DNA of 64,000 bases from Arthrobacter sp. zg-Y1171 (GTDB lineage: Bacteria > Actinomycetota > Actinomycetes > Actinomycetales > Micrococcaceae): positions 2,852,001 to 2,916,000 of the forward strand of contig NZ_CP104264.1 of assembly GCF_025244845.1 (NCBI RefSeq), written 5' to 3'. The position numbers and the translations under genes were made by a program. The notes beneath the pieces were generated by a model, which saw only the letters and a list, made by a program, of their open reading frames with translations, ran no database searches and had not been told where the DNA came from. Shown here in pieces: positions 1-64,000 of this stretch. Position 1 is the first letter of the stretch; the number at the start of each line of letters is the position of its first letter.

Positions 1-635
1 TCTGATAGACCTCGGAGAACCCGCGGTTCACCATCAGGCTGGAGAGCACCTCGCAGCGGATGCCTCCGGTGCAGTAGGTGACTACCGGCTTGTCCTTGAG
101 GTCGTCGTACTTGCCCGATTCCAGTTCGGCGATGAAGTCATGCGTGGTGGACACGTCGGGCACCACGGCGCCCTTGAACTTTCCGATCTGCGCTTCGAAG
201 GCGTTGCGTCCGTCGAAAAAGACCACTTCCTCGCCGGCCTTTTCCTTCTCTTCGACCAGCTGGTGGAGTTCTTCCGGGCGCAGGTGCGTGCCGCCGCCGA
301 CCACGCCGTTTTCGTCCACCTTCAATTCGCCCGGTGCGCCGAAACTCACTATCTCGTTGCGCACCTTCACGCTCAGGCGCGGGAAATCCTCCGCGGAGCC
401 CTCGGAGTACTTGATGTCCATCTTCTTGAAGGCGGGGTATTCCCGGGTGGCCTTGACGTAGGCCTTGACGGCGTCCAGCTCTCCTCCGACGGTGCCGTTG
501 ATGCCGTCCTGCGAGATCAGGATGCGCCCGCGCAGGCCCAGTTTTTCACAGAGCGCGCGCTGCCAGAGGCGGATTGCCTCCGGATCGGGAAGAGGAGTGA
601 AAGCGTAATACAGTGCGATTCGGTTCAGTGCCACA
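1..635 (-). CDS. trhO: tRNA uridine(34) hydroxylase TrhO (rhodanese family), partial
   Basis: TrhO hydroxylates the wobble uridine of tRNAs as an early step towards 5-(carboxy)methoxyuridine. The reading frame stays open to the left edge, so the 3' end is missing; 211 residues are visible. The start is a GTG at 633-635 giving [12 protein letters not shown], the usual YceA-family opening. A rhodanese domain follows, with the active-site loop CTGGIRC starting near residue 188. No strong ribosome-binding site is seen before the GTG. It is divergent from the GNAT gene. Family assignment rests on the N-terminal pattern and the Cys loop. Confidence 0.9.
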
Positions 636-717
636 AGACAAGGGTAGACCGAGGCAGGCATGCGCATTTCATCTCGGATGCATACCGTTCGCACCGGGTG
701 GCCGCTAGTGTGCATCT

Positions 718-1371
718 ATGAGAGCGCTGGATGACGATTTGCTTGAGACCTGGGTCTCCGGGTGGGCCCAGGCCCGGGGGTACCGGACCCGCCATGAGGG
801 CCGCTTTCCGGCGGCACTCCTGCATGACCGGACCAATGACTGGGAGTATTTCGCGCTCGAACCCTCCCACGACGAGTTCGCCGCCCTGGCTTCTTCCGCC
901 CGGCACAGCCCCACCCGGCTGTTCACCATCGTGACCACGCGGGTCCACGAAATCCATGGGGCGGCGTCCGTGTACGGGCTGCACATCCGTTCAAGCGACG
1001 AGGTCCTGATGGTCGCCGATATGGCGGGCCAGGACATCGAATACCCCGTGCTGCCGTGGGACGGCTATGAGACCGAAAGCACCCACGAGAACAAGGTGGG
1101 CACCGTAACGGTGCTTGACGCGGGGCAGCCGATAGCGCAGGGACGGGTCGCTGTGATCGACGGTTACGCCGTGTTTGATCGGATCATCACCGAGCCTGCG
1201 TACCGGCGCAGGGGCTTGGGAAGCTACGTGATGCGGGCATTAACCGCGCTGGCGTTGGAGGACGATGCCGATTCCGGGCTGCTTATCGCCTCGCTGGACG
1301 GGCAGGAGCTCTACCGGTACCTGGGCTGGGAGTCCCTCGCCGCCGTCGTTATGTTCGAGCCGCGGCTTTGA
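718..1371 (+). CDS. GNAT family N-acetyltransferase
   Basis: A 217-residue protein whose C-terminal half is a GNAT fold. The acetyl-CoA binding motif RRRGLGSYVM lies at about residues 162-171 after a beta-strand pattern (VAVIDGYAVFDRIIT), and the C-terminus carries LYRYLGWE, common in GNAT enzymes. The N-terminal 120 residues resemble no acceptor-binding domain I can name, so the substrate is unknown. The downstream helicase has an open frame overlapping this gene, but its likely start is at 1442, leaving a gap of about 70 bp. Confidence 0.85.
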   Translation: MRALDDDLLETWVSGWAQARGYRTRHEGRFPAALLHDRTNDWEYFALEPSHDEFAALASSARHSPTRLFTIVTTRVHEIHGAASVYGLHIRSSDEVLMVADMAGQDIEYPVLPWDGYETESTHENKVGTVTVLDAGQPIAQGRVAVIDGYAVFDRIITEPAYRRRGLGSYVMRALTALALEDDADSGLLIASLDGQELYRYLGWESLAAVVMFEPRL

Positions 1372-1441
1372 CCTTCGTACCCCCTTTTCCCCCGGCAGTG
1401 AACAAGCGTGCCCGCGGATTTCCGGGTGGGACAATGAGCAC

Positions 1442-3781
1442 GTGGCTCTTCATGATTCCCTGATTCCGCTGCTGGGCGGCGGCGCCGAGCCCGAGCAGCT
1501 GATGCACGTGCACCATATTCCTGCGCGCCGTGCCGTCACCGCGCCGTGGCCCGAATGGGCGCACCCCGACGTCGTTGCCGCCTACCAACGCCGCGGCATC
1601 CACGAGCCGTGGGCACACCAGATGGAAGCCGCCGAAGCCGCACACAGCGGGCAGCACACGATCATTGCCACCGGCACGGCGTCGGGCAAGTCGCTGGCCT
1701 ACCAGCTGCCCGTCCTCGACGCGATCCACCGCACTTCCCTCGACGACCGCGCCACGCTGGAGCCCTCCGGCGCCGTCGCACTGTATCTGGCCCCCACCAA
1801 GGCGCTGGCTGCCGATCAGCTTGCCGCGGTCAAGTCGCTGCAGCTTCCCACGGTCCGGGCCGAGACGTACGACGGCGACACGGACACGGGTGCCAGGCGC
1901 TGGATCCGGGACCATGCCAACCTCGTGCTCGCCAACCCGGACATGCTGCACTTCGGCGTCCTGCCGAACCACGCCTGGTGGGCGCGGTTCTTCCGACGCC
2001 TGAAATACGTCATCATCGACGAGGCGCACAGCTACCGCGGGGTCTTCGGTTCGAATGTCGCCAACCTGATGCGCCGGCTCCGGCGGATCTGCCGGTACTA
2101 CGGTGCCGATCCGGTGTTCATCGGTGCCTCGGCCACTTCCGCCGAACCGTCGGATTCCTTCAGCCGGCTGATCGGTGCACCGGTCACCGCGGTGACGCAG
2201 GACCATTCGCCGCACGGGTCCACCACGGTGGCCTTGTGGGAGCCGCAGCTGACCGAGCTGAAGGGCGAGAACGGAGCACGGTCGCGGCGCACAGTGGTGG
2301 CGGAGACCGCCGATCTGCTGGCCAACCTGGTCGCAGCGCAGGTCCGCACCATCGCGTTCATCAAATCCCGCCGCGGGGCGGAAACCATTGCCACCATCAC
2401 CCGGCGGCTGCTGGACGAGGTACATCCATCCCTGCCGGACCGGGTGGCGGCCTACCGTTCCGGCTACCTGCCGGAGGAACGGCGGGAGCTGGAACGGCGG
2501 CTGCGCAGCGGTGAACTGCTGGGTATCGCCAGCACCTCGGCGCTGGAACTGGGCATAGACATTTCCGGGCTGGACGCGGTGCTGGTTGCCGGCTGGCCTG
2601 GCACCAGGGCATCGCTGTTCCAGCAGATCGGCCGGGCCGGGCGGTCCGGGCAGGATGCGCTGGCCGCTTTTGTCGCCAGCGACGATCCGCTCGACACCTA
2701 TCTGGTGCACCATCCCGAGGCCATTTTCGACATTTCCGTGGAGGCGACGGTCTTTGACCCGTCCAACCCGTACGTGCTGGGACCGCATCTCTGCGCTGCC
2801 GCAGCCGAGCTGCCGATAACTCCGGACGAACGGGAGCTGTTCGGTCCCACCGCGGGCGGGCTGCTGGAGCAGCTCGTGGACCAGGGCTATCTGCGGCGCC
2901 GGCCCTCCGGCTGGTTCTGGACGCATCCGGAAAGCGCCGCGTCCATGGTCAACCTGCGGGCGGCCGGCGGCGGGCCGATCAACATCGTCGAGACGGAAAC
3001 CGGCACGCTGCTGGGCACCATGGACTCCCCGCAGGCGCAGTACCAGGCGCACACCGGGGCAATCTACGTCCATCAGGGGCAGACGTTCCTGGTGGATGAG
3101 CTCAACGAGGCCGACCACTGCGCCATGGTCACCCGCACCAATCCGGAGTTCTACACCCAGGCCCGTGACATTACCCAGGTAGAGGTGCTGGAAACGGACC
3201 GCACCTCCGAGTGGAACGGCATCCAGGTCTGCTTCGGCACGGTGAAGGTCACCACGCAGGTGGTCTCCTACCAGCGCAAGGCCCTGATCTCGAACGAGAT
3301 CCTCGGTGAGGAGCCGTTGGAACTGGAGGCCAAGGAACTGTTCACCAAGGCCGTGTGGTTTGTCATAGATGAGAAGTTCCTCGTCTCGGCCGGGCTTGCC
3401 CCTGCTGATTTCCCCGGTTCCCTGCATGCCGCCGAACACGCTTCCATCGGCATGCTGCCGCTCGTGGCGACCAGCGACCGCTGGGACATCGGCGGGGTGT
3501 CCACTGCCCTGCATGCAGACACTGAGAAGCCGACCATCTTCGTGTACGACGGGCATCCCGGCGGCGCCGGCTTTGCCGAGCGAGGTTACGAGGCGGCACG
3601 GATCTGGCTGGCTGCGACCCGCGATGCCATCCGTGCCTGCGAATGCGACGGCGGCTGCCCCTCCTGCGTGCAGTCCCCCAAGTGCGGCAACAAGAACAAT
3701 CCGCTGGATAAGAAGGGTGCCGTCACGCTGTTGAATGTGCTGTTGGACCACGCTCCGGAGGCCCTGGCCCTGACCTCCTAG
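1442..3781 (+). CDS. DEAH-box helicase of the actinobacterial helicase/secretion neighbourhood (MrfA/YprA-like)
   Basis: Superfamily 2 DNA helicase of about 779 residues. Walker A is GTASGKS near residues 78-84, the DEAH box sits in VIIDEAHSYRG, and the C-terminal RecA lobe contains QQIGRAGRSGQ. The end is a cysteine cluster (Cys 733, 735, 739, 742, 748) like the DUF1998 metal site of MrfA-type repair helicases. The frame is open upstream to 1265, inside the GNAT gene; the GTG at 1442 with GGGTGGG about 11 bases upstream is preferred because earlier residues look non-coding. This helicase characteristically sits opposite a reduced Tad locus in actinobacteria, as here; its exact substrate is not evident. 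Confidence 0.9.
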   Translation: MALHDSLIPLLGGGAEPEQLMHVHHIPARRAVTAPWPEWAHPDVVAAYQRRGIHEPWAHQMEAAEAAHSGQHTIIATGTASGKSLAYQLPVLDAIHRTSLDDRATLEPSGAVALYLAPTKALAADQLAAVKSLQLPTVRAETYDGDTDTGARRWIRDHANLVLANPDMLHFGVLPNHAWWARFFRRLKYVIIDEAHSYRGVFGSNVANLMRRLRRICRYYGADPVFIGASATSAEPSDSFSRLIGAPVTAVTQDHSPHGSTTVALWEPQLTELKGENGARSRRTVVAETADLLANLVAAQVRTIAFIKSRRGAETIATITRRLLDEVHPSLPDRVAAYRSGYLPEERRELERRLRSGELLGIASTSALELGIDISGLDAVLVAGWPGTRASLFQQIGRAGRSGQDALAAFVASDDPLDTYLVHHPEAIFDISVEATVFDPSNPYVLGPHLCAAAAELPITPDERELFGPTAGGLLEQLVDQGYLRRRPSGWFWTHPESAASMVNLRAAGGGPINIVETETGTLLGTMDSPQAQYQAHTGAIYVHQGQTFLVDELNEADHCAMVTRTNPEFYTQARDITQVEVLETDRTSEWNGIQVCFGTVKVTTQVVSYQRKALISNEILGEEPLELEAKELFTKAVWFVIDEKFLVSAGLAPADFPGSLHAAEHASIGMLPLVATSDRWDIGGVSTALHADTEKPTIFVYDGHPGGAGFAERGYEAARIWLAATRDAIRACECDGGCPSCVQSPKCGNKNNPLDKKGAVTLLNVLLDHAPEALALTS

Positions 3782-3798
3782 CCGGACGGCCGCCAGAC

Positions 3799-4464
3799 CT
3801 AGCCGGGAGGTCCGGCTCGCGCCCGGGCCGTGGCCGGCACCGGAAGCGCCGGGACCTGCACTTCCATTTCCACGGTGACGGAGCCGGAACGTGGATCCGC
3901 AGTGCAGTCGCGCAGTGCTGCGTTGTTGCGCGCGGCCACTTCTCCGGCCACCCTGCAGGCATTCCCGGTGCGGGAAGCGGCACCTGCACCGGTGTCGGCA
4001 TCGGCATCGACATCGACATCGACATCGAGGCGACTGGAACCCTGATTGCCGGCGTCGGCGCCCGCACCGGCATCGAGGCCGCTGAAACCCTGAATGCCGG
4101 CAGCGTAGTCCGCGCTGGGGGCGGCTCCGGACGGCCCCAGCCCGCGCAGGGCATCCGCACCGGCGAGCGCGGCGAGATCCGCGGCAGCGGCGGCCCTTAC
4201 AGCAGCCACCGATGCCTGCACCATCACCAGCGCGACCACGGAGAACCCCAGCAACACCATGCAGATCGCCAGCGCGGCAACCGTACCGGCACCCCGGTCA
4301 TTCGGCTCGGTGTTAGCAGCTCCGGGGTTGGCCGGTTCCGCCTTGCCTTCCGTCCTGCCTTCCGTCCTGCCTTCCATACTGCCTTCCGGACGGCTGGCTT
4401 CGGGATCCCCTCGGGCTCCTGCCGCAACGTCGGCTTGGGGTTTATCCGGTGGACGGAATGCCAT
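3799..4464 (-). CDS. TadE-like protein of the helicase/secretion neighbourhood (Rv3654c-like)
   Basis: 221 residues. A low-complexity N-terminus (MEGRTEGRTEGKAEP) precedes the minor-pilin signature DRGAGTVAALAICMVLLGFSVVALV at about residues 56-80, a type IV pilin-like N-methylated helix. The rest is an Ala/Gly-rich extracytoplasmic region ending with a conserved Cys-containing segment (ACRVAGEVAARNNA, then LRDC). A DNA microsatellite of GAC/ATC-type hexamers near 4000-4027 encodes alternating Asp-Val and Asp-Ala. It overlaps the upstream tadE by 23 bp and is the last gene of the Tad operon, converging on the helicase with a 17-bp gap. Confidence 0.8.
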   Translation of the reverse strand: MAFRPPDKPQADVAAGARGDPEASRPEGSMEGRTEGRTEGKAEPANPGAANTEPNDRGAGTVAALAICMVLLGFSVVALVMVQASVAAVRAAAAADLAALAGADALRGLGPSGAAPSADYAAGIQGFSGLDAGAGADAGNQGSSRLDVDVDVDADADTGAGAASRTGNACRVAGEVAARNNAALRDCTADPRSGSVTVEMEVQVPALPVPATARARAGPPG

Positions 4465-4915
4465 GCGGCAGGCCTCCGTCCCCCGGGAAAGCGACGGCGT
4501 CCGCGGAGAGTTCCAGCGGGAGCAGGCTCAGCACGGGCAGGGTCAGGGAGCTGCGGACCTCCACAGCGGTCCATGCCCCCTCAACAGAGAGGATCAGCTC
4601 GGCCGAATCGCCGGCCAGCCGCTGAACTGCAGCCGCCGCGGCGGGCTGATCTGCGCGCATGACCTCACGCGCCGCCGCCCGGGCTGCCTCCTCCAGCCGA
4701 AGCTGGGTGATACCTGCGGAAATACCGGTCAGCCCGCCCACCAGGACAAGCACAATGGCTGGCAGCGCCACCGCGAACTCGGCTGTCACCGCTCCGCGGT
4801 CGCTCTGTCTCGGAGTTTCGCGTGCCGCACCGGCGGCTGTCATCTTCTGCCTCGCGTCCTGTGGTTTCACGGCTGTTTTCCCCGCCGACTCCGCTGTGAC
4901 GGCTGGTCCAGACAT
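4442..4915 (-). CDS. TadE-family minor pilin-like protein
   Basis: 157 residues. The TadE hallmark SDRGAVTAEFAVALPAIVLVLV at about residues 38-59 is a prepilin-like cleavage region with Glu+5, followed by one membrane helix. The C-terminal part is predicted outside the membrane (QLRLEEAARAAAREVMR). In intact actinobacterial loci it follows the DUF4244 pilin-like gene; here that gene has only its 3' half left, ending at 4955, 39 bp upstream of this start. Its native promoter (before cpaE) now lies 24 kb away, so expression may be changed. Confidence 0.85.
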   Translation of the reverse strand: MSGPAVTAESAGKTAVKPQDARQKMTAAGAARETPRQSDRGAVTAEFAVALPAIVLVLVGGLTGISAGITQLRLEEAARAAAREVMRADQPAAAAAVQRLAGDSAELILSVEGAWTAVEVRSSLTLPVLSLLPLELSADAVAFPGDGGLPHGIPSTG

Positions 4916-4954
4916 GTTTGTCCCGTGGGCACTGTTCCGCGCTCCTTCCTTCGC

Positions 4955-5056
4955 CTACCCCAAAGTCAGCGCGGACCGGATGAGCGAGACCAGCATGCCG
5001 CGGACCTCGTCACCGCCCAGAATGATGGCCAGCAAACCCGCAAAAGCCACGGCCGC
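4955..5056 (-). pseudogene. DUF4244 pilin-like gene, severed 3' half
   Basis: Reading the minus strand from the GC at 5055-5056 gives AAVAFAGLLAIILGG, then DEVRGMLVSLIRSALTLG and TAG at 4955-4957. This is the second half of a Flp/DUF4244 hydrophobic helix and its C-terminus. The first half lies at 29478-29747. Joining the two across the GC gives an uninterrupted frame of 124 codons including the stop. No start codon or ribosome-binding site serves this fragment, so it is not expected to be translated alone. Confidence 0.88.
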
Positions 5057-5082
5057 CGCCGTGCACGGTCTTAGACATACTT
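5046..5082. other. attL of the integrated element
   Basis: Host arm GCCACG (5046-5051), core GC (5055-5056), then element sequence containing the palindrome half CGCCGTGCAC (5057-5066) and the outer arm ACATACTT (5075-5082). The mirror-image outer arm AAGTATGT begins attR at 29450. The integrase gene starts 18 bp beyond this site, the usual layout for a large serine integrase and its attachment site. Confidence 0.85.
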
Positions 5083-5100
5083 TCAGCTAAGCTGTGACGC

Positions 5101-6585
5101 ATGTCTCCTGCCACAACCGCTCGTCCCCGAGTTGCCATATACGCCCGTCAGTCGGAGGACGTTGACCAGGGCATCGTCCAGCAACTCGATGATTGCCGGG
5201 CGGAGGCCGCCCGGCGGAGCTGGCGCGTAGTGGCTGAGTTCCGGGACAACGATACCGGCGCCAGCAAGGCCCGCGGCCCGAAGACCGACTGGTACAAGAT
5301 GCTGGGTGAGTTCGATGCCGGTACGTTTGACCTATTGCTAGTCACGGAAACATCGCGGCTGACCCGAAGCCTCACTGATGTCCTCGACGTATGCCCGCCC
5401 CGCCGTGACGTCCGTGTTGTAGTGATCCGTGAGGGCATCGACACCGACGTCGATGACTTCATGCTTAAACAGCTGGTGCTCCTCGCCGAGCGCGAGGTCA
5501 AAATCAAGGCGGCGCGCGCAGCTCGTTACGCCGCAGAGCGCCGCAAGGAAGGCCATCCAGGCGCAGGGAAGACACCGCACGGATACCGATGGGTGTCCGC
5601 ACCCGACCGAGGCCCTGCAAACACTCGCTACGTCGTAGATGAAACCGAAGCCTCGGACGTCCGAAAGATTTTCACCGAGTTTCTCGTAGGTGCATCGCTC
5701 GGACAAATAGCTCGAGACCTCAACGGCGCTGGCAGTTCAACGCGCAAAGGCGCAAGGTGGCGCTCGGACAATGTGCGCCGGATCCTCATGAACCCGTTCT
5801 ATGCAGCCCTGTTGCCGCCGGCCCAGCCCTCCGGCAAGCATTCCCTGGCACAGATCGACCTGGGGGCGTGCACTCCTGGTGCTTGGGAAGCGATTGTGGA
5901 AGTCGAACAGTTGATCGCCGCACGCGGCCGCCTGGTCGGTGTCAAACCTAATCACAATGGCACCGCCCGTAGATGGTTGCTATCCGGTTTGGCCACTTGT
6001 TCCGTCTGCAGCGAGCCCGTTCGTTCAGCACGTGGAGAGACGCATCCAACAGCCCGAAGGGACGGCACCGGCACCGCTCCTAGCCAGCGTTACCACACCT
6101 ACCGCTGCGTAAACGGTCACTTCATGCGGAACGGGGACGTCATCGACGACTATGTCGCAGCATTGTGCGTTGCTCGCCTGTCGGAGGCCGATGCAGCGGC
6201 CCTACTCGTGCCTGAGACCAACGGGGCGGACATCTCCGCGCTGCATAACCGCCGCGAGGCGCTCCGAGCGAGCAGGAAAAACGTCTTCTCACTCATCGAC
6301 GACGACCCTGCCCGGCTCGCAGACGCCGAGGATCGGCTTAATGATCTGGAAGACCAGCTGAGGACACTCGACGAGGAAATCACGCGCGTCACCAGCCGGA
6401 GCCCCTTTGCCGACCTGGTCGGTGTCGAGGACGTCCGAGCTTGGTGGGAGTCCGCTACCCTCGCTCGTCGCCGGGCGGTCGTGGACTTCCTGATGAGCGT
6501 TTCCATTTGTCCAATCGGGAAGGGACGCCGCCTTGCGGGGTGGGAGCAAGTTAAAGAAACGGTCCAAGTCAAACCTAAGGTTTGA
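5101..6585 (+). CDS. Large serine recombinase (site-specific integrase)
   Basis: 494 residues. The N-terminal resolvase domain opens RPRVAIYARQSED with the catalytic Ser at residue 18, followed by ETSRLTRSLTDVLDV, the conserved arginine motif. A recombinase domain (GKTPHGYRW, then SLGQIARDLNGAG and RRILMNPFYA) precedes a zinc ribbon (CSVCSEPV ... YRCVNGHF) at about residues 300-345. A coiled-coil stretch follows at about 380-440. These enzymes recombine short attP and attB sites through a 2-bp core. It starts 18 bp inside attL. An 11-bp palindrome, CAGCTAAGCTG, occupies 5084-5094 just before the ATG, and no ribosome-binding site is seen, so the mRNA may be leaderless or tightly controlled. 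Confidence 0.95.
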   Translation: MSPATTARPRVAIYARQSEDVDQGIVQQLDDCRAEAARRSWRVVAEFRDNDTGASKARGPKTDWYKMLGEFDAGTFDLLLVTETSRLTRSLTDVLDVCPPRRDVRVVVIREGIDTDVDDFMLKQLVLLAEREVKIKAARAARYAAERRKEGHPGAGKTPHGYRWVSAPDRGPANTRYVVDETEASDVRKIFTEFLVGASLGQIARDLNGAGSSTRKGARWRSDNVRRILMNPFYAALLPPAQPSGKHSLAQIDLGACTPGAWEAIVEVEQLIAARGRLVGVKPNHNGTARRWLLSGLATCSVCSEPVRSARGETHPTARRDGTGTAPSQRYHTYRCVNGHFMRNGDVIDDYVAALCVARLSEADAAALLVPETNGADISALHNRREALRASRKNVFSLIDDDPARLADAEDRLNDLEDQLRTLDEEITRVTSRSPFADLVGVEDVRAWWESATLARRRAVVDFLMSVSICPIGKGRRLAGWEQVKETVQVKPKV

Positions 6586-6996
6586 ACTAACACGCGGCAG
6601 GATCCGTCCCGCTATTAAAGCTACGTGCTGAACAAAAAAACCTAACCGGACGAAGCGGGCCAGAGCACGACATTTCTGGCGACTTCGTGACTGGCGGGTT
6701 CGGCTGTCCCCAGCCTCCCAGCTGTTCCGCCCAACGCAGGGCAAACGACAGGAGCGTCCTCCTCACCAGTTTCCAAGTGGAAGGCCCACGGACTCGCGCG
6801 GGTGCTGCTAGGCAGAGCCCGTGCGTTCGGGTATGTGCGCATCGTGGTGTTTGGTCCAGTATCTGACGTTGAATGCTCTCGGCTCCTGAGATACTTCGCT
6901 GCGCTGTCCAGGGGAGCGTCAAGAGCAACAGCGCCCTTCGACGCTTCACCCTTTTGAGCTAGGTAGCTTCGTCGTCAAACAGTACGAAATCTCTGC
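6586..6996. other. 411-bp stretch without a convincing gene
   Basis: Frames on the minus strand here (about 120 codons at most) show no domain, signal peptide or ribosome-binding site and have compositionally implausible translations. It separates the convergent ends of the integrase gene and the 6997-7479 gene. I see no strong terminator hairpin. Confidence 0.4.
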
Positions 6997-7479
6997 CTAA
7001 TAGGTGGCGAATGCCGACTTGCTTTTGACCAGTATCTCCAGGTCCATTGTCTGTTGCAGTGGGCTTGGCTTCCATCCGAGTGCCGCCTGGACGAAGCCCG
7101 CCTTGCCTCTGTTGCGTCCGGCTTCCCACAGCTCGTCTTCGACTGGCAGGTGGAGGAAGTTCAGTCTCGTTCCCGACACGGAGTGTACCGGCCAGGTGTA
7201 GAAGCTGAGGAAGTTCTCAGGGTACGGGCCATCGTCAGGGCAGAACGGAGCCTTCTCGTAGATCGCAGGGCCGGAAATCGCCCAGGAGATGGGTAGCGTC
7301 CCCCGTCGTCCTATGTGCTGGATCCAGGCGCCCAAGGCCTGTTCGGCGCTCATCTCATCCGGGAGGTTATCGTCCGAGACCGTGTGGGCGCCAGGGAGGG
7401 ACCAACTGAGGAACAGCGGGGTCTCTTTCCAGACACCCCCGTTCACTGCTCTGCTCCGGAAATTCCACAGGTTCTGCAC
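6997..7479 (-). CDS. Hypothetical protein
   Basis: About 160 residues if started at the GTG at 7479; a second GTG at 7446 with GGAG about 8 bases upstream would give 149. The body (LPDEMSAEQALGAWIQHIG, then ISWAISGPAIYEKAPFC) reads like a soluble globular protein with many aromatic residues and no membrane segment. The frame stays open upstream to 7689, but that part crosses a 32-bp palindrome and looks non-coding. It is divergent from the gene at 7675. I do not recognise the family. Confidence 0.55.
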   Translation of the reverse strand: MQNLWNFRSRAVNGGVWKETPLFLSWSLPGAHTVSDDNLPDEMSAEQALGAWIQHIGRRGTLPISWAISGPAIYEKAPFCPDDGPYPENFLSFYTWPVHSVSGTRLNFLHLPVEDELWEAGRNRGKAGFVQAALGWKPSPLQQTMDLEILVKSKSAFATY

Positions 7480-7540
7480 CGGTCCGCCGCCCTTCTTTCG
7501 TCGAGATTTGATCCTAACCCGGACAAGGTACCGACTGACT

Positions 7541-7572
7541 TTCAGCCCCTGCCCCCGGGGACAGGGGCTGAA
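7541..7572. repeat. Near-perfect 32-bp palindrome in a divergent intergenic region
   Basis: Arms TTCAGCCCCTG (7541-7551) and CAGGGGCTGAA (7562-7572) flank CCCC/GGGG with a single C/A mismatch. It lies between the divergent genes at 7479 and 7675. No T-tract follows on either strand, so an intrinsic terminator is less likely than an operator or a structured leader. Confidence 0.6.
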
Positions 7573-7674
7573 GTTGAGCCTGCGCAGCGGGTGCGCAGCA
7601 GGGACTGTGACGTCGGAACTCAAAGGCTGAGATCCGCCGATAGGATGACCGGAAAACGAGTGACCAGGGGGATC

Positions 7675-8952
7675 ATGACTATCGAACACAAGAGAAAAAT
7701 GGCCTTAGAGTACGACATGCCGGCGGCACTCCAAAACTGCCTCCTGCAGTTGTCCGAGAACGCCCTGTTCGTTTCCCTGGCGGCCATGGACCGCGGGGAA
7801 ACCGATACCGCCATGGAACTCCTCGAGACGGGCCTGAAAGCACGGCTGGAGAGGCAGTCCACACTGGACGGTGGTCAGGCGACGAACTGGAGGTGGATCC
7901 ATCCCGTGCACGCCACTGCCGCAGCTACAGCAGGAAGGGACGACCTCATCCGCTTGGCCGCAGCCACAGAGTCCAAAGCACTGGAACAGATCAGTGCCGG
8001 GCTAGATGAGCCGACAAAACTGCCGGACCTTAGCGCTCAGGGAATTACGGTCTCAGGTCTGATGCCCTATGAGGACCAGATGCAGCGGCACAAGGCCAGC
8101 CTGCAGGGCAGGCTGGACCATATCTCCGAACAGCGGGACCGTTTGCTGGAGTCACTCAAGCTTATTGACGTGTATCAATCAGTGCGGGACATCGCGGCTG
8201 CCGAGCCGGGGATTAGGCAGACTGCACTTGCCGCGAGGCTGTCCGAACCCTTCGTCAAGCGCACGTCCACCTTGGTGAACCAGCTGGAAGCGGCTAAACA
8301 GGTCGTCACGGCCAAGGATGGATCCCGGGTGACCGTCTGGCCGGCGGGGCACCCTGATCTCCCCCCATCTCTGCGCGTCGTTAGCCGCCCATGGACTTTC
8401 ACTGATGTCGATGCCATGGATGGCCCGGATGCCCTTCCAGCCCTGGAGGAGCAGGCACTCAAGGTCGTTGGGTGGGCTCAGAACCTGGCGTCAGTGATCA
8501 GGTCAGGCATCGAGACTCCGGACGACCCGCAAAGCATCCGGATCCAAGACTTTATCGAGCATCCGATGGGGCCAGCGGAGTCGGAAGGCCAGCTGTGCAA
8601 CATGGATGATGAGTGGAGGGAACTTACCGTCTGGGGTCATGTTCCCCTGGACGTGCCGGCCGCCATCGTTGCAAGGTTCCGAGAGACGCAATTCTCCCGT
8701 GTCAAGGCCCGATCGATGAAAAGATGGCTCACCTCCACGCCCCGTCATACATATGTGGTGGCAGTCCCTGGAAAGGCACAGCGCTTAGGGGTGTCCCGGC
8801 CCATCCTCAAAGAAGTAGAAGTTCCATGTCCTGGAGCCATCCCCGTTACCGTGCTTGAGAACGCAGCCGACCCTAGCGCGGCTGTCGTAGGCACGACCAA
8901 ACGGATGCTCTGGCTGTGGGAAGCTGAAAACCGTGCGGCGTCAGAGGGTTGA
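7675..8952 (+). CDS. Unknown protein with a possible winged-helix segment
   Basis: 425 residues. The ATG at 7675 is chosen because AGGGGG lies 5-10 bases upstream; the longer open frame crosses the palindrome. The N-terminal ~120 residues are Leu/Ala-rich and helical. Residues about 170-225 (ALAARLSEPFVKRTSTLVNQL, followed by a short charged wing) resemble a winged helix-turn-helix. The C-terminal ~200 residues resemble nothing I can name. The tandem structured element at 9234-9571 begins 281 bp downstream on the same strand, which makes a gene-plus-RNA unit conceivable but unproven. Confidence 0.75.
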   Translation: MTIEHKRKMALEYDMPAALQNCLLQLSENALFVSLAAMDRGETDTAMELLETGLKARLERQSTLDGGQATNWRWIHPVHATAAATAGRDDLIRLAAATESKALEQISAGLDEPTKLPDLSAQGITVSGLMPYEDQMQRHKASLQGRLDHISEQRDRLLESLKLIDVYQSVRDIAAAEPGIRQTALAARLSEPFVKRTSTLVNQLEAAKQVVTAKDGSRVTVWPAGHPDLPPSLRVVSRPWTFTDVDAMDGPDALPALEEQALKVVGWAQNLASVIRSGIETPDDPQSIRIQDFIEHPMGPAESEGQLCNMDDEWRELTVWGHVPLDVPAAIVARFRETQFSRVKARSMKRWLTSTPRHTYVVAVPGKAQRLGVSRPILKEVEVPCPGAIPVTVLENAADPSAAVVGTTKRMLWLWEAENRAASEG

Positions 8953-9233
8953 CACGGGATCCCGGTCTCCAGTCCGAAGGCGCGGTTCCTGCCGAAGGAG
9001 AGAGGCGCGCGCCAGCGATGGTTCCAGGGGCACCCCGACGATGCGCAGCATTGGCGGGGCAAGAGAGCGCCAGCGAACGTAGTAGGGGCCCGGAGCGCAG
9101 CGACCGAAGGGATGTCGGCTGTGCCGACCACCGAAGCGTAGCGAGGTGCCATCCCCCCTTATGCCCTTTCCCTTTTTCCCTCGCATCTGGAGCTTTAGCG
9201 GAAGATCGAGGGGAGTTCTGCTGGTGTTTCAGA

Positions 9234-9571
9234 GGAAAGTAGCGCCTACCACCTGCTTCCTACCCGACCATTTATGGTTCCTACTCGTAGGAGGGAGGGT
9301 AGAGGTGGCGCTAGTTTCCGCGGGTTTCGGGCCTTTTGCTTCCTACCGGGTTTTTAGGTGCATGGCACCCGGTAGGAAGCAGACGCAGTGTGCCTCTCGC
9401 TTGGAAAGTAGCTTCCACCGCTGGCTTTCAACCCGACCATTTATGGTTTCCACTGGTGGAAGGTCGGGTTGGAGTGGTGCTACTTTCCGCGGGTTTTGGG
9501 CTGCTGGCTTTCCACCGGGTTTTGGGGTGCGTGGCACCCGGTGGAAAGCGGTGCTGCGAAGCAGCGTCACG
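9234..9571 (+). repeat. Tandem pair of 169-bp multi-hairpin units (candidate structured ncRNA or DNA element)
   Basis: Unit 1 is 9234-9402 and unit 2 is 9403-9571. Each has an outer stem (GGAAAGTAGC pairing with GCTACTTTCC; one mismatch in unit 1), an inner stem (TACCC/GGGTA in unit 1, AACCC/GGGTT in unit 2), a mini-palindrome ACCATTTATGGT, a hairpin TCCTAC/GTAGGA or TTCCAC/GTGGAA, and a 14-15 bp hairpin (9337-9351 with 9367-9381; 9507-9520 with 9536-9549). Between the copies, five base pairs change on both sides so that pairing is kept. The period of 169 is not a multiple of three, which argues against coding. I cannot assign it to a known RNA family; the strand is arbitrary. Confidence 0.75.
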
Positions 9572-10018
9572 GGGTCCGACGAAGGAGCGGCACCGTGTTC
9601 ATGCCCAAAAAGGGGACGAAGTCATCGTCTTCATTTCTCACACCGACAGGGCGCTGTGACGCAGGAGCAGCGATCCCGTACGAGGTGGCAGCGCGGAGAC
9701 GACTGAGGAACGAAGACGGTTCCGTGCTCGAAACGCAGCCGCTGCAGGGGCTGTCACAGCTCCTGTTTCAGCGCTCGTGGCCACAGCTTCACCGTGGCCG
9801 CAACGAACTGCTCAGCCGGCCGCGGCCGGCTGTTCCGAAGGCACTGCAGAACGTCGTTCCAGGATCGCCGGCGGACTCTGTGGATCCTTCCCGAATGGAG
9901 GTAGCCGGCGGCCTCAGCGGATCCGTTCCGGACCTCGAATCGCCACCCGCTCCATCCGTCCACACTCCTGGCAGCTTGCCTTCCGCCCTGGCTTGGCGCC
10001 CCCGGCCGCCGGGATGGT
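9572..10018. other. Stretch of about 450 bp without a supported gene
   Basis: Open frames on both strands here give low-complexity translations without ribosome-binding sites. The stretch lies between the tandem structured units and a minus-strand terminator at 10019-10042. Confidence 0.4.
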
Positions 10019-10042
10019 AAAAAATGCAGCCCTAAGGCTGCA
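10019..10042 (-). terminator. Intrinsic terminator, minus strand
   Basis: On the minus strand TGCAGCC-TTAG-GGCTGCA is followed directly by six T residues (the + strand shows a run of six A before the stem). It implies a leftward transcript from about 10.1-10.5 kb, where no convincing protein gene exists; that transcript may be non-coding. Confidence 0.65.
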
Positions 10043-10061
10043 ACGTTGTGGACAAAGCTGG

Positions 10062-10330
10062 CCCGATTCTGGTCAAAAACTGTCCCGTCAAGGACGACAA
10101 CGGGTGTTCTTGAGTGAAGTTTTGATTACTTGCGGGCTTCCAAGGGTATCGGGCCGCTTTTGGACCAGATCTGGGCATGATCCGGACGGATCGGACCCTA
10201 ATCTGGCCCAGCGCGATCACCAGGGCTTTCGTAGCCCGGCAATGGCCCACGTCCGGCCCACAAATGGACACAGTGCGGGGCGGCCTCTATCGATATCCCG
10301 GTTCTGGCCCCGAACCGGACCAGAACCGGG
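10062..10330. repeat. Five dispersed copies of CCAGAnnnGGG (iteron-like cluster)
   Basis: Copies at 10165-10175 and 10320-10330 read on the + strand; those at 10062-10072, 10196-10206 and 10297-10307 read on the minus strand. Most extend to a GGRCCAGAWnnGGG consensus. The last two form an inverted pair (CCCGGTTCTGG with CCAGAACCGGG). Such clusters are typical of replication-initiator, partition or transfer-origin sites, but no cognate protein can be named. Confidence 0.6.
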
Positions 10331-10969
10331 CTGGTTCCGGTCCAGTCATTTATTTGGATGTCCGTCAGAAAGCAAGAAAACGAGGGCTGAAGAACCATCG
10401 CTGGGATCCGGGATGTGGCCTCCGCCTAAGTCCCCGCTGACCTTCACCCATTAGCAACGAACACACCGGCCTCACCTCCTTCCGGGATCGATGGTGCGGT
10501 CGTCAAGGGTGTGCGGCCGGGACGGCTGACACCGCGGAACCGCGAGGCGAAATTGGTGGGGCAGCCATTGTGCAACGGCGTTCCCTCCGGCTTGGGGAAC
10601 TGGGTTCGGAGAGGATGGGGGTGGATGAGGTAGCGCTAATGCGAGGAGTGCACGGGGTGCGCGGACGACGCTCGTTTGCCCAGCATTGACAGGATGCTCA
10701 TCCCCCTGGGCTTCCCTTCGAAGCTCCCGGCCCCAGCAAACGACGGCCGGCGCACTTAGTCAATATAGCCAAATATGCATTTTATCCTCATTTATCAATA
10801 GATTTTTGAGGTGCGGGATATGCGTATTTTTCCCATTTCTGGCAATTCGCAAAACACATGCCGTTTGTTTATTATTTAGGTACCCCCGATGTCGGACGCC
10901 GATTACGGCGTCAGGATTACACTCCGGGACCTCCGCATTGAATGACTTACTGCTGATTCGAGGTGATGT
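10331..10969. other. Stretch of about 640 bp without a gene; promoter side of the 10970 gene
   Basis: Six-frame translations are short or implausible. Composition becomes AT-rich at 10755-10880 (for example TCAATATAGCC and ATTTATCAATAGATTTTTGAGG), unlike the surrounding DNA, as expected for an upstream promoter region. A GAGGTGAT ribosome-binding site closes the stretch. Confidence 0.4.
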
Positions 10970-11434
10970 ATGAAACGCCAGGTGAACATGAACCGGATGG
11001 TGCCCTCGTTCTGTGGTCCAAGAAACTTCTATTCCAATAGGGAATGGTGGACCCGCGCCATGTGGGCCTTTGAGGCGATGGCTTCCCCTAGCGACCGCAA
11101 GTTTGGATATGGTGCCGCCATGCTGACCGTGCTTGCTCAGAGCGGTGCCGCCAGCAACGAGGAGAAGGCCCTTCTTGACACAGTCTGGAAAACGACCGGC
11201 ACCCAGATGAGGGACTCGGCGATACGCCGACTCCTCATTGAACGCAGCACAGTTTCTGCGTCCGATGACAATTCTCGGTCGGAGCGTCCAGAGCATATTA
11301 GGGAAGGTTCCGGTTCTCTCTACCGAGAGGTCCTCGCTGCTCGCCTGAAAGCCGTCCTGGATCAGGAGCTCGGCTGTCAGACCTCCCCCCTTGTGTGTGA
11401 GCTTGCGGATCTGCAAGTCAAAAGGTTCACCTGA
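10970..11434 (+). CDS. Hypothetical protein
   Basis: 154 residues, with a strong GAGGTGAT ribosome-binding site a few bases before the ATG. The sequence is soluble, mixed alpha-helical (TRAMWAFEAMASPSDRKFGYG, then LDTVWKTTGTQMRDSAIRR) and has no recognisable catalytic motif. It lies 90 bp upstream of the NucS-like gene on the same strand and may be cotranscribed with it. Function unknown. Confidence 0.7.
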   Translation: MKRQVNMNRMVPSFCGPRNFYSNREWWTRAMWAFEAMASPSDRKFGYGAAMLTVLAQSGAASNEEKALLDTVWKTTGTQMRDSAIRRLLIERSTVSASDDNSRSERPEHIREGSGSLYREVLAARLKAVLDQELGCQTSPLVCELADLQVKRFT

Positions 11435-11524
11435 ATCGCGCCGGATACTGGCCTATCCGGGCAGATTTCTCCAGCTACACACATCAACAGGACAGGCACT
11501 ACACGAAGGATCGGACGATAGGCG

Positions 11525-12475
11525 ATGACCGAACTGACGAAACTGCGCGGATTCCGGCTTGAGAAGGAGCTGGAGGACTATCTGGAGGACCATCTTTCTC
11601 TTATCGTGCAGGACCTATTGATCATCGGACGACAAGTGAAGGTGGGCGGTGGGCTAATTGACCTGCTCGCGATCGACTCTGCCGGCGTAATACACATCGT
11701 CGAGCTGAAGCTGAACGAAGCATCCCCCTCCGTCATTGCTCAGGTTCTTGGCTACCGCCGCTCAATCAAGCGGATGAACAGAGACGAATTGATCCAGATC
11801 GTCGCTGACGGTGATCTGGAGATCGACTTGCCAGTGGCTTTCCAACAACGCTTCGGACGTCCGCTGCCAGAAACCCTGAATGATCTTCCGGCACTCATGA
11901 TCATCGCAGCGTCCATCCATCCAAGAGCCGCCGACAGCGTTCTGGAGCTCCTGGATGAGGGCTGGACGATCAGAACGTTCAGGTACTCCGTACACTCCGC
12001 TGGCGTGAGACTCATCCCGTGCTGCCGTACGGACAAAGAGGTGAAAGAAGGCAACCACGCAACGACGAGTCCTTCGGCACCCCCCGATCGTATGAATGCC
12101 ATACCGGAACGTCTACCATCCTGTCGGGTACCCATAGACGAGCACGTCCGACTGTTTTGGCAGACCCATGTTCAGGACTTCGCACCATTCGTGACCTTTA
12201 GCTTCATATACGAGCGCTACCGTGACTGGTTTCACGCGCAAGCGGTCGAAGGCGTGCAGCTCCGCCAAAGCGGACTATTTGCCCGTCAGCTGTCTGCAAT
12301 CACCGGCGAATCCGGCGAGTGGACACGCGTTTACGTCGCTCATCGCAGCGATATGGCGGCCTACAACACCTTCATGGTCCCGCCGGGGGCCTCGGAATAT
12401 CGCGCCAGCGGTCACACCGTAGCGGCGTACAAGTTGAACCCTGTCGACCCGGTTTCAAGTTCACGAAGAAACTAA
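11525..12475 (+). CDS. NucS/DUF91-like PD-(D/E)XK nuclease with a D5-type C-terminal domain
   Basis: 316 residues. The N-terminal ~170 residues resemble an endonuclease of the PD-(D/E)XK superfamily: GRQVKVGGGLIDLLAID, then VIHIVELKLNEA, providing the Asp and Glu-x-Lys residues. A polar linker (about 175-200) leads to a C-terminal region with FVTFSFIYERYRDWFHAQ and LRQSGLFARQLSAI. That pattern resembles the winged-helix tail of D5-type phage primases (ORF-end 'S-x-LY-xx-Y-xx-W' motif). The fusion suggests a nuclease recruited to replication structures. Both domain calls are from motif recognition; target unknown. Confidence 0.7.
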   Translation: MTELTKLRGFRLEKELEDYLEDHLSLIVQDLLIIGRQVKVGGGLIDLLAIDSAGVIHIVELKLNEASPSVIAQVLGYRRSIKRMNRDELIQIVADGDLEIDLPVAFQQRFGRPLPETLNDLPALMIIAASIHPRAADSVLELLDEGWTIRTFRYSVHSAGVRLIPCCRTDKEVKEGNHATTSPSAPPDRMNAIPERLPSCRVPIDEHVRLFWQTHVQDFAPFVTFSFIYERYRDWFHAQAVEGVQLRQSGLFARQLSAITGESGEWTRVYVAHRSDMAAYNTFMVPPGASEYRASGHTVAAYKLNPVDPVSSSRRN

Positions 12476-13077
12476 TACTCAGGATCCGCATACAGCTGCT
12501 AGCAGCCGGGGGGCGTCGGCTGCCGCTTGCTGCCGGCACGTGTGTCACAGGCAGACGGGGACCACATACGAGGCGATGCCGGCCCCGGTGGCAGCCACTA
12601 GGTGCGTACCGCGTTGCCGTCGGGCCGTGGCCCAGGATAAGTCTGATGGGAACTGCGGAACGACTTGGGTTCACGGTTGTCCGCTACCTTTCCTGGTATG
12701 CCGGCGGCCAAGAGCTCCTCATGCAGATTGCGTACCCCGTCAATACTCCAGTCTTTGACCGCGAGCAGGGTTCCATCGCCGAAAGGCTCGGCGATAGCTG
12801 ACTGTGGGGCAGGGGGCACACCCATGCTTGGTTGAGCAACCCATGAGAGGTAGCTGGCATAGGATTTCGCGCAGTCCTCAACCTGTTGGGATGTTCTGAG
12901 TGTTCCGAATCTGGCCCAATTAGTTAGAGAAGGTGCTTAGTTCGGTGGTGATGGGTGGCGCCTTACAAGTATTGGCAAGGTTCACCATATTCGAGTCTGC
13001 CGCCACGGGCAGGTCGTTGAAAAGGGAATCCAGCCTGGAAACGGTCCACCGGGTTCCGAGGTCTTCTTAGGCGTGGG
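12476..13077. other. 600-bp stretch with probable gene remnants
   Basis: No intact gene is supported. On the minus strand, 12920-13066 is an open frame without a start (EDLGTRWTVSRLDSLFND, then LPVAADSNMVNLANTC) directly downstream of the antitoxin gene, separated by a TAA. It faintly resembles the middle of a PIN-domain toxin and could be a decayed VapC-like partner. A second minus-strand open frame (12598-12825) contains DGTLLAVKDWSIDGVRNLHE but has no ribosome-binding site. Confidence 0.35.
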
Positions 13078-13326
13078 TCACGGTTCCGAGCATTTATGTT
13101 CCGTCGTGCCACTCCGTGCAGATGCGAGTGACGCCAAGAGCCGCTGCGCGTTTTGGGGCGAGCTAAGGAGATAGTTGGTTTCCATCAAGGAGTCATACGC
13201 GTCTTTGGACATCAATACTGCGGACCCGCGCTCCGCCACGATCTCGATGTCTATCCGGTCCGAGTTGACCTGTTCGATGAGACGGGTCAGATCACGCTTG
13301 GCTTCCGCTGCTGTTACAGCCACCAC
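13078..13326 (-). CDS. Phd/YefM-family antitoxin
   Basis: 82 residues from a GTG at 13326 preceded by GGGAGG (another in-frame GTG follows at once). The body matches the family: VTAAEAKRDLTRLIEQVN, then IVAERGSAVLMSKDAYDSLMETNYLL. These antitoxins repress their own operon and neutralise a ribonuclease toxin of the YoeB/RelE or PIN type. No intact toxin follows; only a stop-interrupted open frame lies downstream. It is probably a solitary antitoxin left after toxin decay. Confidence 0.8.
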   Translation of the reverse strand: MVAVTAAEAKRDLTRLIEQVNSDRIDIEIVAERGSAVLMSKDAYDSLMETNYLLSSPQNAQRLLASLASARSGTTEHKCSEP

Positions 13327-13498
13327 TGCCTCCCGGTTTATACGTAACGTGCCCTGCGCGTCGTCAGCATCATTACACCGCTTGGGAGCTGAGGCCAAGG
13401 GGGCCGCTTGCGAAGCCCCAAAGACGAGGCGCGCCTCCTTTACACAAACCTATCTCCTCGCAGCAACAATTTGCGTCGCCGAGAACCCAGAAGTCGAC

Positions 13499-13642
13499 AT
13501 GGTCTCCCTGCATAAGTCGGGGCAGCGCACCACGGCCGAGATCGCTGAGCAGTTCAAGGTCGCGCGTAGCACTGCGTACCGCATCATTCAGCGAACGCCT
13601 TGGAAGGGCGCGTCGGGTGCCGGACGGCCTAAGGATGTCTAG
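13499..13642 (+). pseudogene. Helix-turn-helix fragment, resolvase-like
   Basis: 47 residues from the ATG at 13499. The segment LHKSGQRTTAEIAEQFKVAR followed by STAYRIIQR matches the C-terminal helix-turn-helix of Hin/Tn3-type resolvases. The upstream part of the frame lies antisense to the antitoxin gene and has no catalytic resolvase domain, so this looks like a truncated recombinase tail. A small free-standing regulator is the alternative. Confidence 0.5.
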
Positions 13643-13684
13643 GGATGTATAGCTATTTTCTTATACGTGGATAGACTCTGTTAC

Positions 13685-14863
13685 ATGCACAGTGAGCTCA
13701 ACCCTTACGCACCCGGGTCCGGCCTGCGGCCACCCTCCATGACAGGCCGGACAGCCGAAATCGACGCCTTCGACCTGATCGTTGCCCGCAGCAAGCGGCA
13801 GCTGCACAGCCGGGGCATGGTGCTTACCGGCCTGCGGGGCGTGGGTAAAACAGTTCTGCTGAACTCGCTGCGGGCCCACGCAGACCGGATGGGGTGGTTC
13901 ACCATCGGGTTAGAGGGGATGTCCGGGGGAACCGGCGCAACAGTAATGCGCGAGAAACTCGCACGGGAACTATTGATGGCTTCGCGCAAACTCGTACGGC
14001 GCTCGACCACATCAAAGATCAAGGAAGCCGTAAAAAGCATCAGCTCCTTCTCCGCGACGGTCGGCGTAGCAGGAGCGGAATTCGGCTTCGAAACCACTCA
14101 AGGGAGGGCCGATTCGGGATCAATCGAAATCGATCTTGAGGAGATGGTCGAGGACCTCGCCCTTGCCTTGAAGGAGGAACGAAGCGCGTTCGGCCTGTTT
14201 ATCGACGAGATGCAGGACCTGGACTCAGAGTTGCTCGCGGCCTTGATCGCGGTCCAGCACCAGGCCGGCCAGCGTGAATGGCCGTTTTACATCATCGGAG
14301 CCGGACTGCCGAACCTGCCTGCAGTTCTCAGCGAGGCACGCTCCTACGCCGAGCGGCTCTTTGATTACCGCCGGATAGGGCCCCTGGATGAACCCGCTGC
14401 CCGCCAGGCACTGGAAGAACCGGCGGTCAAGTTCGGAGCGCGATTTGAGCCGAAAGCCGTCGAAGAACTCGCTCTGGCCGCCGGCGGCTATCCCTACTTC
14501 ATCCAGGAGTATGGAAAGGCGATTTGGGATATTGCCCCCTCGACACCTTTCACCCAGACGGACGCGGTCTTAGCCATTAAGGCCGGGCGCAGTCAGCTTG
14601 ATTCCGGCTTTTTTCCGGCCCGGTGGGAACGGGCTACCAGGAGCGAACGCAATTACCTACGTGCCATGGCGCAGGACGGGGAACAGGCCTGCACTACCAA
14701 AACTGTCGCCGAGCGCCTTCGATCGAGTCATCAAAGCCTGGGGCCTGCACGCGCGGGACTCATAGCTAAAGGACTCATTTATGCCCCGGAGCATGGACTG
14801 GTAGCCTTCACCGTCCCCGGGATGGCAGACTTCATCCTCCGCCAGCACGACACGAACGAGTAG
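13685..14863 (+). CDS. AAA-family ATPase (archaeal-ATPase/ORC-like)
   Basis: 392 residues from the ATG at 13685 (a GTG at 13667 is possible; neither has a clear ribosome-binding site). It opens LNPYAPGSGLRPPSMTGR, a family-typical start. Walker A is GLRGVGKTVLL, Walker B is GLFIDEMQDL, and a sensor-like segment reads YIIGAGLPNLP. The C-terminal ~100 residues (RSERNYLRAMAQ, then AERLRSSHQSLGPARAGLIAK) look like a winged helix. Such ATPases are common in mobile islands and may bind DNA or gate a partner nuclease. No partner is adjacent; role unknown. Confidence 0.85.
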   Translation: MHSELNPYAPGSGLRPPSMTGRTAEIDAFDLIVARSKRQLHSRGMVLTGLRGVGKTVLLNSLRAHADRMGWFTIGLEGMSGGTGATVMREKLARELLMASRKLVRRSTTSKIKEAVKSISSFSATVGVAGAEFGFETTQGRADSGSIEIDLEEMVEDLALALKEERSAFGLFIDEMQDLDSELLAALIAVQHQAGQREWPFYIIGAGLPNLPAVLSEARSYAERLFDYRRIGPLDEPAARQALEEPAVKFGARFEPKAVEELALAAGGYPYFIQEYGKAIWDIAPSTPFTQTDAVLAIKAGRSQLDSGFFPARWERATRSERNYLRAMAQDGEQACTTKTVAERLRSSHQSLGPARAGLIAKGLIYAPEHGLVAFTVPGMADFILRQHDTNE

Positions 14864-15016
14864 GACGTAACCACACCCGTCGTTCGCCCGCAGGCAGGTA
14901 TAGGAAGCGGCAGCCCGGCCATCCAATCGTTTAGAGCCACGGCCGCCCCGGTCTCTGATCGAGTCAGCAGCCCTTCCAGGCCACGCAATGGTGGTGATGC
15001 CTAGCCCGGTAACGCT

Positions 15017-15370
15017 TCAGTCCTCCGACATTGAGTCTTCGGTTCGCCTGGCGACTACCTTGGCAACGGGCTTGAGAGGACGCCAGTCAACGCCGCTTCC
15101 TTGCCAGTAGCCGTCACAGTCTGCTTCGATCTCGGACTTCAGTTCGTCCAGTTGGGCGTAGACCGCTTGCTCGACCTTATTCAGACCGGGGCTCTTCATC
15201 TGCTCCTTGAAGACGTCGAGCTTCTCCTGGATATGACGCAGAGTGATGCCAGCAGCACTGGTGAAACCCCTTTTGTGTCCGTCGTCGAACTGATCGCGAG
15301 ACTCCTGGCGAGCGGACTCCTGAACGCTTTCCATTACGAACTTGCCCGCCTGCCGGATATGGTCGTTCAC
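15017..15370 (-). CDS. Hypothetical protein
   Basis: 117 residues from a GTG at 15370, with AAAGGAC about 10 bases upstream. The sequence is strongly helical and charged (AGITLRHIQEKLDVFKEQMKS, then QAVYAQLDELKSEIEAD), with coiled-coil character and no membrane segment. No family recognised. Confidence 0.6.
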   Translation of the reverse strand: MNDHIRQAGKFVMESVQESARQESRDQFDDGHKRGFTSAAGITLRHIQEKLDVFKEQMKSPGLNKVEQAVYAQLDELKSEIEADCDGYWQGSGVDWRPLKPVAKVVARRTEDSMSED

Positions 15371-15940
15371 TTTGTCTTGTCCTTTAGTTAGTAGGGGCCT
15401 GGTGATGTTTTCTTAGACGAGCATGAAAAAGGCGTACTCATCGTCTGGAGATAATAACTCTGTGACTGTCTGCCTCCTAAGGAGAGACTATCTCGTGGAT
15501 ATGTCCGGGGGTGCGGCATGCGTCAGGGGGCACGTGCTGGCAGCGCGTAGTGGGTGTGCTGCTTTATAGCAGGCGAAAACCCCGAGGCATTTCCATGGAA
15601 GCGGTGGGATGACCTTATGGCCCGATATGAAGCGCCTTTGGACGTTGGCGGGCATTCGTGGTCTTGGACTGAGCAATTACTTCCGAATCGGTCAGCTGCA
15701 CGGATCGCTTCTAGAAAACCGGGACAACTTGAGGATCCAGCGATCGCTAAACCTTGGCTGCTGGAACACCTGCAGCACTCAGTTCCCTACACCTGGCATG
15801 GACACCGTCGATGCTCTAGGTCTTGACGGTGAGCAAGATTCCGTCGCCGCACGGTTCCGAGGTCGTGGAGTCCAGATGCGGAGGAGCGCCGAACACAGGA
15901 CGGGACAACCCGGTGAGGCAGTCAGCATAGTTTTGCCCGT
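15371..15940. other. 570-bp stretch without a supported gene
   Basis: The only frames are about 60-180 codons, without ribosome-binding sites or domains. A short segment near 15822-15856 is similar to 12757-12792 (both read DG-x-LL-x-VK on the minus strand), suggesting remnants of a duplicated sequence. Confidence 0.35.
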
Positions 15941-16585
15941 TTACCGTGGCCTTCGTCCCATGTGCCATCCGACGATGTCCATAGCACGCAATGGCGTAAT
16001 CGGCACCGCTGGGTCTGCCATGCTCACGATCTCGTCCCAAAACCCCCGCTGCTCACACAGGTCCCTCTGCAGAACCGGTAACCATGCCATGGCGAAGTCT
16101 CGGTGCAGGCGTCCCGTTACTGCTGGTACGGGCCGGGAACCAAGCTCGCTGTAGCAGCGACGAATGTTCTCATCGAACAAGGGAATGAGTTCCGGGCGTT
16201 TTCGATGCAGTACCTTCATGAGCTTTGTCTTGCGCACGTGGGGTGTGGGGTGTTTGTCCAGGATGCCAAACATATCGGCGACTGCACTCAGGGTCTCGGG
16301 GCCAGCATCTGCGAAGTTGCCGGCTAAGTCGGGATGCCTAAGCGTCTCGTTCATGGCCTCTATCAGGCGTTGCAGACCGTAGTAGGCGGGAATCATCTGC
16401 TGACCAGCGTTCAGCAGACAAACGGCCAACAAATCTGCGTCACCCACCATCCCGCCCGGTGTTCCAGGGTACGAGTCGTACGCCGGGTAGGCCCATTTGC
16501 CGTTTCCGCTGAGGTAATCCCTCGCGTATTCCAGAACCTCATCACAGGGTCGCTCAACCCCACCAACCCGCACCATGTCAGCCAT
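15941..16585 (-). CDS. DUF6308-family protein
   Basis: 214 residues from ATG 16585, preceded by AGGACGC; an ATG 27 bp further upstream lacks a good ribosome-binding site. Family features are visible: AYDSYPGTPGGMVGDADLLA, a central helical part, then KLMKVLHRKRPELIPLFDEN and a C-terminal LRAMDIVGW. The family is frequent in actinobacterial accessory regions and has no established function. It stands alone here. Confidence 0.75.
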   Translation of the reverse strand: MADMVRVGGVERPCDEVLEYARDYLSGNGKWAYPAYDSYPGTPGGMVGDADLLAVCLLNAGQQMIPAYYGLQRLIEAMNETLRHPDLAGNFADAGPETLSAVADMFGILDKHPTPHVRKTKLMKVLHRKRPELIPLFDENIRRCYSELGSRPVPAVTGRLHRDFAMAWLPVLQRDLCEQRGFWDEIVSMADPAVPITPLRAMDIVGWHMGRRPR

Positions 16586-17411
16586 GCGTCCTAGCTTCAC
16601 ACACTGTGACATGCCACAAGGGTCAGGGCGGATAACCGATGGATATTTTTTCTGACAGCTTGGAAAGGTGACTGAAAGCCCACAACATAATGTCGGTTAT
16701 GGTGTGTGCGGTGTGCGCCTTATGCGCGCGGTCGATAGCTGAGGTCATGCGTCGCGGCAGGATGCAAACCGCAACGTCAGGACGCGCTGGGCCCTCGCAT
16801 GGGACCTTCCGGAGATGCTCGGCGAAGATCCCGCAGCACGCTGCCCCCCCCGCTGCCCGTGAAGCAGTCAGGAAACAGAGAGCACGGGGCTGTAGATCTG
16901 CTCCTCCTGCAGTTCCAAATGAGCTAGCTGCCACCAAACCCAGCAGTAATAGCCAGTTGAGTGGATGCTACGGAAATAAGGATCATATGGTTTTTTTCGC
17001 TGCCGAGGTTTGAAGCTATTCGGCAGTCGGACCAGTGTCTCCCAGATACCGGGACTAGCGGGAGCACGGAGACGCGTTGAGCTCCTTGGCGCTTCGCCTG
17101 AATCGCGAGCGACAACGCGTTGCCGCCTGTGAGGCGGGCAAGGTCGAGGCGTGCCTCGTTGTGCCTGCCGCCCCTTGGCTACATCTGGACTGCTTACATC
17201 TACATCATGCGATTCGCGAAGAGGCCAAGGTCTAGAGTGTGGGCGGAACCAGATTGATAGCTGGGAGTGGACGTCATCGATCGAATTTGAAGTCGACGCC
17301 GGGAGTGAGATCGGAAGAACCATCGGCATCCGGCCGCGTCACGTCCTGACGAAACGGTGCCGCAACTAGACTTGGCTCGTTAACGAAGAATGCGAGCAGA
17401 AGGATCTATCA
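16586..17411. other. 825-bp stretch without a supported gene
   Basis: Translations in all frames are low-quality and lack ribosome-binding sites. The end of the stretch holds the upstream region of the restriction-modification gene, whose AGAAGGATC ribosome-binding site lies at about 17397-17405. Confidence 0.4.
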
Positions 17412-20400
17412 ATGGCGAAACGCTTCTCCACCGGTCGTAATGAGGTCGGGATGCTCTCTGACATCCGAGAGACTGCGGAGAAGATCGGCGAAGAGGTGCT
17501 CGGCTTCAAGATCGAGTGGGCGGTCGAGACCAACGCGAAAAAGATAAACAAGCGACCCGACGTGGAGATCCGACGGGCCGATGGTAACCGTGAGCTTCTC
17601 ATCTCGGGCGAAGCCAAGCGTCCTGAGACCCCGGAGGGCCTCCATCCATACGTTCTGGGCGAGGTCACAGGGGCCATTGCGAAAGCGAAGGCGCTCGGTG
17701 GACAGTTGGCGTTCACCACCAACTTCCTTTCCGTAGCGATGTTTGACGCGCGGGCTTACGACGCCAGTTCCGGCTACCTCAATGCGCTGGTGGGCAGGGA
17801 ACTAAGCCTGTTGGATGAGAAGGAGGCAATGGTCCCCGACTGGTGGGCTGTCCTCACTCCCGAGCGTCGTACCGCCCTAATCCGCCCTGGGCTCGAAGCA
17901 TTCTTCGCGCAACTCCGCGCCCTCCTTCAGCAGGGTCAGTCTGTCTCCAAGGTCGGTAAGGACGAGGTCTATCTCGCCATCTTCAAGGCGTCCTCGGACG
18001 CTCTTCTCTCTGAGGCACTTCCTTCGGTGCTGGACGCCATCTCCACCCTGAAGCTCCCGGCCGAAGTGGCTCAGGAGGCCAAGGACCGCGGGTTCGACAC
18101 GACGAAGGTCGATGTCGTCCGCTACTTTGTCGCTCAGGCAATCGGTGAGGTGCTCACCTCTGGGTTGTTCTACGAAACCGTCCGCCCAACGTTCTCCCTT
18201 AAGGGAATTCTCTCTGGCGCATCGCCCGCCACATCAGAACTCATGTGCGAGTTACTGTTGAAGAACCTCGCCGAGGCGACTCGGGTCACTGGTGACTACG
18301 AGACCATTTTCGGCCTCTCCGAGGGCGCGAAGTACATACTCAGCATCGAAAGCCACACACTCCGCGCCTTATGGCTTGAACTGTTTGCGGCGCTAGACGG
18401 CGTCCGGTTTGAGGAAGTGAACTCCGAGATCATCGGGGTAATTTTCGAACGGCTGATCTCGGCCGACCAACGTCAGGAGATGGGCCAGCACTACACTCAG
18501 ACTCGTTTGGCCAGGGCCATGACCGCCTGGGCAATTCAAACTCCTGACGATCGGGTCGTCGACTTCTGTGCGGGCGGCGGGACGTTCCTTGTAGAGGCCT
18601 ATACAAGGTTGCGAGAAAGTAAGCCCCACGAAGTCGTTCTCGAACAAGTATTCGGAAACGACTTAGACTCCTTCGCTGTGCACCTGTCCACGGTGAACCT
18701 CGCTACTCGCGACGTGTACAAGGGACACAACTTCCCAGCGGTGTCGAACCGCGATGGGCTCTCAATACGTCCAGGTGACGCCGCCGTCGAGGTCATGCCG
18801 AATGTCGGTGCGCCGTATCGGCTCAACTATCCCGCTGGCTTCGAAGTCGTACTCGGCAACCCCCCGTATGACGAGAAGGCGCTGACTCCGGAGGCCTACA
18901 AGAAAGACCTTGCAGCTATCGCCGGAAATGCCGGCCCTACTGTCCTGCCCGCCGGCCTGCCCGACAACATCAACTTGGCGGCATGGTTTGTGCTCCTCGC
19001 TGCGGTGTGGCTGAAGCCTGGCGGCCGGATCGCCCTCGTCCTGCCTGCAGCTATTTTGCAGAACGAGAAGCACGTTGCGCTGATGAAATGGCTTCGCTCT
19101 CGCTTTGACGTTTCGGTCTGGCACACAGAATCTGACGTGTGGTTTTCTGATGCACGCGTCGCTCCGATAACACTGTTCCTGAAGGGACGCGAGCACACTT
19201 CAGGGCCGTACGGTCGCTTTGAATTCGTCAACGTCCTTGAGCCCGTCAGCGGCACTATCACCGTTGTCGATGGTTTCCCGCGTCCCACTGATGCCCATGA
19301 GGTACGCGATCTGAGTGAGCTGAGGCCCGAGAGGGATGCGCTGATCGCGGGAACCAAAGCGTCGAGCCTATCCGATTTTGAGAACGCTCCAAACGTCGCG
19401 CGGCTAGGCTCCATCACCGGAGTTTCTCTTTTCCGTGGGAACAAGCTCGGTCATGCGTTCTACCGACTCAAGGACCGCGATCCGAAAAAATCCGGCGCCC
19501 TCCGCTCTCTTGTGGGCTTCGATATCCAGACCTCCCTCCACCGAAAATACCTGACGCCGCTTTTCCGCTCCCCGAAAGATGAAGCGACCGGGGAGTTTGA
19601 CCCATCAACTGCCGCTTGGTGGATCCTCTCTGCTCCCGCGACACTGCCAAAGGGCGGCGGTCTCGACACCTACGTCCGGGCGGTGAAGCGAGCCGGTGCG
19701 GCGGACGCTCCGAGTGTGAAGGCTAAGGGAAAGAACTGGTGGTCGGTACATTGGAAACTCTCACGCATCGCAGTGGGAGTGCACCCACAGTTCCAGCCCC
19801 AGGTCTGGTGGAGCGATGAGGAATTCGTCGCTACGGATAACTTCCAGGCAATCTCTCTGCCTACAGCTGTCTCCAAGCAGGACCAGGAACTCGTCGCTGC
19901 AGGACTCGCCAGCGTCTACGGAAACCTCTCGTCTTTGTACCGCAGCAACGAAGTCGGCTGCGAAGGCGTCAGATGGGTGTCTACAGGCAACCTCGAAGGT
20001 TGGAGGGTCCTCGATTGGAGCAAGGTCAGTGCAAACGACAAGGACAGCGTCCTGGCTGCTTACCGCGACTTCCGCAAGTTAAAGTACGGCAAAGTCTTTG
20101 AGATGACCACTGCGGCGAAGGCCAGCTGGCAGGTCCTAAACGTCGCTGTGGCGAAGGCAGCCGGTTTGTCCGAGCCGCAAGCCGGCGCCGAGGAGGCGCT
20201 CCGAGAGGCTCACGAGACTACCCTCCGCCGCCGTGAAAGGGAGATTGTTGCGACCAGCGGGCGAACCAGAGCCGGTTCCACCGGCGGCGGGAAGCTGCTC
20301 CGAGACATCAAAGCTTTCACCGAGTCTAGCCAACAGGCGGCAGTCGCTGCGCTCACCAACGGTGACGAAACCGTCAAGCTCAAGACTCAGACGATTGAAG

Positions 20401-20669
20401 AAGCCCTCTTTGACTTCGATAACGAGTCCGAAAAGCGACTCATCGGTAACGCCCTCGTGCAACACCTCGACGAGGGCTTCGAGGCTGCGCCTGTGTGGGA
20501 TGAATCCACGATCAGCGAGGTGACGGACCTGTATGACAAAGTCCTCCGGCAGTTCGTCCAACTTGACGCGGACGGCAAAGTTCCGTCGGGCTACGAGCAC
20601 ACCGGGGAACTTATTCGGGCGCAGGTCACCAAGACTCTGGCTGCTGCAGTGAAGAAGCGCTTGTCGTAA
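17412..20669 (+). CDS. Single-chain Type IIG-like restriction-modification enzyme (N6-adenine methylase with nuclease domain)
   Basis: 1085 residues. The N-terminus carries a nuclease-like PD-(D/E)XK pattern (RPDVEIRRADGNRELLISGEAK, Asp then Glu-x-Lys) at about residues 55-77. The middle is a gamma-class N6-adenine methyltransferase: motif I VVDFCAGGGTFLVEA and catalytic motif IV LGNPPY. The remainder (about 560-1000) is likely target recognition, ending in a helical tail. No separate specificity or restriction gene is adjacent, consistent with a self-contained enzyme protecting against incoming DNA. The recognition sequence cannot be read from the gene. Start chosen at ATG 17412 with AAGGA upstream. 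Confidence 0.88.
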   Translation: MAKRFSTGRNEVGMLSDIRETAEKIGEEVLGFKIEWAVETNAKKINKRPDVEIRRADGNRELLISGEAKRPETPEGLHPYVLGEVTGAIAKAKALGGQLAFTTNFLSVAMFDARAYDASSGYLNALVGRELSLLDEKEAMVPDWWAVLTPERRTALIRPGLEAFFAQLRALLQQGQSVSKVGKDEVYLAIFKASSDALLSEALPSVLDAISTLKLPAEVAQEAKDRGFDTTKVDVVRYFVAQAIGEVLTSGLFYETVRPTFSLKGILSGASPATSELMCELLLKNLAEATRVTGDYETIFGLSEGAKYILSIESHTLRALWLELFAALDGVRFEEVNSEIIGVIFERLISADQRQEMGQHYTQTRLARAMTAWAIQTPDDRVVDFCAGGGTFLVEAYTRLRESKPHEVVLEQVFGNDLDSFAVHLSTVNLATRDVYKGHNFPAVSNRDGLSIRPGDAAVEVMPNVGAPYRLNYPAGFEVVLGNPPYDEKALTPEAYKKDLAAIAGNAGPTVLPAGLPDNINLAAWFVLLAAVWLKPGGRIALVLPAAILQNEKHVALMKWLRSRFDVSVWHTESDVWFSDARVAPITLFLKGREHTSGPYGRFEFVNVLEPVSGTITVVDGFPRPTDAHEVRDLSELRPERDALIAGTKASSLSDFENAPNVARLGSITGVSLFRGNKLGHAFYRLKDRDPKKSGALRSLVGFDIQTSLHRKYLTPLFRSPKDEATGEFDPSTAAWWILSAPATLPKGGGLDTYVRAVKRAGAADAPSVKAKGKNWWSVHWKLSRIAVGVHPQFQPQVWWSDEEFVATDNFQAISLPTAVSKQDQELVAAGLASVYGNLSSLYRSNEVGCEGVRWVSTGNLEGWRVLDWSKVSANDKDSVLAAYRDFRKLKYGKVFEMTTAAKASWQVLNVAVAKAAGLSEPQAGAEEALREAHETTLRRREREIVATSGRTRAGSTGGGKLLRDIKAFTESSQQAAVAALTNGDETVKLKTQTIEEALFDFDNESEKRLIGNALVQHLDEGFEAAPVWDESTISEVTDLYDKVLRQFVQLDADGKVPSGYEHTGELIRAQVTKTLAAAVKKRLS

Positions 20670-21081
20670 GGGTCTGGAGAAATGTTCCGAGGTTCCGAGG
20701 TTCACTGATTTTGCGGAAAGACCTTCGGCTGCGTACAAGCCAAGCGTGCTTCGAAGCAGTGCAGAACCTCCGAACTGAGCTGGACGGTGCCGCACAGACG
20801 GCGTTTGGTTGTCCATTAGCAGACCTCGTGGACATCCAACCTCGACTGGAAAACCCATGCTAGGGCGTCCAAAGGTCACAGCGGCGTGTTTCTTCCTAAG
20901 GGTGGCCCAGATCCAGCCGGGGTCTTAGGAAGCCTCGCGGACCTACTCAGGCCGAGAATACCGCCCGACATCGCAAGTATGCGGGCGAGTTGGGACTTGA
21001 ACCTGGAACGAATGCCTGCTCTGGAAGTGACGGGTCCAACCCGGCAGACACACGAAAGACCCGTGCGCGCGTTGGCCGCAC
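20670..21081. other. 411-bp stretch without a supported gene
   Basis: It lies between the convergent restriction-modification and replication operons. No frame shows a domain. A tRNA-like GGTTCAAGTCC appears on the minus strand near 20996-21004, but the stems of a tRNA cannot be formed around it. The stretch from 21030 to 21170 contains sequence overlapping the 3' end of the replication operon. Confidence 0.4.
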
Positions 21082-21381
21082 TCACTGGGTACCCATCCAG
21101 TTACGTTTCCTGTGCGCCATGACCGTAGCGACGAAGCCCTGCACAACTCTGTTCTCGTGCAGGGCTTCGTTATGGATGCCCGCCGGCGAGGGCTGCGGTA
21201 CCAAACCGTCCAGCAGAACGAAAACCTCGGGCGGAGCAGCCGCAAGGAACCGCTTCACTTGCTCTTCGCTTGCTGGTTCGGCGTGGAGCGATTGAAAAAG
21301 GACCCCCTCCAGCACGTCCTTGCGGCGCATGTGGTTGTTCAGCCGGTGTTGCTCTTCCTCGGGTCGGTTATTGATCGTCAT
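21082..21381 (-). CDS. Small hypothetical protein of the replication operon
   Basis: 99 residues. The ATG overlaps the stop of the DNA polymerase gene in an ATGA arrangement, implying coupled translation. The protein is polar and helical (EEEQHRLNNHMRRKDVLEGV, then SEEQVKRFLAAAPPEVFVLLDG) with no recognised domain. Position suggests a replication accessory or regulatory role, which is inference only. Confidence 0.65.
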   Translation of the reverse strand: MTINNRPEEEQHRLNNHMRRKDVLEGVLFQSLHAEPASEEQVKRFLAAAPPEVFVLLDGLVPQPSPAGIHNEALHENRVVQGFVATVMAHRKRNWMGTQ

Positions 21382-23237
21382 GCTGGGATCTCCTCGGTGT
21401 TGGTGTCGGTGATGTTGTCGGCGGTGTGCCACGAGCAGCGCCTGTCGCTGCACGTTATTAGCTCGCGGTGATCACGGGCCACCTCGGGCCAGCCGGGCTT
21501 TTCCCTGCGGTAGCAGTCAGCCCAGTCACGCCCTCGCGCGCCCTTCGCTGCGAGGACGGGTACGGGCGTCGCCCCCGGCGCAACCTGGTGGGAGAACTGC
21601 AGGGCATTAAGCACCGCATTTTCTGCCTCCTCAACCCGGTTTTCGGGGACTGAAAGCACAAGCTCGTCATGGATGATCGCCCGCAGGCACGGCAGCAGCC
21701 ACTCAGGGAGACGCAGTATTCCCTCGGTCATAAGGTCGCGGGCGGTACCTTGGCCCATCGCGGCTGGCCCTTGTGTATATTCCCGGCCGGGATGCACGCG
21801 CATCCGACGGCCGTATGCGTTCACAAGGATCTGCCCCCGGGCTTGATTCCGGATCGCTGACTTGAAGGTGGCCAGCCGGGGAAACTGAGCGTCCAGCGTG
21901 GCTAGTTGCCGCTGAGCCTCGTCGACTGGGATGCCGGCATAGGCCGCCAGCCCCGTTGCGCCCATCCCGTACGACGTCGCGTGTGTGATCGCTTTGGCAT
22001 CGCCACGCCGGGGGTGATGGCCCGCCCCGCGGCCCCAGCCATCCTCGCCGAAGACAGCCGCAGCCATCTCGTCGTGCAGGTCAGCGCCGGGTGCGACTGC
22101 AGCGATATAGCCTGGGTCCTGGGCATGCATCGCAATAGCCCGGGCATCGATTTGTGCCAGGTCGGCTGTGATGAGCACATGTCCTTCGTCAGGCAAAAGC
22201 AGCGACCGCTCCAGTAGGTTTCCGCGGTCTCGCTTGCCTTGGACCGTGAGTCCGGGCTTGGTGACAGAGAATCGACCGAACGCTTGTGAGGCCGTGACAC
22301 GCGGATGGACGCGTCCGTCGGGGCCGGTGTGCTGAAAGATCGTCTGAGCTGACGAACGTTCACCGTTCGAGGCACGCAGAACGCTGCACAGTTCGAGCAA
22401 GCCAGTGTTGTCGGGATGCTCCGCTTCAAGCGCTTCCAGCGTGTCTTTACCGGTAGCCAGGTTGCCCTTCGGAGTCCGAGGGGGCCTGACTCCGAGGTCC
22501 GTAAAGGCCTGGATAAGGGCTTCCTTTCCCGCAGACGTTGCCTGCGGCTTCGCGCCTTCTAGAGGCAGTCCGTAGACGTGATGGAGGCGCTCCTTGTGCA
22601 GGCTCACTCGCTCCTCCTGAGCCATGAGTACTGCCTGGACACGGTCGGCATCGACCCGCCAACCCTGCTTGCTGATGTGCCCCAGCCGCCACATCACTTC
22701 ATGCTCCCGCCAAATGTACTCATCAACGGCAAGGTACTGGGCGAGCTCGCGAACCAGTTCGACGTCCCGGACGAGGTACCTCACGTACTCAGGGTGACCG
22801 ACGGGGATCCTGTCGTAGCCACCGAACTGGCGGGCGAGCACCCTGAGCATCGATTCAGAGTCGTCGGGAACCTTGGCGGCGCCAAGTACGCGCCGGCACA
22901 GGGCAGCAAGGTTGTACCGCCGGGCATCGGCTTTGCCTGACAGCGGCGGATCGTTCTGCCGTGCGGCAAGAAGTGTGTCCATCACCCGGCGCTCCCGTAC
23001 AAGGCGTGCGAGATCGAGTCCGTGGTATCGCTCCAGCGCGGGCAAGCCGAAGGCGAGCAAGTCGTGCCCGACCACAAGGTCAGCCTGCAGAATCATCTCG
23101 ACTACCGATCGGATGTCGGTAGTGGTGACCACCTCCGATCCGCCGACACCAACACCCGCGAGGCGGACAAAGCCAGGTCCATAGTCCCAGATACGATCGG
23201 CATCCGCGGTTCCGAGGTTCAGGTAGAGGATACTCAT
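21378..23237 (-). CDS. Family-A DNA polymerase of the element
   Basis: 619 residues. The polymerase domain has motif A ITADLAQIDARAIA, motif B RGDAKAITHATSYGMGATGL and motif C IIHDELVLSVP. The N-terminal part has a DEDD exonuclease layout with motif II GHDLLAFGLPAL and motif III YLVRDVELV. However, the first motif reads YLNLGTAD rather than the DxE form, so proofreading may be lost. The gene overlaps the primase-helicase upstream by 4 bp and the small gene downstream by 4 bp. This size and arrangement are typical of phage or plasmid replicases rather than chromosomal Pol I. Confidence 0.92.
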   Translation of the reverse strand: MSILYLNLGTADADRIWDYGPGFVRLAGVGVGGSEVVTTTDIRSVVEMILQADLVVGHDLLAFGLPALERYHGLDLARLVRERRVMDTLLAARQNDPPLSGKADARRYNLAALCRRVLGAAKVPDDSESMLRVLARQFGGYDRIPVGHPEYVRYLVRDVELVRELAQYLAVDEYIWREHEVMWRLGHISKQGWRVDADRVQAVLMAQEERVSLHKERLHHVYGLPLEGAKPQATSAGKEALIQAFTDLGVRPPRTPKGNLATGKDTLEALEAEHPDNTGLLELCSVLRASNGERSSAQTIFQHTGPDGRVHPRVTASQAFGRFSVTKPGLTVQGKRDRGNLLERSLLLPDEGHVLITADLAQIDARAIAMHAQDPGYIAAVAPGADLHDEMAAAVFGEDGWGRGAGHHPRRGDAKAITHATSYGMGATGLAAYAGIPVDEAQRQLATLDAQFPRLATFKSAIRNQARGQILVNAYGRRMRVHPGREYTQGPAAMGQGTARDLMTEGILRLPEWLLPCLRAIIHDELVLSVPENRVEEAENAVLNALQFSHQVAPGATPVPVLAAKGARGRDWADCYRREKPGWPEVARDHRELITCSDRRCSWHTADNITDTNTEEIPA

Positions 23238-25843
23238 GAAGCATCACCGCCAAGCTCTGAGATGGTCCTGCCGGTCATGGGCGGCATCGCTCGGGCGACC
23301 TGCTGTTTGAAACCGCCACGTCCCGTGAGCTCGATGAGCTCTCCAGGAGCGGCACCCGCCGCCGGACGCGGTCCGGCGGCCCCTGAGGCGTTCCGGTGAG
23401 AGCCATTCAACGTCGCAACGCCCGCCTGCCGTTCAACAACATAGGCTTTTCCCCTGCCATGCAGTTTGCCGGTCTGGACGATACGAAGGCCGGCGTACCA
23501 TTTCGGGTGCTGTCCGTAGTACATCGAGAGCTTGCGTGCGTCCATCTCATCCCAGGATTTGCCATAGGGCGGCGGCGGGTCTGTCTGGGCCCTCGCCTGA
23601 GCCAGGACTTCAGGAGCTCCGAATCGAGTTCCGGCGGGGAAGAGCGATTCAACCCACTCCCAGTGTTCTGCGTTGTCGACGGCCTCGCTGTCCGCACTTT
23701 CACGAACCTCAAGGACAGTTGAGAGGAACCCACGGATGCCGGCAAGGTGAAGGATTCCGCCGACGACCCGTTGCCATTCCGTGAAAGATTTGAACCCGAA
23801 TGCACGCGGGGCCGCTGGGCACCCCCTGTCATACCAAGCCCGGACAAGAACCAGCACGGCGCGCAGCAGCTCCGAGCGGTGACCCGGCACCCAGGTTTCG
23901 AGGTCGTGACGAAAGTTGTCTCGCGTTTCCAGATCGTCCCGGTCGGAGGCCATTCTGCAGGTATAGATGCGCCGAGCCATGTCACCAGGAATCTCGACGT
24001 TGTTCCCCAAGGCGTACCAGCTGGCTGTCTGAGGCAGGCTGAGCATCTCCGACGATCCAAGCTTTCGCCCCTCGTAAACCTCAGACGTTAACGCTGCCCC
24101 GAGCGAGTTCGAGAGCAACCGGGAGCCAGCGTCATCCTGCACCTCGTCAAGACAGATAGTGTCGGCGCTGGCCCGAAGCTTGGCCGTGATTCGCTTGTCC
24201 ATCTCCTCGTCGGACTTCGGGGCGGTTTGGATCGGCGCAGGAGCTCCGAAGGCAATCCGATGTATCACATCCAGACAGCCGCCCTTGCCCACGCCACGGT
24301 GGATTCCGTCAAGCACGAGCATCGGCACTTTCGTGACGGAAGCGCGGATAACCGGAGTGATGAGACCTGCGATCGCGTGCGTCTGGTCCGCCTCAGAAGC
24401 AAACGCCCATCCGTCATAACCGTTGGCGCCGTCCATCGCGAAGAGATCGTCGCGAAGCAGTGAGACCGCTGCTGATATGTCAGCATCGGTCGGGTGGTCA
24501 GGCACTCCAATACCCTGAACATCGGGCGTGAGATCAAGGTACACACCGCTCTTGGCGTGATATCCGGAGTCAGTGAGAACTGTGCCCTCGGCGAGTACGA
24601 GGGGGGAGCGGGTAACGCCGGCGAGGTACGGGAGCACGTCGTAGTGATCGGCGACAACATCGATGAGATTATCCGAAAGCCCCGCCGGCACCTGCCCTTT
24701 CGCTCCTTCACTGTACGGATAGCTGACATCCAGCAGTTCGCGCCGGAGACCTCGCCGGTCAAGCGGGGTCACGTGCAGCGGCCCGTCACCTCCTTTGGCA
24801 TCCTTCGCACGCCGGACGCGTACGAGCTCCTGGTTGCGTTGGAAGACACGCACCCCACCGGAACGATCGACCAGAGCCTTGAGAAGCTCGAGTGAAGCCT
24901 GCCGCTGGTCTCCTCCGACGTTGACTGAGGTTCGTTCGTCAGGCGACGTCAAGGGGGAACCGGAACGAGCGGCTGCACGCTTTTCTTGCAGTGCTCTCCG
25001 CATTTTCTGCTGTTCCCGCTTATCCAGGTCTGCAGGTTTATTCTGTGCCCTTGTGATCAACGACACCAGCATGTCCCGCCGGGCTTCACCGTCTGCGAGC
25101 CGTGCGAGCAGGTCGTCCAGGCCATCCTTGCCCACACCGGGGATTCGGGCGAACTTCACGCTCGAGGCGGCGTACGCCTTGCAGGCTTCGCCAAGCGCGG
25201 CCGCACCGTCGAAGACGCGGATGTTGGTTTTCGCGTCAGTGTCCGGCACGATAATGACATCGCAGCCCTGGACAATGGCCAGATGCGGCGTCGGGGTCCC
25301 CTGGTCATCGTCGTCGCCGGCGACACGCCAGGACCAGATGCCTGTGATGCGGTAGATCGACCAGGTTTCCGGGGCCCAAGCGAGAGCTGCCAGCGCTTGC
25401 TTGACGCCCTCCACGATAAGAACCACTTCCGGGTTCTGCTTTGCGCGCAGAACAGGCAGTCGCGGTGGATTGTGTGCGCTGCCCGGCGAGACGTATTTGA
25501 GGACCTCACCGTCCCTGTCGGTCACGCTCCCTGGAGCCGGTTTTACCTGACCTGTCACTGAACCGTCGGGATCTGCCATGGGGTAGACCAGACATGGAAA
25601 TACAGCGTCCCCGTGGATATCGACAATCCATTGGGCCCAAGACGGGAGTTCACCACGTTCGTAGGCACTGTGGACTCCCTGGGCGACCGCAATTGAATCA
25701 GGGATGGCGCTTTCGTGAAGCTCCCGGGCGTGCTCAGGAGCCAATGCTGGATGGCACGCCGGATTACCGGGGAGTTTTGCTGCTGCTCCGTCGCCCGCAA
25801 AATCGGATCTAGTGAGTTCCGGGACATCGTCTATAGTGTTCAT
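23234..25843 (-). CDS. Primase-helicase-like replication protein (TOPRIM plus D5-type ATPase)
   Basis: 869 residues. Residues about 120-215 form a TOPRIM-like region with VVLIVEGVKQALAAL (catalytic Glu) and DVIIVPDTDAK (Asp-x-Asp). The second half is a helicase-type ATPase: HRGVGKGGCLD as Walker A, DTICLDEVQDD as Walker B, and WYALGNNVEIPGDMARRIY as sensor and arginine finger. The residue after the Walker A Lys is Gly rather than Ser/Thr, which is unusual. It is the first gene of a three-gene operon with the polymerase, so it probably opens and primes the element's origin. Confidence 0.85.
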   Translation of the reverse strand: MNTIDDVPELTRSDFAGDGAAAKLPGNPACHPALAPEHARELHESAIPDSIAVAQGVHSAYERGELPSWAQWIVDIHGDAVFPCLVYPMADPDGSVTGQVKPAPGSVTDRDGEVLKYVSPGSAHNPPRLPVLRAKQNPEVVLIVEGVKQALAALAWAPETWSIYRITGIWSWRVAGDDDDQGTPTPHLAIVQGCDVIIVPDTDAKTNIRVFDGAAALGEACKAYAASSVKFARIPGVGKDGLDDLLARLADGEARRDMLVSLITRAQNKPADLDKREQQKMRRALQEKRAAARSGSPLTSPDERTSVNVGGDQRQASLELLKALVDRSGGVRVFQRNQELVRVRRAKDAKGGDGPLHVTPLDRRGLRRELLDVSYPYSEGAKGQVPAGLSDNLIDVVADHYDVLPYLAGVTRSPLVLAEGTVLTDSGYHAKSGVYLDLTPDVQGIGVPDHPTDADISAAVSLLRDDLFAMDGANGYDGWAFASEADQTHAIAGLITPVIRASVTKVPMLVLDGIHRGVGKGGCLDVIHRIAFGAPAPIQTAPKSDEEMDKRITAKLRASADTICLDEVQDDAGSRLLSNSLGAALTSEVYEGRKLGSSEMLSLPQTASWYALGNNVEIPGDMARRIYTCRMASDRDDLETRDNFRHDLETWVPGHRSELLRAVLVLVRAWYDRGCPAAPRAFGFKSFTEWQRVVGGILHLAGIRGFLSTVLEVRESADSEAVDNAEHWEWVESLFPAGTRFGAPEVLAQARAQTDPPPPYGKSWDEMDARKLSMYYGQHPKWYAGLRIVQTGKLHGRGKAYVVERQAGVATLNGSHRNASGAAGPRPAAGAAPGELIELTGRGGFKQQVARAMPPMTGRTISELGGDAS

Positions 25844-25917
25844 GAGGACCTTGTTTCCTCCGGGGCCTGGGGCAGGTGCGAACTGCCGTCGGGCCGAATT
25901 GTCTAAGAATTGTCTGC

Positions 25918-25943
25918 AAGAGCTCCGCTTCGGCGGGGCTCTT
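25918..25943. terminator. GC-rich hairpin between the HTH gene and the replication operon
   Basis: AAGAGCTCCGC-TTCG-GCGGGGCTCTT forms an 11-bp stem with a UUCG-type loop and one wobble pair. T-rich sequence (GTTTTGTTT) follows on the + strand only, whereas both flanking genes run on the minus strand. It could partially attenuate the leftward transcript between the HTH_17 gene and the primase gene. Confidence 0.4.
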
Positions 25944-25951
25944 GTTTTGTT

Positions 25952-26311
25952 TCAGGCGGAGGCAAGGAGCCTGCTTAGCTCGGCCTTGCGCTGTTCACTC
26001 AGACGTGGCCAGGACGTGACCATATGAGCCGCAAGGGCGGCGAGATCGGTAAGGTCGTCCGTGGAAGACCCCTGGATTCGAGGGCTTGAGTCGGCGACGT
26101 CCACTGGCGTTATCAGCCGCTCGAGATCAGATTCCCTGACCATGAACTGCTTTCCGATCCGGACAGCGGGAAGGCGGCCGGCATGGACGTACTTGCGGAG
26201 TGTGTGCGGTTTCGGCCAGCCGCGCTCATGAGCGGCGCGAAGGGCGAGAAGCGGGTCGTCTCCGCTGGACAGACGCAGAGTCTGCGGGAGGCATACGGTC
26301 GAAGGGGACAT
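25952..26311 (-). CDS. HTH_17-type DNA-binding protein (excisionase-like candidate)
   Basis: 119 residues. The N-terminal half holds a MerR/excisionase-type helix-turn-helix: TLRKYVHAGRLPAVRIGKQF followed by MVRESDLERLI. The C-terminal part is helical and acidic, then basic. It lies directly upstream of the replication operon and is divergent from the XRE repressor across the TTATCG operator region. In comparable elements such a protein acts as a recombination directionality factor or as an activator of replication; which applies here is inference. Confidence 0.8.
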   Translation of the reverse strand: MSPSTVCLPQTLRLSSGDDPLLALRAAHERGWPKPHTLRKYVHAGRLPAVRIGKQFMVRESDLERLITPVDVADSSPRIQGSSTDDLTDLAALAAHMVTSWPRLSEQRKAELSRLLASA

Positions 26312-26398
26312 TAGGACCTCTCAATGGGGTCCCATGCGTCCGTCGTTCCGGGAATCGGAGGTCACCGCCACCCAAAGAAGATTGGTGTGTGGACTGTA

Positions 26399-26468
26399 GC
26401 GTTATCGCGACCTGTCGTGCCTCAACGATAACGATAGAATGTGATTATCGCAATGTATAGCGATAATC
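26399..26468. promoter_or_regulatory. Operator region with repeated TTATCG half-sites between divergent regulators
   Basis: A dyad GATTATCGC (26443-26451) and GCGATAATC (26460-26468) has perfect 9-bp arms with an 8-bp spacer. A second, looser pair has GCGTTATCGC starting at 26399 and CGATAACG at 26426-26433. It sits between the minus-strand HTH_17 gene and the XRE gene, the typical place for a lysis/lysogeny-style or replication on/off switch. The XRE protein is the natural candidate binder. Confidence 0.65.
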
Positions 26469-26505
26469 ATGTACTAGCCACAAGTCAGAAGAGAGGATGT
26501 AGCAC

Positions 26506-26889
26506 ATGACGGCCGCAACGGAGACATTTGCCCGGAGGCTCTCCGAGGAGCGGCAGCGGGCGGGCCTGTCACAGGCAGCGCTTGCTGCGCGCATCACTGA
26601 CTTGATCGGACGCAGCATGGATCCCAGCGCTGTTGCCCGGGCAGAGAAGCACGAACGGGCCATCAGGCTTGATGAGGCCGTCGCGATCGCCGACGTGCTC
26701 CAGATGCCGCTCACTTCCCTACTCCGGGACAAGGACGCCATCGATGAAGAAATAGACGAACTTCGGCGAGACCTCAGCCTGCATCAATGGCAGCTGAGCC
26801 AAGCCGAGGAGGAAGCTCAGCAGGCGCAGGATTCGATGTCCGCGACGCGTCGGCGCATTGCAGAACTTGAAGACGCCCGCGGCGAGTAA
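26506..26889 (+). CDS. XRE-family transcriptional regulator
   Basis: 127 residues. Residues about 5-70 form an HTH_3 domain: RLSEERQRAGLSQAALAARI, then MDPSAVARAEKHERAIRLDE. Residues about 75-127 form a charged coiled coil (EEIDELRRDLSLHQWQLSQA), probably for oligomerisation. It is divergent from the HTH_17/replication operon across the TTATCG dyads, so it is the likely repressor that keeps the element quiescent. No peptidase domain is fused. Confidence 0.85.
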   Translation: MTAATETFARRLSEERQRAGLSQAALAARITDLIGRSMDPSAVARAEKHERAIRLDEAVAIADVLQMPLTSLLRDKDAIDEEIDELRRDLSLHQWQLSQAEEEAQQAQDSMSATRRRIAELEDARGE

Positions 26890-26943
26890 CCACTCCTGCA
26901 ACACCCGGCCGTCCGGGTACGCAGGCTCGTTTGCCCGTCCGGT

Positions 26944-27230
26944 GGAGAGCCATGGACGGCGACGAGCGGGTGCTCTCCGTTTCGCTCTCCCTCCCATCTG
27001 CTGTCAGGGAGCCCAGAATGGGGCGCCCGGAGAGCGGGAGAGCAGGCCCACACGGCATCCGGCAGCAACAAGTGCGTGTGTGCGTGTCATCGCGGGCACG
27101 GTGTTAGACGGCCACGCACGCATTTGATGGTAGAGCCTTCCTTTTCTTGCTCTCCTTGCTCTCCCATGGGTCAACTGCCCCGAATTTCCGGGATCAAAGG
27201 TGGAGAGTAAGAAACGATTTGCTGCTCTCC
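26944..27230. repeat. Cluster of eight GCTCTCC/GGAGAGC heptamers (iteron-like)
   Basis: Exact copies: GGAGAGC at 26944, 27029 and 27037; GCTCTCC at 26972, 26984, 27149, 27158 and 27224; plus GGAGAGT at 27202. They occur mostly as close pairs (8-12 bp apart) with alternating orientation, in about 290 bp that otherwise carries no gene. Far fewer than one copy is expected by chance. The location between the repressor and the cargo, near the replication operon, makes an origin plausible. Confidence 0.6.
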
Positions 27231-27304
27231 GCTTGGTCTCCTGCTCCCCGGCTGACGGTGAGGCGCCGTCCTTTCAGGATTGCTCAACAGCTAGGGTCGA
27301 GGTC

Positions 27305-28117
27305 ATGACGCTGACGCTCGAACCAATCCTGCTAAGCGCCGGCATCGACCCGGCCGATACCCAAGTGATACGTCATGCCTTCGTGCGCGAGCACGGTGAC
27401 ACCGGCCTCAGAGGTATCCACGCCGATTCCACCGACGACGAGATCCTCGCCTACACGAGCCAGCAGTCAGTGAATCCGCGGACCTTCCCCGTTATACCGC
27501 CACATGTCTGGGTGGTATTCGTTCGTGAGGGCGGTGATCGGGCCCGGCTGTGGGCCGTGGTACAGAACCGGGGCCAGATCTCGAACGATGGCGTTCGGCG
27601 AACGTTTGACCTGGTTTTTACCGAACATCTGGCCGACCTTAGGAACCGCCTTGTCATCGGCTGGAGGTCTCCGCGGACCTGGCGGCTTAACGGTCCCACG
27701 GCTGCCGGCTACCCGGTCATGGAAATTGCCGACGCCCAGCCGGTGCCATTCCCCGGCTTTGACCGCCTCGTCCTGGACCACGCCCAACTCCAGGCGGTAA
27801 TGCGCGAGCATCGGTACGCGTCCTGGCGCACGGCCCTGTCGTCAGTCGTAGGCGTCTACCTCATTACTGACACACGCGACGGCCGGCACTACGTGGGCAA
27901 AGCCGACGGGGCGGAGAGCATCCGTCAGCGCTGGAGCGCATACGCGACAAATGGTCACGGTGGCAATGTGGAGCTTCGCAGCTGCGACCCAACGAGCTTC
28001 CGCTACTCACTGATGAGGGTTTTTGACCCCACCACCCCGGCCCCGGTGATCGACGCGGCTGAAAGCCACTTCAAGCACGCAATGGATACGAGGAAGCACG
28101 GGCTCAACGGGAACTGA
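27305..28117 (+). CDS. GIY-YIG nuclease family protein
   Basis: 270 residues from ATG 27305 (GAGG just upstream; the open frame extends to 27200 through the heptamer cluster, which looks non-coding). The C-terminal ~90 residues contain the GIY-YIG signature as VVGVYLITDTRDGRHYVGKA and the catalytic Arg in RQRWSAYATNGHGGN. The N-terminal ~170 residues (LLSAGIDPADTQVIRHAFVRE, then VWVVFVREGGDRARLWAVVQ) form a conserved companion domain seen in actinobacterial homologues. A restriction or anti-phage role is plausible but not shown. Confidence 0.82.
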   Translation: MTLTLEPILLSAGIDPADTQVIRHAFVREHGDTGLRGIHADSTDDEILAYTSQQSVNPRTFPVIPPHVWVVFVREGGDRARLWAVVQNRGQISNDGVRRTFDLVFTEHLADLRNRLVIGWRSPRTWRLNGPTAAGYPVMEIADAQPVPFPGFDRLVLDHAQLQAVMREHRYASWRTALSSVVGVYLITDTRDGRHYVGKADGAESIRQRWSAYATNGHGGNVELRSCDPTSFRYSLMRVFDPTTPAPVIDAAESHFKHAMDTRKHGLNGN

Positions 28118-28301
28118 TCTCCGTGACCAACGCGTTTGCTGCATTGGAACGGTCTATCTCATTGCCGGCGATCCTGGCAGGCGATGTCGAGTCTCAGGAG
28201 ACGCGTGAATCACTGGAATGTGCGAGCGAATCCACCAGCTTTCGATGGCGCCCTAAAAGCGGACTTGACCGCCAGCATGAGTGGAAATGTCTCTGCCGAG
28301 C

Positions 28302-29183
28302 CTAACGCTCCTTATTCGCCCAACGCTCCATCGCCATCGCGGCAACAAAGAAGTCCAAGAATTGGTCTGGGCTCAGGTAGCGTGGCTCGAACGTCATTGC
28401 CAGGTCCATGTAGATGGCTCCGAGTTCCCTGACCACTCGGAGACTGCCGTGATCCCAGTAGGCGGCAATGAGAGGCCCAACGGCACTTTCAAGCGCTTCA
28501 CCAATGACTCGGGGATTCTGGATAAGGGAATCAAACGAATACTGAGCGTTGTCGATCAGTGGGAGTGGCGGCAATCCTGGATCTGGTTGGTCTTGACCAT
28601 ATGATCCTTTTGTCTCCGAGCTAAATACCAAGCACGATGTCTGCAGTTTTGCCTGGTGGCCGAAAAGTGTGAGTTTGAAGTCGTACCCGCGAAGCCGCCG
28701 GACGGGCGTGCTCGACCCGGGAAGTATTGGGGGGAGGACTTCTCTTCGGTCGTACGAGATGCACATTTCATAGCGTGAACCCACAATCAGAGCGGGTCCG
28801 TCCTGACCGTTGGGCTGGATGATTGGCAGCTCTGTGGGGCTTTTCCCGACACCAACCCGCTGAAGTGTGATGCCTTCATAGTCGAGGCTCCGGATGAGGC
28901 CGAAGACAGGTAACGCAACTTCATACTGGGAATAAAAAGAGGAAATTCCAAGAGTTAGCGGGGGCTGGTGACCTGCCCGGCGGTTATCGTCAACGAGCCG
29001 ATTATATGCAGTGTCGATGTCATGCAGGTACGTCCCGACCTTCTGATGGGAGTCAAAAAATATCATCGGGTAATCGGCCGGTACGTATCGGGAGGACATG
29101 GGGTCCCAACGAACTTCAGAACCCATGCTTGCCGCCCAAGGGAGAGGGCGCGTGATCATAGTTGGAACGAGATTTCCCGACAC
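28302..29183 (-). CDS. Hypothetical protein
   Basis: 293 residues from a GTG. Soluble, with mixed alpha/beta character (PLTLGISSFYSQYEVALPVF, then VRRLRGYDFKLTLFGHQAK) and a helical C-terminus (FFVAAMAMERWANKER). No transmembrane segment or known motif. Base composition is lower in GC than the host flanks. It converges with the GIY-YIG gene, leaving 184 bp with no further gene, and is the last gene before the right end of the element. Confidence 0.7.
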   Translation of the reverse strand: MSGNLVPTMITRPLPWAASMGSEVRWDPMSSRYVPADYPMIFFDSHQKVGTYLHDIDTAYNRLVDDNRRAGHQPPLTLGISSFYSQYEVALPVFGLIRSLDYEGITLQRVGVGKSPTELPIIQPNGQDGPALIVGSRYEMCISYDRREVLPPILPGSSTPVRRLRGYDFKLTLFGHQAKLQTSCLVFSSETKGSYGQDQPDPGLPPLPLIDNAQYSFDSLIQNPRVIGEALESAVGPLIAAYWDHGSLRVVRELGAIYMDLAMTFEPRYLSPDQFLDFFVAAMAMERWANKER

Positions 29184-29449
29184 TTCGCAACTCTCCGTTT
29201 TCCTGGGGAATGCTTTCTTTGTTTACTTCCTGAAGCTTTAGAGCAACAGAATGCGATCATAGATAGCTCCCAAGTGTCATTCAATTGTGACGCGCGGAGG
29301 CGTGTATAAGTCCACTTAAAAAATGCCATCGCCGTTGATTTGCTGCAGGTTCATCGATTAGCAAACCTCGGGTTACGGACTTGGATCACGCTCTATCCGT
29401 TGTTACGCGGTTACGGGATGCTAGGAAAACTGTCCGTCAACCCGAGATC

Positions 29450-29486
29450 AAGTATGTTTTGTTGGGTGCACGGCGGCGAGCGTGGC
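29450..29486. other. attR of the integrated element
   Basis: Element outer arm AAGTATGT (29450-29457), palindrome half GTGCACGGCG (29466-29475), core GC (29476-29477), then host sequence with the arm CGTGGC (29481-29486). With attL it reconstructs a symmetric attP in the element and a symmetric attB in the DUF4244 gene. Confidence 0.85.
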
Positions 29487-29747
29487 AATGGCATATTCGG
29501 CGGTGGCCATGCCGGCCTCTCGGTCATCCCACGACGGATCCACCGGTTCCTGCGTCGCCGGCAGCGGCTTCACCAGTGTCAGGCGGGGAGCATCCGCGGC
29601 AGTGCGCCCGGACAGGCTGTACACCCCGTTGCTGCCGTCCGATCCCGGGTTCGGGCAGGCCTGCCGTCTGTCCTGCCCTCCCCCATCCATTTCGGAGCGG
29701 GCAGCGGCCTGGGATGGTGCGGCAACGGATCTGGTGCTGTGTGGCAT
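29478..29747 (-). pseudogene. DUF4244 pilin-like gene, severed 5' half
   Basis: The ATG at 29747 has a strong AGGAGG ribosome-binding site. The product would begin MPHSTRSVAAPSQAAARS and reach the Flp/pilin-like signature DREAGMATAEYAIATLAA, where the element begins. The frame then reads VHPTKHT in element DNA and stops at 29448, giving a 99-residue truncated protein with only half of the hydrophobic helix. The missing C-terminal half is at 4955-5056. In the intact locus this would be the candidate major Flp-like subunit following tadC. Confidence 0.88.
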
Positions 29748-29897
29748 GTGTCTTTCCTCCTGCTGAAAGGGTCTGAACTTCGAGCCTGCCTCCGGCCGCC
29801 GGCCGACGGTTGCAGCCCGGACGCCGATGGGGACAACCCCGGTCCGGCGGTGGGCTGTGGAGGAACAAACAGGTGAAACCAGTCCTGCCGAAACTGG

Positions 29898-30509
29898 TTA
29901 TTTCCACCCTGGCAGCAGGGACATCAGCAGCGGCACCACGGTCAAAGCCACAAACGCGGGCAGCGAACACAGCCCCAGCGGCATCACCAGACGAACCCCG
30001 AGCGCCGCTGCGCGCCGCCTGCTCTCCGTCTGCCGGCGCCGCCGAAGGGCGTCCGCCTGGGAATGAAGCACAGCAGCTGACGGTGCCCCCGTAACGGCTG
30101 TGAAGCGCAGCGCCGGACCGAGTGCCGCGAGTGCCGAGGCTGGCATTCCGCTGACCCGGGATACCCGTTCGCCACCCGCTGGCTGCGCTCCGGCGGAGGC
30201 GGAACCGGCGGACAACTGCCACGCGGCATCCCAGGGAATTCCGAGGTCCAGTGCCTGCAGGAGCCGGTCAAGATCCCGGGACGTAGCCGGATCCACGCCG
30301 TCACGCAGGATGGCCAACGCCGAGGGCAGCGGTTGTCCCGCTTCCAACATCGCCGCAATCAAATCCAGCATCAGGGCGGGATCGCCGGTGCTGCCCTCCG
30401 ACCCGGGTTCGATCCTCTGCCGGAGGTGCTGCTGCCGCGGACGCTCCTCGGATCCGGTCAGGAGCAGGGCGGCCGTCGAAAGGAGCGCGAACACCAGCAG
30501 GCCGGTCAT
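29898..30509 (-). CDS. TadC-like type II secretion F-domain membrane protein
   Basis: About 203 residues from an ATG that overlaps the TadB stop (ATGA). One N-terminal membrane helix (MTGLLVFALLSTAALLLTG) is followed by a T2SSF-type cytoplasmic region (LDLIAAMLEAGQPLPSALAI) and a C-terminal helix pair (LGLCSLPAFVALTVVPLLMSL). It pairs with TadB as the inner-membrane platform of the Tad pilus machine. The open frame extends upstream inside tadB, but that portion is antisense noise. Confidence 0.85.
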   Translation of the reverse strand: MTGLLVFALLSTAALLLTGSEERPRQQHLRQRIEPGSEGSTGDPALMLDLIAAMLEAGQPLPSALAILRDGVDPATSRDLDRLLQALDLGIPWDAAWQLSAGSASAGAQPAGGERVSRVSGMPASALAALGPALRFTAVTGAPSAAVLHSQADALRRRRQTESRRRAAALGVRLVMPLGLCSLPAFVALTVVPLLMSLLPGWK

Positions 30510-31297
30510 CCGGAATTGCCCTGCACCGGCGCCTGGGCGTTCCGCACCAGCCGTGAAGACCACAGACGCCCTGCCAGCCAGAACCCGGTTCCGGCTGCAG
30601 CCGCAAGCCACCCCGGCGGCGTCGCCGTCAGGATCTGCAGCGGGTTGCCACCCAGCAGGTAGCCCAGGAGGATCCCGCCGCCCGGCAGCCAGGTCAGGAG
30701 CCGCATAGTGGCACGCGGGCCGGCCATTGCCGCTTCCCGGTCCGAGGCGGCATCACGGGCGGCTTCCAGTTGCCCGGCATACCGGCTGAGCACCGCGGCC
30801 AGCGGGGCACCGCTCCGCTCCGATACGCGTAGGCAGAGCGCCAAACCGGACCACAGCTGCTGCAGTGCCGGATCGGTTTCCCGGCTGCCTGCCCGCTCCG
30901 CGGCGGCAAGCACCGGCACCGGACTAAGACCCAGCGCTGCCGACGCCGCGGCCGCCTGCAGCACCGGGGAAAAGGGGTGAACGGGGGTCTCCGCTGAAGC
31001 CGGGGCTTCGTACAGTGTGGCTGCGTCCGCCCAGATCCGATGGGTTGAGCGTCCCGCCGACAGCAGCCCCGCCAGTTCCCGCACCAGCAGCGCCGGGGCA
31101 TCACCGTCGAGTTTTGGGCGAGGGCGACGGCGCCGCCGGAGAAGAAGGCCGTCCGCTACGCGCGCAGACCTGCGGCGGGCAACCGGCGGCCGGCGTGGCG
31201 GAGCCCCGAGTGTCAGGGCCGCTGCCGTGGCGAGGAGTACCGCGACGGTCAGCCCTGCCACGCCGACACTAACTGCCCGCCGGCACGGATCCGGCAC
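30506..31297 (-). CDS. TadB-like inner-membrane platform protein
   Basis: 263 residues, with membrane helices near residues 10-30 and at the C-terminus (WLPGGGILLGYLLGGNPLQI, then GWLAAAAGTGFWLAGRLW). A cytoplasmic T2SSF-like region lies between (LVRELAGLLSAGRSTHRIWAD, then LCLRVSERSGAPLAAVLSR). It overlaps the tadA end by 29 bp and tadC by 4 bp, indicating one transcript. Works with TadC and the TadA ATPase in pilus assembly. Confidence 0.85.
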   Translation of the reverse strand: MPDPCRRAVSVGVAGLTVAVLLATAAALTLGAPPRRPPVARRRSARVADGLLLRRRRRPRPKLDGDAPALLVRELAGLLSAGRSTHRIWADAATLYEAPASAETPVHPFSPVLQAAAASAALGLSPVPVLAAAERAGSRETDPALQQLWSGLALCLRVSERSGAPLAAVLSRYAGQLEAARDAASDREAAMAGPRATMRLLTWLPGGGILLGYLLGGNPLQILTATPPGWLAAAAGTGFWLAGRLWSSRLVRNAQAPVQGNSG

Positions 31298-32519
31298 CGT
31301 TTTCAGCGGCTGCCCGTACCTCCAGCCGCTGTTCGAGCTCGGACCACCCGCTGCCGCGCCGGTATTCCCCTCCGCTGAGGACCAGGGCCGGAACGGCAGT
31401 CAGTTTTCCGTCGGCGATCACCAGGACCGCAATCTCGGCAATAGTGCGGGTGCCGGCCGACCGGTGCAGATGGACCACCACGTCCAGCGCTGCTGCCGCC
31501 TGCAGTGCCACTGCTTCCGGCGCCATACCGGCAAGTGCACCCAATGCCACCAACCGGGCAGGCACTCCCGCGGCAGAGTTGGCGTGAATGGTTCCGCCGG
31601 CTCCGTCGTGGCCGGTGTTCAGCGCTGCCAGGAGTTCCCGGACCTCGGCTCCCCTGCACTCCCCCACCACGAGACGGTCCGGCCGCATGCGCAGGGCCTG
31701 CCGCACCAGTTCGGCCTGATCCAATACCCCGCTGCCCTCCACATTTCCGTGCCGGCTCTGCAGGCCCACCACATGGGGATGGTCCGGTTCCAGTTCCGCT
31801 GCGTCCTCCACCAGCACCAGCCGTTCCTGCGGTCCACTGAGGGAAAGCAACGTGGAGAGAAGCGTCGTTTTCCCGGTCCCGGTGGCTCCGCTGACGAGAA
31901 AGTTCAAGCGTCGGCGGACAATGGCGCGGAGCAGGGCTTCACACTCCCGGTCCAGGGTTCCGCCGCGTGTCAGTTCCGCCAGGGTGAAAGACCGGCTCCG
32001 GTGAATACGGACCGAGAGGAGCGTAGCCCCGGTGGAAACCGGGCGGAGCACTGCATGCACACGGTAACCCTGCAGCTGGACATCGACGCAGGGACAGGAA
32101 TCGTCCAGCCGCCGACCCCCGGCCGCCACCAGGCGCGTGGCAAGTGCCTGCACCTCCGAGTCCGAGGCAAACCGGATGGCCGTAAGTTCCAAGCCGCGGC
32201 CGGCATCCACCCAGACCCGGTCCGGACCGTTCACCAGGATGTCGCTGACGCCGGGAAGCAATGCCAGCGGCTGAAGCGGGCCCAGGCCCTGCAGCTCGGC
32301 GCGCATGCGGTCCACCGCGTGCAGTGTCCCCTCGGAGCCCAGGAGCTGCCCGCTGGCCTGCACCGCTGCCGCGAGCCGTGCTCCGGTCACCGGTTCGGAG
32401 CGTGCCAGCATCCGGTCCCGCACCCGTGCCAACAGCGGATCCGGGCCAAGCGGCTGGCCAGGCGGCTGGCCACGCCGTGGGCGGTGAACTCCCCCGCTGC
32501 CGGCGCCGGACATACTCAC
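31269..32519 (-). CDS. tadA: TadA-family secretion/pilus ATPase (helicase/secretion neighbourhood type)
   Basis: 416 residues of a GspE/VirB11-type ATPase. Walker A is GATGTGKTTLLS at about residues 211-222; an Asp box and Walker B follow (RLVVGECRGAEVRELLAALN), with TGHDGAGGTIHANS as the His box. It powers assembly or retraction of the Tad-type pilus at the membrane. The gene overlaps the CpaE-like gene by 4 bp and TadB by 29 bp. The catalytic motifs look intact, so the machinery genes are undamaged even though the pilin-like gene is split. Confidence 0.92.
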   Translation of the reverse strand: MSMSGAGSGGVHRPRRGQPPGQPLGPDPLLARVRDRMLARSEPVTGARLAAAVQASGQLLGSEGTLHAVDRMRAELQGLGPLQPLALLPGVSDILVNGPDRVWVDAGRGLELTAIRFASDSEVQALATRLVAAGGRRLDDSCPCVDVQLQGYRVHAVLRPVSTGATLLSVRIHRSRSFTLAELTRGGTLDRECEALLRAIVRRRLNFLVSGATGTGKTTLLSTLLSLSGPQERLVLVEDAAELEPDHPHVVGLQSRHGNVEGSGVLDQAELVRQALRMRPDRLVVGECRGAEVRELLAALNTGHDGAGGTIHANSAAGVPARLVALGALAGMAPEAVALQAAAALDVVVHLHRSAGTRTIAEIAVLVIADGKLTAVPALVLSGGEYRRGSGWSELEQRLEVRAAAENGAGSVPAGS

Positions 32520-33688
32520 GGCGCTGCCCCAACCGGCCCGGACAACACCGTCGCCAGAATCCGCTGCGATACGCGCTTGATCCGCCGGCGTCCCGCACCC
32601 GCCAGCGCCTGGCCGTACTCCCCGCCGGTTCCCCGTTGGAAGGGCAGGTAACCGGACAGCGGCAACCCCAGGGCTTCGGCCACCAGGACTTCGTCCAATC
32701 CGTTTCCAAGCGGCCCGCGCACCACTACATGGGCCGGCACCTCCCGGAGGTACGGCAGCAATGCCTGCGCCCCCAGGACCCCACCGGTCCGGCCCGGCAC
32801 CGCCAACAGCACCTGGTCGCAGAAACGCAGCAGCGACGCTGCGCCGACGGTCCGGCCCAGATCAACGATGGTCAGCTGATATCCGCTCCGCGCTGCGTCC
32901 ATGACCGCCGCGGCAACAGCCTCATCAGCCGGAGGGAACCCTGTCCCCCTGCCCAAAAGCGAAAAGCCGGCGAGCGCCGGTAACCCGGCCGCGAGCTGCA
33001 CGGGATTCAGGCTGCCGCTTAGCCCCTCCAAATCCGGCCAGCGGATCCCCTCCAGATCGGCGGCCCCCAAAGCCCACTCCAAGCCGGCTCCCCAGGGATC
33101 CCCCTCCAGCAACAGCACCGAGTGGCCGATCTCAGCTGCATTGGCACTCAACCAGCACGCCACGGTGGAGGCACCGGTTCCCCCGCCGCCCAAAACCCCC
33201 AGGACCGTACCTCCGGCGAGGCTGCGCCGTCTGCCGAGAAAGCCCGCGAGCCAGCCGGCCGCTGCGGGGAGGACCGCGACCCGGCCCGCGGAACTTCCCG
33301 CAGCCGCATCCCAGACGCTGGAGTCCTCCGCCAGGCTGACCACAATGACCTCGGGCTTCCCCGTTCCTGCCGAACCGGCTCCCGCAGCGGCGAGCGCGCG
33401 ACCCGGCCCTCCTTGTTCGGCCAGGAACCGGAGGTGCCCGGTGCCCAGCAGCAGCACATCCGGCACCAAGGCCATCGCCTCTGGGATATCCGGAGCCACG
33501 GGAATCTCCACGCCGGCAGCCGCAGCGGCCCGGGCCACTTCATCCTGCAGAGCCTGATCCCCGGCTACGAGCACAGCGACGACGGCGTCCCTGCCAGCCG
33601 TGCCCGGCAGCCTGCGGCCGGGCCGTGTTTCCGGCAGCCGTCGGGTGCGTGTCCGGCCGGTGCCCGGCGCACCTCGTTCCATGTCCAT
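32516..33688 (-). CDS. CpaE-like P-loop protein (actinobacterial helicase/secretion type)
   Basis: 391 residues from ATG 33688, chosen because GGTGAGG lies about 6 bases upstream; the frame is open to 33763 but lacks a ribosome-binding site there. The N-terminal ~150 residues look like a receiver-type domain without clear phosphorylation motif. The C-terminal MinD/ParA-like domain has VLGVLGGGGTGASTVACW in place of the classical KGGxGKT, and LLLEGDPWGAGLEWALG. The P-loop lacks the usual Lys, as often in CpaE homologues. It probably positions the pilus machine and heads the operon. Confidence 0.85.
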   Translation of the reverse strand: MDMERGAPGTGRTRTRRLPETRPGRRLPGTAGRDAVVAVLVAGDQALQDEVARAAAAAGVEIPVAPDIPEAMALVPDVLLLGTGHLRFLAEQGGPGRALAAAGAGSAGTGKPEVIVVSLAEDSSVWDAAAGSSAGRVAVLPAAAGWLAGFLGRRRSLAGGTVLGVLGGGGTGASTVACWLSANAAEIGHSVLLLEGDPWGAGLEWALGAADLEGIRWPDLEGLSGSLNPVQLAAGLPALAGFSLLGRGTGFPPADEAVAAAVMDAARSGYQLTIVDLGRTVGAASLLRFCDQVLLAVPGRTGGVLGAQALLPYLREVPAHVVVRGPLGNGLDEVLVAEALGLPLSGYLPFQRGTGGEYGQALAGAGRRRIKRVSQRILATVLSGPVGAAP

Positions 33689-33933
33689 GCGCCTCACCGT
33701 CGCACCGAGGACCGGCCTGGTGTATCTGCCGGCCGAGGCATCCTGAGAAACTGCTGCCGGCAAGAAGGTTGTGGAGGAAAGGTCCGGCCGCCTCCGGCTG
33801 CATCAGCTACCGTCGGAGGAATCCGATAGGGTCGGCGCTAACCGGGAGCGGACATTGCAGCAGGAACGGTTCAGCAACGGTTCGGCACCGACAATCCGGC
33901 ACAGCGGCGTGCCGGCGAAGGAAGCAGGGAGTC

Positions 33934-36357
33934 ATGGAAACCGATATGGAACACCTGGACGTGCTGATCATCGGCGCCGGCCTGAGCGGCATCGGCGCGG
34001 CCTGCCGCATGCGCATGGACCATCCGGGGCGTTCCGTCGCCCTCTTGGAGACCCGCGGCCGCGCAGGCGGCACCTGGGACCTCTTCCGGTACCCCGGAAT
34101 CCGCTCCGACTCGGACCTCTACACCTTCGGCTATGACTTCCGTCCGTGGCGTGAAGAGAAAGCCATTGCCGACGGCCCGAGCATCCTGCACTACCTCAAA
34201 GAGACCGCCGCCGAATACGGCGTGGATTCCCTGATCCGCTACCACCACCGCGTGCTCTCCGCGGATTGGTCCAGCCGGGACGCGCACTGGACCGTCACGG
34301 TCGAGCGCACGCGGACGCCGGAAGCCGGCCCCGACCTTGTCCCGGCCGAACCGGTGGGGACCGGGGAGATCCGGCAGCTCACCGCCGGCTGGATCTTCAA
34401 CGCTGCCGGCTACTACCGCTACGGGGAGGGCTACGCACCGGAGCTCGCCGACCGGGAACTATTCGCCGGACCGGTGGTGCATCCGCAGCACTGGCCCGGA
34501 AACCTGGACGTTGCAGGGAAACGGATTGCGGTCCTTGGCAGCGGCGCTACGGCCGTCACCCTGGTTCCGGCGCTGGCGGAGATGGGCGCCAGCGTGACGA
34601 TGGTCCAGCGCACGCCTACCTATATCCTTCCCGTCCCGGCGGAGGATCCGCTGGCCCGGCGGCTGCGCGGCGTCGTCGGGCCCGAACGCACCGGCCGGAT
34701 CATGGCCGAGGTCAGTGCCCGCCGCCAGCGGGCCATCTGGCTGTTCTGCCAGCGCTGGCCGAACCTTGCCCGGAAGCTCATCCGCGGTATCCAGTCCCGT
34801 AATGTACCGGAAGGTTTTGAGCTGGATAAGCACCTGAACCCGCCGTACCGGCCGTGGGACCAGCGGCTGTGCGCGGTGCCGGACGGCGATTTCTTCACCG
34901 CCCTGCGCAGCGGCAACACGACCGTGGTGACCGGCCGGACCACCGGGTTTACCGAGCGCGGCCTCAGGCTGGCTTCCGGAGAGGAAGTGGCGGCCGACGT
35001 CGTGGTGACCGCCACCGGATTCACCGTCCAGGTGCTGGGCGGTATGGAACTGAGGCTCGACGGCGTGCGGGTAAACCTGGCCGAGCACGTTGCCTACCGC
35101 GGAGTGATGCTCAGCGGCATCCCGAACATGGCCTTCGCCATCGGTTACACCAACGCTTCCTGGACGCTGAAGGTCGGGCTGCTGACGCAGTGGTTCTCGC
35201 GGCTGCTCAGTTCCATGGACCGGCACGGCTACACATCGGCCGTCCCCGTGGCGCCGCCGGGCATGCCCACCCGGCCGCTGCTGGACTTTGGCGCCGGGTA
35301 TGTCCAGCGCAGCCTGTCGTCCCTGCCCCGGCAGGGCGACCAGGCTCCCTGGCTGATGACCATGAACTTCCTGGCCGACCGAAGGGACCTGCAGAAAGGC
35401 GCGCTGGCGGACGAGTACCTGCACTTCAGCGGCGATGCCGGCGGCGCCGACAATTCGGCGGAGGACCGGTTCGTCACGCTCGAGTCCGGGCTGCGGCTGT
35501 GTTACCGGATCGAGGGGCCCGACGACGGCGAGCCGGTGGTCCTTTTGTCCGGCCTCGGACTGGACCTGGCGGCGTGGCCGGCGGAATTCGTGCAGGGCCT
35601 GACCGCTGCCGGTTACCGCGTCATCCGGTCGGATAACCGGGACGTCGGACGCTCCGGCCGAATGGACACCCCCACCCCCACCCTCCTGCATCAGGCACTC
35701 GCCCGGCCGATGCCCGGCGCCTACCGGATTGAGGACATGGCCGACGACGTCGCGGGGCTGCTCGAGCACCTGCAGGTGGGCAAGGCCCATGTGGTGGGGA
35801 TGTCGCTGGGCGGCATGATCGCCCAGTCCGTGGCTGCCCATCACCCGGACCGCGTCCTGACCCTGACCTCCGTCATCTCCACCACGGGAGCCCGGGACGT
35901 GGGTGCCGCAGCTTTCTCCACCAAGCGCCGGTTCGCGGCACGGCCGCCGCGGACCCGCGAAGAGTTCATCCGGGCACGCGTGGCCATGATGCGTCATCTT
36001 TCCGGGTGGACCCACCCGGCGGATCCGGCGACGGAAGCCGAACTGGCCGGCCAGGCCTGGGACCGCGGAGCCTATCCGGACGGCGGGACGGCCCGGGCCC
36101 GGCAGCTCGGCGCCATCAATGCCTCCGGCGACCGCACCGGGGCCCTGGCCGGAATCCGGGTACCGACACTTGTCATCCACGGCGACCGGGATCCGATTGT
36201 GCATCCCAGCGGGGGCGCCGCGACGGTGGCCGCCATACCCGGCTCACGGCTGGCCACGATCCCCGGTATGGGCCACTACTTCTCCCCCGCGGTGGTGCCC
36301 GAACTGCTGAGGCTCGTCACCGGGCACCTGGGCGCCCGCACCGTGGAATCGGCGTGA
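33934..36357 (+). CDS. Fused Baeyer-Villiger-type flavin monooxygenase and alpha/beta hydrolase
   Basis: 807 residues from ATG 33934 with GGGAG upstream. Residues 1-490: FAD-binding GAGLSG (14-19), the Baeyer-Villiger fingerprint FAGPVVHPQHWP (177-188) matching FxGxxxHxxxWP, and NADPH-binding GSGATA (202-207). Residues about 510-807: an alpha/beta hydrolase with nucleophile elbow GMSLGG (Ser624), HGDRDP (Asp753) and GMGH (His781). Oxidation of a ketone to an ester or lactone followed by hydrolysis on one chain is a reasonable inference. No stop or frameshift separates the two, so the fusion looks real. It is divergent from the Tad operon. Substrate unknown. Confidence 0.9.
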   Translation: METDMEHLDVLIIGAGLSGIGAACRMRMDHPGRSVALLETRGRAGGTWDLFRYPGIRSDSDLYTFGYDFRPWREEKAIADGPSILHYLKETAAEYGVDSLIRYHHRVLSADWSSRDAHWTVTVERTRTPEAGPDLVPAEPVGTGEIRQLTAGWIFNAAGYYRYGEGYAPELADRELFAGPVVHPQHWPGNLDVAGKRIAVLGSGATAVTLVPALAEMGASVTMVQRTPTYILPVPAEDPLARRLRGVVGPERTGRIMAEVSARRQRAIWLFCQRWPNLARKLIRGIQSRNVPEGFELDKHLNPPYRPWDQRLCAVPDGDFFTALRSGNTTVVTGRTTGFTERGLRLASGEEVAADVVVTATGFTVQVLGGMELRLDGVRVNLAEHVAYRGVMLSGIPNMAFAIGYTNASWTLKVGLLTQWFSRLLSSMDRHGYTSAVPVAPPGMPTRPLLDFGAGYVQRSLSSLPRQGDQAPWLMTMNFLADRRDLQKGALADEYLHFSGDAGGADNSAEDRFVTLESGLRLCYRIEGPDDGEPVVLLSGLGLDLAAWPAEFVQGLTAAGYRVIRSDNRDVGRSGRMDTPTPTLLHQALARPMPGAYRIEDMADDVAGLLEHLQVGKAHVVGMSLGGMIAQSVAAHHPDRVLTLTSVISTTGARDVGAAAFSTKRRFAARPPRTREEFIRARVAMMRHLSGWTHPADPATEAELAGQAWDRGAYPDGGTARARQLGAINASGDRTGALAGIRVPTLVIHGDRDPIVHPSGGAATVAAIPGSRLATIPGMGHYFSPAVVPELLRLVTGHLGARTVESA

Positions 36358-36364
36358 GTTTGAG

Positions 36365-36631
36365 CTAGTCGCCCATCCCGGGCTGCACCGGAACGACATT
36401 GATCTTGTTGGCGCCGGGGAAAACCTTCTTCGGCACACGGGAGAAACCCTTGGCATCCAGATGGTTCTTTGCGCGGAAAACGGCCACGGCGTCGTCGTAC
36501 GCCTGATTCAGCCGGGCGCCGGTGAGCACTTCGCTGGTTCCGTCGCTGAAGCGGACCGCGATGGAGGCGGACGCCGGGAAATGCCGGTCCATCCGAATAA
36601 AGCCGTCATTGTCCTGCTGAAGAGTGATCAA
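36365..36631 (-). CDS. Hypothetical protein
   Basis: 88 residues from a TTG at 36631 with AGGGCGG about 8 bases upstream. The protein looks like a small beta-rich domain (DRHFPASASIAVRFSDGTSE, then NQAYDDAVAVFRAKNHLD). No membrane segment. It converges on the monooxygenase gene with a 7-bp gap. Family not recognised. Confidence 0.6.
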   Translation of the reverse strand: MITLQQDNDGFIRMDRHFPASASIAVRFSDGTSEVLTGARLNQAYDDAVAVFRAKNHLDAKGFSRVPKKVFPGANKINVVPVQPGMGD

Positions 36632-36745
36632 GTGGTTCCGCCCTGAGAGTTGGTGAGCTTCCAGTCTCCCCTATCGCCGCACCGCAGGTTCCCCCGCCCG
36701 AAGCAGCTAAGCACGGTGCTGCCGGTTCCGGGTGAGAATAGAAGC

Positions 36746-38458
36746 ATGTACATCGTCCTCGCACCCGGCACCGGCGCTGCCCAGGCGAAGGACGAGACCT
36801 GGACCCTGCAGGAAACCGACGACGCCGGCGTTCCCTCCGCGCCCGCCGTCGTCATTACCCGGGACCGGCTGGCCGCCGCGGTGCGGCACTATGAACGACA
36901 GCCGGTCCGCTGGGTCTGGGAATCCGCCCGCGCAGTCTATTTCCGGCTGCTGGATGCCGGACTCACGGTGGAGCGCTGCCACGACCTCGCGCTGGTCCGC
37001 GGGATCCTGCGGTTCGCCGAGTCGGTGCCCTCCACTCCCTACATCGAAAAACTGCGCGCCGCGGAAGAGGCTCCAGACCCGGCACCCCGCCAGCTGCTCC
37101 CGGTCCAGCATTCCCCCGACCAGACCTCCATCTTCGATACCCTCGATGCCCCCGCCGGAGCGGCGGCCGGACCGCAGCAGGCCACCGCTGCAGAGCTCGC
37201 CGCCGAGCTGGCGGACCAACTGGATGCGATCGCGCGTGCCGCGTCCCCGGCGAAACTGAACCTGCTGGCCGTCGCGGAGTCCACCGGCGGCCTGATTGCC
37301 GTGGAAATGGAAAACTCCGGCATCCCGTGGCGCCGGGAGATCCACGAAGCCATGCTCCGGGACACCCTCGGCCCCCGGCCCCCGGAGGGCCAGCGCCCCG
37401 AAAAGCTCGAACAGCTCGCCGCGGAGCTGCGCCGGCTGCTGGGCAACCCCGGCTTCAACCCGGACTCCCCGCAGGAGCTGCTGCGTGCCCTGCACCGCGC
37501 CGGGATCGAGGTGCACAGCACCCGCTCCTGGGAGCTCCAGCAGCAGGACCATCCCGCCATCGAGCCGCTGCTGCAGTACAAAAAGCTGTCCCGGCTCCTG
37601 ACCGCCAACGGGTGGGCCTGGCTGGATGCCTGGGTGGACGGCGGCCGCTTCCGGCCCGAGTACGTGGTGGGTGGCGTGGTGTCCGGGCGCTGGGCCTCGC
37701 GCGGCGGCGGGGCGCTGCAGATTCCCAAGACCGTGCGGGACGCCGTTCGCCCGGACCCCGGCCACCGGCTCATCGTGGCCGACGCCGCGCAGCTGGAACC
37801 CCGGGTCCTCGCTGCCCTGGGGCAGGACAATGCACTGGCGACAGCGGCCCGCGGCAAGGACCTCTACCAGGGCATCGCCGACCGCAGTTTCGACGGCGAC
37901 CGGGCCAAGGCCAAGATGGCAATGCTCGGGGCCATGTACGGTGCCACCAGCGGGGAATCGGGCCGGCTGATGCCGGTGCTGACCCGCGCCTACCCGCAGG
38001 CCATCGCCGTGGTGGAACGCGGCGCCCGGGCAGGTGAGGCCGGGCAGGTGGTGAGCAGCCATCTGGGCCGCACTTCGCCGCCTGTTTCGGAACGCTGGCT
38101 CCGCGCCCAGCAAAGCACCAGCGCCGAGGAGCAGCGCCGCGCCGATTCACTCGCCCGCGCCCAGGGCCGGTTCACCCGCAACTTCGTGGTCCAGGCGACG
38201 GCGGCGGAATGGGCGCTGTGCTGGCTGGCGGAGATACGACGGCGGCTGCGGGCGGCGTCCTCGTCCTCCCCCGCCGGGGAACTGGTCTTTTTCCTGCATG
38301 ACGAGGTGATGCTCCAGGTCCCCGCCGAACGGGTCGAGGAGGTCAGCGCGCTGGTGACGGAGGCAGCATCGGCGGCCACACGGCTGCTGTTCGGGCCGAT
38401 TCCGCTGGAGTTCCCGGTGGTTGCAGTTGCCGTGGACTCCTACGCGGACGCCAAGTAG
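36746..38458 (+). CDS. PolA-like DNA polymerase (actinobacterial 'bifunctional 3'-5' exonuclease/DNA polymerase')
   Basis: 570 residues from ATG 36746 (MYIVLAPGTG). The polymerase domain is complete: motif A LIVADAAQLEPRVLAALG, motif B RAKAKMAMLGAMYGATSGES, motif C FFLHDEVMLQVP. The N-terminal ~200 residues occupy the exonuclease position but show no obvious DEDD residues. This family is an accessory homologue of DNA polymerase I in many actinobacteria. It is a host gene, unrelated in position to the element's own family-A polymerase. Confidence 0.85.
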   Translation: MYIVLAPGTGAAQAKDETWTLQETDDAGVPSAPAVVITRDRLAAAVRHYERQPVRWVWESARAVYFRLLDAGLTVERCHDLALVRGILRFAESVPSTPYIEKLRAAEEAPDPAPRQLLPVQHSPDQTSIFDTLDAPAGAAAGPQQATAAELAAELADQLDAIARAASPAKLNLLAVAESTGGLIAVEMENSGIPWRREIHEAMLRDTLGPRPPEGQRPEKLEQLAAELRRLLGNPGFNPDSPQELLRALHRAGIEVHSTRSWELQQQDHPAIEPLLQYKKLSRLLTANGWAWLDAWVDGGRFRPEYVVGGVVSGRWASRGGGALQIPKTVRDAVRPDPGHRLIVADAAQLEPRVLAALGQDNALATAARGKDLYQGIADRSFDGDRAKAKMAMLGAMYGATSGESGRLMPVLTRAYPQAIAVVERGARAGEAGQVVSSHLGRTSPPVSERWLRAQQSTSAEEQRRADSLARAQGRFTRNFVVQATAAEWALCWLAEIRRRLRAASSSSPAGELVFFLHDEVMLQVPAERVEEVSALVTEAASAATRLLFGPIPLEFPVVAVAVDSYADAK

Positions 38459-38467
38459 CAGTGCCGA

Positions 38468-39151
38468 CTAGAGAGCCGGAACGATGTCCCGGCCCTCATC
38501 CCAGGGCAGGGTCCAGCCCAGTTCATCCAGCACGGCGTTGAGGATGATGCCGGTGAAGCCCCACACCAGCACCCCGTTCACGCGGAAGGCCGGCGAACGG
38601 TACGTCCGCGAGCCGTTCGTGATGACGGCGGTCCGCCGGTTTTCCGGATTGAGCAGGTCGGCCACCGGTACGCGGAACACCGATGCGGACTCTCCGTAGT
38701 CCACCACGTCCACCGGCGTGGGCCGGTCCCACCAGCCCAGCACCGGGGTGACCAGGAAGTTGCTGACGGGCAGCCCCACCTCCGGCAGGGTCCCGAGGAC
38801 CGTGACGCCGTCGGGGTCCAGTCCCGTTTCCTCCCGGGCTTCGCGCAGGGCTGCGGCTTCCGGGCCGGCGTCGCCGGCATCCAGGGAGCCGCCGGGAAAG
38901 GCCACCTGACCGGGGTGGTCGTTGAGTGTGGCTGCCCGCTCGATCAGCAGGACATCGAGTTCGGCGGGGACCCCGGCGGAGCGGAAGTCCGAGGGCTTGT
39001 CATCCAGGTTGCCGAAGAGAATCAGCACGGCGGCACGGCGGGCCGTGGCCGGATCCACGCTGCGGCGCATCAGCTCCAGGTTCGCGTCGAAGTAGGTGGT
39101 GCGGGCCGCTGCGGAGACACCCAGCGCCCGCAGATCGGCGTAGGCGCTCAT
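38468..39151 (-). CDS. NUDIX hydrolase, CoA pyrophosphatase-like
   Basis: 227 residues. A complete Nudix box ([20 protein letters not shown] then EETGLD) occupies about residues 88-113, preceded by the CoA-pyrophosphatase-type stretch [21 protein letters not shown]. The enzyme likely cleaves CoA or related nucleotide diphosphates. Its start overlaps the nth stop in an ATGA arrangement, so the two form an operon. Confidence 0.85.
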
Positions 39152-39945
39152 GCTTCCAGGCCGAAGCCGGCGGCCCGCAGCTGGGCCCGGGTTTCGGCGG
39201 CCATCATCCGGGCGTGCAGTTCCTCGCGGCCGGGGGCCAGCTCATACTTGAGCAGTTTGCGTGCCTTCTCGGGGTCCGTCTCGCCTTCACCGTAGGAGGG
39301 GCAGAGCTGGGCGACGGCGCAGGCGCCGCAGGCGGGTTTCCTGGCGTGGCAGACCCGCCGGCCGTGGAACACCACCCGGTTGGAAAGCGGGGTCCAGTCC
39401 TTCGGCTCGAACAGCGCCGCAACGTCTTCTTCCACCTTCACCGGGTCCGTGGCAGTGGTCCAGCCGAACCGGCGGGACAGGCGCCCGAAGTGGGTGTCCA
39501 CCGTGATTCCCGGAACGCCGAAAGCGTTGCCAAGCACCACGTTGGCGGTCTTCCGGCCGACGCCGGGCAGGGTGACCAGGTCCTCGAGCCGGTCCGGCAC
39601 TTCGCCGTCGAACTCGTCGACCAGCCGGGTGGACAAAGCTTTCACGCTGGCCGCTTTCGCACGGAAGAATCCGGTGGGCCGGATTATCTCCTGCAGCGTC
39701 TCCTCGTCGGCCTCCGCCATCGCCTTGGCGTCGGGGTACCGGGCGAAGAGGATGGGCGTGACGGCATTGACCCGGATGTCCGTGGTCTGCGCCGAAAGCA
39801 CAGTGGCCACCAGCAGCTCAAACGCGTTGGTGAAGTCCAGCTCGGCCACGGCGTAGGGATAAACCTCGCCGAGCATCCGGTTGATCCGCCGTGCCCTCCG
39901 CTTCAAAGCGAGGAGGGACGGATCGCTGCCGGTTGCCTTTGCCAC
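39148..39945 (-). CDS. nth: Endonuclease III
   Basis: 265 residues. Base-excision DNA glycosylase/AP lyase for oxidised pyrimidines. The helix-hairpin-helix with catalytic Lys lies in [19 protein letters not shown], the catalytic Asp in [16 protein letters not shown], and the [4Fe-4S] ligands are in [17 protein letters not shown] near the end. Slightly longer at both ends than the enteric enzyme, as usual in actinobacteria. Upstream partner of the NUDIX gene. Confidence 0.95.
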
Positions 39946-39996
39946 TGCTGGGTGTCCTTCTACTGACGGTTGGATACTGCTGATGGCCCGAACGGC

Positions 39997-41250
39997 CTAC
40001 TGGTCGGCGTCGACGCGCTCAATGTTGCTGAGGTCGCGCAGCACGCCGATGCGTCCGGTGCGCTTGTCCTGGACAAGGAATTCGTCGCCGCGGTCTTCCA
40101 GGCCCAGTTCCCAGTCACCCGGGTGGAACATAAACAGCGGCAGGCCGGTGCGCTCGTCGACAATCTGGCGGGGGGTCCCCACGGCGAACCAGAACGCCTC
40201 GACCACTGCCTCGGACTCGTCACGGGTAGCGGTAATGGGTTCCGCGTTGCCGGCTTCGGCTTCGTGTGCCCCTGCTGCGGACGTTTCGGGGGTTCCGGCG
40301 TCGCGGACCACCGGATTCACGGTAGTGGCGGCCATGGGCTCCTCGGCCTGCATTCCGGCGGCCGGAGCGGCAGCGGGCTGCGCCTGCGTAGCCGGGGATG
40401 CCGTGGCAGGGGAAACCTGCGTCGAGGGGGCGGAGGCAGCGTGCGCGGAGGTGGCGGGAGCGGCCGCTGCCGCCCCGGCGGTGGAGGTTCCGACGACGGC
40501 GGTGCCGCCCGGAGCGGAAAGTTCGGAGCCGCCCTGGCTCGGCGCGTCATGCACGGTGGTGCGGGTGTCCTCGTTGCGGCGCAGCGGGTTGGTGAAACGG
40601 CGGGCGCCGGCGGCGTTCTCCGTCTCCGGCTTCGCTTCGGGCTTCGGGCGGGCCGGACGCGGACGCAGCGGCAAAGCGTCGCGGGCAGTCAGCGCGGCAG
40701 CAGACTCGGGGCGGTTACGGAATTCCCGGGCAAAGAAGGGAAGGTGCGGCGCCAGGGTGGTGGACACCACCAGGCCCAGGGAACCGACCAGCGCGACCAT
40801 CGCGCCGACGCTGAAGTCGGTCACCGTCTGGATGAAGAAGAACGCCAGGGCCAGCACAGCTGCCACGGAGGCGAACTGGTCCAGGGAAAGCGATCCGACG
40901 CGGGGCTTCATCTTGGGCGCGAGGCGGCGGCCGGCAAACAGTCCGGCTACCAGCAGCGGCAGCAGGATGCCAATGCCGATGAAGAACAGGGAAAACGCAT
41001 TCCAAAGGTTGAAGTCCTCTTCAAACCCGAGGCGGGTCACCGTGAAGAACGGCAGGATGCTGCCCACGAGCATCACCAGGACCGAGGCGCCTACAACGGT
41101 GTCCCGAAGCCCGAAGGGCCCAACGAGGGCTTCCTGGTCCGTGGCGGCCGGATGTGCCTGCAGGCCCTTGTCCGTCGCGGAGGGGTGTCCGCCGGTTTCC
41201 GAAGATCCGGCCGTGGTGCGGGCCTCGTTCTCAACAGGGGGGTTGTTCAT
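39997..41250 (-). CDS. Multi-pass membrane protein with Ala/Pro-rich linker and a conserved C-terminal domain
   Basis: 417 residues from ATG 41250, preceded by GGAGATCAGT; an ATG four codons upstream lies within the ribosome-binding site. Four membrane helices occupy about residues 50-185 (VVGASVLVMLVGSILPFFTV, LLPLLVAGLFAG and two more). A long Ala/Pro/Thr-rich linker (about 200-340) leads to a conserved end (AFWFAVGTPRQIVDERTGLP, then FHPGDWELGLEDRGDEFLVQ). The C-terminal part may be a separate folded module. Function unknown. Confidence 0.75.
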   Translation of the reverse strand: MNNPPVENEARTTAGSSETGGHPSATDKGLQAHPAATDQEALVGPFGLRDTVVGASVLVMLVGSILPFFTVTRLGFEEDFNLWNAFSLFFIGIGILLPLLVAGLFAGRRLAPKMKPRVGSLSLDQFASVAAVLALAFFFIQTVTDFSVGAMVALVGSLGLVVSTTLAPHLPFFAREFRNRPESAAALTARDALPLRPRPARPKPEAKPETENAAGARRFTNPLRRNEDTRTTVHDAPSQGGSELSAPGGTAVVGTSTAGAAAAAPATSAHAASAPSTQVSPATASPATQAQPAAAPAAGMQAEEPMAATTVNPVVRDAGTPETSAAGAHEAEAGNAEPITATRDESEAVVEAFWFAVGTPRQIVDERTGLPLFMFHPGDWELGLEDRGDEFLVQDKRTGRIGVLRDLSNIERVDADQ

Positions 41251-41453
41251 ACTGATCTCCATTCACGACCCCCCTGCCCCTTGTCCGCACGGGGTGCGGA
41301 CAAGAACTGGAGGTGCGCATCTACGGTACGTAGGCGGTTGCTTCCTTCAGACAGCCTAATCAACGACGGCGAGGCAGACTAGCGCGGGGGCGGCGCGTCC
41401 CGGCGGAGTGACATACCGCTCACCGCATAATCGCGCCGTTTTGTAACAGATTA

Positions 41454-41469
41454 TGTGAGCGCGGACACA
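41454..41469. promoter_or_regulatory. Crp/GlxR-like binding site upstream of acs
   Basis: TGTGAGCGCGGACACA matches the TGTGA-N6-TCACA consensus with one mismatch. It lies 87 bp upstream of the acs start in a roughly 300-bp intergenic stretch (41251-41555) that otherwise shows no gene. Acetate genes are known Crp/GlxR targets in actinobacteria, and a Crp-family gene is present at 48039. Confidence 0.5.
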
Positions 41470-41555
41470 GTGGCGTGAATCCGGGGATAGGGTGGTTTGC
41501 AGCCATGCACGATTCCCCTAGTGATGGATTTTCAGCGAAGTGAAAGGGTTCAACC

Positions 41556-43544
41556 ATGTCTGATCAGTCCCCTGCAAAGAAGCACGGAGACGCCTTCGAG
41601 AACCTGCTGCATGAGAGCCGGAGCTTCCCGCCGAGTGCCGAATTTGCAGCATCCGCAGTGGCCCGGCCCTCGCTGTACGAGGAGGCGGCAGCCGAGGGTC
41701 CCGAATTCTGGGCGCGGCAGGCGCGGAGCATTCTCTCTTGGGAACAGGATTTCACCCAGGCGCTGGACTGGACTGATGCTCCGTTCGCCAAATGGTTTGT
41801 CGGCGGCAAGCTCAACGCGGCGTACAACGCCCTGGACCGGCACGTCGAAGAAGGCCGCGGAGACCGGGTGGCCATTTACTTCGAGGGCGAACCCGGGGAT
41901 ACGCGCACTTACACCTATGCGCAGCTGACCGAAGAGGTCAAGAAGGCGGCGAATGCGTTCGAATCCCTGGGTGTCGCCAAGGGCGACCGCGTAGCAGTGT
42001 ACCTGCCGATGATCCCCGAAGCGGTTATCACCATGCTGGCCTGCGCCCGGATCGGCGCCGTGCACTCGGTGGTCTTCGGCGGTTTCTCCGCCGACGCCCT
42101 GCGCAGCCGGATCGATGACGCCGAGGCGAAGCTTGTGGTCACGGCGGACGGCTCCTACCGCCGCGGCAAGCCCAGCGCACTCAAGCCCGCCGTGGACGAA
42201 GCCCTCGCCAAGGACGGCCATACCGTCGAAAACGTGCTGGTGGTCCGCCGCAACGGCGAGCCCGTGGAGTGGAACGACGGCCTGGACCGCTGGTGGCACG
42301 ACGTCGTGGACACTGCGAGCGCCGAGCACACCCCCGTAGCCCACGACTCCGAGCATCCGTTGTTCATCCTCTACACCTCGGGAACCACGGGAAAGCCCAA
42401 GGGCATCCTGCACACCACCGGCGGGTTCCTCACCCAGACTGCCTTTACGCACCTGAACACCTTTGACCTGCACCCCGAAACGGACGTGTACTGGTGCACC
42501 GCGGACATCGGCTGGGTTACCGGCCACAGCTACGTCGCCTACGCCCCGCTGATCAACGGAGCCACGCAGCTGATTTACGAAGGCACCCCGGATACCCCGC
42601 ACCAGGGCCGCTGGTGGGAGCTGGTGGAGAAGTACAAGGTCTCCATCCTCTACACCGCGCCCACCGCCATCCGCACCTGCATGAAGTGGGGCCGGGACAT
42701 TCCGCAGAAGTACAACCTCGACTCCATCCGGGTACTGGGCTCCGTGGGCGAACCGATCAACCCCGAAGCGTGGATGTGGTACCGGCAGGTCATCGGCGCC
42801 AACGGCGGCAAGAAGGAACACCCCGCCCCCATCGTGGACACGTGGTGGCAGACGGAAACCGGCGCCCACATGATCGCACCGATGCCCGGCATCACGGCCA
42901 CCAAACCGGGCTCTGCCCAGGTGGCCGTCCCCGGCATTTCAGTGGACGTGGTGGATGAGATGGGCGAATCGGTGCCCAACGGGTCCGGCGGTTTCCTCGT
43001 GGTCAAGGAACCCTGGCCGTCCATGCTGCGCGGCATCTGGGGTGACCCGGAACGCTTCAAGGAGACCTACTGGTCCCGGTTCGACAACATGTACTTCGCC
43101 GGTGACGGCGCCAAGAAGGACGAAGACGGCGACATCTGGCTCCTCGGCCGCGTGGACGACGTTATGAATGTCTCCGGGCACCGGCTCTCCACCACGGAAA
43201 TCGAGTCCGCCCTGGTCAGCCACCCTTCGGTGGCCGAAGCCGCCGTCGTCGGCGCTGCTGACGACACCACCGGAGAAGCCGTGGTTGCCTTCGTTATCCT
43301 GCGCGGCAGCGCAAAGGACGACGACGACATTGTCACCACCCTGCGCAACCACGTGGGCAAGGAGATCGGACCCATCGCCAAGCCGCGGCACATCCTGGTG
43401 GTTCCCGAACTGCCCAAGACCCGCAGCGGCAAGATCATGCGCCGGCTGCTCAAGGACGTGGCCGAGGGCCGCGAAGCCGGCGACTCGAGCACGCTGGCGG
43501 ACAATACAGTGATGCAGCAGATTGCGGCTTCGCTCAAGAAGTAG
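41556..43544 (+). CDS. acs: Acetyl-CoA synthetase
   Basis: 662 residues, the usual length. AMP-forming ligase converting acetate, ATP and CoA to acetyl-CoA. Visible motifs: the P-loop-like [32 protein letters not shown], the adenylate segment [12 protein letters not shown], and the C-terminal [14 protein letters not shown] whose Lys is the acetylation-regulated residue. Ribosome-binding site GTGAAAGG lies upstream of ATG 41556. A Crp/GlxR-like site is present in its promoter region. Confidence 0.97.
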
Positions 43545-43554
43545 GCCCCGCAGA

Positions 43555-43600
43555 CAACGGCAGGTGCCGCCCCAGACCGGGACGGCACCTGCCGTTGTTT
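43555..43600. terminator. Bidirectional terminator between acs and ohr
   Basis: A 14-bp stem AACGGCAGGTGCCG / CGGCACCTGCCGTT is followed by GTTT on the + strand, between two convergent genes. Confidence 0.8.
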
Positions 43601-43611
43601 AACCGTGCGGC

Positions 43612-44034
43612 TTAGCCGACGGTGACGTCCAGGTTCACGTCGATGTTGCCGCGGGTGGCGTTGGAGTAGGGGCAGACCTGGTGGGCGGCCTGGGTCAGCT
43701 TGTCCGCAGTGGCTTCGTCGACGCCGGACATCTCCACGTGGAGTTCAACGCCCAGCTTGAAGCCGCCGTCGTCGTTCTTGAAGATGCTGACGTCCGCCGT
43801 TACGGCGGCATCCGAGATGGGTGCCTTTTCCGCACGGGCAATCATCTTCAGTGCGGAGAGGAAGCATGCGGCGTAGCCGGCGGCAAAAAGCTGCTCCGGG
43901 TTCGTGCCTTCGCCGGAACCGCCCATTTCGGTCGGAGTGGACAGGTTCACCTCGAGCTTGCCGTCGCTGGTACGGGCTTCACCGTTGCGGCCGTCGCCGG
44001 TGGCGGTGGCGGCGGCAGTGTACAAAGCGCTCAT
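43612..44034 (-). CDS. ohr: Organic hydroperoxide resistance protein (Ohr/OsmC family)
   Basis: 140 residues from ATG 44034, preceded by AAGGAG; an upstream ATG in the same frame lacks a ribosome-binding site. Thiol peroxidase that reduces organic peroxides. Both catalytic Cys are visible: FAAGYAACFLSALKM and HQVCPYSNATRGN. It is divergent from a TetR-type regulator instead of the more usual MarR-type OhrR, with a shared dyad between them. Confidence 0.93.
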   Translation of the reverse strand: MSALYTAAATATGDGRNGEARTSDGKLEVNLSTPTEMGGSGEGTNPEQLFAAGYAACFLSALKMIARAEKAPISDAAVTADVSIFKNDDGGFKLGVELHVEMSGVDEATADKLTQAAHQVCPYSNATRGNIDVNLDVTVG

Positions 44035-44074
44035 GGGGAACTCCTTTTGTGGGGAAAAGTCGGTAGACCTCAAG

Positions 44075-44096
44075 GTAGACTAACTAGTACGTCTAC
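44075..44096. promoter_or_regulatory. Operator dyad between ohr and the TetR gene
   Basis: A 22-bp inverted repeat of the form GTAGAC-nn-ACTAGT-nn-GTCTAC occupies the divergent promoter region; an extra GTAGAC half lies just upstream at 44063-44068. Likely target of the adjacent TetR-family regulator. Confidence 0.65.
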
Positions 44097-44121
44097 TGCA
44101 AGTGAGGGAGTCAGGGGAACC

Positions 44122-44697
44122 ATGATGGCAGCTACAGCCGTGCGGGAGCGCATCCTGGCACAGGCCTCTCTCCTGTTTTACCGAGAGGGCATCCGGGCAG
44201 TCAGTGCCGACAAGATCATTGCCGCTGCCGGCACCACGAAGGTGACCTTCTACCGCTACTTCCGCTCGAAGGATGACCTCGTGGTCGCGTACCTGCGGGA
44301 GCAGTCGGCGGCAATGCGGGCACGGGCCGCGGAGCTGGACCCGGATCCGTGCACCGGGCTGCTGCAGTTCGCTGAAGCAATGGGTTCCGAGGCCTGCAGC
44401 GCAGGCTTCCGCGGCTGCCCGTTCATCAATGCGGCGGCGGAATATCCGGACCCCGGCCATCCCGTCCGGGTGGTTGTTTCCGAGCACCGCGCGTGGCTGC
44501 ATTCCCTCGTCACCGAACGGCTGCAGCAGCTGGGCGCCGCGGACGCCGGACAGCTCGCGGACCAGCTGCTGATGCTGCGGGACGGCGCAATGGTGCACGG
44601 ATACGTGGCGGACGGCACCGCCGTCGAACCGGCGTTGATCACCGCCGGAAGAGCGCTGGTTCTTCCCCGCCTCCCGAAACCGGGACAGCCCTCCTAG
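44122..44697 (+). CDS. TetR/AcrR-family regulator
   Basis: 191 residues from ATG 44122 (AGGGGAAC upstream; a second ATG follows immediately). The N-terminal helix-turn-helix is classical: FYREGIRAVSADKIIAAAG, then TTKVTFYRYFRSKDDLV. The ligand domain contains Cys residues in SEACSAGFRGCPFINAAAE, conserved in a TetR subgroup and possibly redox-sensitive. Divergence from ohr and the shared operator suggest it controls ohr, which is inference. Confidence 0.88.
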   Translation: MMAATAVRERILAQASLLFYREGIRAVSADKIIAAAGTTKVTFYRYFRSKDDLVVAYLREQSAAMRARAAELDPDPCTGLLQFAEAMGSEACSAGFRGCPFINAAAEYPDPGHPVRVVVSEHRAWLHSLVTERLQQLGAADAGQLADQLLMLRDGAMVHGYVADGTAVEPALITAGRALVLPRLPKPGQPS

Positions 44698-44776
44698 CTC
44701 CGCGGAAATCCGGACCAATGTGACGTTGGACTCATGGACTTGGTGAAAGCCGCCGCTGCTAGGACAATTCCTGTCT

Positions 44777-46144
44777 GTGTCTACTACACCCGCACCGGCC
44801 GCACCGGCCGCACCAGCCGCACCCCCCACCCCCACCTCTTCCAAGATGGCCCGCAAAGTTGCGGGCGCCTCGTTTATCGGCACCGCCCTGGAGTCCTACG
44901 ACTTCTACGTTTTCGGCACCGCCGCAGCCCTGATCCTGAACCGGATTTTCTTTCCCGACGTGGATGCAGCGACCGGCATCCTGCTGTCCTTCCTGACCCT
45001 GGGCATGGGCTTCATCGCCCGCCCCCTGGGCGCCATTCTCTTCGGCCACATCGGTGACCGGGTAGGACGCAAAACGTCCCTGATCGGAACCATCGTCCTG
45101 ATGGGTACCGCCACCGGCGCCGTCGGCCTGCTGCCGGACTACAACACCATCGGGATCTGGGCGCCGCTGCTGCTGGTCGCGCTGCGCCTGCTCCAGGGCC
45201 TGGCCGTCGGGGGTGAATGGGGCGGTTCCATCCTGATTGCCACCGAGCACGCCGCTCCCCGAAAGCGGGCGCTGTACGCGGCCATTCCGCAGATCGGTTC
45301 GCCGGTAGGCACCATCATGGTCACCGGCATCTTCCTGCTGCTCACCCAGGTTTCCGACGAGGACCTGGCGGCCGGGGTCTGGCGCATTCCGTTCCTGCTG
45401 GCCTTCCCCTTTATGGGCATCGCCCTGTACCTGCGGCTGGCCATCGATGAAACCCCCGTTTTCAAGGGCGTGGCACAGGCACACCAGATCACCCGGGTTC
45501 CGCTGCTGGAGGTGCTCCGCACCCAGTGGGCTGCAGTCCTGGTGGCGGCCGCGGCTGCACTGCTGGGTATCGGCTCCTACTTCCTGATGACCACCTACAC
45601 CCAGTCCTACGGCACAACTGTGCTTGGGCTGTCCGAATCCACGGTCCTGAACGCGGCCTTGGTCGGTTCGGTGCTGCAGCTGGCAACCATCCCCGCGTTC
45701 GGTTTCCTGGCCAACCGGATCGGTTCGGCACGGATGGTGATGGCCGGAGCCGTGGCCACCCTGCTGATCTCCTTCCCGCTGTACTTCATCATCAGCAACG
45801 CCACCGCGCCGGTCTACATCCTGACCATCCTCATCGGCGGCATCGCACCGACGGCGGCATGGGCGGCGCTGGGCGGATTGATGGCGGATCTGTTCCCGGC
45901 CCGAACCGGCTTCACCGCCATGTCCCTGGCCTACAGCCTGGCCGGCATCCTCTCCGGGTTCACCCCGTCCATCACCCAGGTGTTCTCCAACGCAACCGGC
46001 GGTGCGTGGTGGCATCCCGGCGTCGTCCTGGCCCTGATGTCCCTGATCACCATTGCCGGCGCGCTGGCCGCCCGCCGCATGACAGCGCGCAACACGGCCG
46101 CCGTGCAGCCTTCTTATCCAAGCTCCGGCATAGTTAAGCCATGA
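44777..46144 (+). CDS. MFS transporter of the metabolite:H+ symporter type
   Basis: 455 residues from a GTG at 44777. A Pro/Ala-rich leader precedes the family-typical [20 protein letters not shown]. Twelve membrane helices are expected, with the MFS loop motif [15 protein letters not shown] and [19 protein letters not shown]. Likely imports a small organic acid, osmolyte or sugar-acid; the substrate is not evident. It overlaps aroQ by 4 bp (ATGA), so the two are cotranscribed and the substrate could be a shikimate-pathway compound such as quinate or shikimate. Confidence 0.88.
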
Positions 46145-46605
46145 CTGCAGCCGGAACCCGCAACCTCCTCGTCCTTAACGGCCCCAACCTGAACCTGTTG
46201 GGCACCCGCGAACCGGCGATCTACGGCAGCTCCACCCTGGCGGATGTGGAGGCCGCGGCAATGGCCGCGGCCTCCGCCCACGGCTGGACCGTGGACTGTG
46301 TCCAGTCCAACCACGAAGGCGATCTGATCGATGCCATCCACGCGGCGCGCGGCACTGCGGACGGCATTGTCATCAATCCCGGTGCCTACAGCCACACGTC
46401 GGTGGCCATCCCGGACGCCTTGTCCGGCGTGGAGCTGCCGGTGGTCGAGGTTCACCTGAGCAACATCCACCGCCGCGAGGAGTTCCGCCATCACTCCTTC
46501 GTCTCCGCAGTGGCGGAGGTAGTGATCTGCGGGGCCGGTATCAGCGGCTACCGCATGGCGGTGGACTACCTGATCGGGTCCGCGGGCGGCCGGGCCGCGG
46601 AGTAG
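46141..46605 (+). CDS. aroQ: Type II 3-dehydroquinate dehydratase
   Basis: 154 residues. Interconverts 3-dehydroquinate and 3-dehydroshikimate. Signature [20 protein letters not shown] with the flexible lid Arg/Tyr, then [20 protein letters not shown] and [19 protein letters not shown] with the catalytic His. Translationally coupled to the preceding transporter, which hints at catabolic or combined use of the enzyme. Confidence 0.95.
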
Positions 46606-46636
46606 CCATGGCCGGCACGGCGTAGCTGGGGCAGGA

Positions 46637-47839
46637 TTATTTGCTGGTGCACTGACCGGCCGAAACCGGGCTGTCGTAACCCGGTGCGGCGTCAACCACA
46701 GGGCCGACCTCGGCCAGTGAGAGGGCATAGCCGATCGGCTGGTCGCTGGTGGTCTTGGCGAAAATGATGCCGGCGAGGCGGCCGTCCATGTCCAGCAGCG
46801 GCCCGCCGGAATTACCCTGCTGCACGTTCGCGGCCAGGGTGTAGACCTCCAGCACCGTTGGGGAGGTTCCGTAGATATCCCGGACGGACACGTTGGACAG
46901 GCCCTCGACGCTTGCGGCCTGCAGCCGGAACGGGCCGCCTGCCGGATAACCGGCAAAGGCCGCGGTGGTGCCGGCCGCAAGCGGCTCGCCCACGGGGACG
47001 GGATCGGCGTCGAGCCCTTCCACAGCGAGGACGGCCAGGTCGCGTGCTGAATCGAAGTGGACCACCCGTCCGGGGAGCACGCTGCCGTCGGGAACCTCCA
47101 CCACCGGTTCGTTCACGCCGGCAACCACGTGGGCGTTGGTGAGCACGCGGTCATCCGCCACCACAACGCCTGACCCTGTCTGGTTCTGACCGCACTGATA
47201 CGCCGTGCCGGTGATTTTGAGGACCGACGCCGACGCGGTCCGCAGCTCCTCGGAGTCCACCTCCGCGCTGGGCGGGACAGCCGTTTGGGGCGCGGCGCTG
47301 TCAAGGATGGTCGGCAGCCCCTCGGAGACAGTGAAGGAACGAATCTGCGCACTCCACGTCTTCACCTGCTCGGGGGTGGCATCGTCAATGGTGGTGAGTA
47401 CCTTCGAGGCGGCAATCTGCTGGGACAGGAACGGAACGCCCAGCGTCGTCACGCTGAAGGCAAGCATGGCCATGACCAGCGCTGCCACTACAAGGTTGGC
47501 GGCACCGCCGAGTACCCGGTCCAGGAACTTCAGCGGCGGGAAATTCAACCACCTGCGGATCATTCCGCCAAGCGCGGCCCCGGCTGCATGGCCCACGAGC
47601 ACCAGGACGACGGCCGTGGCAATGACCACCGTCAGCCGCCAGCCGTTATCCGGAACCCATTCGGCAACCAGCGGAATGGCAAAGAAGGCGCCAACGGCGC
47701 CGGCAACGAATCCCACGATCCCGCCGAGGGTCACCACCAGTCCGTTGCGCAGTCCTGCAACGAGGTAGAAGATCAGGACGAGGAGCAGGATGATGTCCAG
47801 AAGTGTCAGTCCGAGCACAAAGAGCTCCAAGCGTGTCAA
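46637..47839 (-). CDS. MarP-like membrane serine protease (CvpA plus trypsin-like)
   Basis: 400 residues. Four membrane helices of CvpA type occupy about residues 1-130 (DIILLLVLIFYLVAGLRNGL onward). The periplasmic trypsin-like domain has catalytic His in VLTNAHVVAG, Asp in FDSARDLAVLAV and Ser in NVQQGNSGGPLLD. Two Cys (AYQCGQNQTG and GQCTSK) correspond to the redox-sensitive disulfide of mycobacterial MarP, which is required for acid and oxidative stress resistance. Role here is by family. Confidence 0.92.
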   Translation of the reverse strand: MTRLELFVLGLTLLDIILLLVLIFYLVAGLRNGLVVTLGGIVGFVAGAVGAFFAIPLVAEWVPDNGWRLTVVIATAVVLVLVGHAAGAALGGMIRRWLNFPPLKFLDRVLGGAANLVVAALVMAMLAFSVTTLGVPFLSQQIAASKVLTTIDDATPEQVKTWSAQIRSFTVSEGLPTILDSAAPQTAVPPSAEVDSEELRTASASVLKITGTAYQCGQNQTGSGVVVADDRVLTNAHVVAGVNEPVVEVPDGSVLPGRVVHFDSARDLAVLAVEGLDADPVPVGEPLAAGTTAAFAGYPAGGPFRLQAASVEGLSNVSVRDIYGTSPTVLEVYTLAANVQQGNSGGPLLDMDGRLAGIIFAKTTSDQPIGYALSLAEVGPVVDAAPGYDSPVSAGQCTSK

Positions 47840-48038
47840 TCGGGTGGCCGGGCGGTGGAAGGCCGCTGCAGTGCGAGTTTATAGGGACAACCTCCGGAAC
47901 CCGTTATCAGGATTGACCCGGCGCCTGTGGTCCTGCCCTCTTTTTCGGACCTATCGGTGAACAAACGTGCTTTAGGTATCACTAGGGGGTGACGTGCGGC
48001 AAGATAATAAGGAGAGACCACTATTTACAGGAGATTTC

Positions 48039-48716
48039 ATGGATATCGAGGTACTGCGCCGCGCGCCGTTGTTCGCCTCTCTGGGAGACGACGTCTTCGC
48101 CGCCCTGACCGAAGAGCTCACTGAGGTCGACCTCTCACGCGGCGCCTCCGTCTTCCGCGAAGGCGATCAGGGCGACCAGCTCTATTTCATCGTCTCCGGC
48201 AAGATCAAGCTTGGCCGCTCCGCCCCGGACGGCCGGGAAAACCTGCTGGCGATCCTCGGCCCGGGCGAACTGTTCGGCGAGATGGCCCTCTTTGATCCCT
48301 CGCCCCGGAACGCCACGGCAACCGCCGTTTCCGAAACCCGCCTTGCGGGCCTGCGGCACGAGAACCTGCGCGCCCTGATTGAAACCCGCCCCGAGGTTTC
48401 CGTCCAGCTGCTGCAGGCACTGGCCCGCAGGCTTCGCCGGACGAACGAGTCCCTGGCGGACCTCGTGTTCTCCGACGTTCCGGGCCGCGTGGCAAAGGCG
48501 CTGTTGGACCTGGCGGACCGCTTCGGCCGTCCCGCGACCGACGGCATCCTGGTTGCGCACGAGCTCACCCAGGAGGAGCTGGCCCAGCTGGTTGGCGCCT
48601 CCCGCGAAACTGTGAACAAGGCCCTCGCCGAGTTTGTCCAGCGTGGGTGGCTGCGCCTGGAAGCCCGCGCGGTTGTCATTCTTGACGTCCAGCGGCTGCG
48701 CCAGCGCTCCCGCTAA
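48039..48716 (+). CDS. Crp/Fnr-family transcriptional regulator (GlxR-like)
   Basis: 225 residues from ATG 48039, preceded by AGGAG. The cyclic-nucleotide-binding domain has GDQGDQLYFIVSGKIKLGR and the phosphate cassette GPGELFGEMALFDPSPRNATA. The C-terminal helix-turn-helix is LTQEELAQLVGASRETVNKA. This is the single-copy actinobacterial cAMP-responsive regulator type, controlling carbon metabolism genes such as acs. A GlxR-like site lies upstream of acs in this window. Confidence 0.93.
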   Translation: MDIEVLRRAPLFASLGDDVFAALTEELTEVDLSRGASVFREGDQGDQLYFIVSGKIKLGRSAPDGRENLLAILGPGELFGEMALFDPSPRNATATAVSETRLAGLRHENLRALIETRPEVSVQLLQALARRLRRTNESLADLVFSDVPGRVAKALLDLADRFGRPATDGILVAHELTQEELAQLVGASRETVNKALAEFVQRGWLRLEARAVVILDVQRLRQRSR

Positions 48717-48728
48717 AGGCACGAAACA

Positions 48729-48775
48729 CCAACAACGGCGGCGCCGGTCCCTGGGACCGACGCCGCCGTTGTTGG
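48729..48775. terminator. Strong hairpin terminator after the Crp-family gene
   Basis: A 15-bp stem CCAACAACGGCGGCG / CGCCGCCGTTGTTGG with an inner GGTCC/GGACC stem lies between convergent genes. Confidence 0.8.
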
Positions 48776-48818
48776 TTGGGATCCGTGCACGTTTGTGCAC
48801 CGGCCGAGCCGAGGCCGG

Positions 48819-49736
48819 CTAACGCCCGTGCTGGGAGGATCCTTCGGTGCCGCCACCTGGGCGGACGGCTACGCAGGGCTTCCCATCAACCTCGACCAGT
48901 TCCGGCTGGTAAACGGCCGCGGGCCGGCGGCTCGAAAGATACGCGATACAGCCTCGGGCGGACGCTACCTTTTCCAGGGTGAGTTCGACGGCGGGAACCA
49001 CCAGTTCGCCCAGGGTCAGCCCGGTCGTGTCCGGCTGGCCGATTTCGTCGCCCAACTCGGTGCTGTCCCGCGCGGCAATGACTTCCGCCGCCGGTTTCCA
49101 GTCTGCCCAGACACCTTTACCCTCCAGCAGGGTGGCGTCCTGGCCCACCGGCTGGACCGCGGCAAAGTAACGGGTATCGAAGCGCCGGAGCGCAAAGTCG
49201 GCGCTGTGCCAGTTGGAGAGCGGGCGCAAAAGGTCAGTGCGCAGGCCGAGGCCGCGCTTTCCAAGCAGCTCCAGGAAGGATGCCTCCTGGGTGGCAATGG
49301 CCGTCCGTGCAGCCATCCATTCCGGGCCGCGGTTGCTTTCCAGCAGTGTGGACTCGTCGGGGCCGGCGAGCAGGATGCCGGTTTCTTCGAACAACTCGCG
49401 GATCGCGGCCACGACGTGGCGGCGGGCGAGCCGCGCGTCGTCGGCACCCATGGACTTCGCCCACAGTGCCGGGGCCGGACCGTACCACGCGACCTGCGCG
49501 TCGTCGTTCTCTTCGATGCTGCCGCCCGGGAAGGCGACCTTACCCAGGGGCGATTCGCCGCGCCGGTAGGAAAGGTACGTCTGGGTACCGCGCGGGGAGT
49601 CCCGGAGCAGCACCACCGAGGACGCCAGCCGCGGTTTGCGGGGCGTGCGGTCGGGGCGCTCGAACCAAGTCTGGGCCGCCACCCGGTCCGCGGGGGCTAC
49701 CGGGAAAAGCCGGACTGTGGAGTTAGGCAAATTCAA
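48819..49736 (-). CDS. NUDIX hydrolase with an expanded Nudix box (NUDT19-like)
   Basis: 305 residues. The Nudix box is split: KVAFPGGSIEENDDAQVAWY provides the first half, then about 30 inserted residues, and RHVVAAIRELFEETGILL the catalytic REUxEExGU part. This interrupted arrangement is known in NUDT19-like enzymes that act on acyl-CoA or CoA. Substrate not determined. It overlaps the RidA gene by 14 bp and is last in a three-gene operon. Confidence 0.82.
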   Translation of the reverse strand: MNLPNSTVRLFPVAPADRVAAQTWFERPDRTPRKPRLASSVVLLRDSPRGTQTYLSYRRGESPLGKVAFPGGSIEENDDAQVAWYGPAPALWAKSMGADDARLARRHVVAAIRELFEETGILLAGPDESTLLESNRGPEWMAARTAIATQEASFLELLGKRGLGLRTDLLRPLSNWHSADFALRRFDTRYFAAVQPVGQDATLLEGKGVWADWKPAAEVIAARDSTELGDEIGQPDTTGLTLGELVVPAVELTLEKVASARGCIAYLSSRRPAAVYQPELVEVDGKPCVAVRPGGGTEGSSQHGR

Positions 49737-50205
49737 CGATCATTTCTACTTCAACAGGCGCGTCCAGGGGCAGGACCGCGACACCGACGGCGGAACGGGC
49801 ATGGCTTCCCGCCTTGCCGAAGACATTTCCCAGCAGCTCGGAAGCACCGTTAATGACGGCCGGCTGGCCGGTGAAGGAAGGGTCGGAGGCGACGTAGCCC
49901 ACCACCTTCACCACGCGTACCACGCGGTCAAGGTCACCAATCTGAGCCTTCACGGCGGCCAGGGCATTGACGGCGCAGATGGCCGCGTAGGACGCGGCCT
50001 CCTCTGCGCCTACTTCGGCACCGACCTTGCCCGTGGCCGGCAGGACCCCGTCCACAAACGGCAACTGGCCGGAAGTGTGGACGAGGTTTCCGGTGATCAC
50101 GGCCGGAACGTAGACGGCCACCGGAGACGCGACGGCCGGAAGGCTCAGGCCCAGTTCCCGGAGCCTGACCTCAACAGCCGAGACTGCACCGGCAGCGCTG
50201 GTCAC
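49723..50205 (-). CDS. RidA-family protein (enamine/imine deaminase-like)
   Basis: 160 residues from a GTG at 50205 that overlaps the upstream stop (GTGA). Family pattern: VYVPAVITGNLVHTSGQLPF, then ICAVNALAAVKAQIGDLDRV and VGVAVLPLDAPVEVEMIVEF. The usual catalytic Arg position (near SARSAVGV) is present. RidA homologues hydrolyse reactive enamines released by PLP enzymes; this longer subgroup may differ. Confidence 0.85.
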   Translation of the reverse strand: MTSAAGAVSAVEVRLRELGLSLPAVASPVAVYVPAVITGNLVHTSGQLPFVDGVLPATGKVGAEVGAEEAASYAAICAVNALAAVKAQIGDLDRVVRVVKVVGYVASDPSFTGQPAVINGASELLGNVFGKAGSHARSAVGVAVLPLDAPVEVEMIVEFA

Positions 50206-50360
50206 TGGTTTTTTTCGCGTTTCATGTAGGCGACGGAACCGGTTCCGTTCGGCGCCGAAGCGATCTGTACCAGTTCCCAACCTTCGTCCCCGTGCATATT
50301 GAGGACTTGGCCTGGTGTGTGCAGTGGAAGAGGCGTAATGAAGTATTCCCATTTGGTCAT
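50202..50360 (-). CDS. DUF4177-like small protein
   Basis: 52 residues from ATG 50360. It starts MTKWEYFITPLPLHTPGQVL and continues NMHGDEGWELVQIASAPNG, the DUF4177-type pattern. A longer frame upstream lacks support. First gene of the DUF4177-RidA-NUDIX operon and divergent from the PBP gene with a 35-bp gap. Function unknown. Confidence 0.8.
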   Translation of the reverse strand: MTKWEYFITPLPLHTPGQVLNMHGDEGWELVQIASAPNGTGSVAYMKREKNQ

Positions 50361-50395
50361 AAGGGAAAGCGTAACGTGCTTGTAGACTGTCTCGC

Positions 50396-52741
50396 ATGGC
50401 AGCACGCAAATCACCGTTCTTTGACACGGCGACCACTCTCGGGAAGCTCGTCGCGTTCTTCGGCATCAGTGCTCTTTGCGGAGTCCTGGCTGCCGGTCTC
50501 CTGGTTCCCGTAGCCGCAGCAGCAGGCACAGCCGCATCCGGATCCATCCAGTTCTTTGACCAGCTTCCCTCGGAGCTGGAACGCGGGGCACTGGCCACGC
50601 CGTCAAAGATCTACGCAAACGACGGCTCCCTGATCGCCACGGTGTACGAGGAGAACCGCCAGCCGGTGACCCTCGACCAGGTGTCGCCGAATATGGTCGA
50701 TGCCATGCTGGCCATCGAGGATGACCGGTTCTACGATCACGGCGGGGTGGACCTGCAGGGCATCATGGGTGCCCTTGTGTCCAATGCCACCAGTGACAGC
50801 ACGCGCGGTGCTTCCACCATCACCCAGCAATACGTAAACAACGTCATCATTGACACCAACATGCAGAACAACGAGGAAGTTGTTTTCAGCGGCGGTAAAT
50901 CGGTTGGCGACAAGCTTCGCGAAATGAAGCTTGCAATTGCGGTGGAAAAAGAGCTCAGCAAGGACGAAATCCTTGAGGGCTACTTCAATATCGTTCCGTT
51001 CAGCGGCACCACGTACGGCGTCCAGGCTGCGGCCCGCTACTTCTTCAACGTTGATGCCAAGGACCTGACCATCGCCCAGTCGGCCCTGCTGGCCGGCGTC
51101 GTCAACGGTCCCACTTTCTACAGCCCGGAGCTGAACCCCGAGCGCGCCCTGGAACGCCGGAACCTGGTGCTCCAGGCCATGTTGGATAAGGGCCGCATCG
51201 CGCAGGCAGACTTCGACGCCGCTGTTGCCACCGGACTGGACCTGCAGATCACGCCGGTATCGAGCAACTGCGTTGGTGCCTCCCAGGCTCCGTATTTCTG
51301 TGACTACGTAACACGCCTTGTGCTCAACGACGAGAACTTCGGCGCCACCGAGGAAGATCGGGACAAGCTGCTCAAGCGCGGCGGCCTCACCATCAAGACC
51401 ACCCTGAACCCAACGTTCCAGAATGCCGCGCAGACAGCCGTCAACGAAACGGCCAATCCGGACACCACCGACGCTGAGATCGGCCACGCGATGGTCAGCA
51501 TCGAACCGGGCACCGGCAAGATCCTGACCATGGCCCAGAACACCCGGTACACGCCGGAACTCGCGGACGGCAACTCCGTCCAGAACTTCAACGTGGACGT
51601 CAACCAAGACGGTGATCCAAGCAAACCGCTCAACGGCTTGGGTGGTTTCCAGCCCGGGTCCACGTACAAGCCGTTCACAGTTGCTGCCTGGCTGGATTCG
51701 GGCAAAACCCTGAACACCACCCTGAACGGGTCCAAGCGCACCTACCCCGCGGGGCACTCCTGGAACGCCAAGTGCCTGCCCGGCGGCCGCTACGTTGCAC
51801 TTGAACCGTGGACGCCCATCAACTACGGCGACACGAACTACAAGAGCACCACCGTCCTGGACGGCCTGGCGCAGTCCTACAACACCATCACCCTCGCGGA
51901 GATCAACCAGCTGGATTTGTGCTCCTTCCAGGAAATCGCCTTTGCCGCAGGAATCCACAACGGCAAGAGCTCGGAAGGCAAAGAGGACATGCTCTCCGTC
52001 GACCCGCCGTCCACCTTCGGCGGCGGCGGCGACGCCTCTCCGCTGTCCATGGCCACCGGTTTTGCTACTCTTGCCGCCGAAGGCGTGAAGTGTGACCCCA
52101 TTGCGCTTGAGTCCGTCACCGGCGCCGACGGCACCGAATATCCGGTTCCGGAGCAGTCCTGCGAGCAGGTGATGCGCAAAGAGGTTGCCCAGGGCGTCAA
52201 TATGGCCACTCAGCGGGTGATGACCAACGGTTCCGGTGTGAACCTGCAGGTCGGTGTTCCCACCGCCGGCAAGACCGGCACCAACGACACCCGCTCGCAG
52301 ACCTGGTTCATGGGCTACAGCACCGGAATGGTCACCGCCTCGTGGATCGGCAACTGGAAAGCCAATAACACCACCATGTCCGACAAGCTGATCGGCGGAC
52401 GGACCTACCCGGAAATCGACGGCTCCCTGATCGCCGGTCCCTCCTGGAAGAATTACATCCAGCGGATTGCCGGCCAGTACGAAGCCAACGCGTTTACCGC
52501 TCCCCCGGCCAGCATGGTCGGCAACACGGCACCGCCCCGCGCCACTCCGCCGGCTTCCCCGCCGGCCTCCCCTGCCGCAGATCAGGGGCCTGGCAACGGC
52601 GGCGGCAACGGTAACGGCGGCAACGGCGGCGGTGAAGGCGGCGGCAACGGTAACGGTGGCGGCAACGGTAACGGCGGTAACGGCGGCGGTGAAGGCGGCG
52701 GCAACGGTAACGGCGGCGGCAACAGCGGCGGTAACGGCTAG
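50396..52741 (+). CDS. Class A penicillin-binding protein (transglycosylase/transpeptidase)
   Basis: 781 residues. One N-terminal membrane anchor (FFGISALCGVLAAGLLVPVA). The glycosyltransferase 51 domain contains the catalytic Glu motif MLAIEDDRFYDHGGVD and ISTITQQYVNN-like sequence. The transpeptidase domain has the Ser-x-x-Lys motif GSTYKPF, SYN and AGKTGTND. The last ~60 residues are a Gly/Asn-rich repeat tail preceded by a Pro/Ala linker, probably spanning the cell wall. It builds and cross-links peptidoglycan. The metallophosphoesterase gene begins within its stop codon (TAGTG). Confidence 0.95.
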   Translation: MAARKSPFFDTATTLGKLVAFFGISALCGVLAAGLLVPVAAAAGTAASGSIQFFDQLPSELERGALATPSKIYANDGSLIATVYEENRQPVTLDQVSPNMVDAMLAIEDDRFYDHGGVDLQGIMGALVSNATSDSTRGASTITQQYVNNVIIDTNMQNNEEVVFSGGKSVGDKLREMKLAIAVEKELSKDEILEGYFNIVPFSGTTYGVQAAARYFFNVDAKDLTIAQSALLAGVVNGPTFYSPELNPERALERRNLVLQAMLDKGRIAQADFDAAVATGLDLQITPVSSNCVGASQAPYFCDYVTRLVLNDENFGATEEDRDKLLKRGGLTIKTTLNPTFQNAAQTAVNETANPDTTDAEIGHAMVSIEPGTGKILTMAQNTRYTPELADGNSVQNFNVDVNQDGDPSKPLNGLGGFQPGSTYKPFTVAAWLDSGKTLNTTLNGSKRTYPAGHSWNAKCLPGGRYVALEPWTPINYGDTNYKSTTVLDGLAQSYNTITLAEINQLDLCSFQEIAFAAGIHNGKSSEGKEDMLSVDPPSTFGGGGDASPLSMATGFATLAAEGVKCDPIALESVTGADGTEYPVPEQSCEQVMRKEVAQGVNMATQRVMTNGSGVNLQVGVPTAGKTGTNDTRSQTWFMGYSTGMVTASWIGNWKANNTTMSDKLIGGRTYPEIDGSLIAGPSWKNYIQRIAGQYEANAFTAPPASMVGNTAPPRATPPASPPASPAADQGPGNGGGNGNGGNGGGEGGGNGNGGGNGNGGNGGGEGGGNGNGGGNSGGNG
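52595..52741 (+). repeat. In-frame GGC/AAC-rich repeats encoding the Gly/Asn tail of the PBP
   Basis: Tandem GGCAACGGTAACGGCGGC-like units, a multiple of three long, encode GNGGGNG and GEGGG blocks. The unit structure invites length variation without frameshift. Confidence 0.75.
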
Positions 52742-53691
52742 TGGCTGATTCGACCCTCACCTCCGTGGTGCGGAAGGCAGCATGGCTGGCCGGCGGCCTC
52801 GCCGGCACCGGCGCTGCGGCCTTCGCCTACGGCTCCCTGATAGAACGGAACCTCTTCGGTGTCCGTGAAGAAACCGTCCGGGTCCTGCCGACCGGAAGCG
52901 CTCCCCTGCGGGTCCTGCACCTTTCGGACATCCACTTTGTTCCCGGCCAGGAGCGGAAAGTCCGTTGGCTGCAGGGCCTGGCTGAGCTGGAACCGGATCT
53001 GGTAGTCAACACCGGCGACAATCTCAGCCACCCGCAGGCAGTACCAGCCGTGCTTGAGGCGTTGAAACCCGTGATGCGTTTCCCGGGCGTCTTTGTCCCG
53101 GGCTCCAACGACTACTACGCCCCGGTCCTGAAGAATCCGTTCACATACTTCACCGGCCCCTCCAAGCATCGGCTCGAACCTGAGAAGCTGCCTTGGGGCA
53201 GCCTCTTCGACTCCTTCCAGGACGCCGGCTGGCAGAACCTGACCAACACCAGCAGTGTGATGGACCTGCCCGGCCTGCGCCTGAACTTTTCCGGAGTGGA
53301 TGACCCGCACCTGGGACGGGACAAATATCAGGGCTTTGCTCCGTCCGGCGCATCCGCATCCACGGGAACCAACACAGCACCCGAAGTGAAGATCGGCGTC
53401 GCCCACGCTCCCTACCAGCGCGTGCTCAACGAGTTCACCGGCGGAGGCGCCGAGATCATCCTCGCCGGGCACACCCACGGCGGACAGGTCTGCATTCCCG
53501 GCTACGGCGCCCTGGTCAGCAACTGCGACCTGCCGACCTGGCAGGCCCGCGGGCTTACCTCCTGGGCGCACGCAGGACGCCGGGTGCCGCTGAACGTCTC
53601 CGCCGGCATCGGCACCTCGCGCTACGCACCGGTGCGCTTTGCCTGCCGTCCCGAGGCAGTCCTGCTGACCCTGACGGCGCGGGACACCTAA
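52741..53691 (+). CDS. Metallophosphoesterase (YaeI-like)
   Basis: 316 residues from a GTG sharing one base with the PBP stop. An N-terminal membrane segment (KAAWLAGGLAGTGAAAFAYG) is followed by the calcineurin-like motifs LHLSDIHFVPGQ, VVNTGDNLSH, GSNDYYAP and LAGHTHGGQVC. Family members bind two metals and include UDP-pyrophosphatase-like or phospholipid-cleaving enzymes. Coupling to a class A PBP suggests a cell-envelope role, which is inference. Confidence 0.88.
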   Translation: MADSTLTSVVRKAAWLAGGLAGTGAAAFAYGSLIERNLFGVREETVRVLPTGSAPLRVLHLSDIHFVPGQERKVRWLQGLAELEPDLVVNTGDNLSHPQAVPAVLEALKPVMRFPGVFVPGSNDYYAPVLKNPFTYFTGPSKHRLEPEKLPWGSLFDSFQDAGWQNLTNTSSVMDLPGLRLNFSGVDDPHLGRDKYQGFAPSGASASTGTNTAPEVKIGVAHAPYQRVLNEFTGGGAEIILAGHTHGGQVCIPGYGALVSNCDLPTWQARGLTSWAHAGRRVPLNVSAGIGTSRYAPVRFACRPEAVLLTLTARDT

Positions 53692-53834
53692 GCCCGGATC
53701 GGGCTCCGGACCGGCCCTTCCGCAGGGGCCGCCGGAGAGGTTCAAGACGTCCGTTTCGCGGAATCGGGATTTGTCTAGTATCCTTGTAAAGTTGCTTCGC
53801 GAGGTCGTCAAACACTTCAGCGGAACAGTGGTTA

Positions 53835-53948
<114 letters not shown>

Positions 53949-53977
53949 CGTTAAGGTGCCAAGAGCACATGCCGGGA

Positions 53978-54883
53978 CTAGACGAACTTCTCCCCGGTAA
54001 GCCGTTCATAGGCCTCCACATACCGGCTCCGGGTGCGTTCGACGACGTCGTCCGGGAGGGCAGGGGGCGGCGCATCGGAGTACCGGTCCCAGCCCGAGGC
54101 CGGTGAGGTAAGCCAGTCCCGCACATATTGCTTATCGAAGGACGGCTGGGCCTGGCCGGGTGAATACAGTGCCGCGTCCCAGAAACGGGACGAATCCGGG
54201 GTCAGCACTTCGTCCCCCAAAGTGACCGCACCGGTCACCGGATCCTTTCCGAACTCCACTTTGGTATCCGCAAGGATGATCCCGCGTTCCCGTGCCACGG
54301 CTTCTGCCCGGGTGTAGATCTGCAGCGTCAGCGTACGCAGCTCTTCCGCCGTGCCGGGGCCCACTGTGTCCACCACTGCCTCATAGGTGATGTTCTCGTC
54401 ATGTTCGCCCTGCTCGGCCTTGGCCGAGGGGGTAAACACGGCCGGTTCAATCCGCGAACCGTCCACCAGCCCGGCAGGCAGCGGCAACCCGCATACTGTC
54501 CGGGAGGCCTGGTACTCGGCCAGCCCGGAGCCGGTCAGGTAACCGCGCGCAATACACTCCACCGGGTACATCTCCAGCTTTTTGCAGATCATCGCCCGGC
54601 CGGCCACCGCCTCCGGAACACCATCCCGGGCGGAAATCACATGGTTCGGGATGTCCCCCAGCTGGTCAAACCACCAAAGACTGAGCTGGGTGAGGATCCG
54701 CCCCTTGTCCGGAATGGTGCTGGCCAGCACGTGGTCATACGCGCTGATCCGGTCGCTGGCCACTACCAGCACGCGGCCGGCGTCGTCCCCGTCCCCTTCG
54801 GGCACGTACAGATCGCGCACCTTGCCCGAATACACATGCCGCCAGCCGGGCAGCTGGGGCGCACGGCCCGTACCGTCACTCAT
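53978..54883 (-). CDS. purC: Phosphoribosylaminoimidazole-succinocarboxamide (SAICAR) synthase
   Basis: 301 residues from ATG 54883, which overlaps the purD stop (ATGA). Ligates aspartate to CAIR in purine synthesis. Motifs: VYSGKVRDLYVPEG at the ATP site, VVASDRISAYDHVLASTIPDKG, PVECIARGYLTGSGLAEYQ and the late IILADTKVEFGKD with the metal-binding Asp/Glu pair. The open frame extends upstream inside purD but that part is antisense noise. Confidence 0.95.
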   Translation of the reverse strand: MSDGTGRAPQLPGWRHVYSGKVRDLYVPEGDGDDAGRVLVVASDRISAYDHVLASTIPDKGRILTQLSLWWFDQLGDIPNHVISARDGVPEAVAGRAMICKKLEMYPVECIARGYLTGSGLAEYQASRTVCGLPLPAGLVDGSRIEPAVFTPSAKAEQGEHDENITYEAVVDTVGPGTAEELRTLTLQIYTRAEAVARERGIILADTKVEFGKDPVTGAVTLGDEVLTPDSSRFWDAALYSPGQAQPSFDKQYVRDWLTSPASGWDRYSDAPPPALPDDVVERTRSRYVEAYERLTGEKFV

Positions 54884-56223
54884 GCGAGTTTCCCTTCGCG
54901 GGCCACTTCGGCCTCCGGCTCGGCGGTGCTGCCCGGCTGCCCCGAGCTGCCTTCCGGAACCCGCACTTCGCCGCGGGCAGCCTTCAGGGCAATATCGGTG
55001 CGGTGCTGGGACCCTTCGAGCCGGATCAGATCGACGCCGGCGTAGGCACGGTCCCTCGCCTCGTTCAGGTCCGAACCCAGCGCGACAACGGAAAGCACCC
55101 GCCCGCCGGCGCTGTGCACTTTGTCCTTCTTGAGCTTGGTCCCGGCGTGCAGCACGTGTACGCCCTCCAGCCGCCCGGCTTTCTTCAGCCCGCGCACCCG
55201 GTCTCCGGTCCTCGGCTTGCCCGGATAGTTTTCTGCTGCCACCACGACGGCGACGGCGGGGCGCGGGTCCCATTTCAGCTGTTCCATGGCGTCCAGCTCC
55301 CCCTTGGCCGCCGCCATCAGCAGCCCGCCGAGCGGTGTCTTCAACCGGGCCAGCACCGCCTGCGTCTCCGGGTCACCGAAGCGGGCGTTGAATTCGATGA
55401 CCCGCACCCCGCGCGTCGTCAGGGCAAGCCCGCAGTACAGCACGCCCACGAAAGGGGTGCCGCGGGAAGCCATTTCGTCGATGGTCGGCTGCGCGACCCG
55501 GCGGACTACGTCCTGCACCAGCCCGGCCGGTGCCCAGTCCACAGGCGAGTAGGCGCCCATGCCACCGGTGTTGGGGCCGGCGTCGTTGTCGAAAATCCGC
55601 TTGAAGTCCTGGGCCGGAGCCAGCGGCACCACATGCCGTCCGTCCGAGAGCACGAAGAGCGAGACCTCGGGGCCGTCCAGGAATTCCTCGATCACCACGG
55701 TTCCGCCCGCCTGGAAGCAGGCGCGGGCATGCTCCAGTGCTTCCTTCCGGTCCGAAGTCACCACCACGCCCTTGCCCGCGGCCAGCCCGTCGTCCTTGAC
55801 CACGTACGGGGTGCCGAAGGTGTCGAGTGCGTCGGCGGCTTCCTCCATGGTGCCGGCCATGCGCGCCATGGCCGTGGGAACATTGGCGGCCGCCATGACC
55901 TGCTTGGCGAAGGCTTTGGAAGCTTCGAGCTGGGCGGCGGCCCGTGACGGACCGAACACGGCAAACCCCGCCTCCCGCAGCGCGTCGGCCACACCTGCCG
56001 CAAGCGGTGCTTCCGGTCCGATGACCACCAGGTCGGAACCGAGGGAGCGGGCCAGTTCCGTGACCGCGGAGGGGTCGGTGGCCTCGACCGGGTGGACCGG
56101 CACCAGCTGGGCAATGCCTGCGTTCCCGGGTGCCGCGTGGACCTCGCGGACATAGGGATCAGCCAGGAGCGCTCGGACAAGGGCATGTTCGCGGCCGCCG
56201 GGGCCTACTACGAGAACCTTCAC
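54880..56223 (-). CDS. purD: Phosphoribosylamine-glycine ligase (GAR synthetase)
   Basis: 447 residues. ATP-grasp enzyme joining glycine to phosphoribosylamine. It opens MKVLVVGPGGREHALVRALL; central motifs are PYVVKDDGLAAGKGVVV, FLDGPEVSLFVLSDG and RVIEFNARFGDPETQAVL. Coupled to purC by a 4-bp overlap. The two genes are divergent from ansB across a 306-bp region. Confidence 0.96.
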   Translation of the reverse strand: MKVLVVGPGGREHALVRALLADPYVREVHAAPGNAGIAQLVPVHPVEATDPSAVTELARSLGSDLVVIGPEAPLAAGVADALREAGFAVFGPSRAAAQLEASKAFAKQVMAAANVPTAMARMAGTMEEAADALDTFGTPYVVKDDGLAAGKGVVVTSDRKEALEHARACFQAGGTVVIEEFLDGPEVSLFVLSDGRHVVPLAPAQDFKRIFDNDAGPNTGGMGAYSPVDWAPAGLVQDVVRRVAQPTIDEMASRGTPFVGVLYCGLALTTRGVRVIEFNARFGDPETQAVLARLKTPLGGLLMAAAKGELDAMEQLKWDPRPAVAVVVAAENYPGKPRTGDRVRGLKKAGRLEGVHVLHAGTKLKKDKVHSAGGRVLSVVALGSDLNEARDRAYAGVDLIRLEGSQHRTDIALKAARGEVRVPEGSSGQPGSTAEPEAEVAREGKLA

Positions 56224-56529
56224 AGTAGATCAGGGTACTTGCTGGGATGGACCGCCTGAAAGCACCTGCCCAACATGACGCCGCGGCACGGATTGCCGCA
56301 GGGATGCCTGCCCGCGGCAGCTCGGCATCCCGGGCTACCTATTTGCCATCCGTCCGGTACCTGCAGGCCGGCGTCCCTTGCAGGTAGCCCCGAGGCGGAT
56401 CGATAGTGGAAGTGCGGGCGCTGCAGCGGTGCGGCGCATACCGAGGAACGGCGGGGGGCAGCGAGATCGACGGCGGTGCCGGGGCCGTCATCGCCGGTTC
56501 GCCCCCCGCACCCCTTTAGACTGAATAAC
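56224..56529. other. Divergent promoter region between purD and ansB
   Basis: No gene is supported. A hairpin GGGATGCC (56301-56308) with GGCATCCC (56324-56331) and a nearby GCGGC/GCCGC pair (56283-56299) are visible; they could be regulatory structures in a purD leader. No known riboswitch is recognised. Confidence 0.4.
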
Positions 56530-57534
56530 ATGAACGCAACTTTTACCGCGTCCGACGCCGTTGAACTGGCAGTGCTGGAGCGCAACGGTTTTATTGAATC
56601 CCGCCACATCGGCTCCGCCGTCGTGATGGCCGCCGACGGCACCGTGGTTACGGAACTCGGTGACATCGCCACGCCGATCTTCCCCCGCTCCACGCTCAAG
56701 CCGTTCCAAGCCGTCGCGGCCATGCAGTCCGGGGTGCCGCTGCGCGGGCCGCAGGTGGCACTTGCCGCCGCCAGCCACGTCGGCTCCCGGGAACACACCG
56801 ACGTCGTCCGCGGCATGCTGGCCGCCGCCGGCGTCACCGAGGGGCACCTGCAGTGCCCCGAGGACTGGCCGCAGGACACCGAGGCTCGAAATGAACTCAT
56901 CCGCGAAGGCAAGGGGCCTCAGCGGATCGCATTCAACTGTTCCGGCAAGCATGCCGCCTTCCTCTGGGCGTGCACCGAGAACAACTGGGACCACGCCACC
57001 TACCTGGATCCCCAGCATCCGCTGCAGCGCCGCATCGCAGAGGTGATCGAGGAATTCACCGGTGAAACCGTGCAGCACTGGGCGGTGGACGGCTGCGGCG
57101 CGCCGCTGGCCGCTGTCTCGCTGACCGGGCTGGCCCGCGGCATCGGCCGGCTGGCCAAGGCGCCGTCCGGCAAGCACGGCAACGCCCGTGCGGCAACGGT
57201 TGCCACCGCGATGCTCGACTATCCGTGGGCGGTGCACGGCCACGGCCGCGAGAACTCGGTTGTGATGGAGGACCTGGGGATCATCGCCAAGAACGGCGCC
57301 GAGGGTGTCCTGGTGCTGGGCACCGACACCGGCGTTGCCGTGGCGCTGAAGATGCTCGACGGCAATACCCGCGCCGCATCCCTGGTGGGCCTGACGCTGC
57401 TGGCTGCCAGCGGCGCCGTCGATCCGCTGGCCGTGGAGAAGGTGCTGACCAAGATCATGCAGCCGGTACTCGGCGGCGGACAGCCCGTGGGAAGCCTGCG
57501 GCTGGGTGCGCCGGTCACGGCGCTGCTGGGCTAG
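56530..57534 (+). CDS. ansB: L-asparaginase II-like protein (ReAV/PF06089 type)
   Basis: 334 residues from ATG 56530. Unlike the common Thr-type asparaginases, this family uses Ser/Lys and a Cys-Lys-Cys metal site. Visible: [10 protein letters not shown] (Ser54, Lys57), [10 protein letters not shown], the signature [12 protein letters not shown] (Cys137, Lys140) and [11 protein letters not shown] (Cys189). It hydrolyses asparagine to aspartate and ammonia, the aspartate being a substrate for purC. The SCP-like gene follows 4 bp downstream. The gene symbol for this family is used loosely. Confidence 0.85.
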
Positions 57535-57538
57535 AAGC

Positions 57539-57904
57539 GTGGCACGGCGCCGGATCTCGGGCGAAGACGGCAGGGCCGCCCTGCAGGCAGCGGCAGCCGG
57601 GGCAACTGACCGCGGCACCACTGCCATGGCAGTGCGGTATGCCCTGGAGGAACTTGCCGAACGCGCCCCCGGCAACAGCGTCGAGGTCCGGGTTCCGCCC
57701 TTCGGGGTGACCCAGTGCGTGGCAGGCCCCCGGCACACCCGCGGCACTCCCCCGAACGTCATCGAGACCGACGGCGCCACCTGGCTGGCGCTGGTCACCG
57801 GCCGGCAGTCCTGGGCCGACGCCGTTGCCGCGGGGAAGGTGGCCGCCTCGGGGCTGCGCGCGGACCTTTCCGAGGTGCTGCCGCTCTTCCGGACCGGGTC
57901 CTAG
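57539..57904 (+). CDS. Sterol-carrier-like family protein
   Basis: 121 residues from a GTG at 57539. The pattern [20 protein letters not shown], then [20 protein letters not shown] and [20 protein letters not shown] is typical of the small actinobacterial SCP2/MDMPI-related proteins found next to purine genes. Its biochemical function is not established. In a probable operon with ansB. Confidence 0.78.
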
Positions 57905-57984
57905 GATCCCCGGCCGGGATCCGTCCCGTCCGCGCCTGGTTTCCATCGGCAAGCGGGAGAGTGCCCGGCCGGTAGAATCGAAGC

Positions 57985-58305
57985 ATGGTTTCCGAGCAGC
58001 ACAGCCCTGAGCGCCGCGAGATTACGGTCCGCCGCGCTCCCCGTTTCGTCCCTTTCCTGGCACTGGGAGTGGTTGCCGGGTTTATTGCTGCCCTCTTCGT
58101 CGCTTACGGCGGGGCCGAGAACCCCAGCTTCACGCGTGAAGCCACCCTCGGGTTCTTCACCGTCATGTTCGGCCTCCCGGGGCTGCTGCTGGGCGCCTTG
58201 ACCGCCCTCATCCTGGATTGGATCAGTGTCCGCAGGGCCCGCCGGTCCATGGTGGAAAGCGTAGATCCCGCGGAACCGGAGAGCCGGGAACAGCCGTCGT
58301 CGTAA
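57985..58305 (+). CDS. Small membrane protein
   Basis: 106 residues with two membrane helices (FVPFLALGVVAGFIAALFVA and FTVMFGLPGLLLGALTALIL) and charged ends. It resembles the conserved actinobacterial protein that commonly precedes purF. Function unknown. Confidence 0.75.
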   Translation: MVSEQHSPERREITVRRAPRFVPFLALGVVAGFIAALFVAYGGAENPSFTREATLGFFTVMFGLPGLLLGALTALILDWISVRRARRSMVESVDPAEPESREQPSS

Positions 58306-58355
58306 CGGTTGCGCGCACAGCCCGCGCCGCCGGTTGTCCATGAGACAATTCACAC

Positions 58356-59915
58356 ATGGCACGTGGAGACGGACAGCTTTCCCATGATCTGATGCCCGGA
58401 GAAAAAGGCCCGCAGGATGCCTGCGGAGTCTTCGGAGTCTGGGCCCCCGGCGAAGAGGTGGCGAAGCTTACCTATTACGGGTTGTACGCCCTGCAGCACC
58501 GCGGACAGGAGTCCGCCGGCATAGCAACCAGCGACGGCAACCGCATCAGCGTATACAAGGACATGGGGCTGGTATCCCAGGTCTTCGACGAAACCACGCT
58601 CAATACCCTTTTGGGGCACATTGCGGTGGGGCACTGCCGGTATTCGACCACCGGAGCCTCCCACTGGGCCAATGCCCAGCCCACCCTCGGCGCCACCGCG
58701 AGCGGCACCGTGGCCCTGGCGCACAACGGCAACCTGACCAACTCCGCTGAACTGTATGAACTGATCCTCGAGCGCGAAGGCCGGCCCCGCTCCGGCGAAA
58801 TCGCCCAGGGCAACACCTCCGACACGGCGTTGGTCACCGCTTTGCTCAACGGCAGCGACGGACGCTCCCTGGAGGACACGGCCATGGAGCTGCTGCCGAA
58901 ACTGCGCGGCGCGTTCTCCTTTGTGTTTATGGATGAGGGCACCCTCTACGCCGCGCGGGACACCTACGGCGTCCGGCCGCTGGTGCTTGGAAGGCTGGAG
59001 CGTGGCTGGGTGGTGGCCTCCGAAGGCTCCGCCCTCGCCACGGTGGGAGCCAGTTTCATCCGGGAGATCAAGCCGGGCGAATTCATTGCCATTGACGAAT
59101 CCGGGGTCCGCAGCCGCACCTTCGGGGAGCCGACGCCGGCCGGCTGCGTGTTCGAGTACGTTTACCTCGCCCGCCCCGACGCCACCATTGCCGGCCGGTC
59201 GGTGTACGAATCCCGGGTCGAGATGGGCCGGCAGCTGGCACGGGAAAACGCGGTCGAGGCGGACATCGTGATCCCGGTTCCGGAATCCGGCACCCCGGCG
59301 GCAGTGGGATACGCCGAGGAGTCCGGCATTCCCTTTGCCCACGGGTTCGTCAAGAACTCCTACGTTGGCCGTACCTTCATCCAGCCCAGCCAGACCCTTC
59401 GCCAGCTCGGCATCAAACTGAAGCTGAACGCCCTCGAATCGGTAATCCGCGGGAAGCGGGTAGTGGTGGTGGATGATTCCATCGTGCGCGGCAATACGCA
59501 GCGTGCCATTGTCCGGATGCTGCACGAAGCCGGCGCCCTCGAGGTCCACGTGAAGATCTCCTCTCCCCCGGTGAAGTGGCCGTGCTTCTACGGCATCGAC
59601 TTCGCGTCCCGGGCCGAGTTGATCGCCAACGGCGCTGCCGTGGAGGAAATCCGCGCGTCCATCGGTGCGGACAGCCTGGCGTACATTTCCGAAGACGGCA
59701 TGATCGATGCGACCCTGCAGCCGCGGGAACGGTTGTGCACGGCGTGCTTCACCGGCGTCTACCCCATCGAGCTGCCCGCCGCGGACCGGTTGGGGAAGAA
59801 CCTGCTGGAACCTGCCAATCCCGCGGAAGCCGCCGGATCCAACGGCTGTGACCCGGGACCGGACAGCGAATACGAGAACCTGCTTACCGACGCCGAAAAG
59901 AAAGAAGCCGTATGA
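58356..59915 (+). CDS. purF: Amidophosphoribosyltransferase
   Basis: 519 residues. First committed step of purine synthesis. A 22-residue propeptide precedes the catalytic Cys23 in DACGVFGVWAP (Ntn glutaminase). The phosphoribosyltransferase part has the PRPP loop VVVVDDSIVRGNTQ, and the C-terminal region has CTACFTGVYPIELP, where Cys residues correspond to the iron-sulfur ligands of the Bacillus-type enzyme. ATGA overlap with purM. Confidence 0.96.
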   Translation: MARGDGQLSHDLMPGEKGPQDACGVFGVWAPGEEVAKLTYYGLYALQHRGQESAGIATSDGNRISVYKDMGLVSQVFDETTLNTLLGHIAVGHCRYSTTGASHWANAQPTLGATASGTVALAHNGNLTNSAELYELILEREGRPRSGEIAQGNTSDTALVTALLNGSDGRSLEDTAMELLPKLRGAFSFVFMDEGTLYAARDTYGVRPLVLGRLERGWVVASEGSALATVGASFIREIKPGEFIAIDESGVRSRTFGEPTPAGCVFEYVYLARPDATIAGRSVYESRVEMGRQLARENAVEADIVIPVPESGTPAAVGYAEESGIPFAHGFVKNSYVGRTFIQPSQTLRQLGIKLKLNALESVIRGKRVVVVDDSIVRGNTQRAIVRMLHEAGALEVHVKISSPPVKWPCFYGIDFASRAELIANGAAVEEIRASIGADSLAYISEDGMIDATLQPRERLCTACFTGVYPIELPAADRLGKNLLEPANPAEAAGSNGCDPGPDSEYENLLTDAEKKEAV

Positions 59916-61021
59916 ACGCCACCTCCATCACCTACGCGTCCGCAGGAGTGGATGTCGAAGCCGGCGATAAAGCCGTTGAACTGATGAAGGCGGCCGTCAA
60001 GGCCACCCACAATCCGTCGGTGCTGGGCGGAGTGGGCGGTTTCGCCGGCCTTTACGATGCCTCGCGGCTGCTCAGCTACCGGAAGCCGCTCCTCGCAACG
60101 TCCACGGACGGCGTCGGAACCAAGGTTGCCATCGCGCAGGCTATGGACATCCACGACACCATCGGCTTCGATCTCGTGGGCATGGTGGTGGACGACATCG
60201 TGGTGGTGGGAGCCGAGCCGTTGTTCATGACGGACTACATCGCCTGCGGCAAGGTTGTGCCGGAGCGCATCGCCGACATAGTCCGCGGCATCGCGGCGGC
60301 CTGCGAGGTGGCCGGCACGGCGCTGGTCGGCGGGGAAACCGCCGAGCATCCAGGCCTGCTGGGTGAGCACGAGTACGACGTCGCGGGCGCTGCCACGGGC
60401 GTGGTGGAGGCGGACCGGCTCCTCGGCCCGGACCGGGTGCGCCGCGGCGACGTAGTCATCGGTATGGCATCTTCGGGGATCCACTCCAACGGCTACTCCC
60501 TGGTCCGCCGCGTCATCAACCATGCCGGGTGGCAGCTTGAACGCCAGGTTTCCGAACTGGGACGCACCCTGGGCGAGGAACTGCTCGAACCTACCCGCGT
60601 CTACGCCGCTGACTGCCTTGACCTCGCCCGCTACGAGGCGGCCGGAGTGCATGGTTTCAGCCACGTGACCGGCGGCGGGTTGGCAGCAAACCTGGCCCGT
60701 GTGCTGCCGAAGGGGTTGCAGGCCACGGTGGACCGCTCCACCTGGGAACTGCCGCCGGTGTTCAAGCTGATCGCTGAACTGGGCAACGTGCCTCAGCCGG
60801 ACCTTGAACGGACGCTGAACCTCGGTGTCGGCATGGTGGCGATCGTCGATGCAGGAAGCGCGGAGGCCGCCCTCGAGCGCCTCGCGGCCCGCGGCGTCCC
60901 TGCCTGGGTCATGGGCACCGTCGGCGGGATTGAAACGCCGTCCGGCGCCGATTCCGATTTTGTGCAGGGCGCCAAGGGCGTCGACGGCGGTGCCGTCCGC
61001 TTGGTCGGGACCTACGCCTGA
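59912..61021 (+). CDS. purM: Phosphoribosylformylglycinamidine cyclo-ligase (AIR synthetase)
   Basis: 369 residues. Closes the imidazole ring to form AIR. Features: YASAGVDVEAGDKAVELMK at the start, LATSTDGVGTKVAIAQAM, MVVDDIVVVGAEPLFMTDYI and IGMASSGIHSNGYSLVRRVI, then HVTGGGLAANLARVLP. Coupled to purF by a 4-bp overlap. Confidence 0.97.
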   Translation: MNATSITYASAGVDVEAGDKAVELMKAAVKATHNPSVLGGVGGFAGLYDASRLLSYRKPLLATSTDGVGTKVAIAQAMDIHDTIGFDLVGMVVDDIVVVGAEPLFMTDYIACGKVVPERIADIVRGIAAACEVAGTALVGGETAEHPGLLGEHEYDVAGAATGVVEADRLLGPDRVRRGDVVIGMASSGIHSNGYSLVRRVINHAGWQLERQVSELGRTLGEELLEPTRVYAADCLDLARYEAAGVHGFSHVTGGGLAANLARVLPKGLQATVDRSTWELPPVFKLIAELGNVPQPDLERTLNLGVGMVAIVDAGSAEAALERLAARGVPAWVMGTVGGIETPSGADSDFVQGAKGVDGGAVRLVGTYA

Positions 61022-61040
61022 GCGCTCCGGCCGGGTAGAG

Positions 61041-61077
61041 CAAGGCCCCGCACCGGATACGCCGGTGCGGGGCCTTG
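61041..61077. terminator. Hairpin terminator after purM
   Basis: A 16-bp stem CAAGGCCCCGCACCGG / CCGGTGCGGGGCCTTG with a 5-base loop follows the purM stop. There is no long T-tract, so efficiency is uncertain. Confidence 0.65.
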
Positions 61078-61180
61078 ACCTAAGAGAAACCTACTTACAG
61101 GCTTAACGCCAATCAGCGGACCCACCCTAAGGTGATCCGCTGAAGGAGGCAATTGGCCAACGTCGTTGAGGAAATTACCG

Positions 61181-61414
61181 CTAGCCTACGCGGCGGTTAC
61201 CCTCATCATCGTCATCGTCGCCAAATTGATCCGCGTACTTATCTTCGTACGCCGAGTAGTCGGGCTCAGCCGGCTCCTCGGGATATCGACTGGATGGACG
61301 ACTCGTCGGTCCTGAGAGCTCACGCTGCAGCGCCGAGTAGTCCGTGGCCGGGGTGAAGTACTTCATCTCCCGAGCCTGCTTGGTTGCTTTTGCCTTTTGA
61401 CGGCCGCGCCCCAT
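61181..61414 (-). CDS. DUF3073-family protein
   Basis: 77 residues from ATG 61414 with AAGGGGG upstream. It begins MGRGRQKAKATKQAREMKYF and ends in an acidic tail (DQFGDDDDDEGNRR), the typical DUF3073 pattern of actinobacteria. Basic N-terminus and acidic C-terminus suggest nucleic-acid or protein binding; function not established. It converges on purM. Confidence 0.88.
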   Translation of the reverse strand: MGRGRQKAKATKQAREMKYFTPATDYSALQRELSGPTSRPSSRYPEEPAEPDYSAYEDKYADQFGDDDDDEGNRRVG

Positions 61415-61691
61415 GGCGTGACCCCCTTTTTGCGTCGATCCGGAGGTTAGTCGTTCGGGCAGATGAACGAGGGCCCCGGAATATTTGGTCAATTTGTCGT
61501 AAGTACAGGTTACATGTTTTCCCGCTGGCTTGTGCCCCCTTGACCGCGGCGAGGAGTATTCCCGGGGCATTAGCACAGGGCCTCCGGCACGCCGGTCCCT
61601 GCGCCCGCCCTCAGATATTGGCTAAAGTCAGGGGTAGAGACAGTTTTGGGGTGCATCATGCCACCGCCTACAGGGAGGACAGACGTTCACC

Positions 61692-63326
61692 ATGAGCGAT
61701 CAGAAAAGTACACCGGAAGCGGTTTATCCGCCGCCGGAGAAGGACAGTACGCCGGGAGCCCTCCCCGATCTGAGCGCGCATTCGGACTCCCCCGCGTGGC
61801 TCTCTGAAGACGGAAACCACGACGCCGGTGTCTGGGAACGCAGTTTCGAGGGTGCCGGGGAGCCTGACATGGCTGCCGAAGGGGCTGACGGCGCGGGCTC
61901 CGCAGCGACTGCACTGGCTACGGACGCCGGAACTGAACGCGACGGCGACGAAACCGCTGCGTTGGAGCTTCCCGCGGAGCCGGTGGTGGTGGCACCCGAG
62001 GACCTCGAGCTGGAAGAACCCTCCCTGGCCGAGCCGGCCCTGAGTGAGGACGCCGTGGAAGCAGCGGCCCTCGACCAGGTTGCCTCGGAAACCGCTGCAG
62101 CCGAGGCCAACGCGGCGGAAGCAGGGCGCCTGTCCGGACTTGAACCGGCTCCTGCCGGGACCGAAGTCCAGGTGGACGCTAACGCCGCCGGCACCGATGG
62201 GCGCGGAGAAACTGACGAGACGACCGCTCTTTCCGGTTCAACACCCGAAGATGGCGAGGCAACGGCCTCCGGTTCAGCTGCCGGTACCGCTGCGGCCGAC
62301 GGCGCGGAGGCTGAAGCCGTGCCGGACGGCACCGACGCCGAAGCCGTTCCGGACGGCACCGACGGTACGGAAGACGCCGCGGCCCACGGAGACGGTGCAG
62401 ATAACTCCAACGCCGAGGGCACCGAGACTGAAGCCGTGCCCGACAGCACCGACGAGGCTGAGGGCTTCAAAGCCGATGGCGGCGAAGGTGAAGCCGCCGC
62501 AGGGCTAGACGTTCCGGCGTCCGGTGAAACACCTGAACCGGCCGCTGAAGCGGAGCAGGAGCCGTCCGGAGGGGACACTGAACCGCACCCCCTGCATGGC
62601 ATCAACGCGGCCGCACCGATGACCGCCGCACCCCAGGAGCGAGCAGTAGCCCCGGTTGCTGCATCCGGCGAACCGGAGCCCGTTGCGGCAGCTGTGCCGG
62701 CGGGCGACACCCGCCGGTCACGCCGGCTGGCCGAAAGCCAGGCATCGGGGGCAACAGCAGCCTCCAAGCAGCCCGGCGCAGCCTCCGGCGCCACGGCCTC
62801 CGCAACAGGGGCAGGGACGGCGGCAGGCATCGCTCCCGCCGCGGCAAAGGGCAGCGGCAAGAGCAAGAGCAACACCCGCCTGCTTCTGGTACTCGGCGGC
62901 GTTGTGCTCGCCGCCGTCGTCGCCATCCTGCTTTTCGTGTTCGTCTTTAACGACAAGGAGGAAGGCGTCATCTCCGAGGATGTGAGCCCCCTGGAGCTGG
63001 TGGAGGGAGCGTGCCTGAAGGATTGGGACGACGTCAACTCCGGCGCCACCGTAGTCACCTGCGAAACACCGCACAACGCCCAGCTGGTCGCCACCGACAG
63101 CTACACCGAGGATGCTGCCTTCCCCGGCACCGGCGCCCTGGAGGAGCGGGTCAACGAGGTCTGCAAGGCCGTGGAGTATGCCGACGCCGCCGCGGAGTCC
63201 CCGGGCTTGAAGCTGACCAAGTCCATCCCTACCGAGCAGACCTGGGCCTCCGGCGACCGCCGCGTGGACTGCATTGTTTTCGCCCCCGAGGGCCAGGACC
63301 TCACCGAGTCCCTGGTGCAGGAGTAA
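61692..63326 (+). CDS. Single-pass membrane protein with septum-formation-like C-terminal domain
   Basis: 544 residues. A very long acidic Ala/Glu/Thr-rich region (about 1-390) with imperfect EAVPDGTD repeats precedes one membrane helix (LLLVLGGVVLAAVVAILLFV, about 397-418). The outer C-terminal domain has paired Cys (VEGACLKDWDDV, VTCETPHNAQ, NEVCKAVEY, RRVDCIVFAP), the arrangement of the actinobacterial Septum_form family. A ribosome-binding site AGGGAGG lies upstream. The disordered cytoplasmic part is unusually long for such a protein. Confidence 0.8.
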   Translation: MSDQKSTPEAVYPPPEKDSTPGALPDLSAHSDSPAWLSEDGNHDAGVWERSFEGAGEPDMAAEGADGAGSAATALATDAGTERDGDETAALELPAEPVVVAPEDLELEEPSLAEPALSEDAVEAAALDQVASETAAAEANAAEAGRLSGLEPAPAGTEVQVDANAAGTDGRGETDETTALSGSTPEDGEATASGSAAGTAAADGAEAEAVPDGTDAEAVPDGTDGTEDAAAHGDGADNSNAEGTETEAVPDSTDEAEGFKADGGEGEAAAGLDVPASGETPEPAAEAEQEPSGGDTEPHPLHGINAAAPMTAAPQERAVAPVAASGEPEPVAAAVPAGDTRRSRRLAESQASGATAASKQPGAASGATASATGAGTAAGIAPAAAKGSGKSKSNTRLLLVLGGVVLAAVVAILLFVFVFNDKEEGVISEDVSPLELVEGACLKDWDDVNSGATVVTCETPHNAQLVATDSYTEDAAFPGTGALEERVNEVCKAVEYADAAAESPGLKLTKSIPTEQTWASGDRRVDCIVFAPEGQDLTESLVQE

Positions 63327-63360
63327 GCGGGTACGGGAGTAAGCGCAGCCAAACAGCACA

Positions 63361-63398
63361 AAGGCGCGCGGCGGGCATCATCCGCCGCGCGCCTTTTT
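63361..63398. terminator. Bidirectional terminator between the septum-like gene and clpB
   Basis: A 14-bp stem AAGGCGCGCGGCGG / CCGCCGCGCGCCTT is followed by TTTTT on the + strand and preceded by AA on the other side. Confidence 0.85.
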
Positions 63399-63409
63399 GG
63401 TCTTCGGAC

Positions 63410-64000
63410 CTAGACCGCTGCCACCGTCAGCCCGGGCTCGGCCACCAGCCCGTCCCCGTCCAGACCGTCTGCGGGCCTATCCACCAGGACCGTGTTGCCG
63501 TCGCTGATCTTTCCGGCCAGGATTCCGCGGGCCAGCTGGTCGCCGATTTCACGCTGCACCAGGCGGCGCAGGGGCCGGGCACCGTACGCAGGGTCGTAGC
63601 CGGTCAGCGCCAGCCATTCCCGTGCTGCATCGGTCACGTCAAGCACCAGCCTGCGCTCGTGGAGGCGGTTGGCCAGGGCACGCACCTGGATGTCCACGAT
63701 CCGGGTCAGGTCCTCCAGGCTCAGCGGATCGAACAGGATCACGTCGTCGAGCCGGTTGAGGAACTCCGGCTTGAAGTTCGCGTTGACCATGGACATCACC
63801 GATTCGCGTTTCTGCTCCTCGGTCAGGCCCGGGTCCACCAGGAACTGGGACCCGAGGTTGGACGTCAGGATCAGGATGACGTTGCGGAAGTCCACCGTCC
63901 GGCCCTGGCCGTCAGTCAGCCGGCCGTCGTCGAGCACCTGCAGCAGGATGTCGAAGACGTCCGGATGCGCCTTCTCCACTTCGTCCAGCAGGATCACCGA
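63410..64000 (-). CDS. clpB: ATP-dependent chaperone ClpB, partial
   Basis: The frame is open to the right edge; 197 C-terminal residues are visible. Walker B of the second AAA module is VILLDEVEKAHPDVF, followed by VLDDGRLTDGQGRTVDFRN, the sensor-1 LILTSNLGS and the sensor-2 region YGARPLRRLVQREI. The tail is short, without the ClpP-binding loop of ClpA/ClpC, matching ClpB. A disaggregase that works with DnaK. N-terminal part lies outside the window. Confidence 0.95.
   Translation of the reverse strand, partial: SVILLDEVEKAHPDVFDILLQVLDDGRLTDGQGRTVDFRNVILILTSNLGSQFLVDPGLTEEQKRESVMSMVNANFKPEFLNRLDDVILFDPLSLEDLTRIVDIQVRALANRLHERRLVLDVTDAAREWLALTGYDPAYGARPLRRLVQREIGDQLARGILAGKISDGNTVLVDRPADGLDGDGLVAEPGLTVAAV

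Follow-up and report, generated by a model that had tools for sequence, protein, structure and literature searches.

The window analysed here, 64,000 nucleotides of Arthrobacter sp. zg-Y1171 (contig NZ_CP104264.1), carries an element of about 24.4 kb which splits a DUF4244 pilin-like gene of the host Tad locus; on its sequence, it is an integrative island placed by a large serine integrase in an Ala codon of that gene. The features discussed below are:

4442..4915, minus strand: TadE-family minor pilin, downstream of DUF4244 (NF041390, 3.7e-17; PF07811)
4955..5056, minus strand: DUF4244, C-terminal part severed by the element (partial PF14029 match, 34.5 bits; in-frame join)
5036..5082, plus strand: attL, the integrase-side junction (host half-site, core GC at 5055-5056, P' arm at 5057-5082 with ACATACTT at its end)
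5055..29477, no strand: integrated element, core GC to core GC (24,423 bp with both core copies)
5101..6585, plus strand: large serine integrase P0001, 494 aa (PF00239 Resolvase, 2.6e-18; PF07508 Recombinase, 5.6e-12)
6587..29183, no strand: cargo (NucS_C/PDC-S11-like, AAA ATPase, N6 methylase (MAD2-like), family A DNA polymerase, UzuA homologue)
25952..26311, minus strand: HTH_17/excisionase-like small protein (PF12728, 8.8e-8; TIGR01764 just under its cut-off)
29450..29497, plus strand: attR, the distal junction (P arm at 29450-29475 opening with AAGTATGT, core GC at 29476-29477, host half-site)
29478..29747, minus strand: DUF4244 pilin-like gene, N-terminal half (partial PF14029 match; G/XXXXEY processing motif as G/MATAEY; in-frame join)
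29898..31297, minus strand: two T2SSF proteins, TadB and TadC by position, upstream of DUF4244 (PF00482 in both reading frames)
31269..32519, minus strand: TadA-family ATPase of the host Tad locus (TIGR03819, 5.1e-137; PF00437)

The interrupted gene occupies the flp position in the order tadA-tadB-tadC-(flp)-tadE, an order described in the available part of PMC4322843, and the rejoined gene holds its G/MATAEY motif before a hydrophobic stretch, as in the G/XXXXEY type. The Flp_Fap family (PF04964) has no match anywhere in genome G000; the target matches DUF4244 (PF14029) instead.

The integrase gene starts 44 bp from the core. P0001 has an N-terminal serine recombinase catalytic domain (PF00239) and a Recombinase domain (PF07508) in its long C-terminal part; no Pfam zinc ribbon was matched at 1e-3, and inspection of the sequence by eye shows Cys/His pairs. 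Searches of plasmids (E<=1e-60) and phage records (E<=1e-30) gave no relative of the integrase; viral contigs yielded one at 28%, which was set aside. The cargo scans covered part of the reading frames of the element, several of which had no match: prophage structural, packaging or lysis genes were absent from the 20 cargo frames compared with Pfam and from the 10 compared with PHROGs, and relaxase, coupling protein and type IV secretion genes were absent from the same 20 in Pfam. The HTH_17 protein, which has relatives in 6 of the 14 elements compared, is a possible candidate for the recombination directionality factor.

The element is bounded by GC at 5055-5056 and GC at 29476-29477, an in-register dinucleotide common to both ends. 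Fusing the host flanks at this GC brings DUF4244 back in frame (372 nt, 124 codons including the stop); the first-pass annotation had proposed this restoration, and the computed join bears it out. Its boundaries and GC core were likewise confirmed by the in-register GC, by the family comparison described below and by an empty site in the same species. The latter lies in the element-free genome G020 (locus L031), whose sequence matches the two flanks at 97.5% and 98.0%; the matches run up to 5056 and from 29476, overlapping by exactly 2 bp, and no element sequence was matched in the 12-kb stretch of G020 searched. The G020 site reads GCCACG-GCCGCCAG-CGTGGC. An uninterrupted homologue had been predicted to read GCCACG-N8-CGTGGC: the arms are identical to the prediction, and one of the eight middle bases differs, C replacing G at 29478 next to the core, in the third position of a Leu codon where the change is synonymous. 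In 26 uninterrupted homologues of the genus this position holds C 20 times, G 3 times and A 3 times.

Compared with G020 alone, a join one base rightward (after 5057) gives 0 mismatches versus 1 for the join at GC. Positions 5057 and 29478 differ, so that this base is not part of the shared core and a core shifted rightward by one base is rejected; the core is placed at GC because of the family comparison and the arm lengths. The neighbouring CACGGC (5048-5053 and 29469-29474), also the same on both sides of this element, would be another place for the core, but a join there costs 2 mismatches to the empty site versus 1 at GC, the best joint symmetry falls at GC, and the CACGGC columns agree in only 7 to 13 of 18 family pairs, which leaves a core in CACGGC extremely unlikely.

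Joining the ends of the element gives an attP of 54 bp with a perfect inner palindrome (10+2+10) and the outer arms AAGTATGT (29450-29457) and ACATACTT (5075-5082), all of them present in the sequence as the first-pass annotation had described. The attP is symmetric at 19 of 27 paired positions, a value reached by 10 of 281,587 centres within 14 family elements; the 13-bp inner arm has six copies in the genome, four of them outside the element ends. The attB, with arms GCCACG/CGTGGC centred on GC, is symmetric at 10 of 18 positions. Intact homologues are symmetric there as well: at this centre the 26 uninterrupted genes have between 7 and 10 of 18 positions symmetric, on average 8.8 against 4.9 for the other centres in these genes, and 4 of them carry the exact arms GCCACG-N8-CGTGGC. 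The attB symmetry thus belongs largely to the pilin coding sequence and not to the element, and it is no independent evidence for the element, because intact homologues have it too. Two independent symmetry centres had been said to agree with the reading frame; the attP centre, the attB centre and the frame do coincide, and it is the independence of attB that falls away.

The attL layout recurs at other junctions of the family, where the distance from the core to the end of the outer motif is usually 26 bp. Integrase-side junctions were read in 24 cases, the window included, in a sample of one genome per species: 23 lie inside DUF4244, in the same Ala codon (the GC of GCN). The remaining one, G1478, whose integrase shares 93% identity with the one in G215, is inserted at a site outside DUF4244 though its own DUF4244 is intact; its junction was read and no orientation was assigned. 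Two loci were left out of the counts: L042, whose junction is deleted, since the C-terminal part of DUF4244 runs directly into integrase residue 268, and G593/L062, where an integrase fragment lies about 0.6 kb away from an intact DUF4244. Both ends were available in 18 pairs, with GC on both sides in 17 of 18 (first core base equal in 18/18, second in 17/18, next-best column 13/18), an agreement that is partly by construction because the register of each pair was set by GC, arm length, reading frame and gene length being the independent checks. The exception, G412, reads GC at one end and GG at the opposite end, the two being on separate contigs. Joining the flanks gives back the conserved stretch EYAIATLAAVAFA, or an equivalent of equal length, in all 18 pairs, with the core of G412 taken from its integrase side. 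Deviations from the usual layout were found in arm length (28 for the right arm of G315 if its core is GC, 27 for the left arm of G345, and 25 for both arms of G1592), in the right outer motif of G104 (off by one base) and in attP symmetry, which is weak in G345 (5 of 27), G315 (10), G1380 (11) and G1592 (11). A distantly related integrase of another species enters DUF4244 beside this same point; in G003 a shared ACCTTG was read by eye, where an automated search gave a different 8-mer, probably a chance match.

Among the 23 insertions in DUF4244, the integrase lies beside the C-terminal part of the gene in 13 and beside the N-terminal half in 10 (G900 and G901, both with GC, among the latter). 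The first-pass annotation had not drawn the consequence of a palindromic core, which the relatives display: the islands occupy one gene and one codon in both orientations. Orientation is scattered over the integrase tree. The tree comprises 22 integrases; G427, with its integrase split over two contigs, and G900, with an in-frame stop, are in the orientation count and absent from the tree. It has 6 orientation changes, of which at least 5 are forced by well-supported branches, and shuffled labels give a mean of 6.9-7.1 changes, with 144-165 of 500 shuffles as low as 6; an earlier tree of 21 integrases gave 6 changes, 5 of them forced, a shuffled mean of 6.5 and 240-244 shuffles as low. If orientation were instead fixed in each integrase lineage, lineages of opposite polarity having evolved through changes in the att arms, related integrases would share it, as some tree groupings do (G183/G366, G315/G1380, G1316/G1472), and both orientations are present in several genera. 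This is very unlikely given the forced changes, a clustering no stronger than in many shuffled labelings, and two sister pairs that face opposite ways (G000/G015, 86% identical; L037/L038, 90% identical).

The same picture could arise if integration always proceeded one way and the integrase later inverted the element in place between its junctions, which a palindromic core would also allow. The breakpoints of such an inversion would have to lie at the core. An ordinary inversion within the element would part integrase and arm, and one starting in the flanks would take the gene halves with it; in neither case would the other gene half come to adjoin the integrase with the terminal arms left where they are. 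With engineered GC cores, wrongly aligned junction sites do recombine, but in the portion of that phiBT1 work available the inversion-type product (BOP and B'OP') appeared at very low yield (PMC3836970), and we consider later inversion unlikely.

We favour, with considerable confidence, a large serine integrase whose natural palindromic GC core leaves orientation uncontrolled and which inserts in the Ala codon of DUF4244. P0001 and its relatives would use GC as the crossover dinucleotide, the integrase presumably cleaving at this GC; since GC reads identically on both strands, attP and attB could join after synapsis in either alignment, orientation would be uncontrolled, and islands in the same codon would face either way. 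Both orientations would arise at integration and not when an inserted island is inverted at this core, and integration in both directions is what we infer from the genomes. GC is present at the insertion site in 26/26 intact DUF4244 homologues. The palindrome probably derives from the fact that no synonymous change can alter the G and C that open an Ala codon, so that a core placed there would always match, loss of orientation control being its price.

According to the excerpts available of PMC3783163, attP and attB synapse as readily in antiparallel as in parallel alignment and the central dinucleotide alone decides. The first-pass annotation remarked that orientation is normally fixed by a 2-bp core which is not palindromic; that source and the accessible parts of PMC4111918, PMC3836970, PMC13044945 and PMC6192176 are in agreement with it, and the cores given in such parts are GT for phiBT1 (PMC3836970), GG for A118 (PMC3556126) and a non-palindromic GT for Bxb1 (PMC6192176). 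The present family resembles phiC31, Bxb1, phiBT1 and A118 in its Resolvase and Recombinase domains, an integrase gene adjoining attP, a symmetric attP of about 50 bp, a shorter attB and a shared 2-bp core; it differs from them in having a naturally palindromic core, GC, and no conserved orientation in the target. Palindromic-core att sites were reportedly engineered by Ghosh in 2003 (Bxb1) and by Smith in 2004 (phiC31). As in the engineered cores of Bxb1, phiC31 and phiBT1 (attL-GC/attR-GC), the palindromic dinucleotide would abolish the alignment check. In phiBT1, attL and attR with engineered GC cores gave the corresponding unnatural products, as far as the available text of PMC3836970 reports; unlike in those laboratory mutants, the palindrome here is the natural core of the family. 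No natural palindromic core with integration both ways is named in the available passages of the open-licence PMC papers cited in this paragraph or in those of PMC10083194, PMC13199778 and PMC11754103. The integrase is also weakly related in sequence to CcrA/CcrB of SCC and shares their cargo-island lifestyle, but it falls far under the family cut-off (NCBIfam CcrB, 51.5 bits versus 900) and its target differs.

The insertion may disable the pilus. Flp and tad genes are required for DNA uptake in Micrococcus luteus, according to the part of PMC4322843 available, and elements interrupt comK, comYC and comFA, divergent integrases striking one gene, in the accessible portion of Croucher 2016 (PMC4774983). 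The elements described here are similar to the latter in their insertion within a pilus/DNA-uptake coding sequence and in the divergence of the integrases that reach one gene; unlike them, they enter an actinobacterial Flp-type pilin-like gene, a target absent from the accessible text of PMC4774983, with, at most, a candidate role in uptake. A wider and more tentative reading, to which we give slightly less than even weight, is that this family of actinobacterial integrases, with a core tied to the GC of an invariant Ala codon, has lost orientation control and inserts in random direction in nature, and that separate element lineages converge on the pilin-like gene because a broken Tad/Flp pilus would stop the uptake of DNA able to remove the elements.

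The family looks like a natural counterpart of the laboratory tests where the polarity of integration depends on the central dinucleotide alone, and the 18 attP/attB pairs with both ends read are material for testing this control. It also provides a set of integrases with one conserved chromosomal target common to several families of one bacterial order, and the pilin-like gene of the Tad locus may join the pilus and competence genes interrupted by mobile elements.

The element limits proposed in the first-pass annotation, at a GC common to both ends between 5055 and 29477, and the restoration of the DUF4244 gene after removal of the element, are present in the sequence. DUF4244 was searched in 29 genomes of the genus, and was uninterrupted in 26 and split in 3. 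Among the uninterrupted genes is that of G020, a genome of the same species: the match to the left flank runs to 5056 (97.5%, 17 gap positions over 4058); the match to the right flank begins at 29476 (98.0%, gap-free); and the two overlap by 2 bp. The element sequence had no match in the 12-kb stretch of G020. The join predicted for an empty relative was found there at 61 of 62 bp, and failed at base 29478, a synonymous third position of a Leu codon (20 of the 26 homologues have C here, 3 have G and 3 have A). Placing the join one base further right gives 0 mismatches against G020 alone, but 5057 differs from 29478, and therefore this base cannot belong to the common core.

Symmetry about the GC had been claimed for both attP (the joined element ends) and attB (the joined host flanks); both symmetries exist, that of attB being the weaker evidence. 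In attP, 19/27 positions are paired around the GC, a score reached by 10 of the 281,587 centres inside 14 family elements. The 10/18 paired positions of attB are less telling, because the 26 intact DUF4244 homologues of the genus pair 7–10/18 there (on average 8.8, against a background of 4.9 with sd 1.95); 4 of these 26 have the exact GCCACG-N8-CGTGGC arms.

Relatives of the element's large serine integrase (P0001) were found at 6 loci in a search of genome contigs and, in whole genomes, in 10/396 (order), 1/394 (class) and, within single families, 5/47, 5/345, 2/60, 4/213, 6/388 and 1/24 genomes; these whole-genome sets overlap, the window's own genome being counted in three. The distinct family loci number 26, window included. 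The integrase-side junction was read at 24 of them, 23 in DUF4244 and one (G1478) elsewhere. The two loci without a readable junction, which are outside the junction counts, are remnants: L042, in which the C-terminal part of DUF4244 is fused directly to integrase residue 268 with the junction deleted (9919-10001); and that of G593, an integrase fragment near an intact DUF4244 (L062, about 871).

At the integrase-side junctions the host half-site is usually followed by GC, then by an arm of ~26 bp that terminates in a GCATACTT-like motif, and then by the integrase gene; in G105 the integrase is instead ~4.2 kb inside the junction. The distal end was located for 18 of the 23 DUF4244 insertions. 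Between the two ends of these 18 pairs the first core base agrees in 18/18, the second in 17/18 and any other column in at most 13, an agreement that is partly by construction because GC set the register of each pair. The independent supports for the GC core are the arm lengths and the conserved protein stretch restored by the join, constant in length in 18/18 (integrase-side core used for G412). The arms deviate in four elements: G345 (left arm 27), G315 (right arm 28, 2 bp above the usual), G1592 (25 on both sides) and G104 (a single base of the right outer motif). The G315 integrase carries an in-frame TAG (L087, G315:C3:160189), and this element or its integrase is possibly decaying. The Ruaniaceae element of G412 has GC on the integrase side and GG distally (L154 about 1246, G412:C64), the ends lying on separate contigs; the difference might stem from recombination despite unequal cores, from mutation, or from the ends belonging to two different elements. 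Symmetry of attP is weak (5–11/27) in G345, G315, G1380 and G1592, and reaches 14–20/27 in the remaining 14.

The G1478 integrase (L105 about 2030; G1478:C1:837076) is 93% identical to that of G215, and lies outside DUF4244, with a tRNA-Pro gene within ~200 bp and the same arm and GC. The same genome has an intact DUF4244, and the distal end of the insertion was not found within 60 kb.

In 13 of the 23 insertions the integrase adjoins the C-terminal part of DUF4244, the arrangement seen in the window, and in 10 it adjoins the N-terminal half (two-sided binomial against 1:1, p = 0.68). A maximum-likelihood tree was built from 22 integrases, of which 21 have a known orientation. It requires 6 changes of orientation, at least 5 of them forced by starred branches; shuffled labels gave a mean of 6.9–7.1 changes, and 144–165 of 500 shuffles were as low as observed. 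An earlier tree without G901 gave 6 changes versus 6.5 shuffled (240–244/500 as low), and on it the grouping of the second orientation (8 rows) in a single clade was rejected (AU p 5.6e-60). Two of the closest pairs have opposite orientations: the integrases of the window genome and G015 (86% identical, one genus) and those of L037 and L038 (90% identical, two genera). The G183 and G366 integrases (79% identical) share their orientation.

Serine integrases are reported to synapse attP and attB equally in parallel and antiparallel alignment, strand rejoining being permitted only when the central dinucleotides agree (PMC3783163, PMC4111918). With phiBT1 integrase and Gp3, engineered GC cores in attL and attR are described as yielding unnatural and natural products with equal efficiency, the product corresponding to attL x attR inversion being rare (PMC3836970). 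A natural GC core therefore predicts that the island would integrate in random orientation and would rarely be inverted afterwards, and the comparative sequence data agree with this. Ordinary inversion cannot account for the two orientations: to switch the adjoining gene half and yet leave the terminal arms in place, its breakpoints would have to coincide exactly with the core.

The core occupies positions 1 and 2 of an Ala codon, within the segment that follows G/XXXXEY, and is GC in 26/26 intact homologues. A synonymous change cannot alter this GC, so the attP-attB match is protected. The palindrome is probably a by-product, which would be tolerated by an island whose genes are independent of direction.

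Cargo ORFs were scanned against Pfam (20 ORFs), PADLOC (10) and PHROGs (10), and no phage structural or conjugation genes were found in the ORFs scanned. The matches include an N6 methylase (MAD2-like), a family A DNA polymerase, a NucS_C/PDC-S11-like protein and an AAA ATPase. The main features are:

17412-25843: MAD2-like N6 methylase, family A DNA polymerase and an 869-aa ORF without Pfam match
27200-28117: UzuA homologue near the distal junction (strong match to the PADLOC UzuA models, 7e-91)

The polymerase and the 869-aa ORF overlap by 4 bp, and 17412-25843 may be a multi-gene defence module. The best description of the element is an integrative island that carries defence-like cargo. 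Leaving aside ORFs that overlap the integrase, no ORF cluster other than the integrase itself recurs in each of the 14 elements compared; 6 of the 14 have an excisionase-like HTH protein. The 0.94-kb segment with this HTH gene (25948-26885) is inverted between the window's element and its sister element L121 (G015), although in each of them it is 2.6–3.9 kb away from the distal end. ORFs of ~190–208 aa, possibly small serine recombinases, cluster with the integrase in at least the elements of G015, G104, G183, G215, G1316 and G1472, among the 16 of 29 cluster members listed.

DUF4244 (PF14029 profile match) has the Flp processing motif, Flp_Fap having no match in the window's genome. Its neighbours are two T2SSF genes (TadB and TadC by position) on one side and TadE on the other, and the Tad locus also includes TadA (TIGR03819, 5.1e-137). 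The same gene order is described for the Micrococcus luteus Flp loci, whose tad genes are reported to be required for transformation (PMC4322843). The same DUF4244 gene is split in G003 by another serine integrase, which is distantly related (27% identity across 262 residues), and ACCTTG, directly upstream of the GC, is common to both junctions by eye (L043 2452-4494, about 10196). The G003 integrase ORF crosses the junction into host DNA. Interruption of competence genes by mobile elements, including divergent integrases on one gene, is described in other bacteria (PMC4774983), and we hypothesise that the DUF4244 insertions would block DNA uptake.
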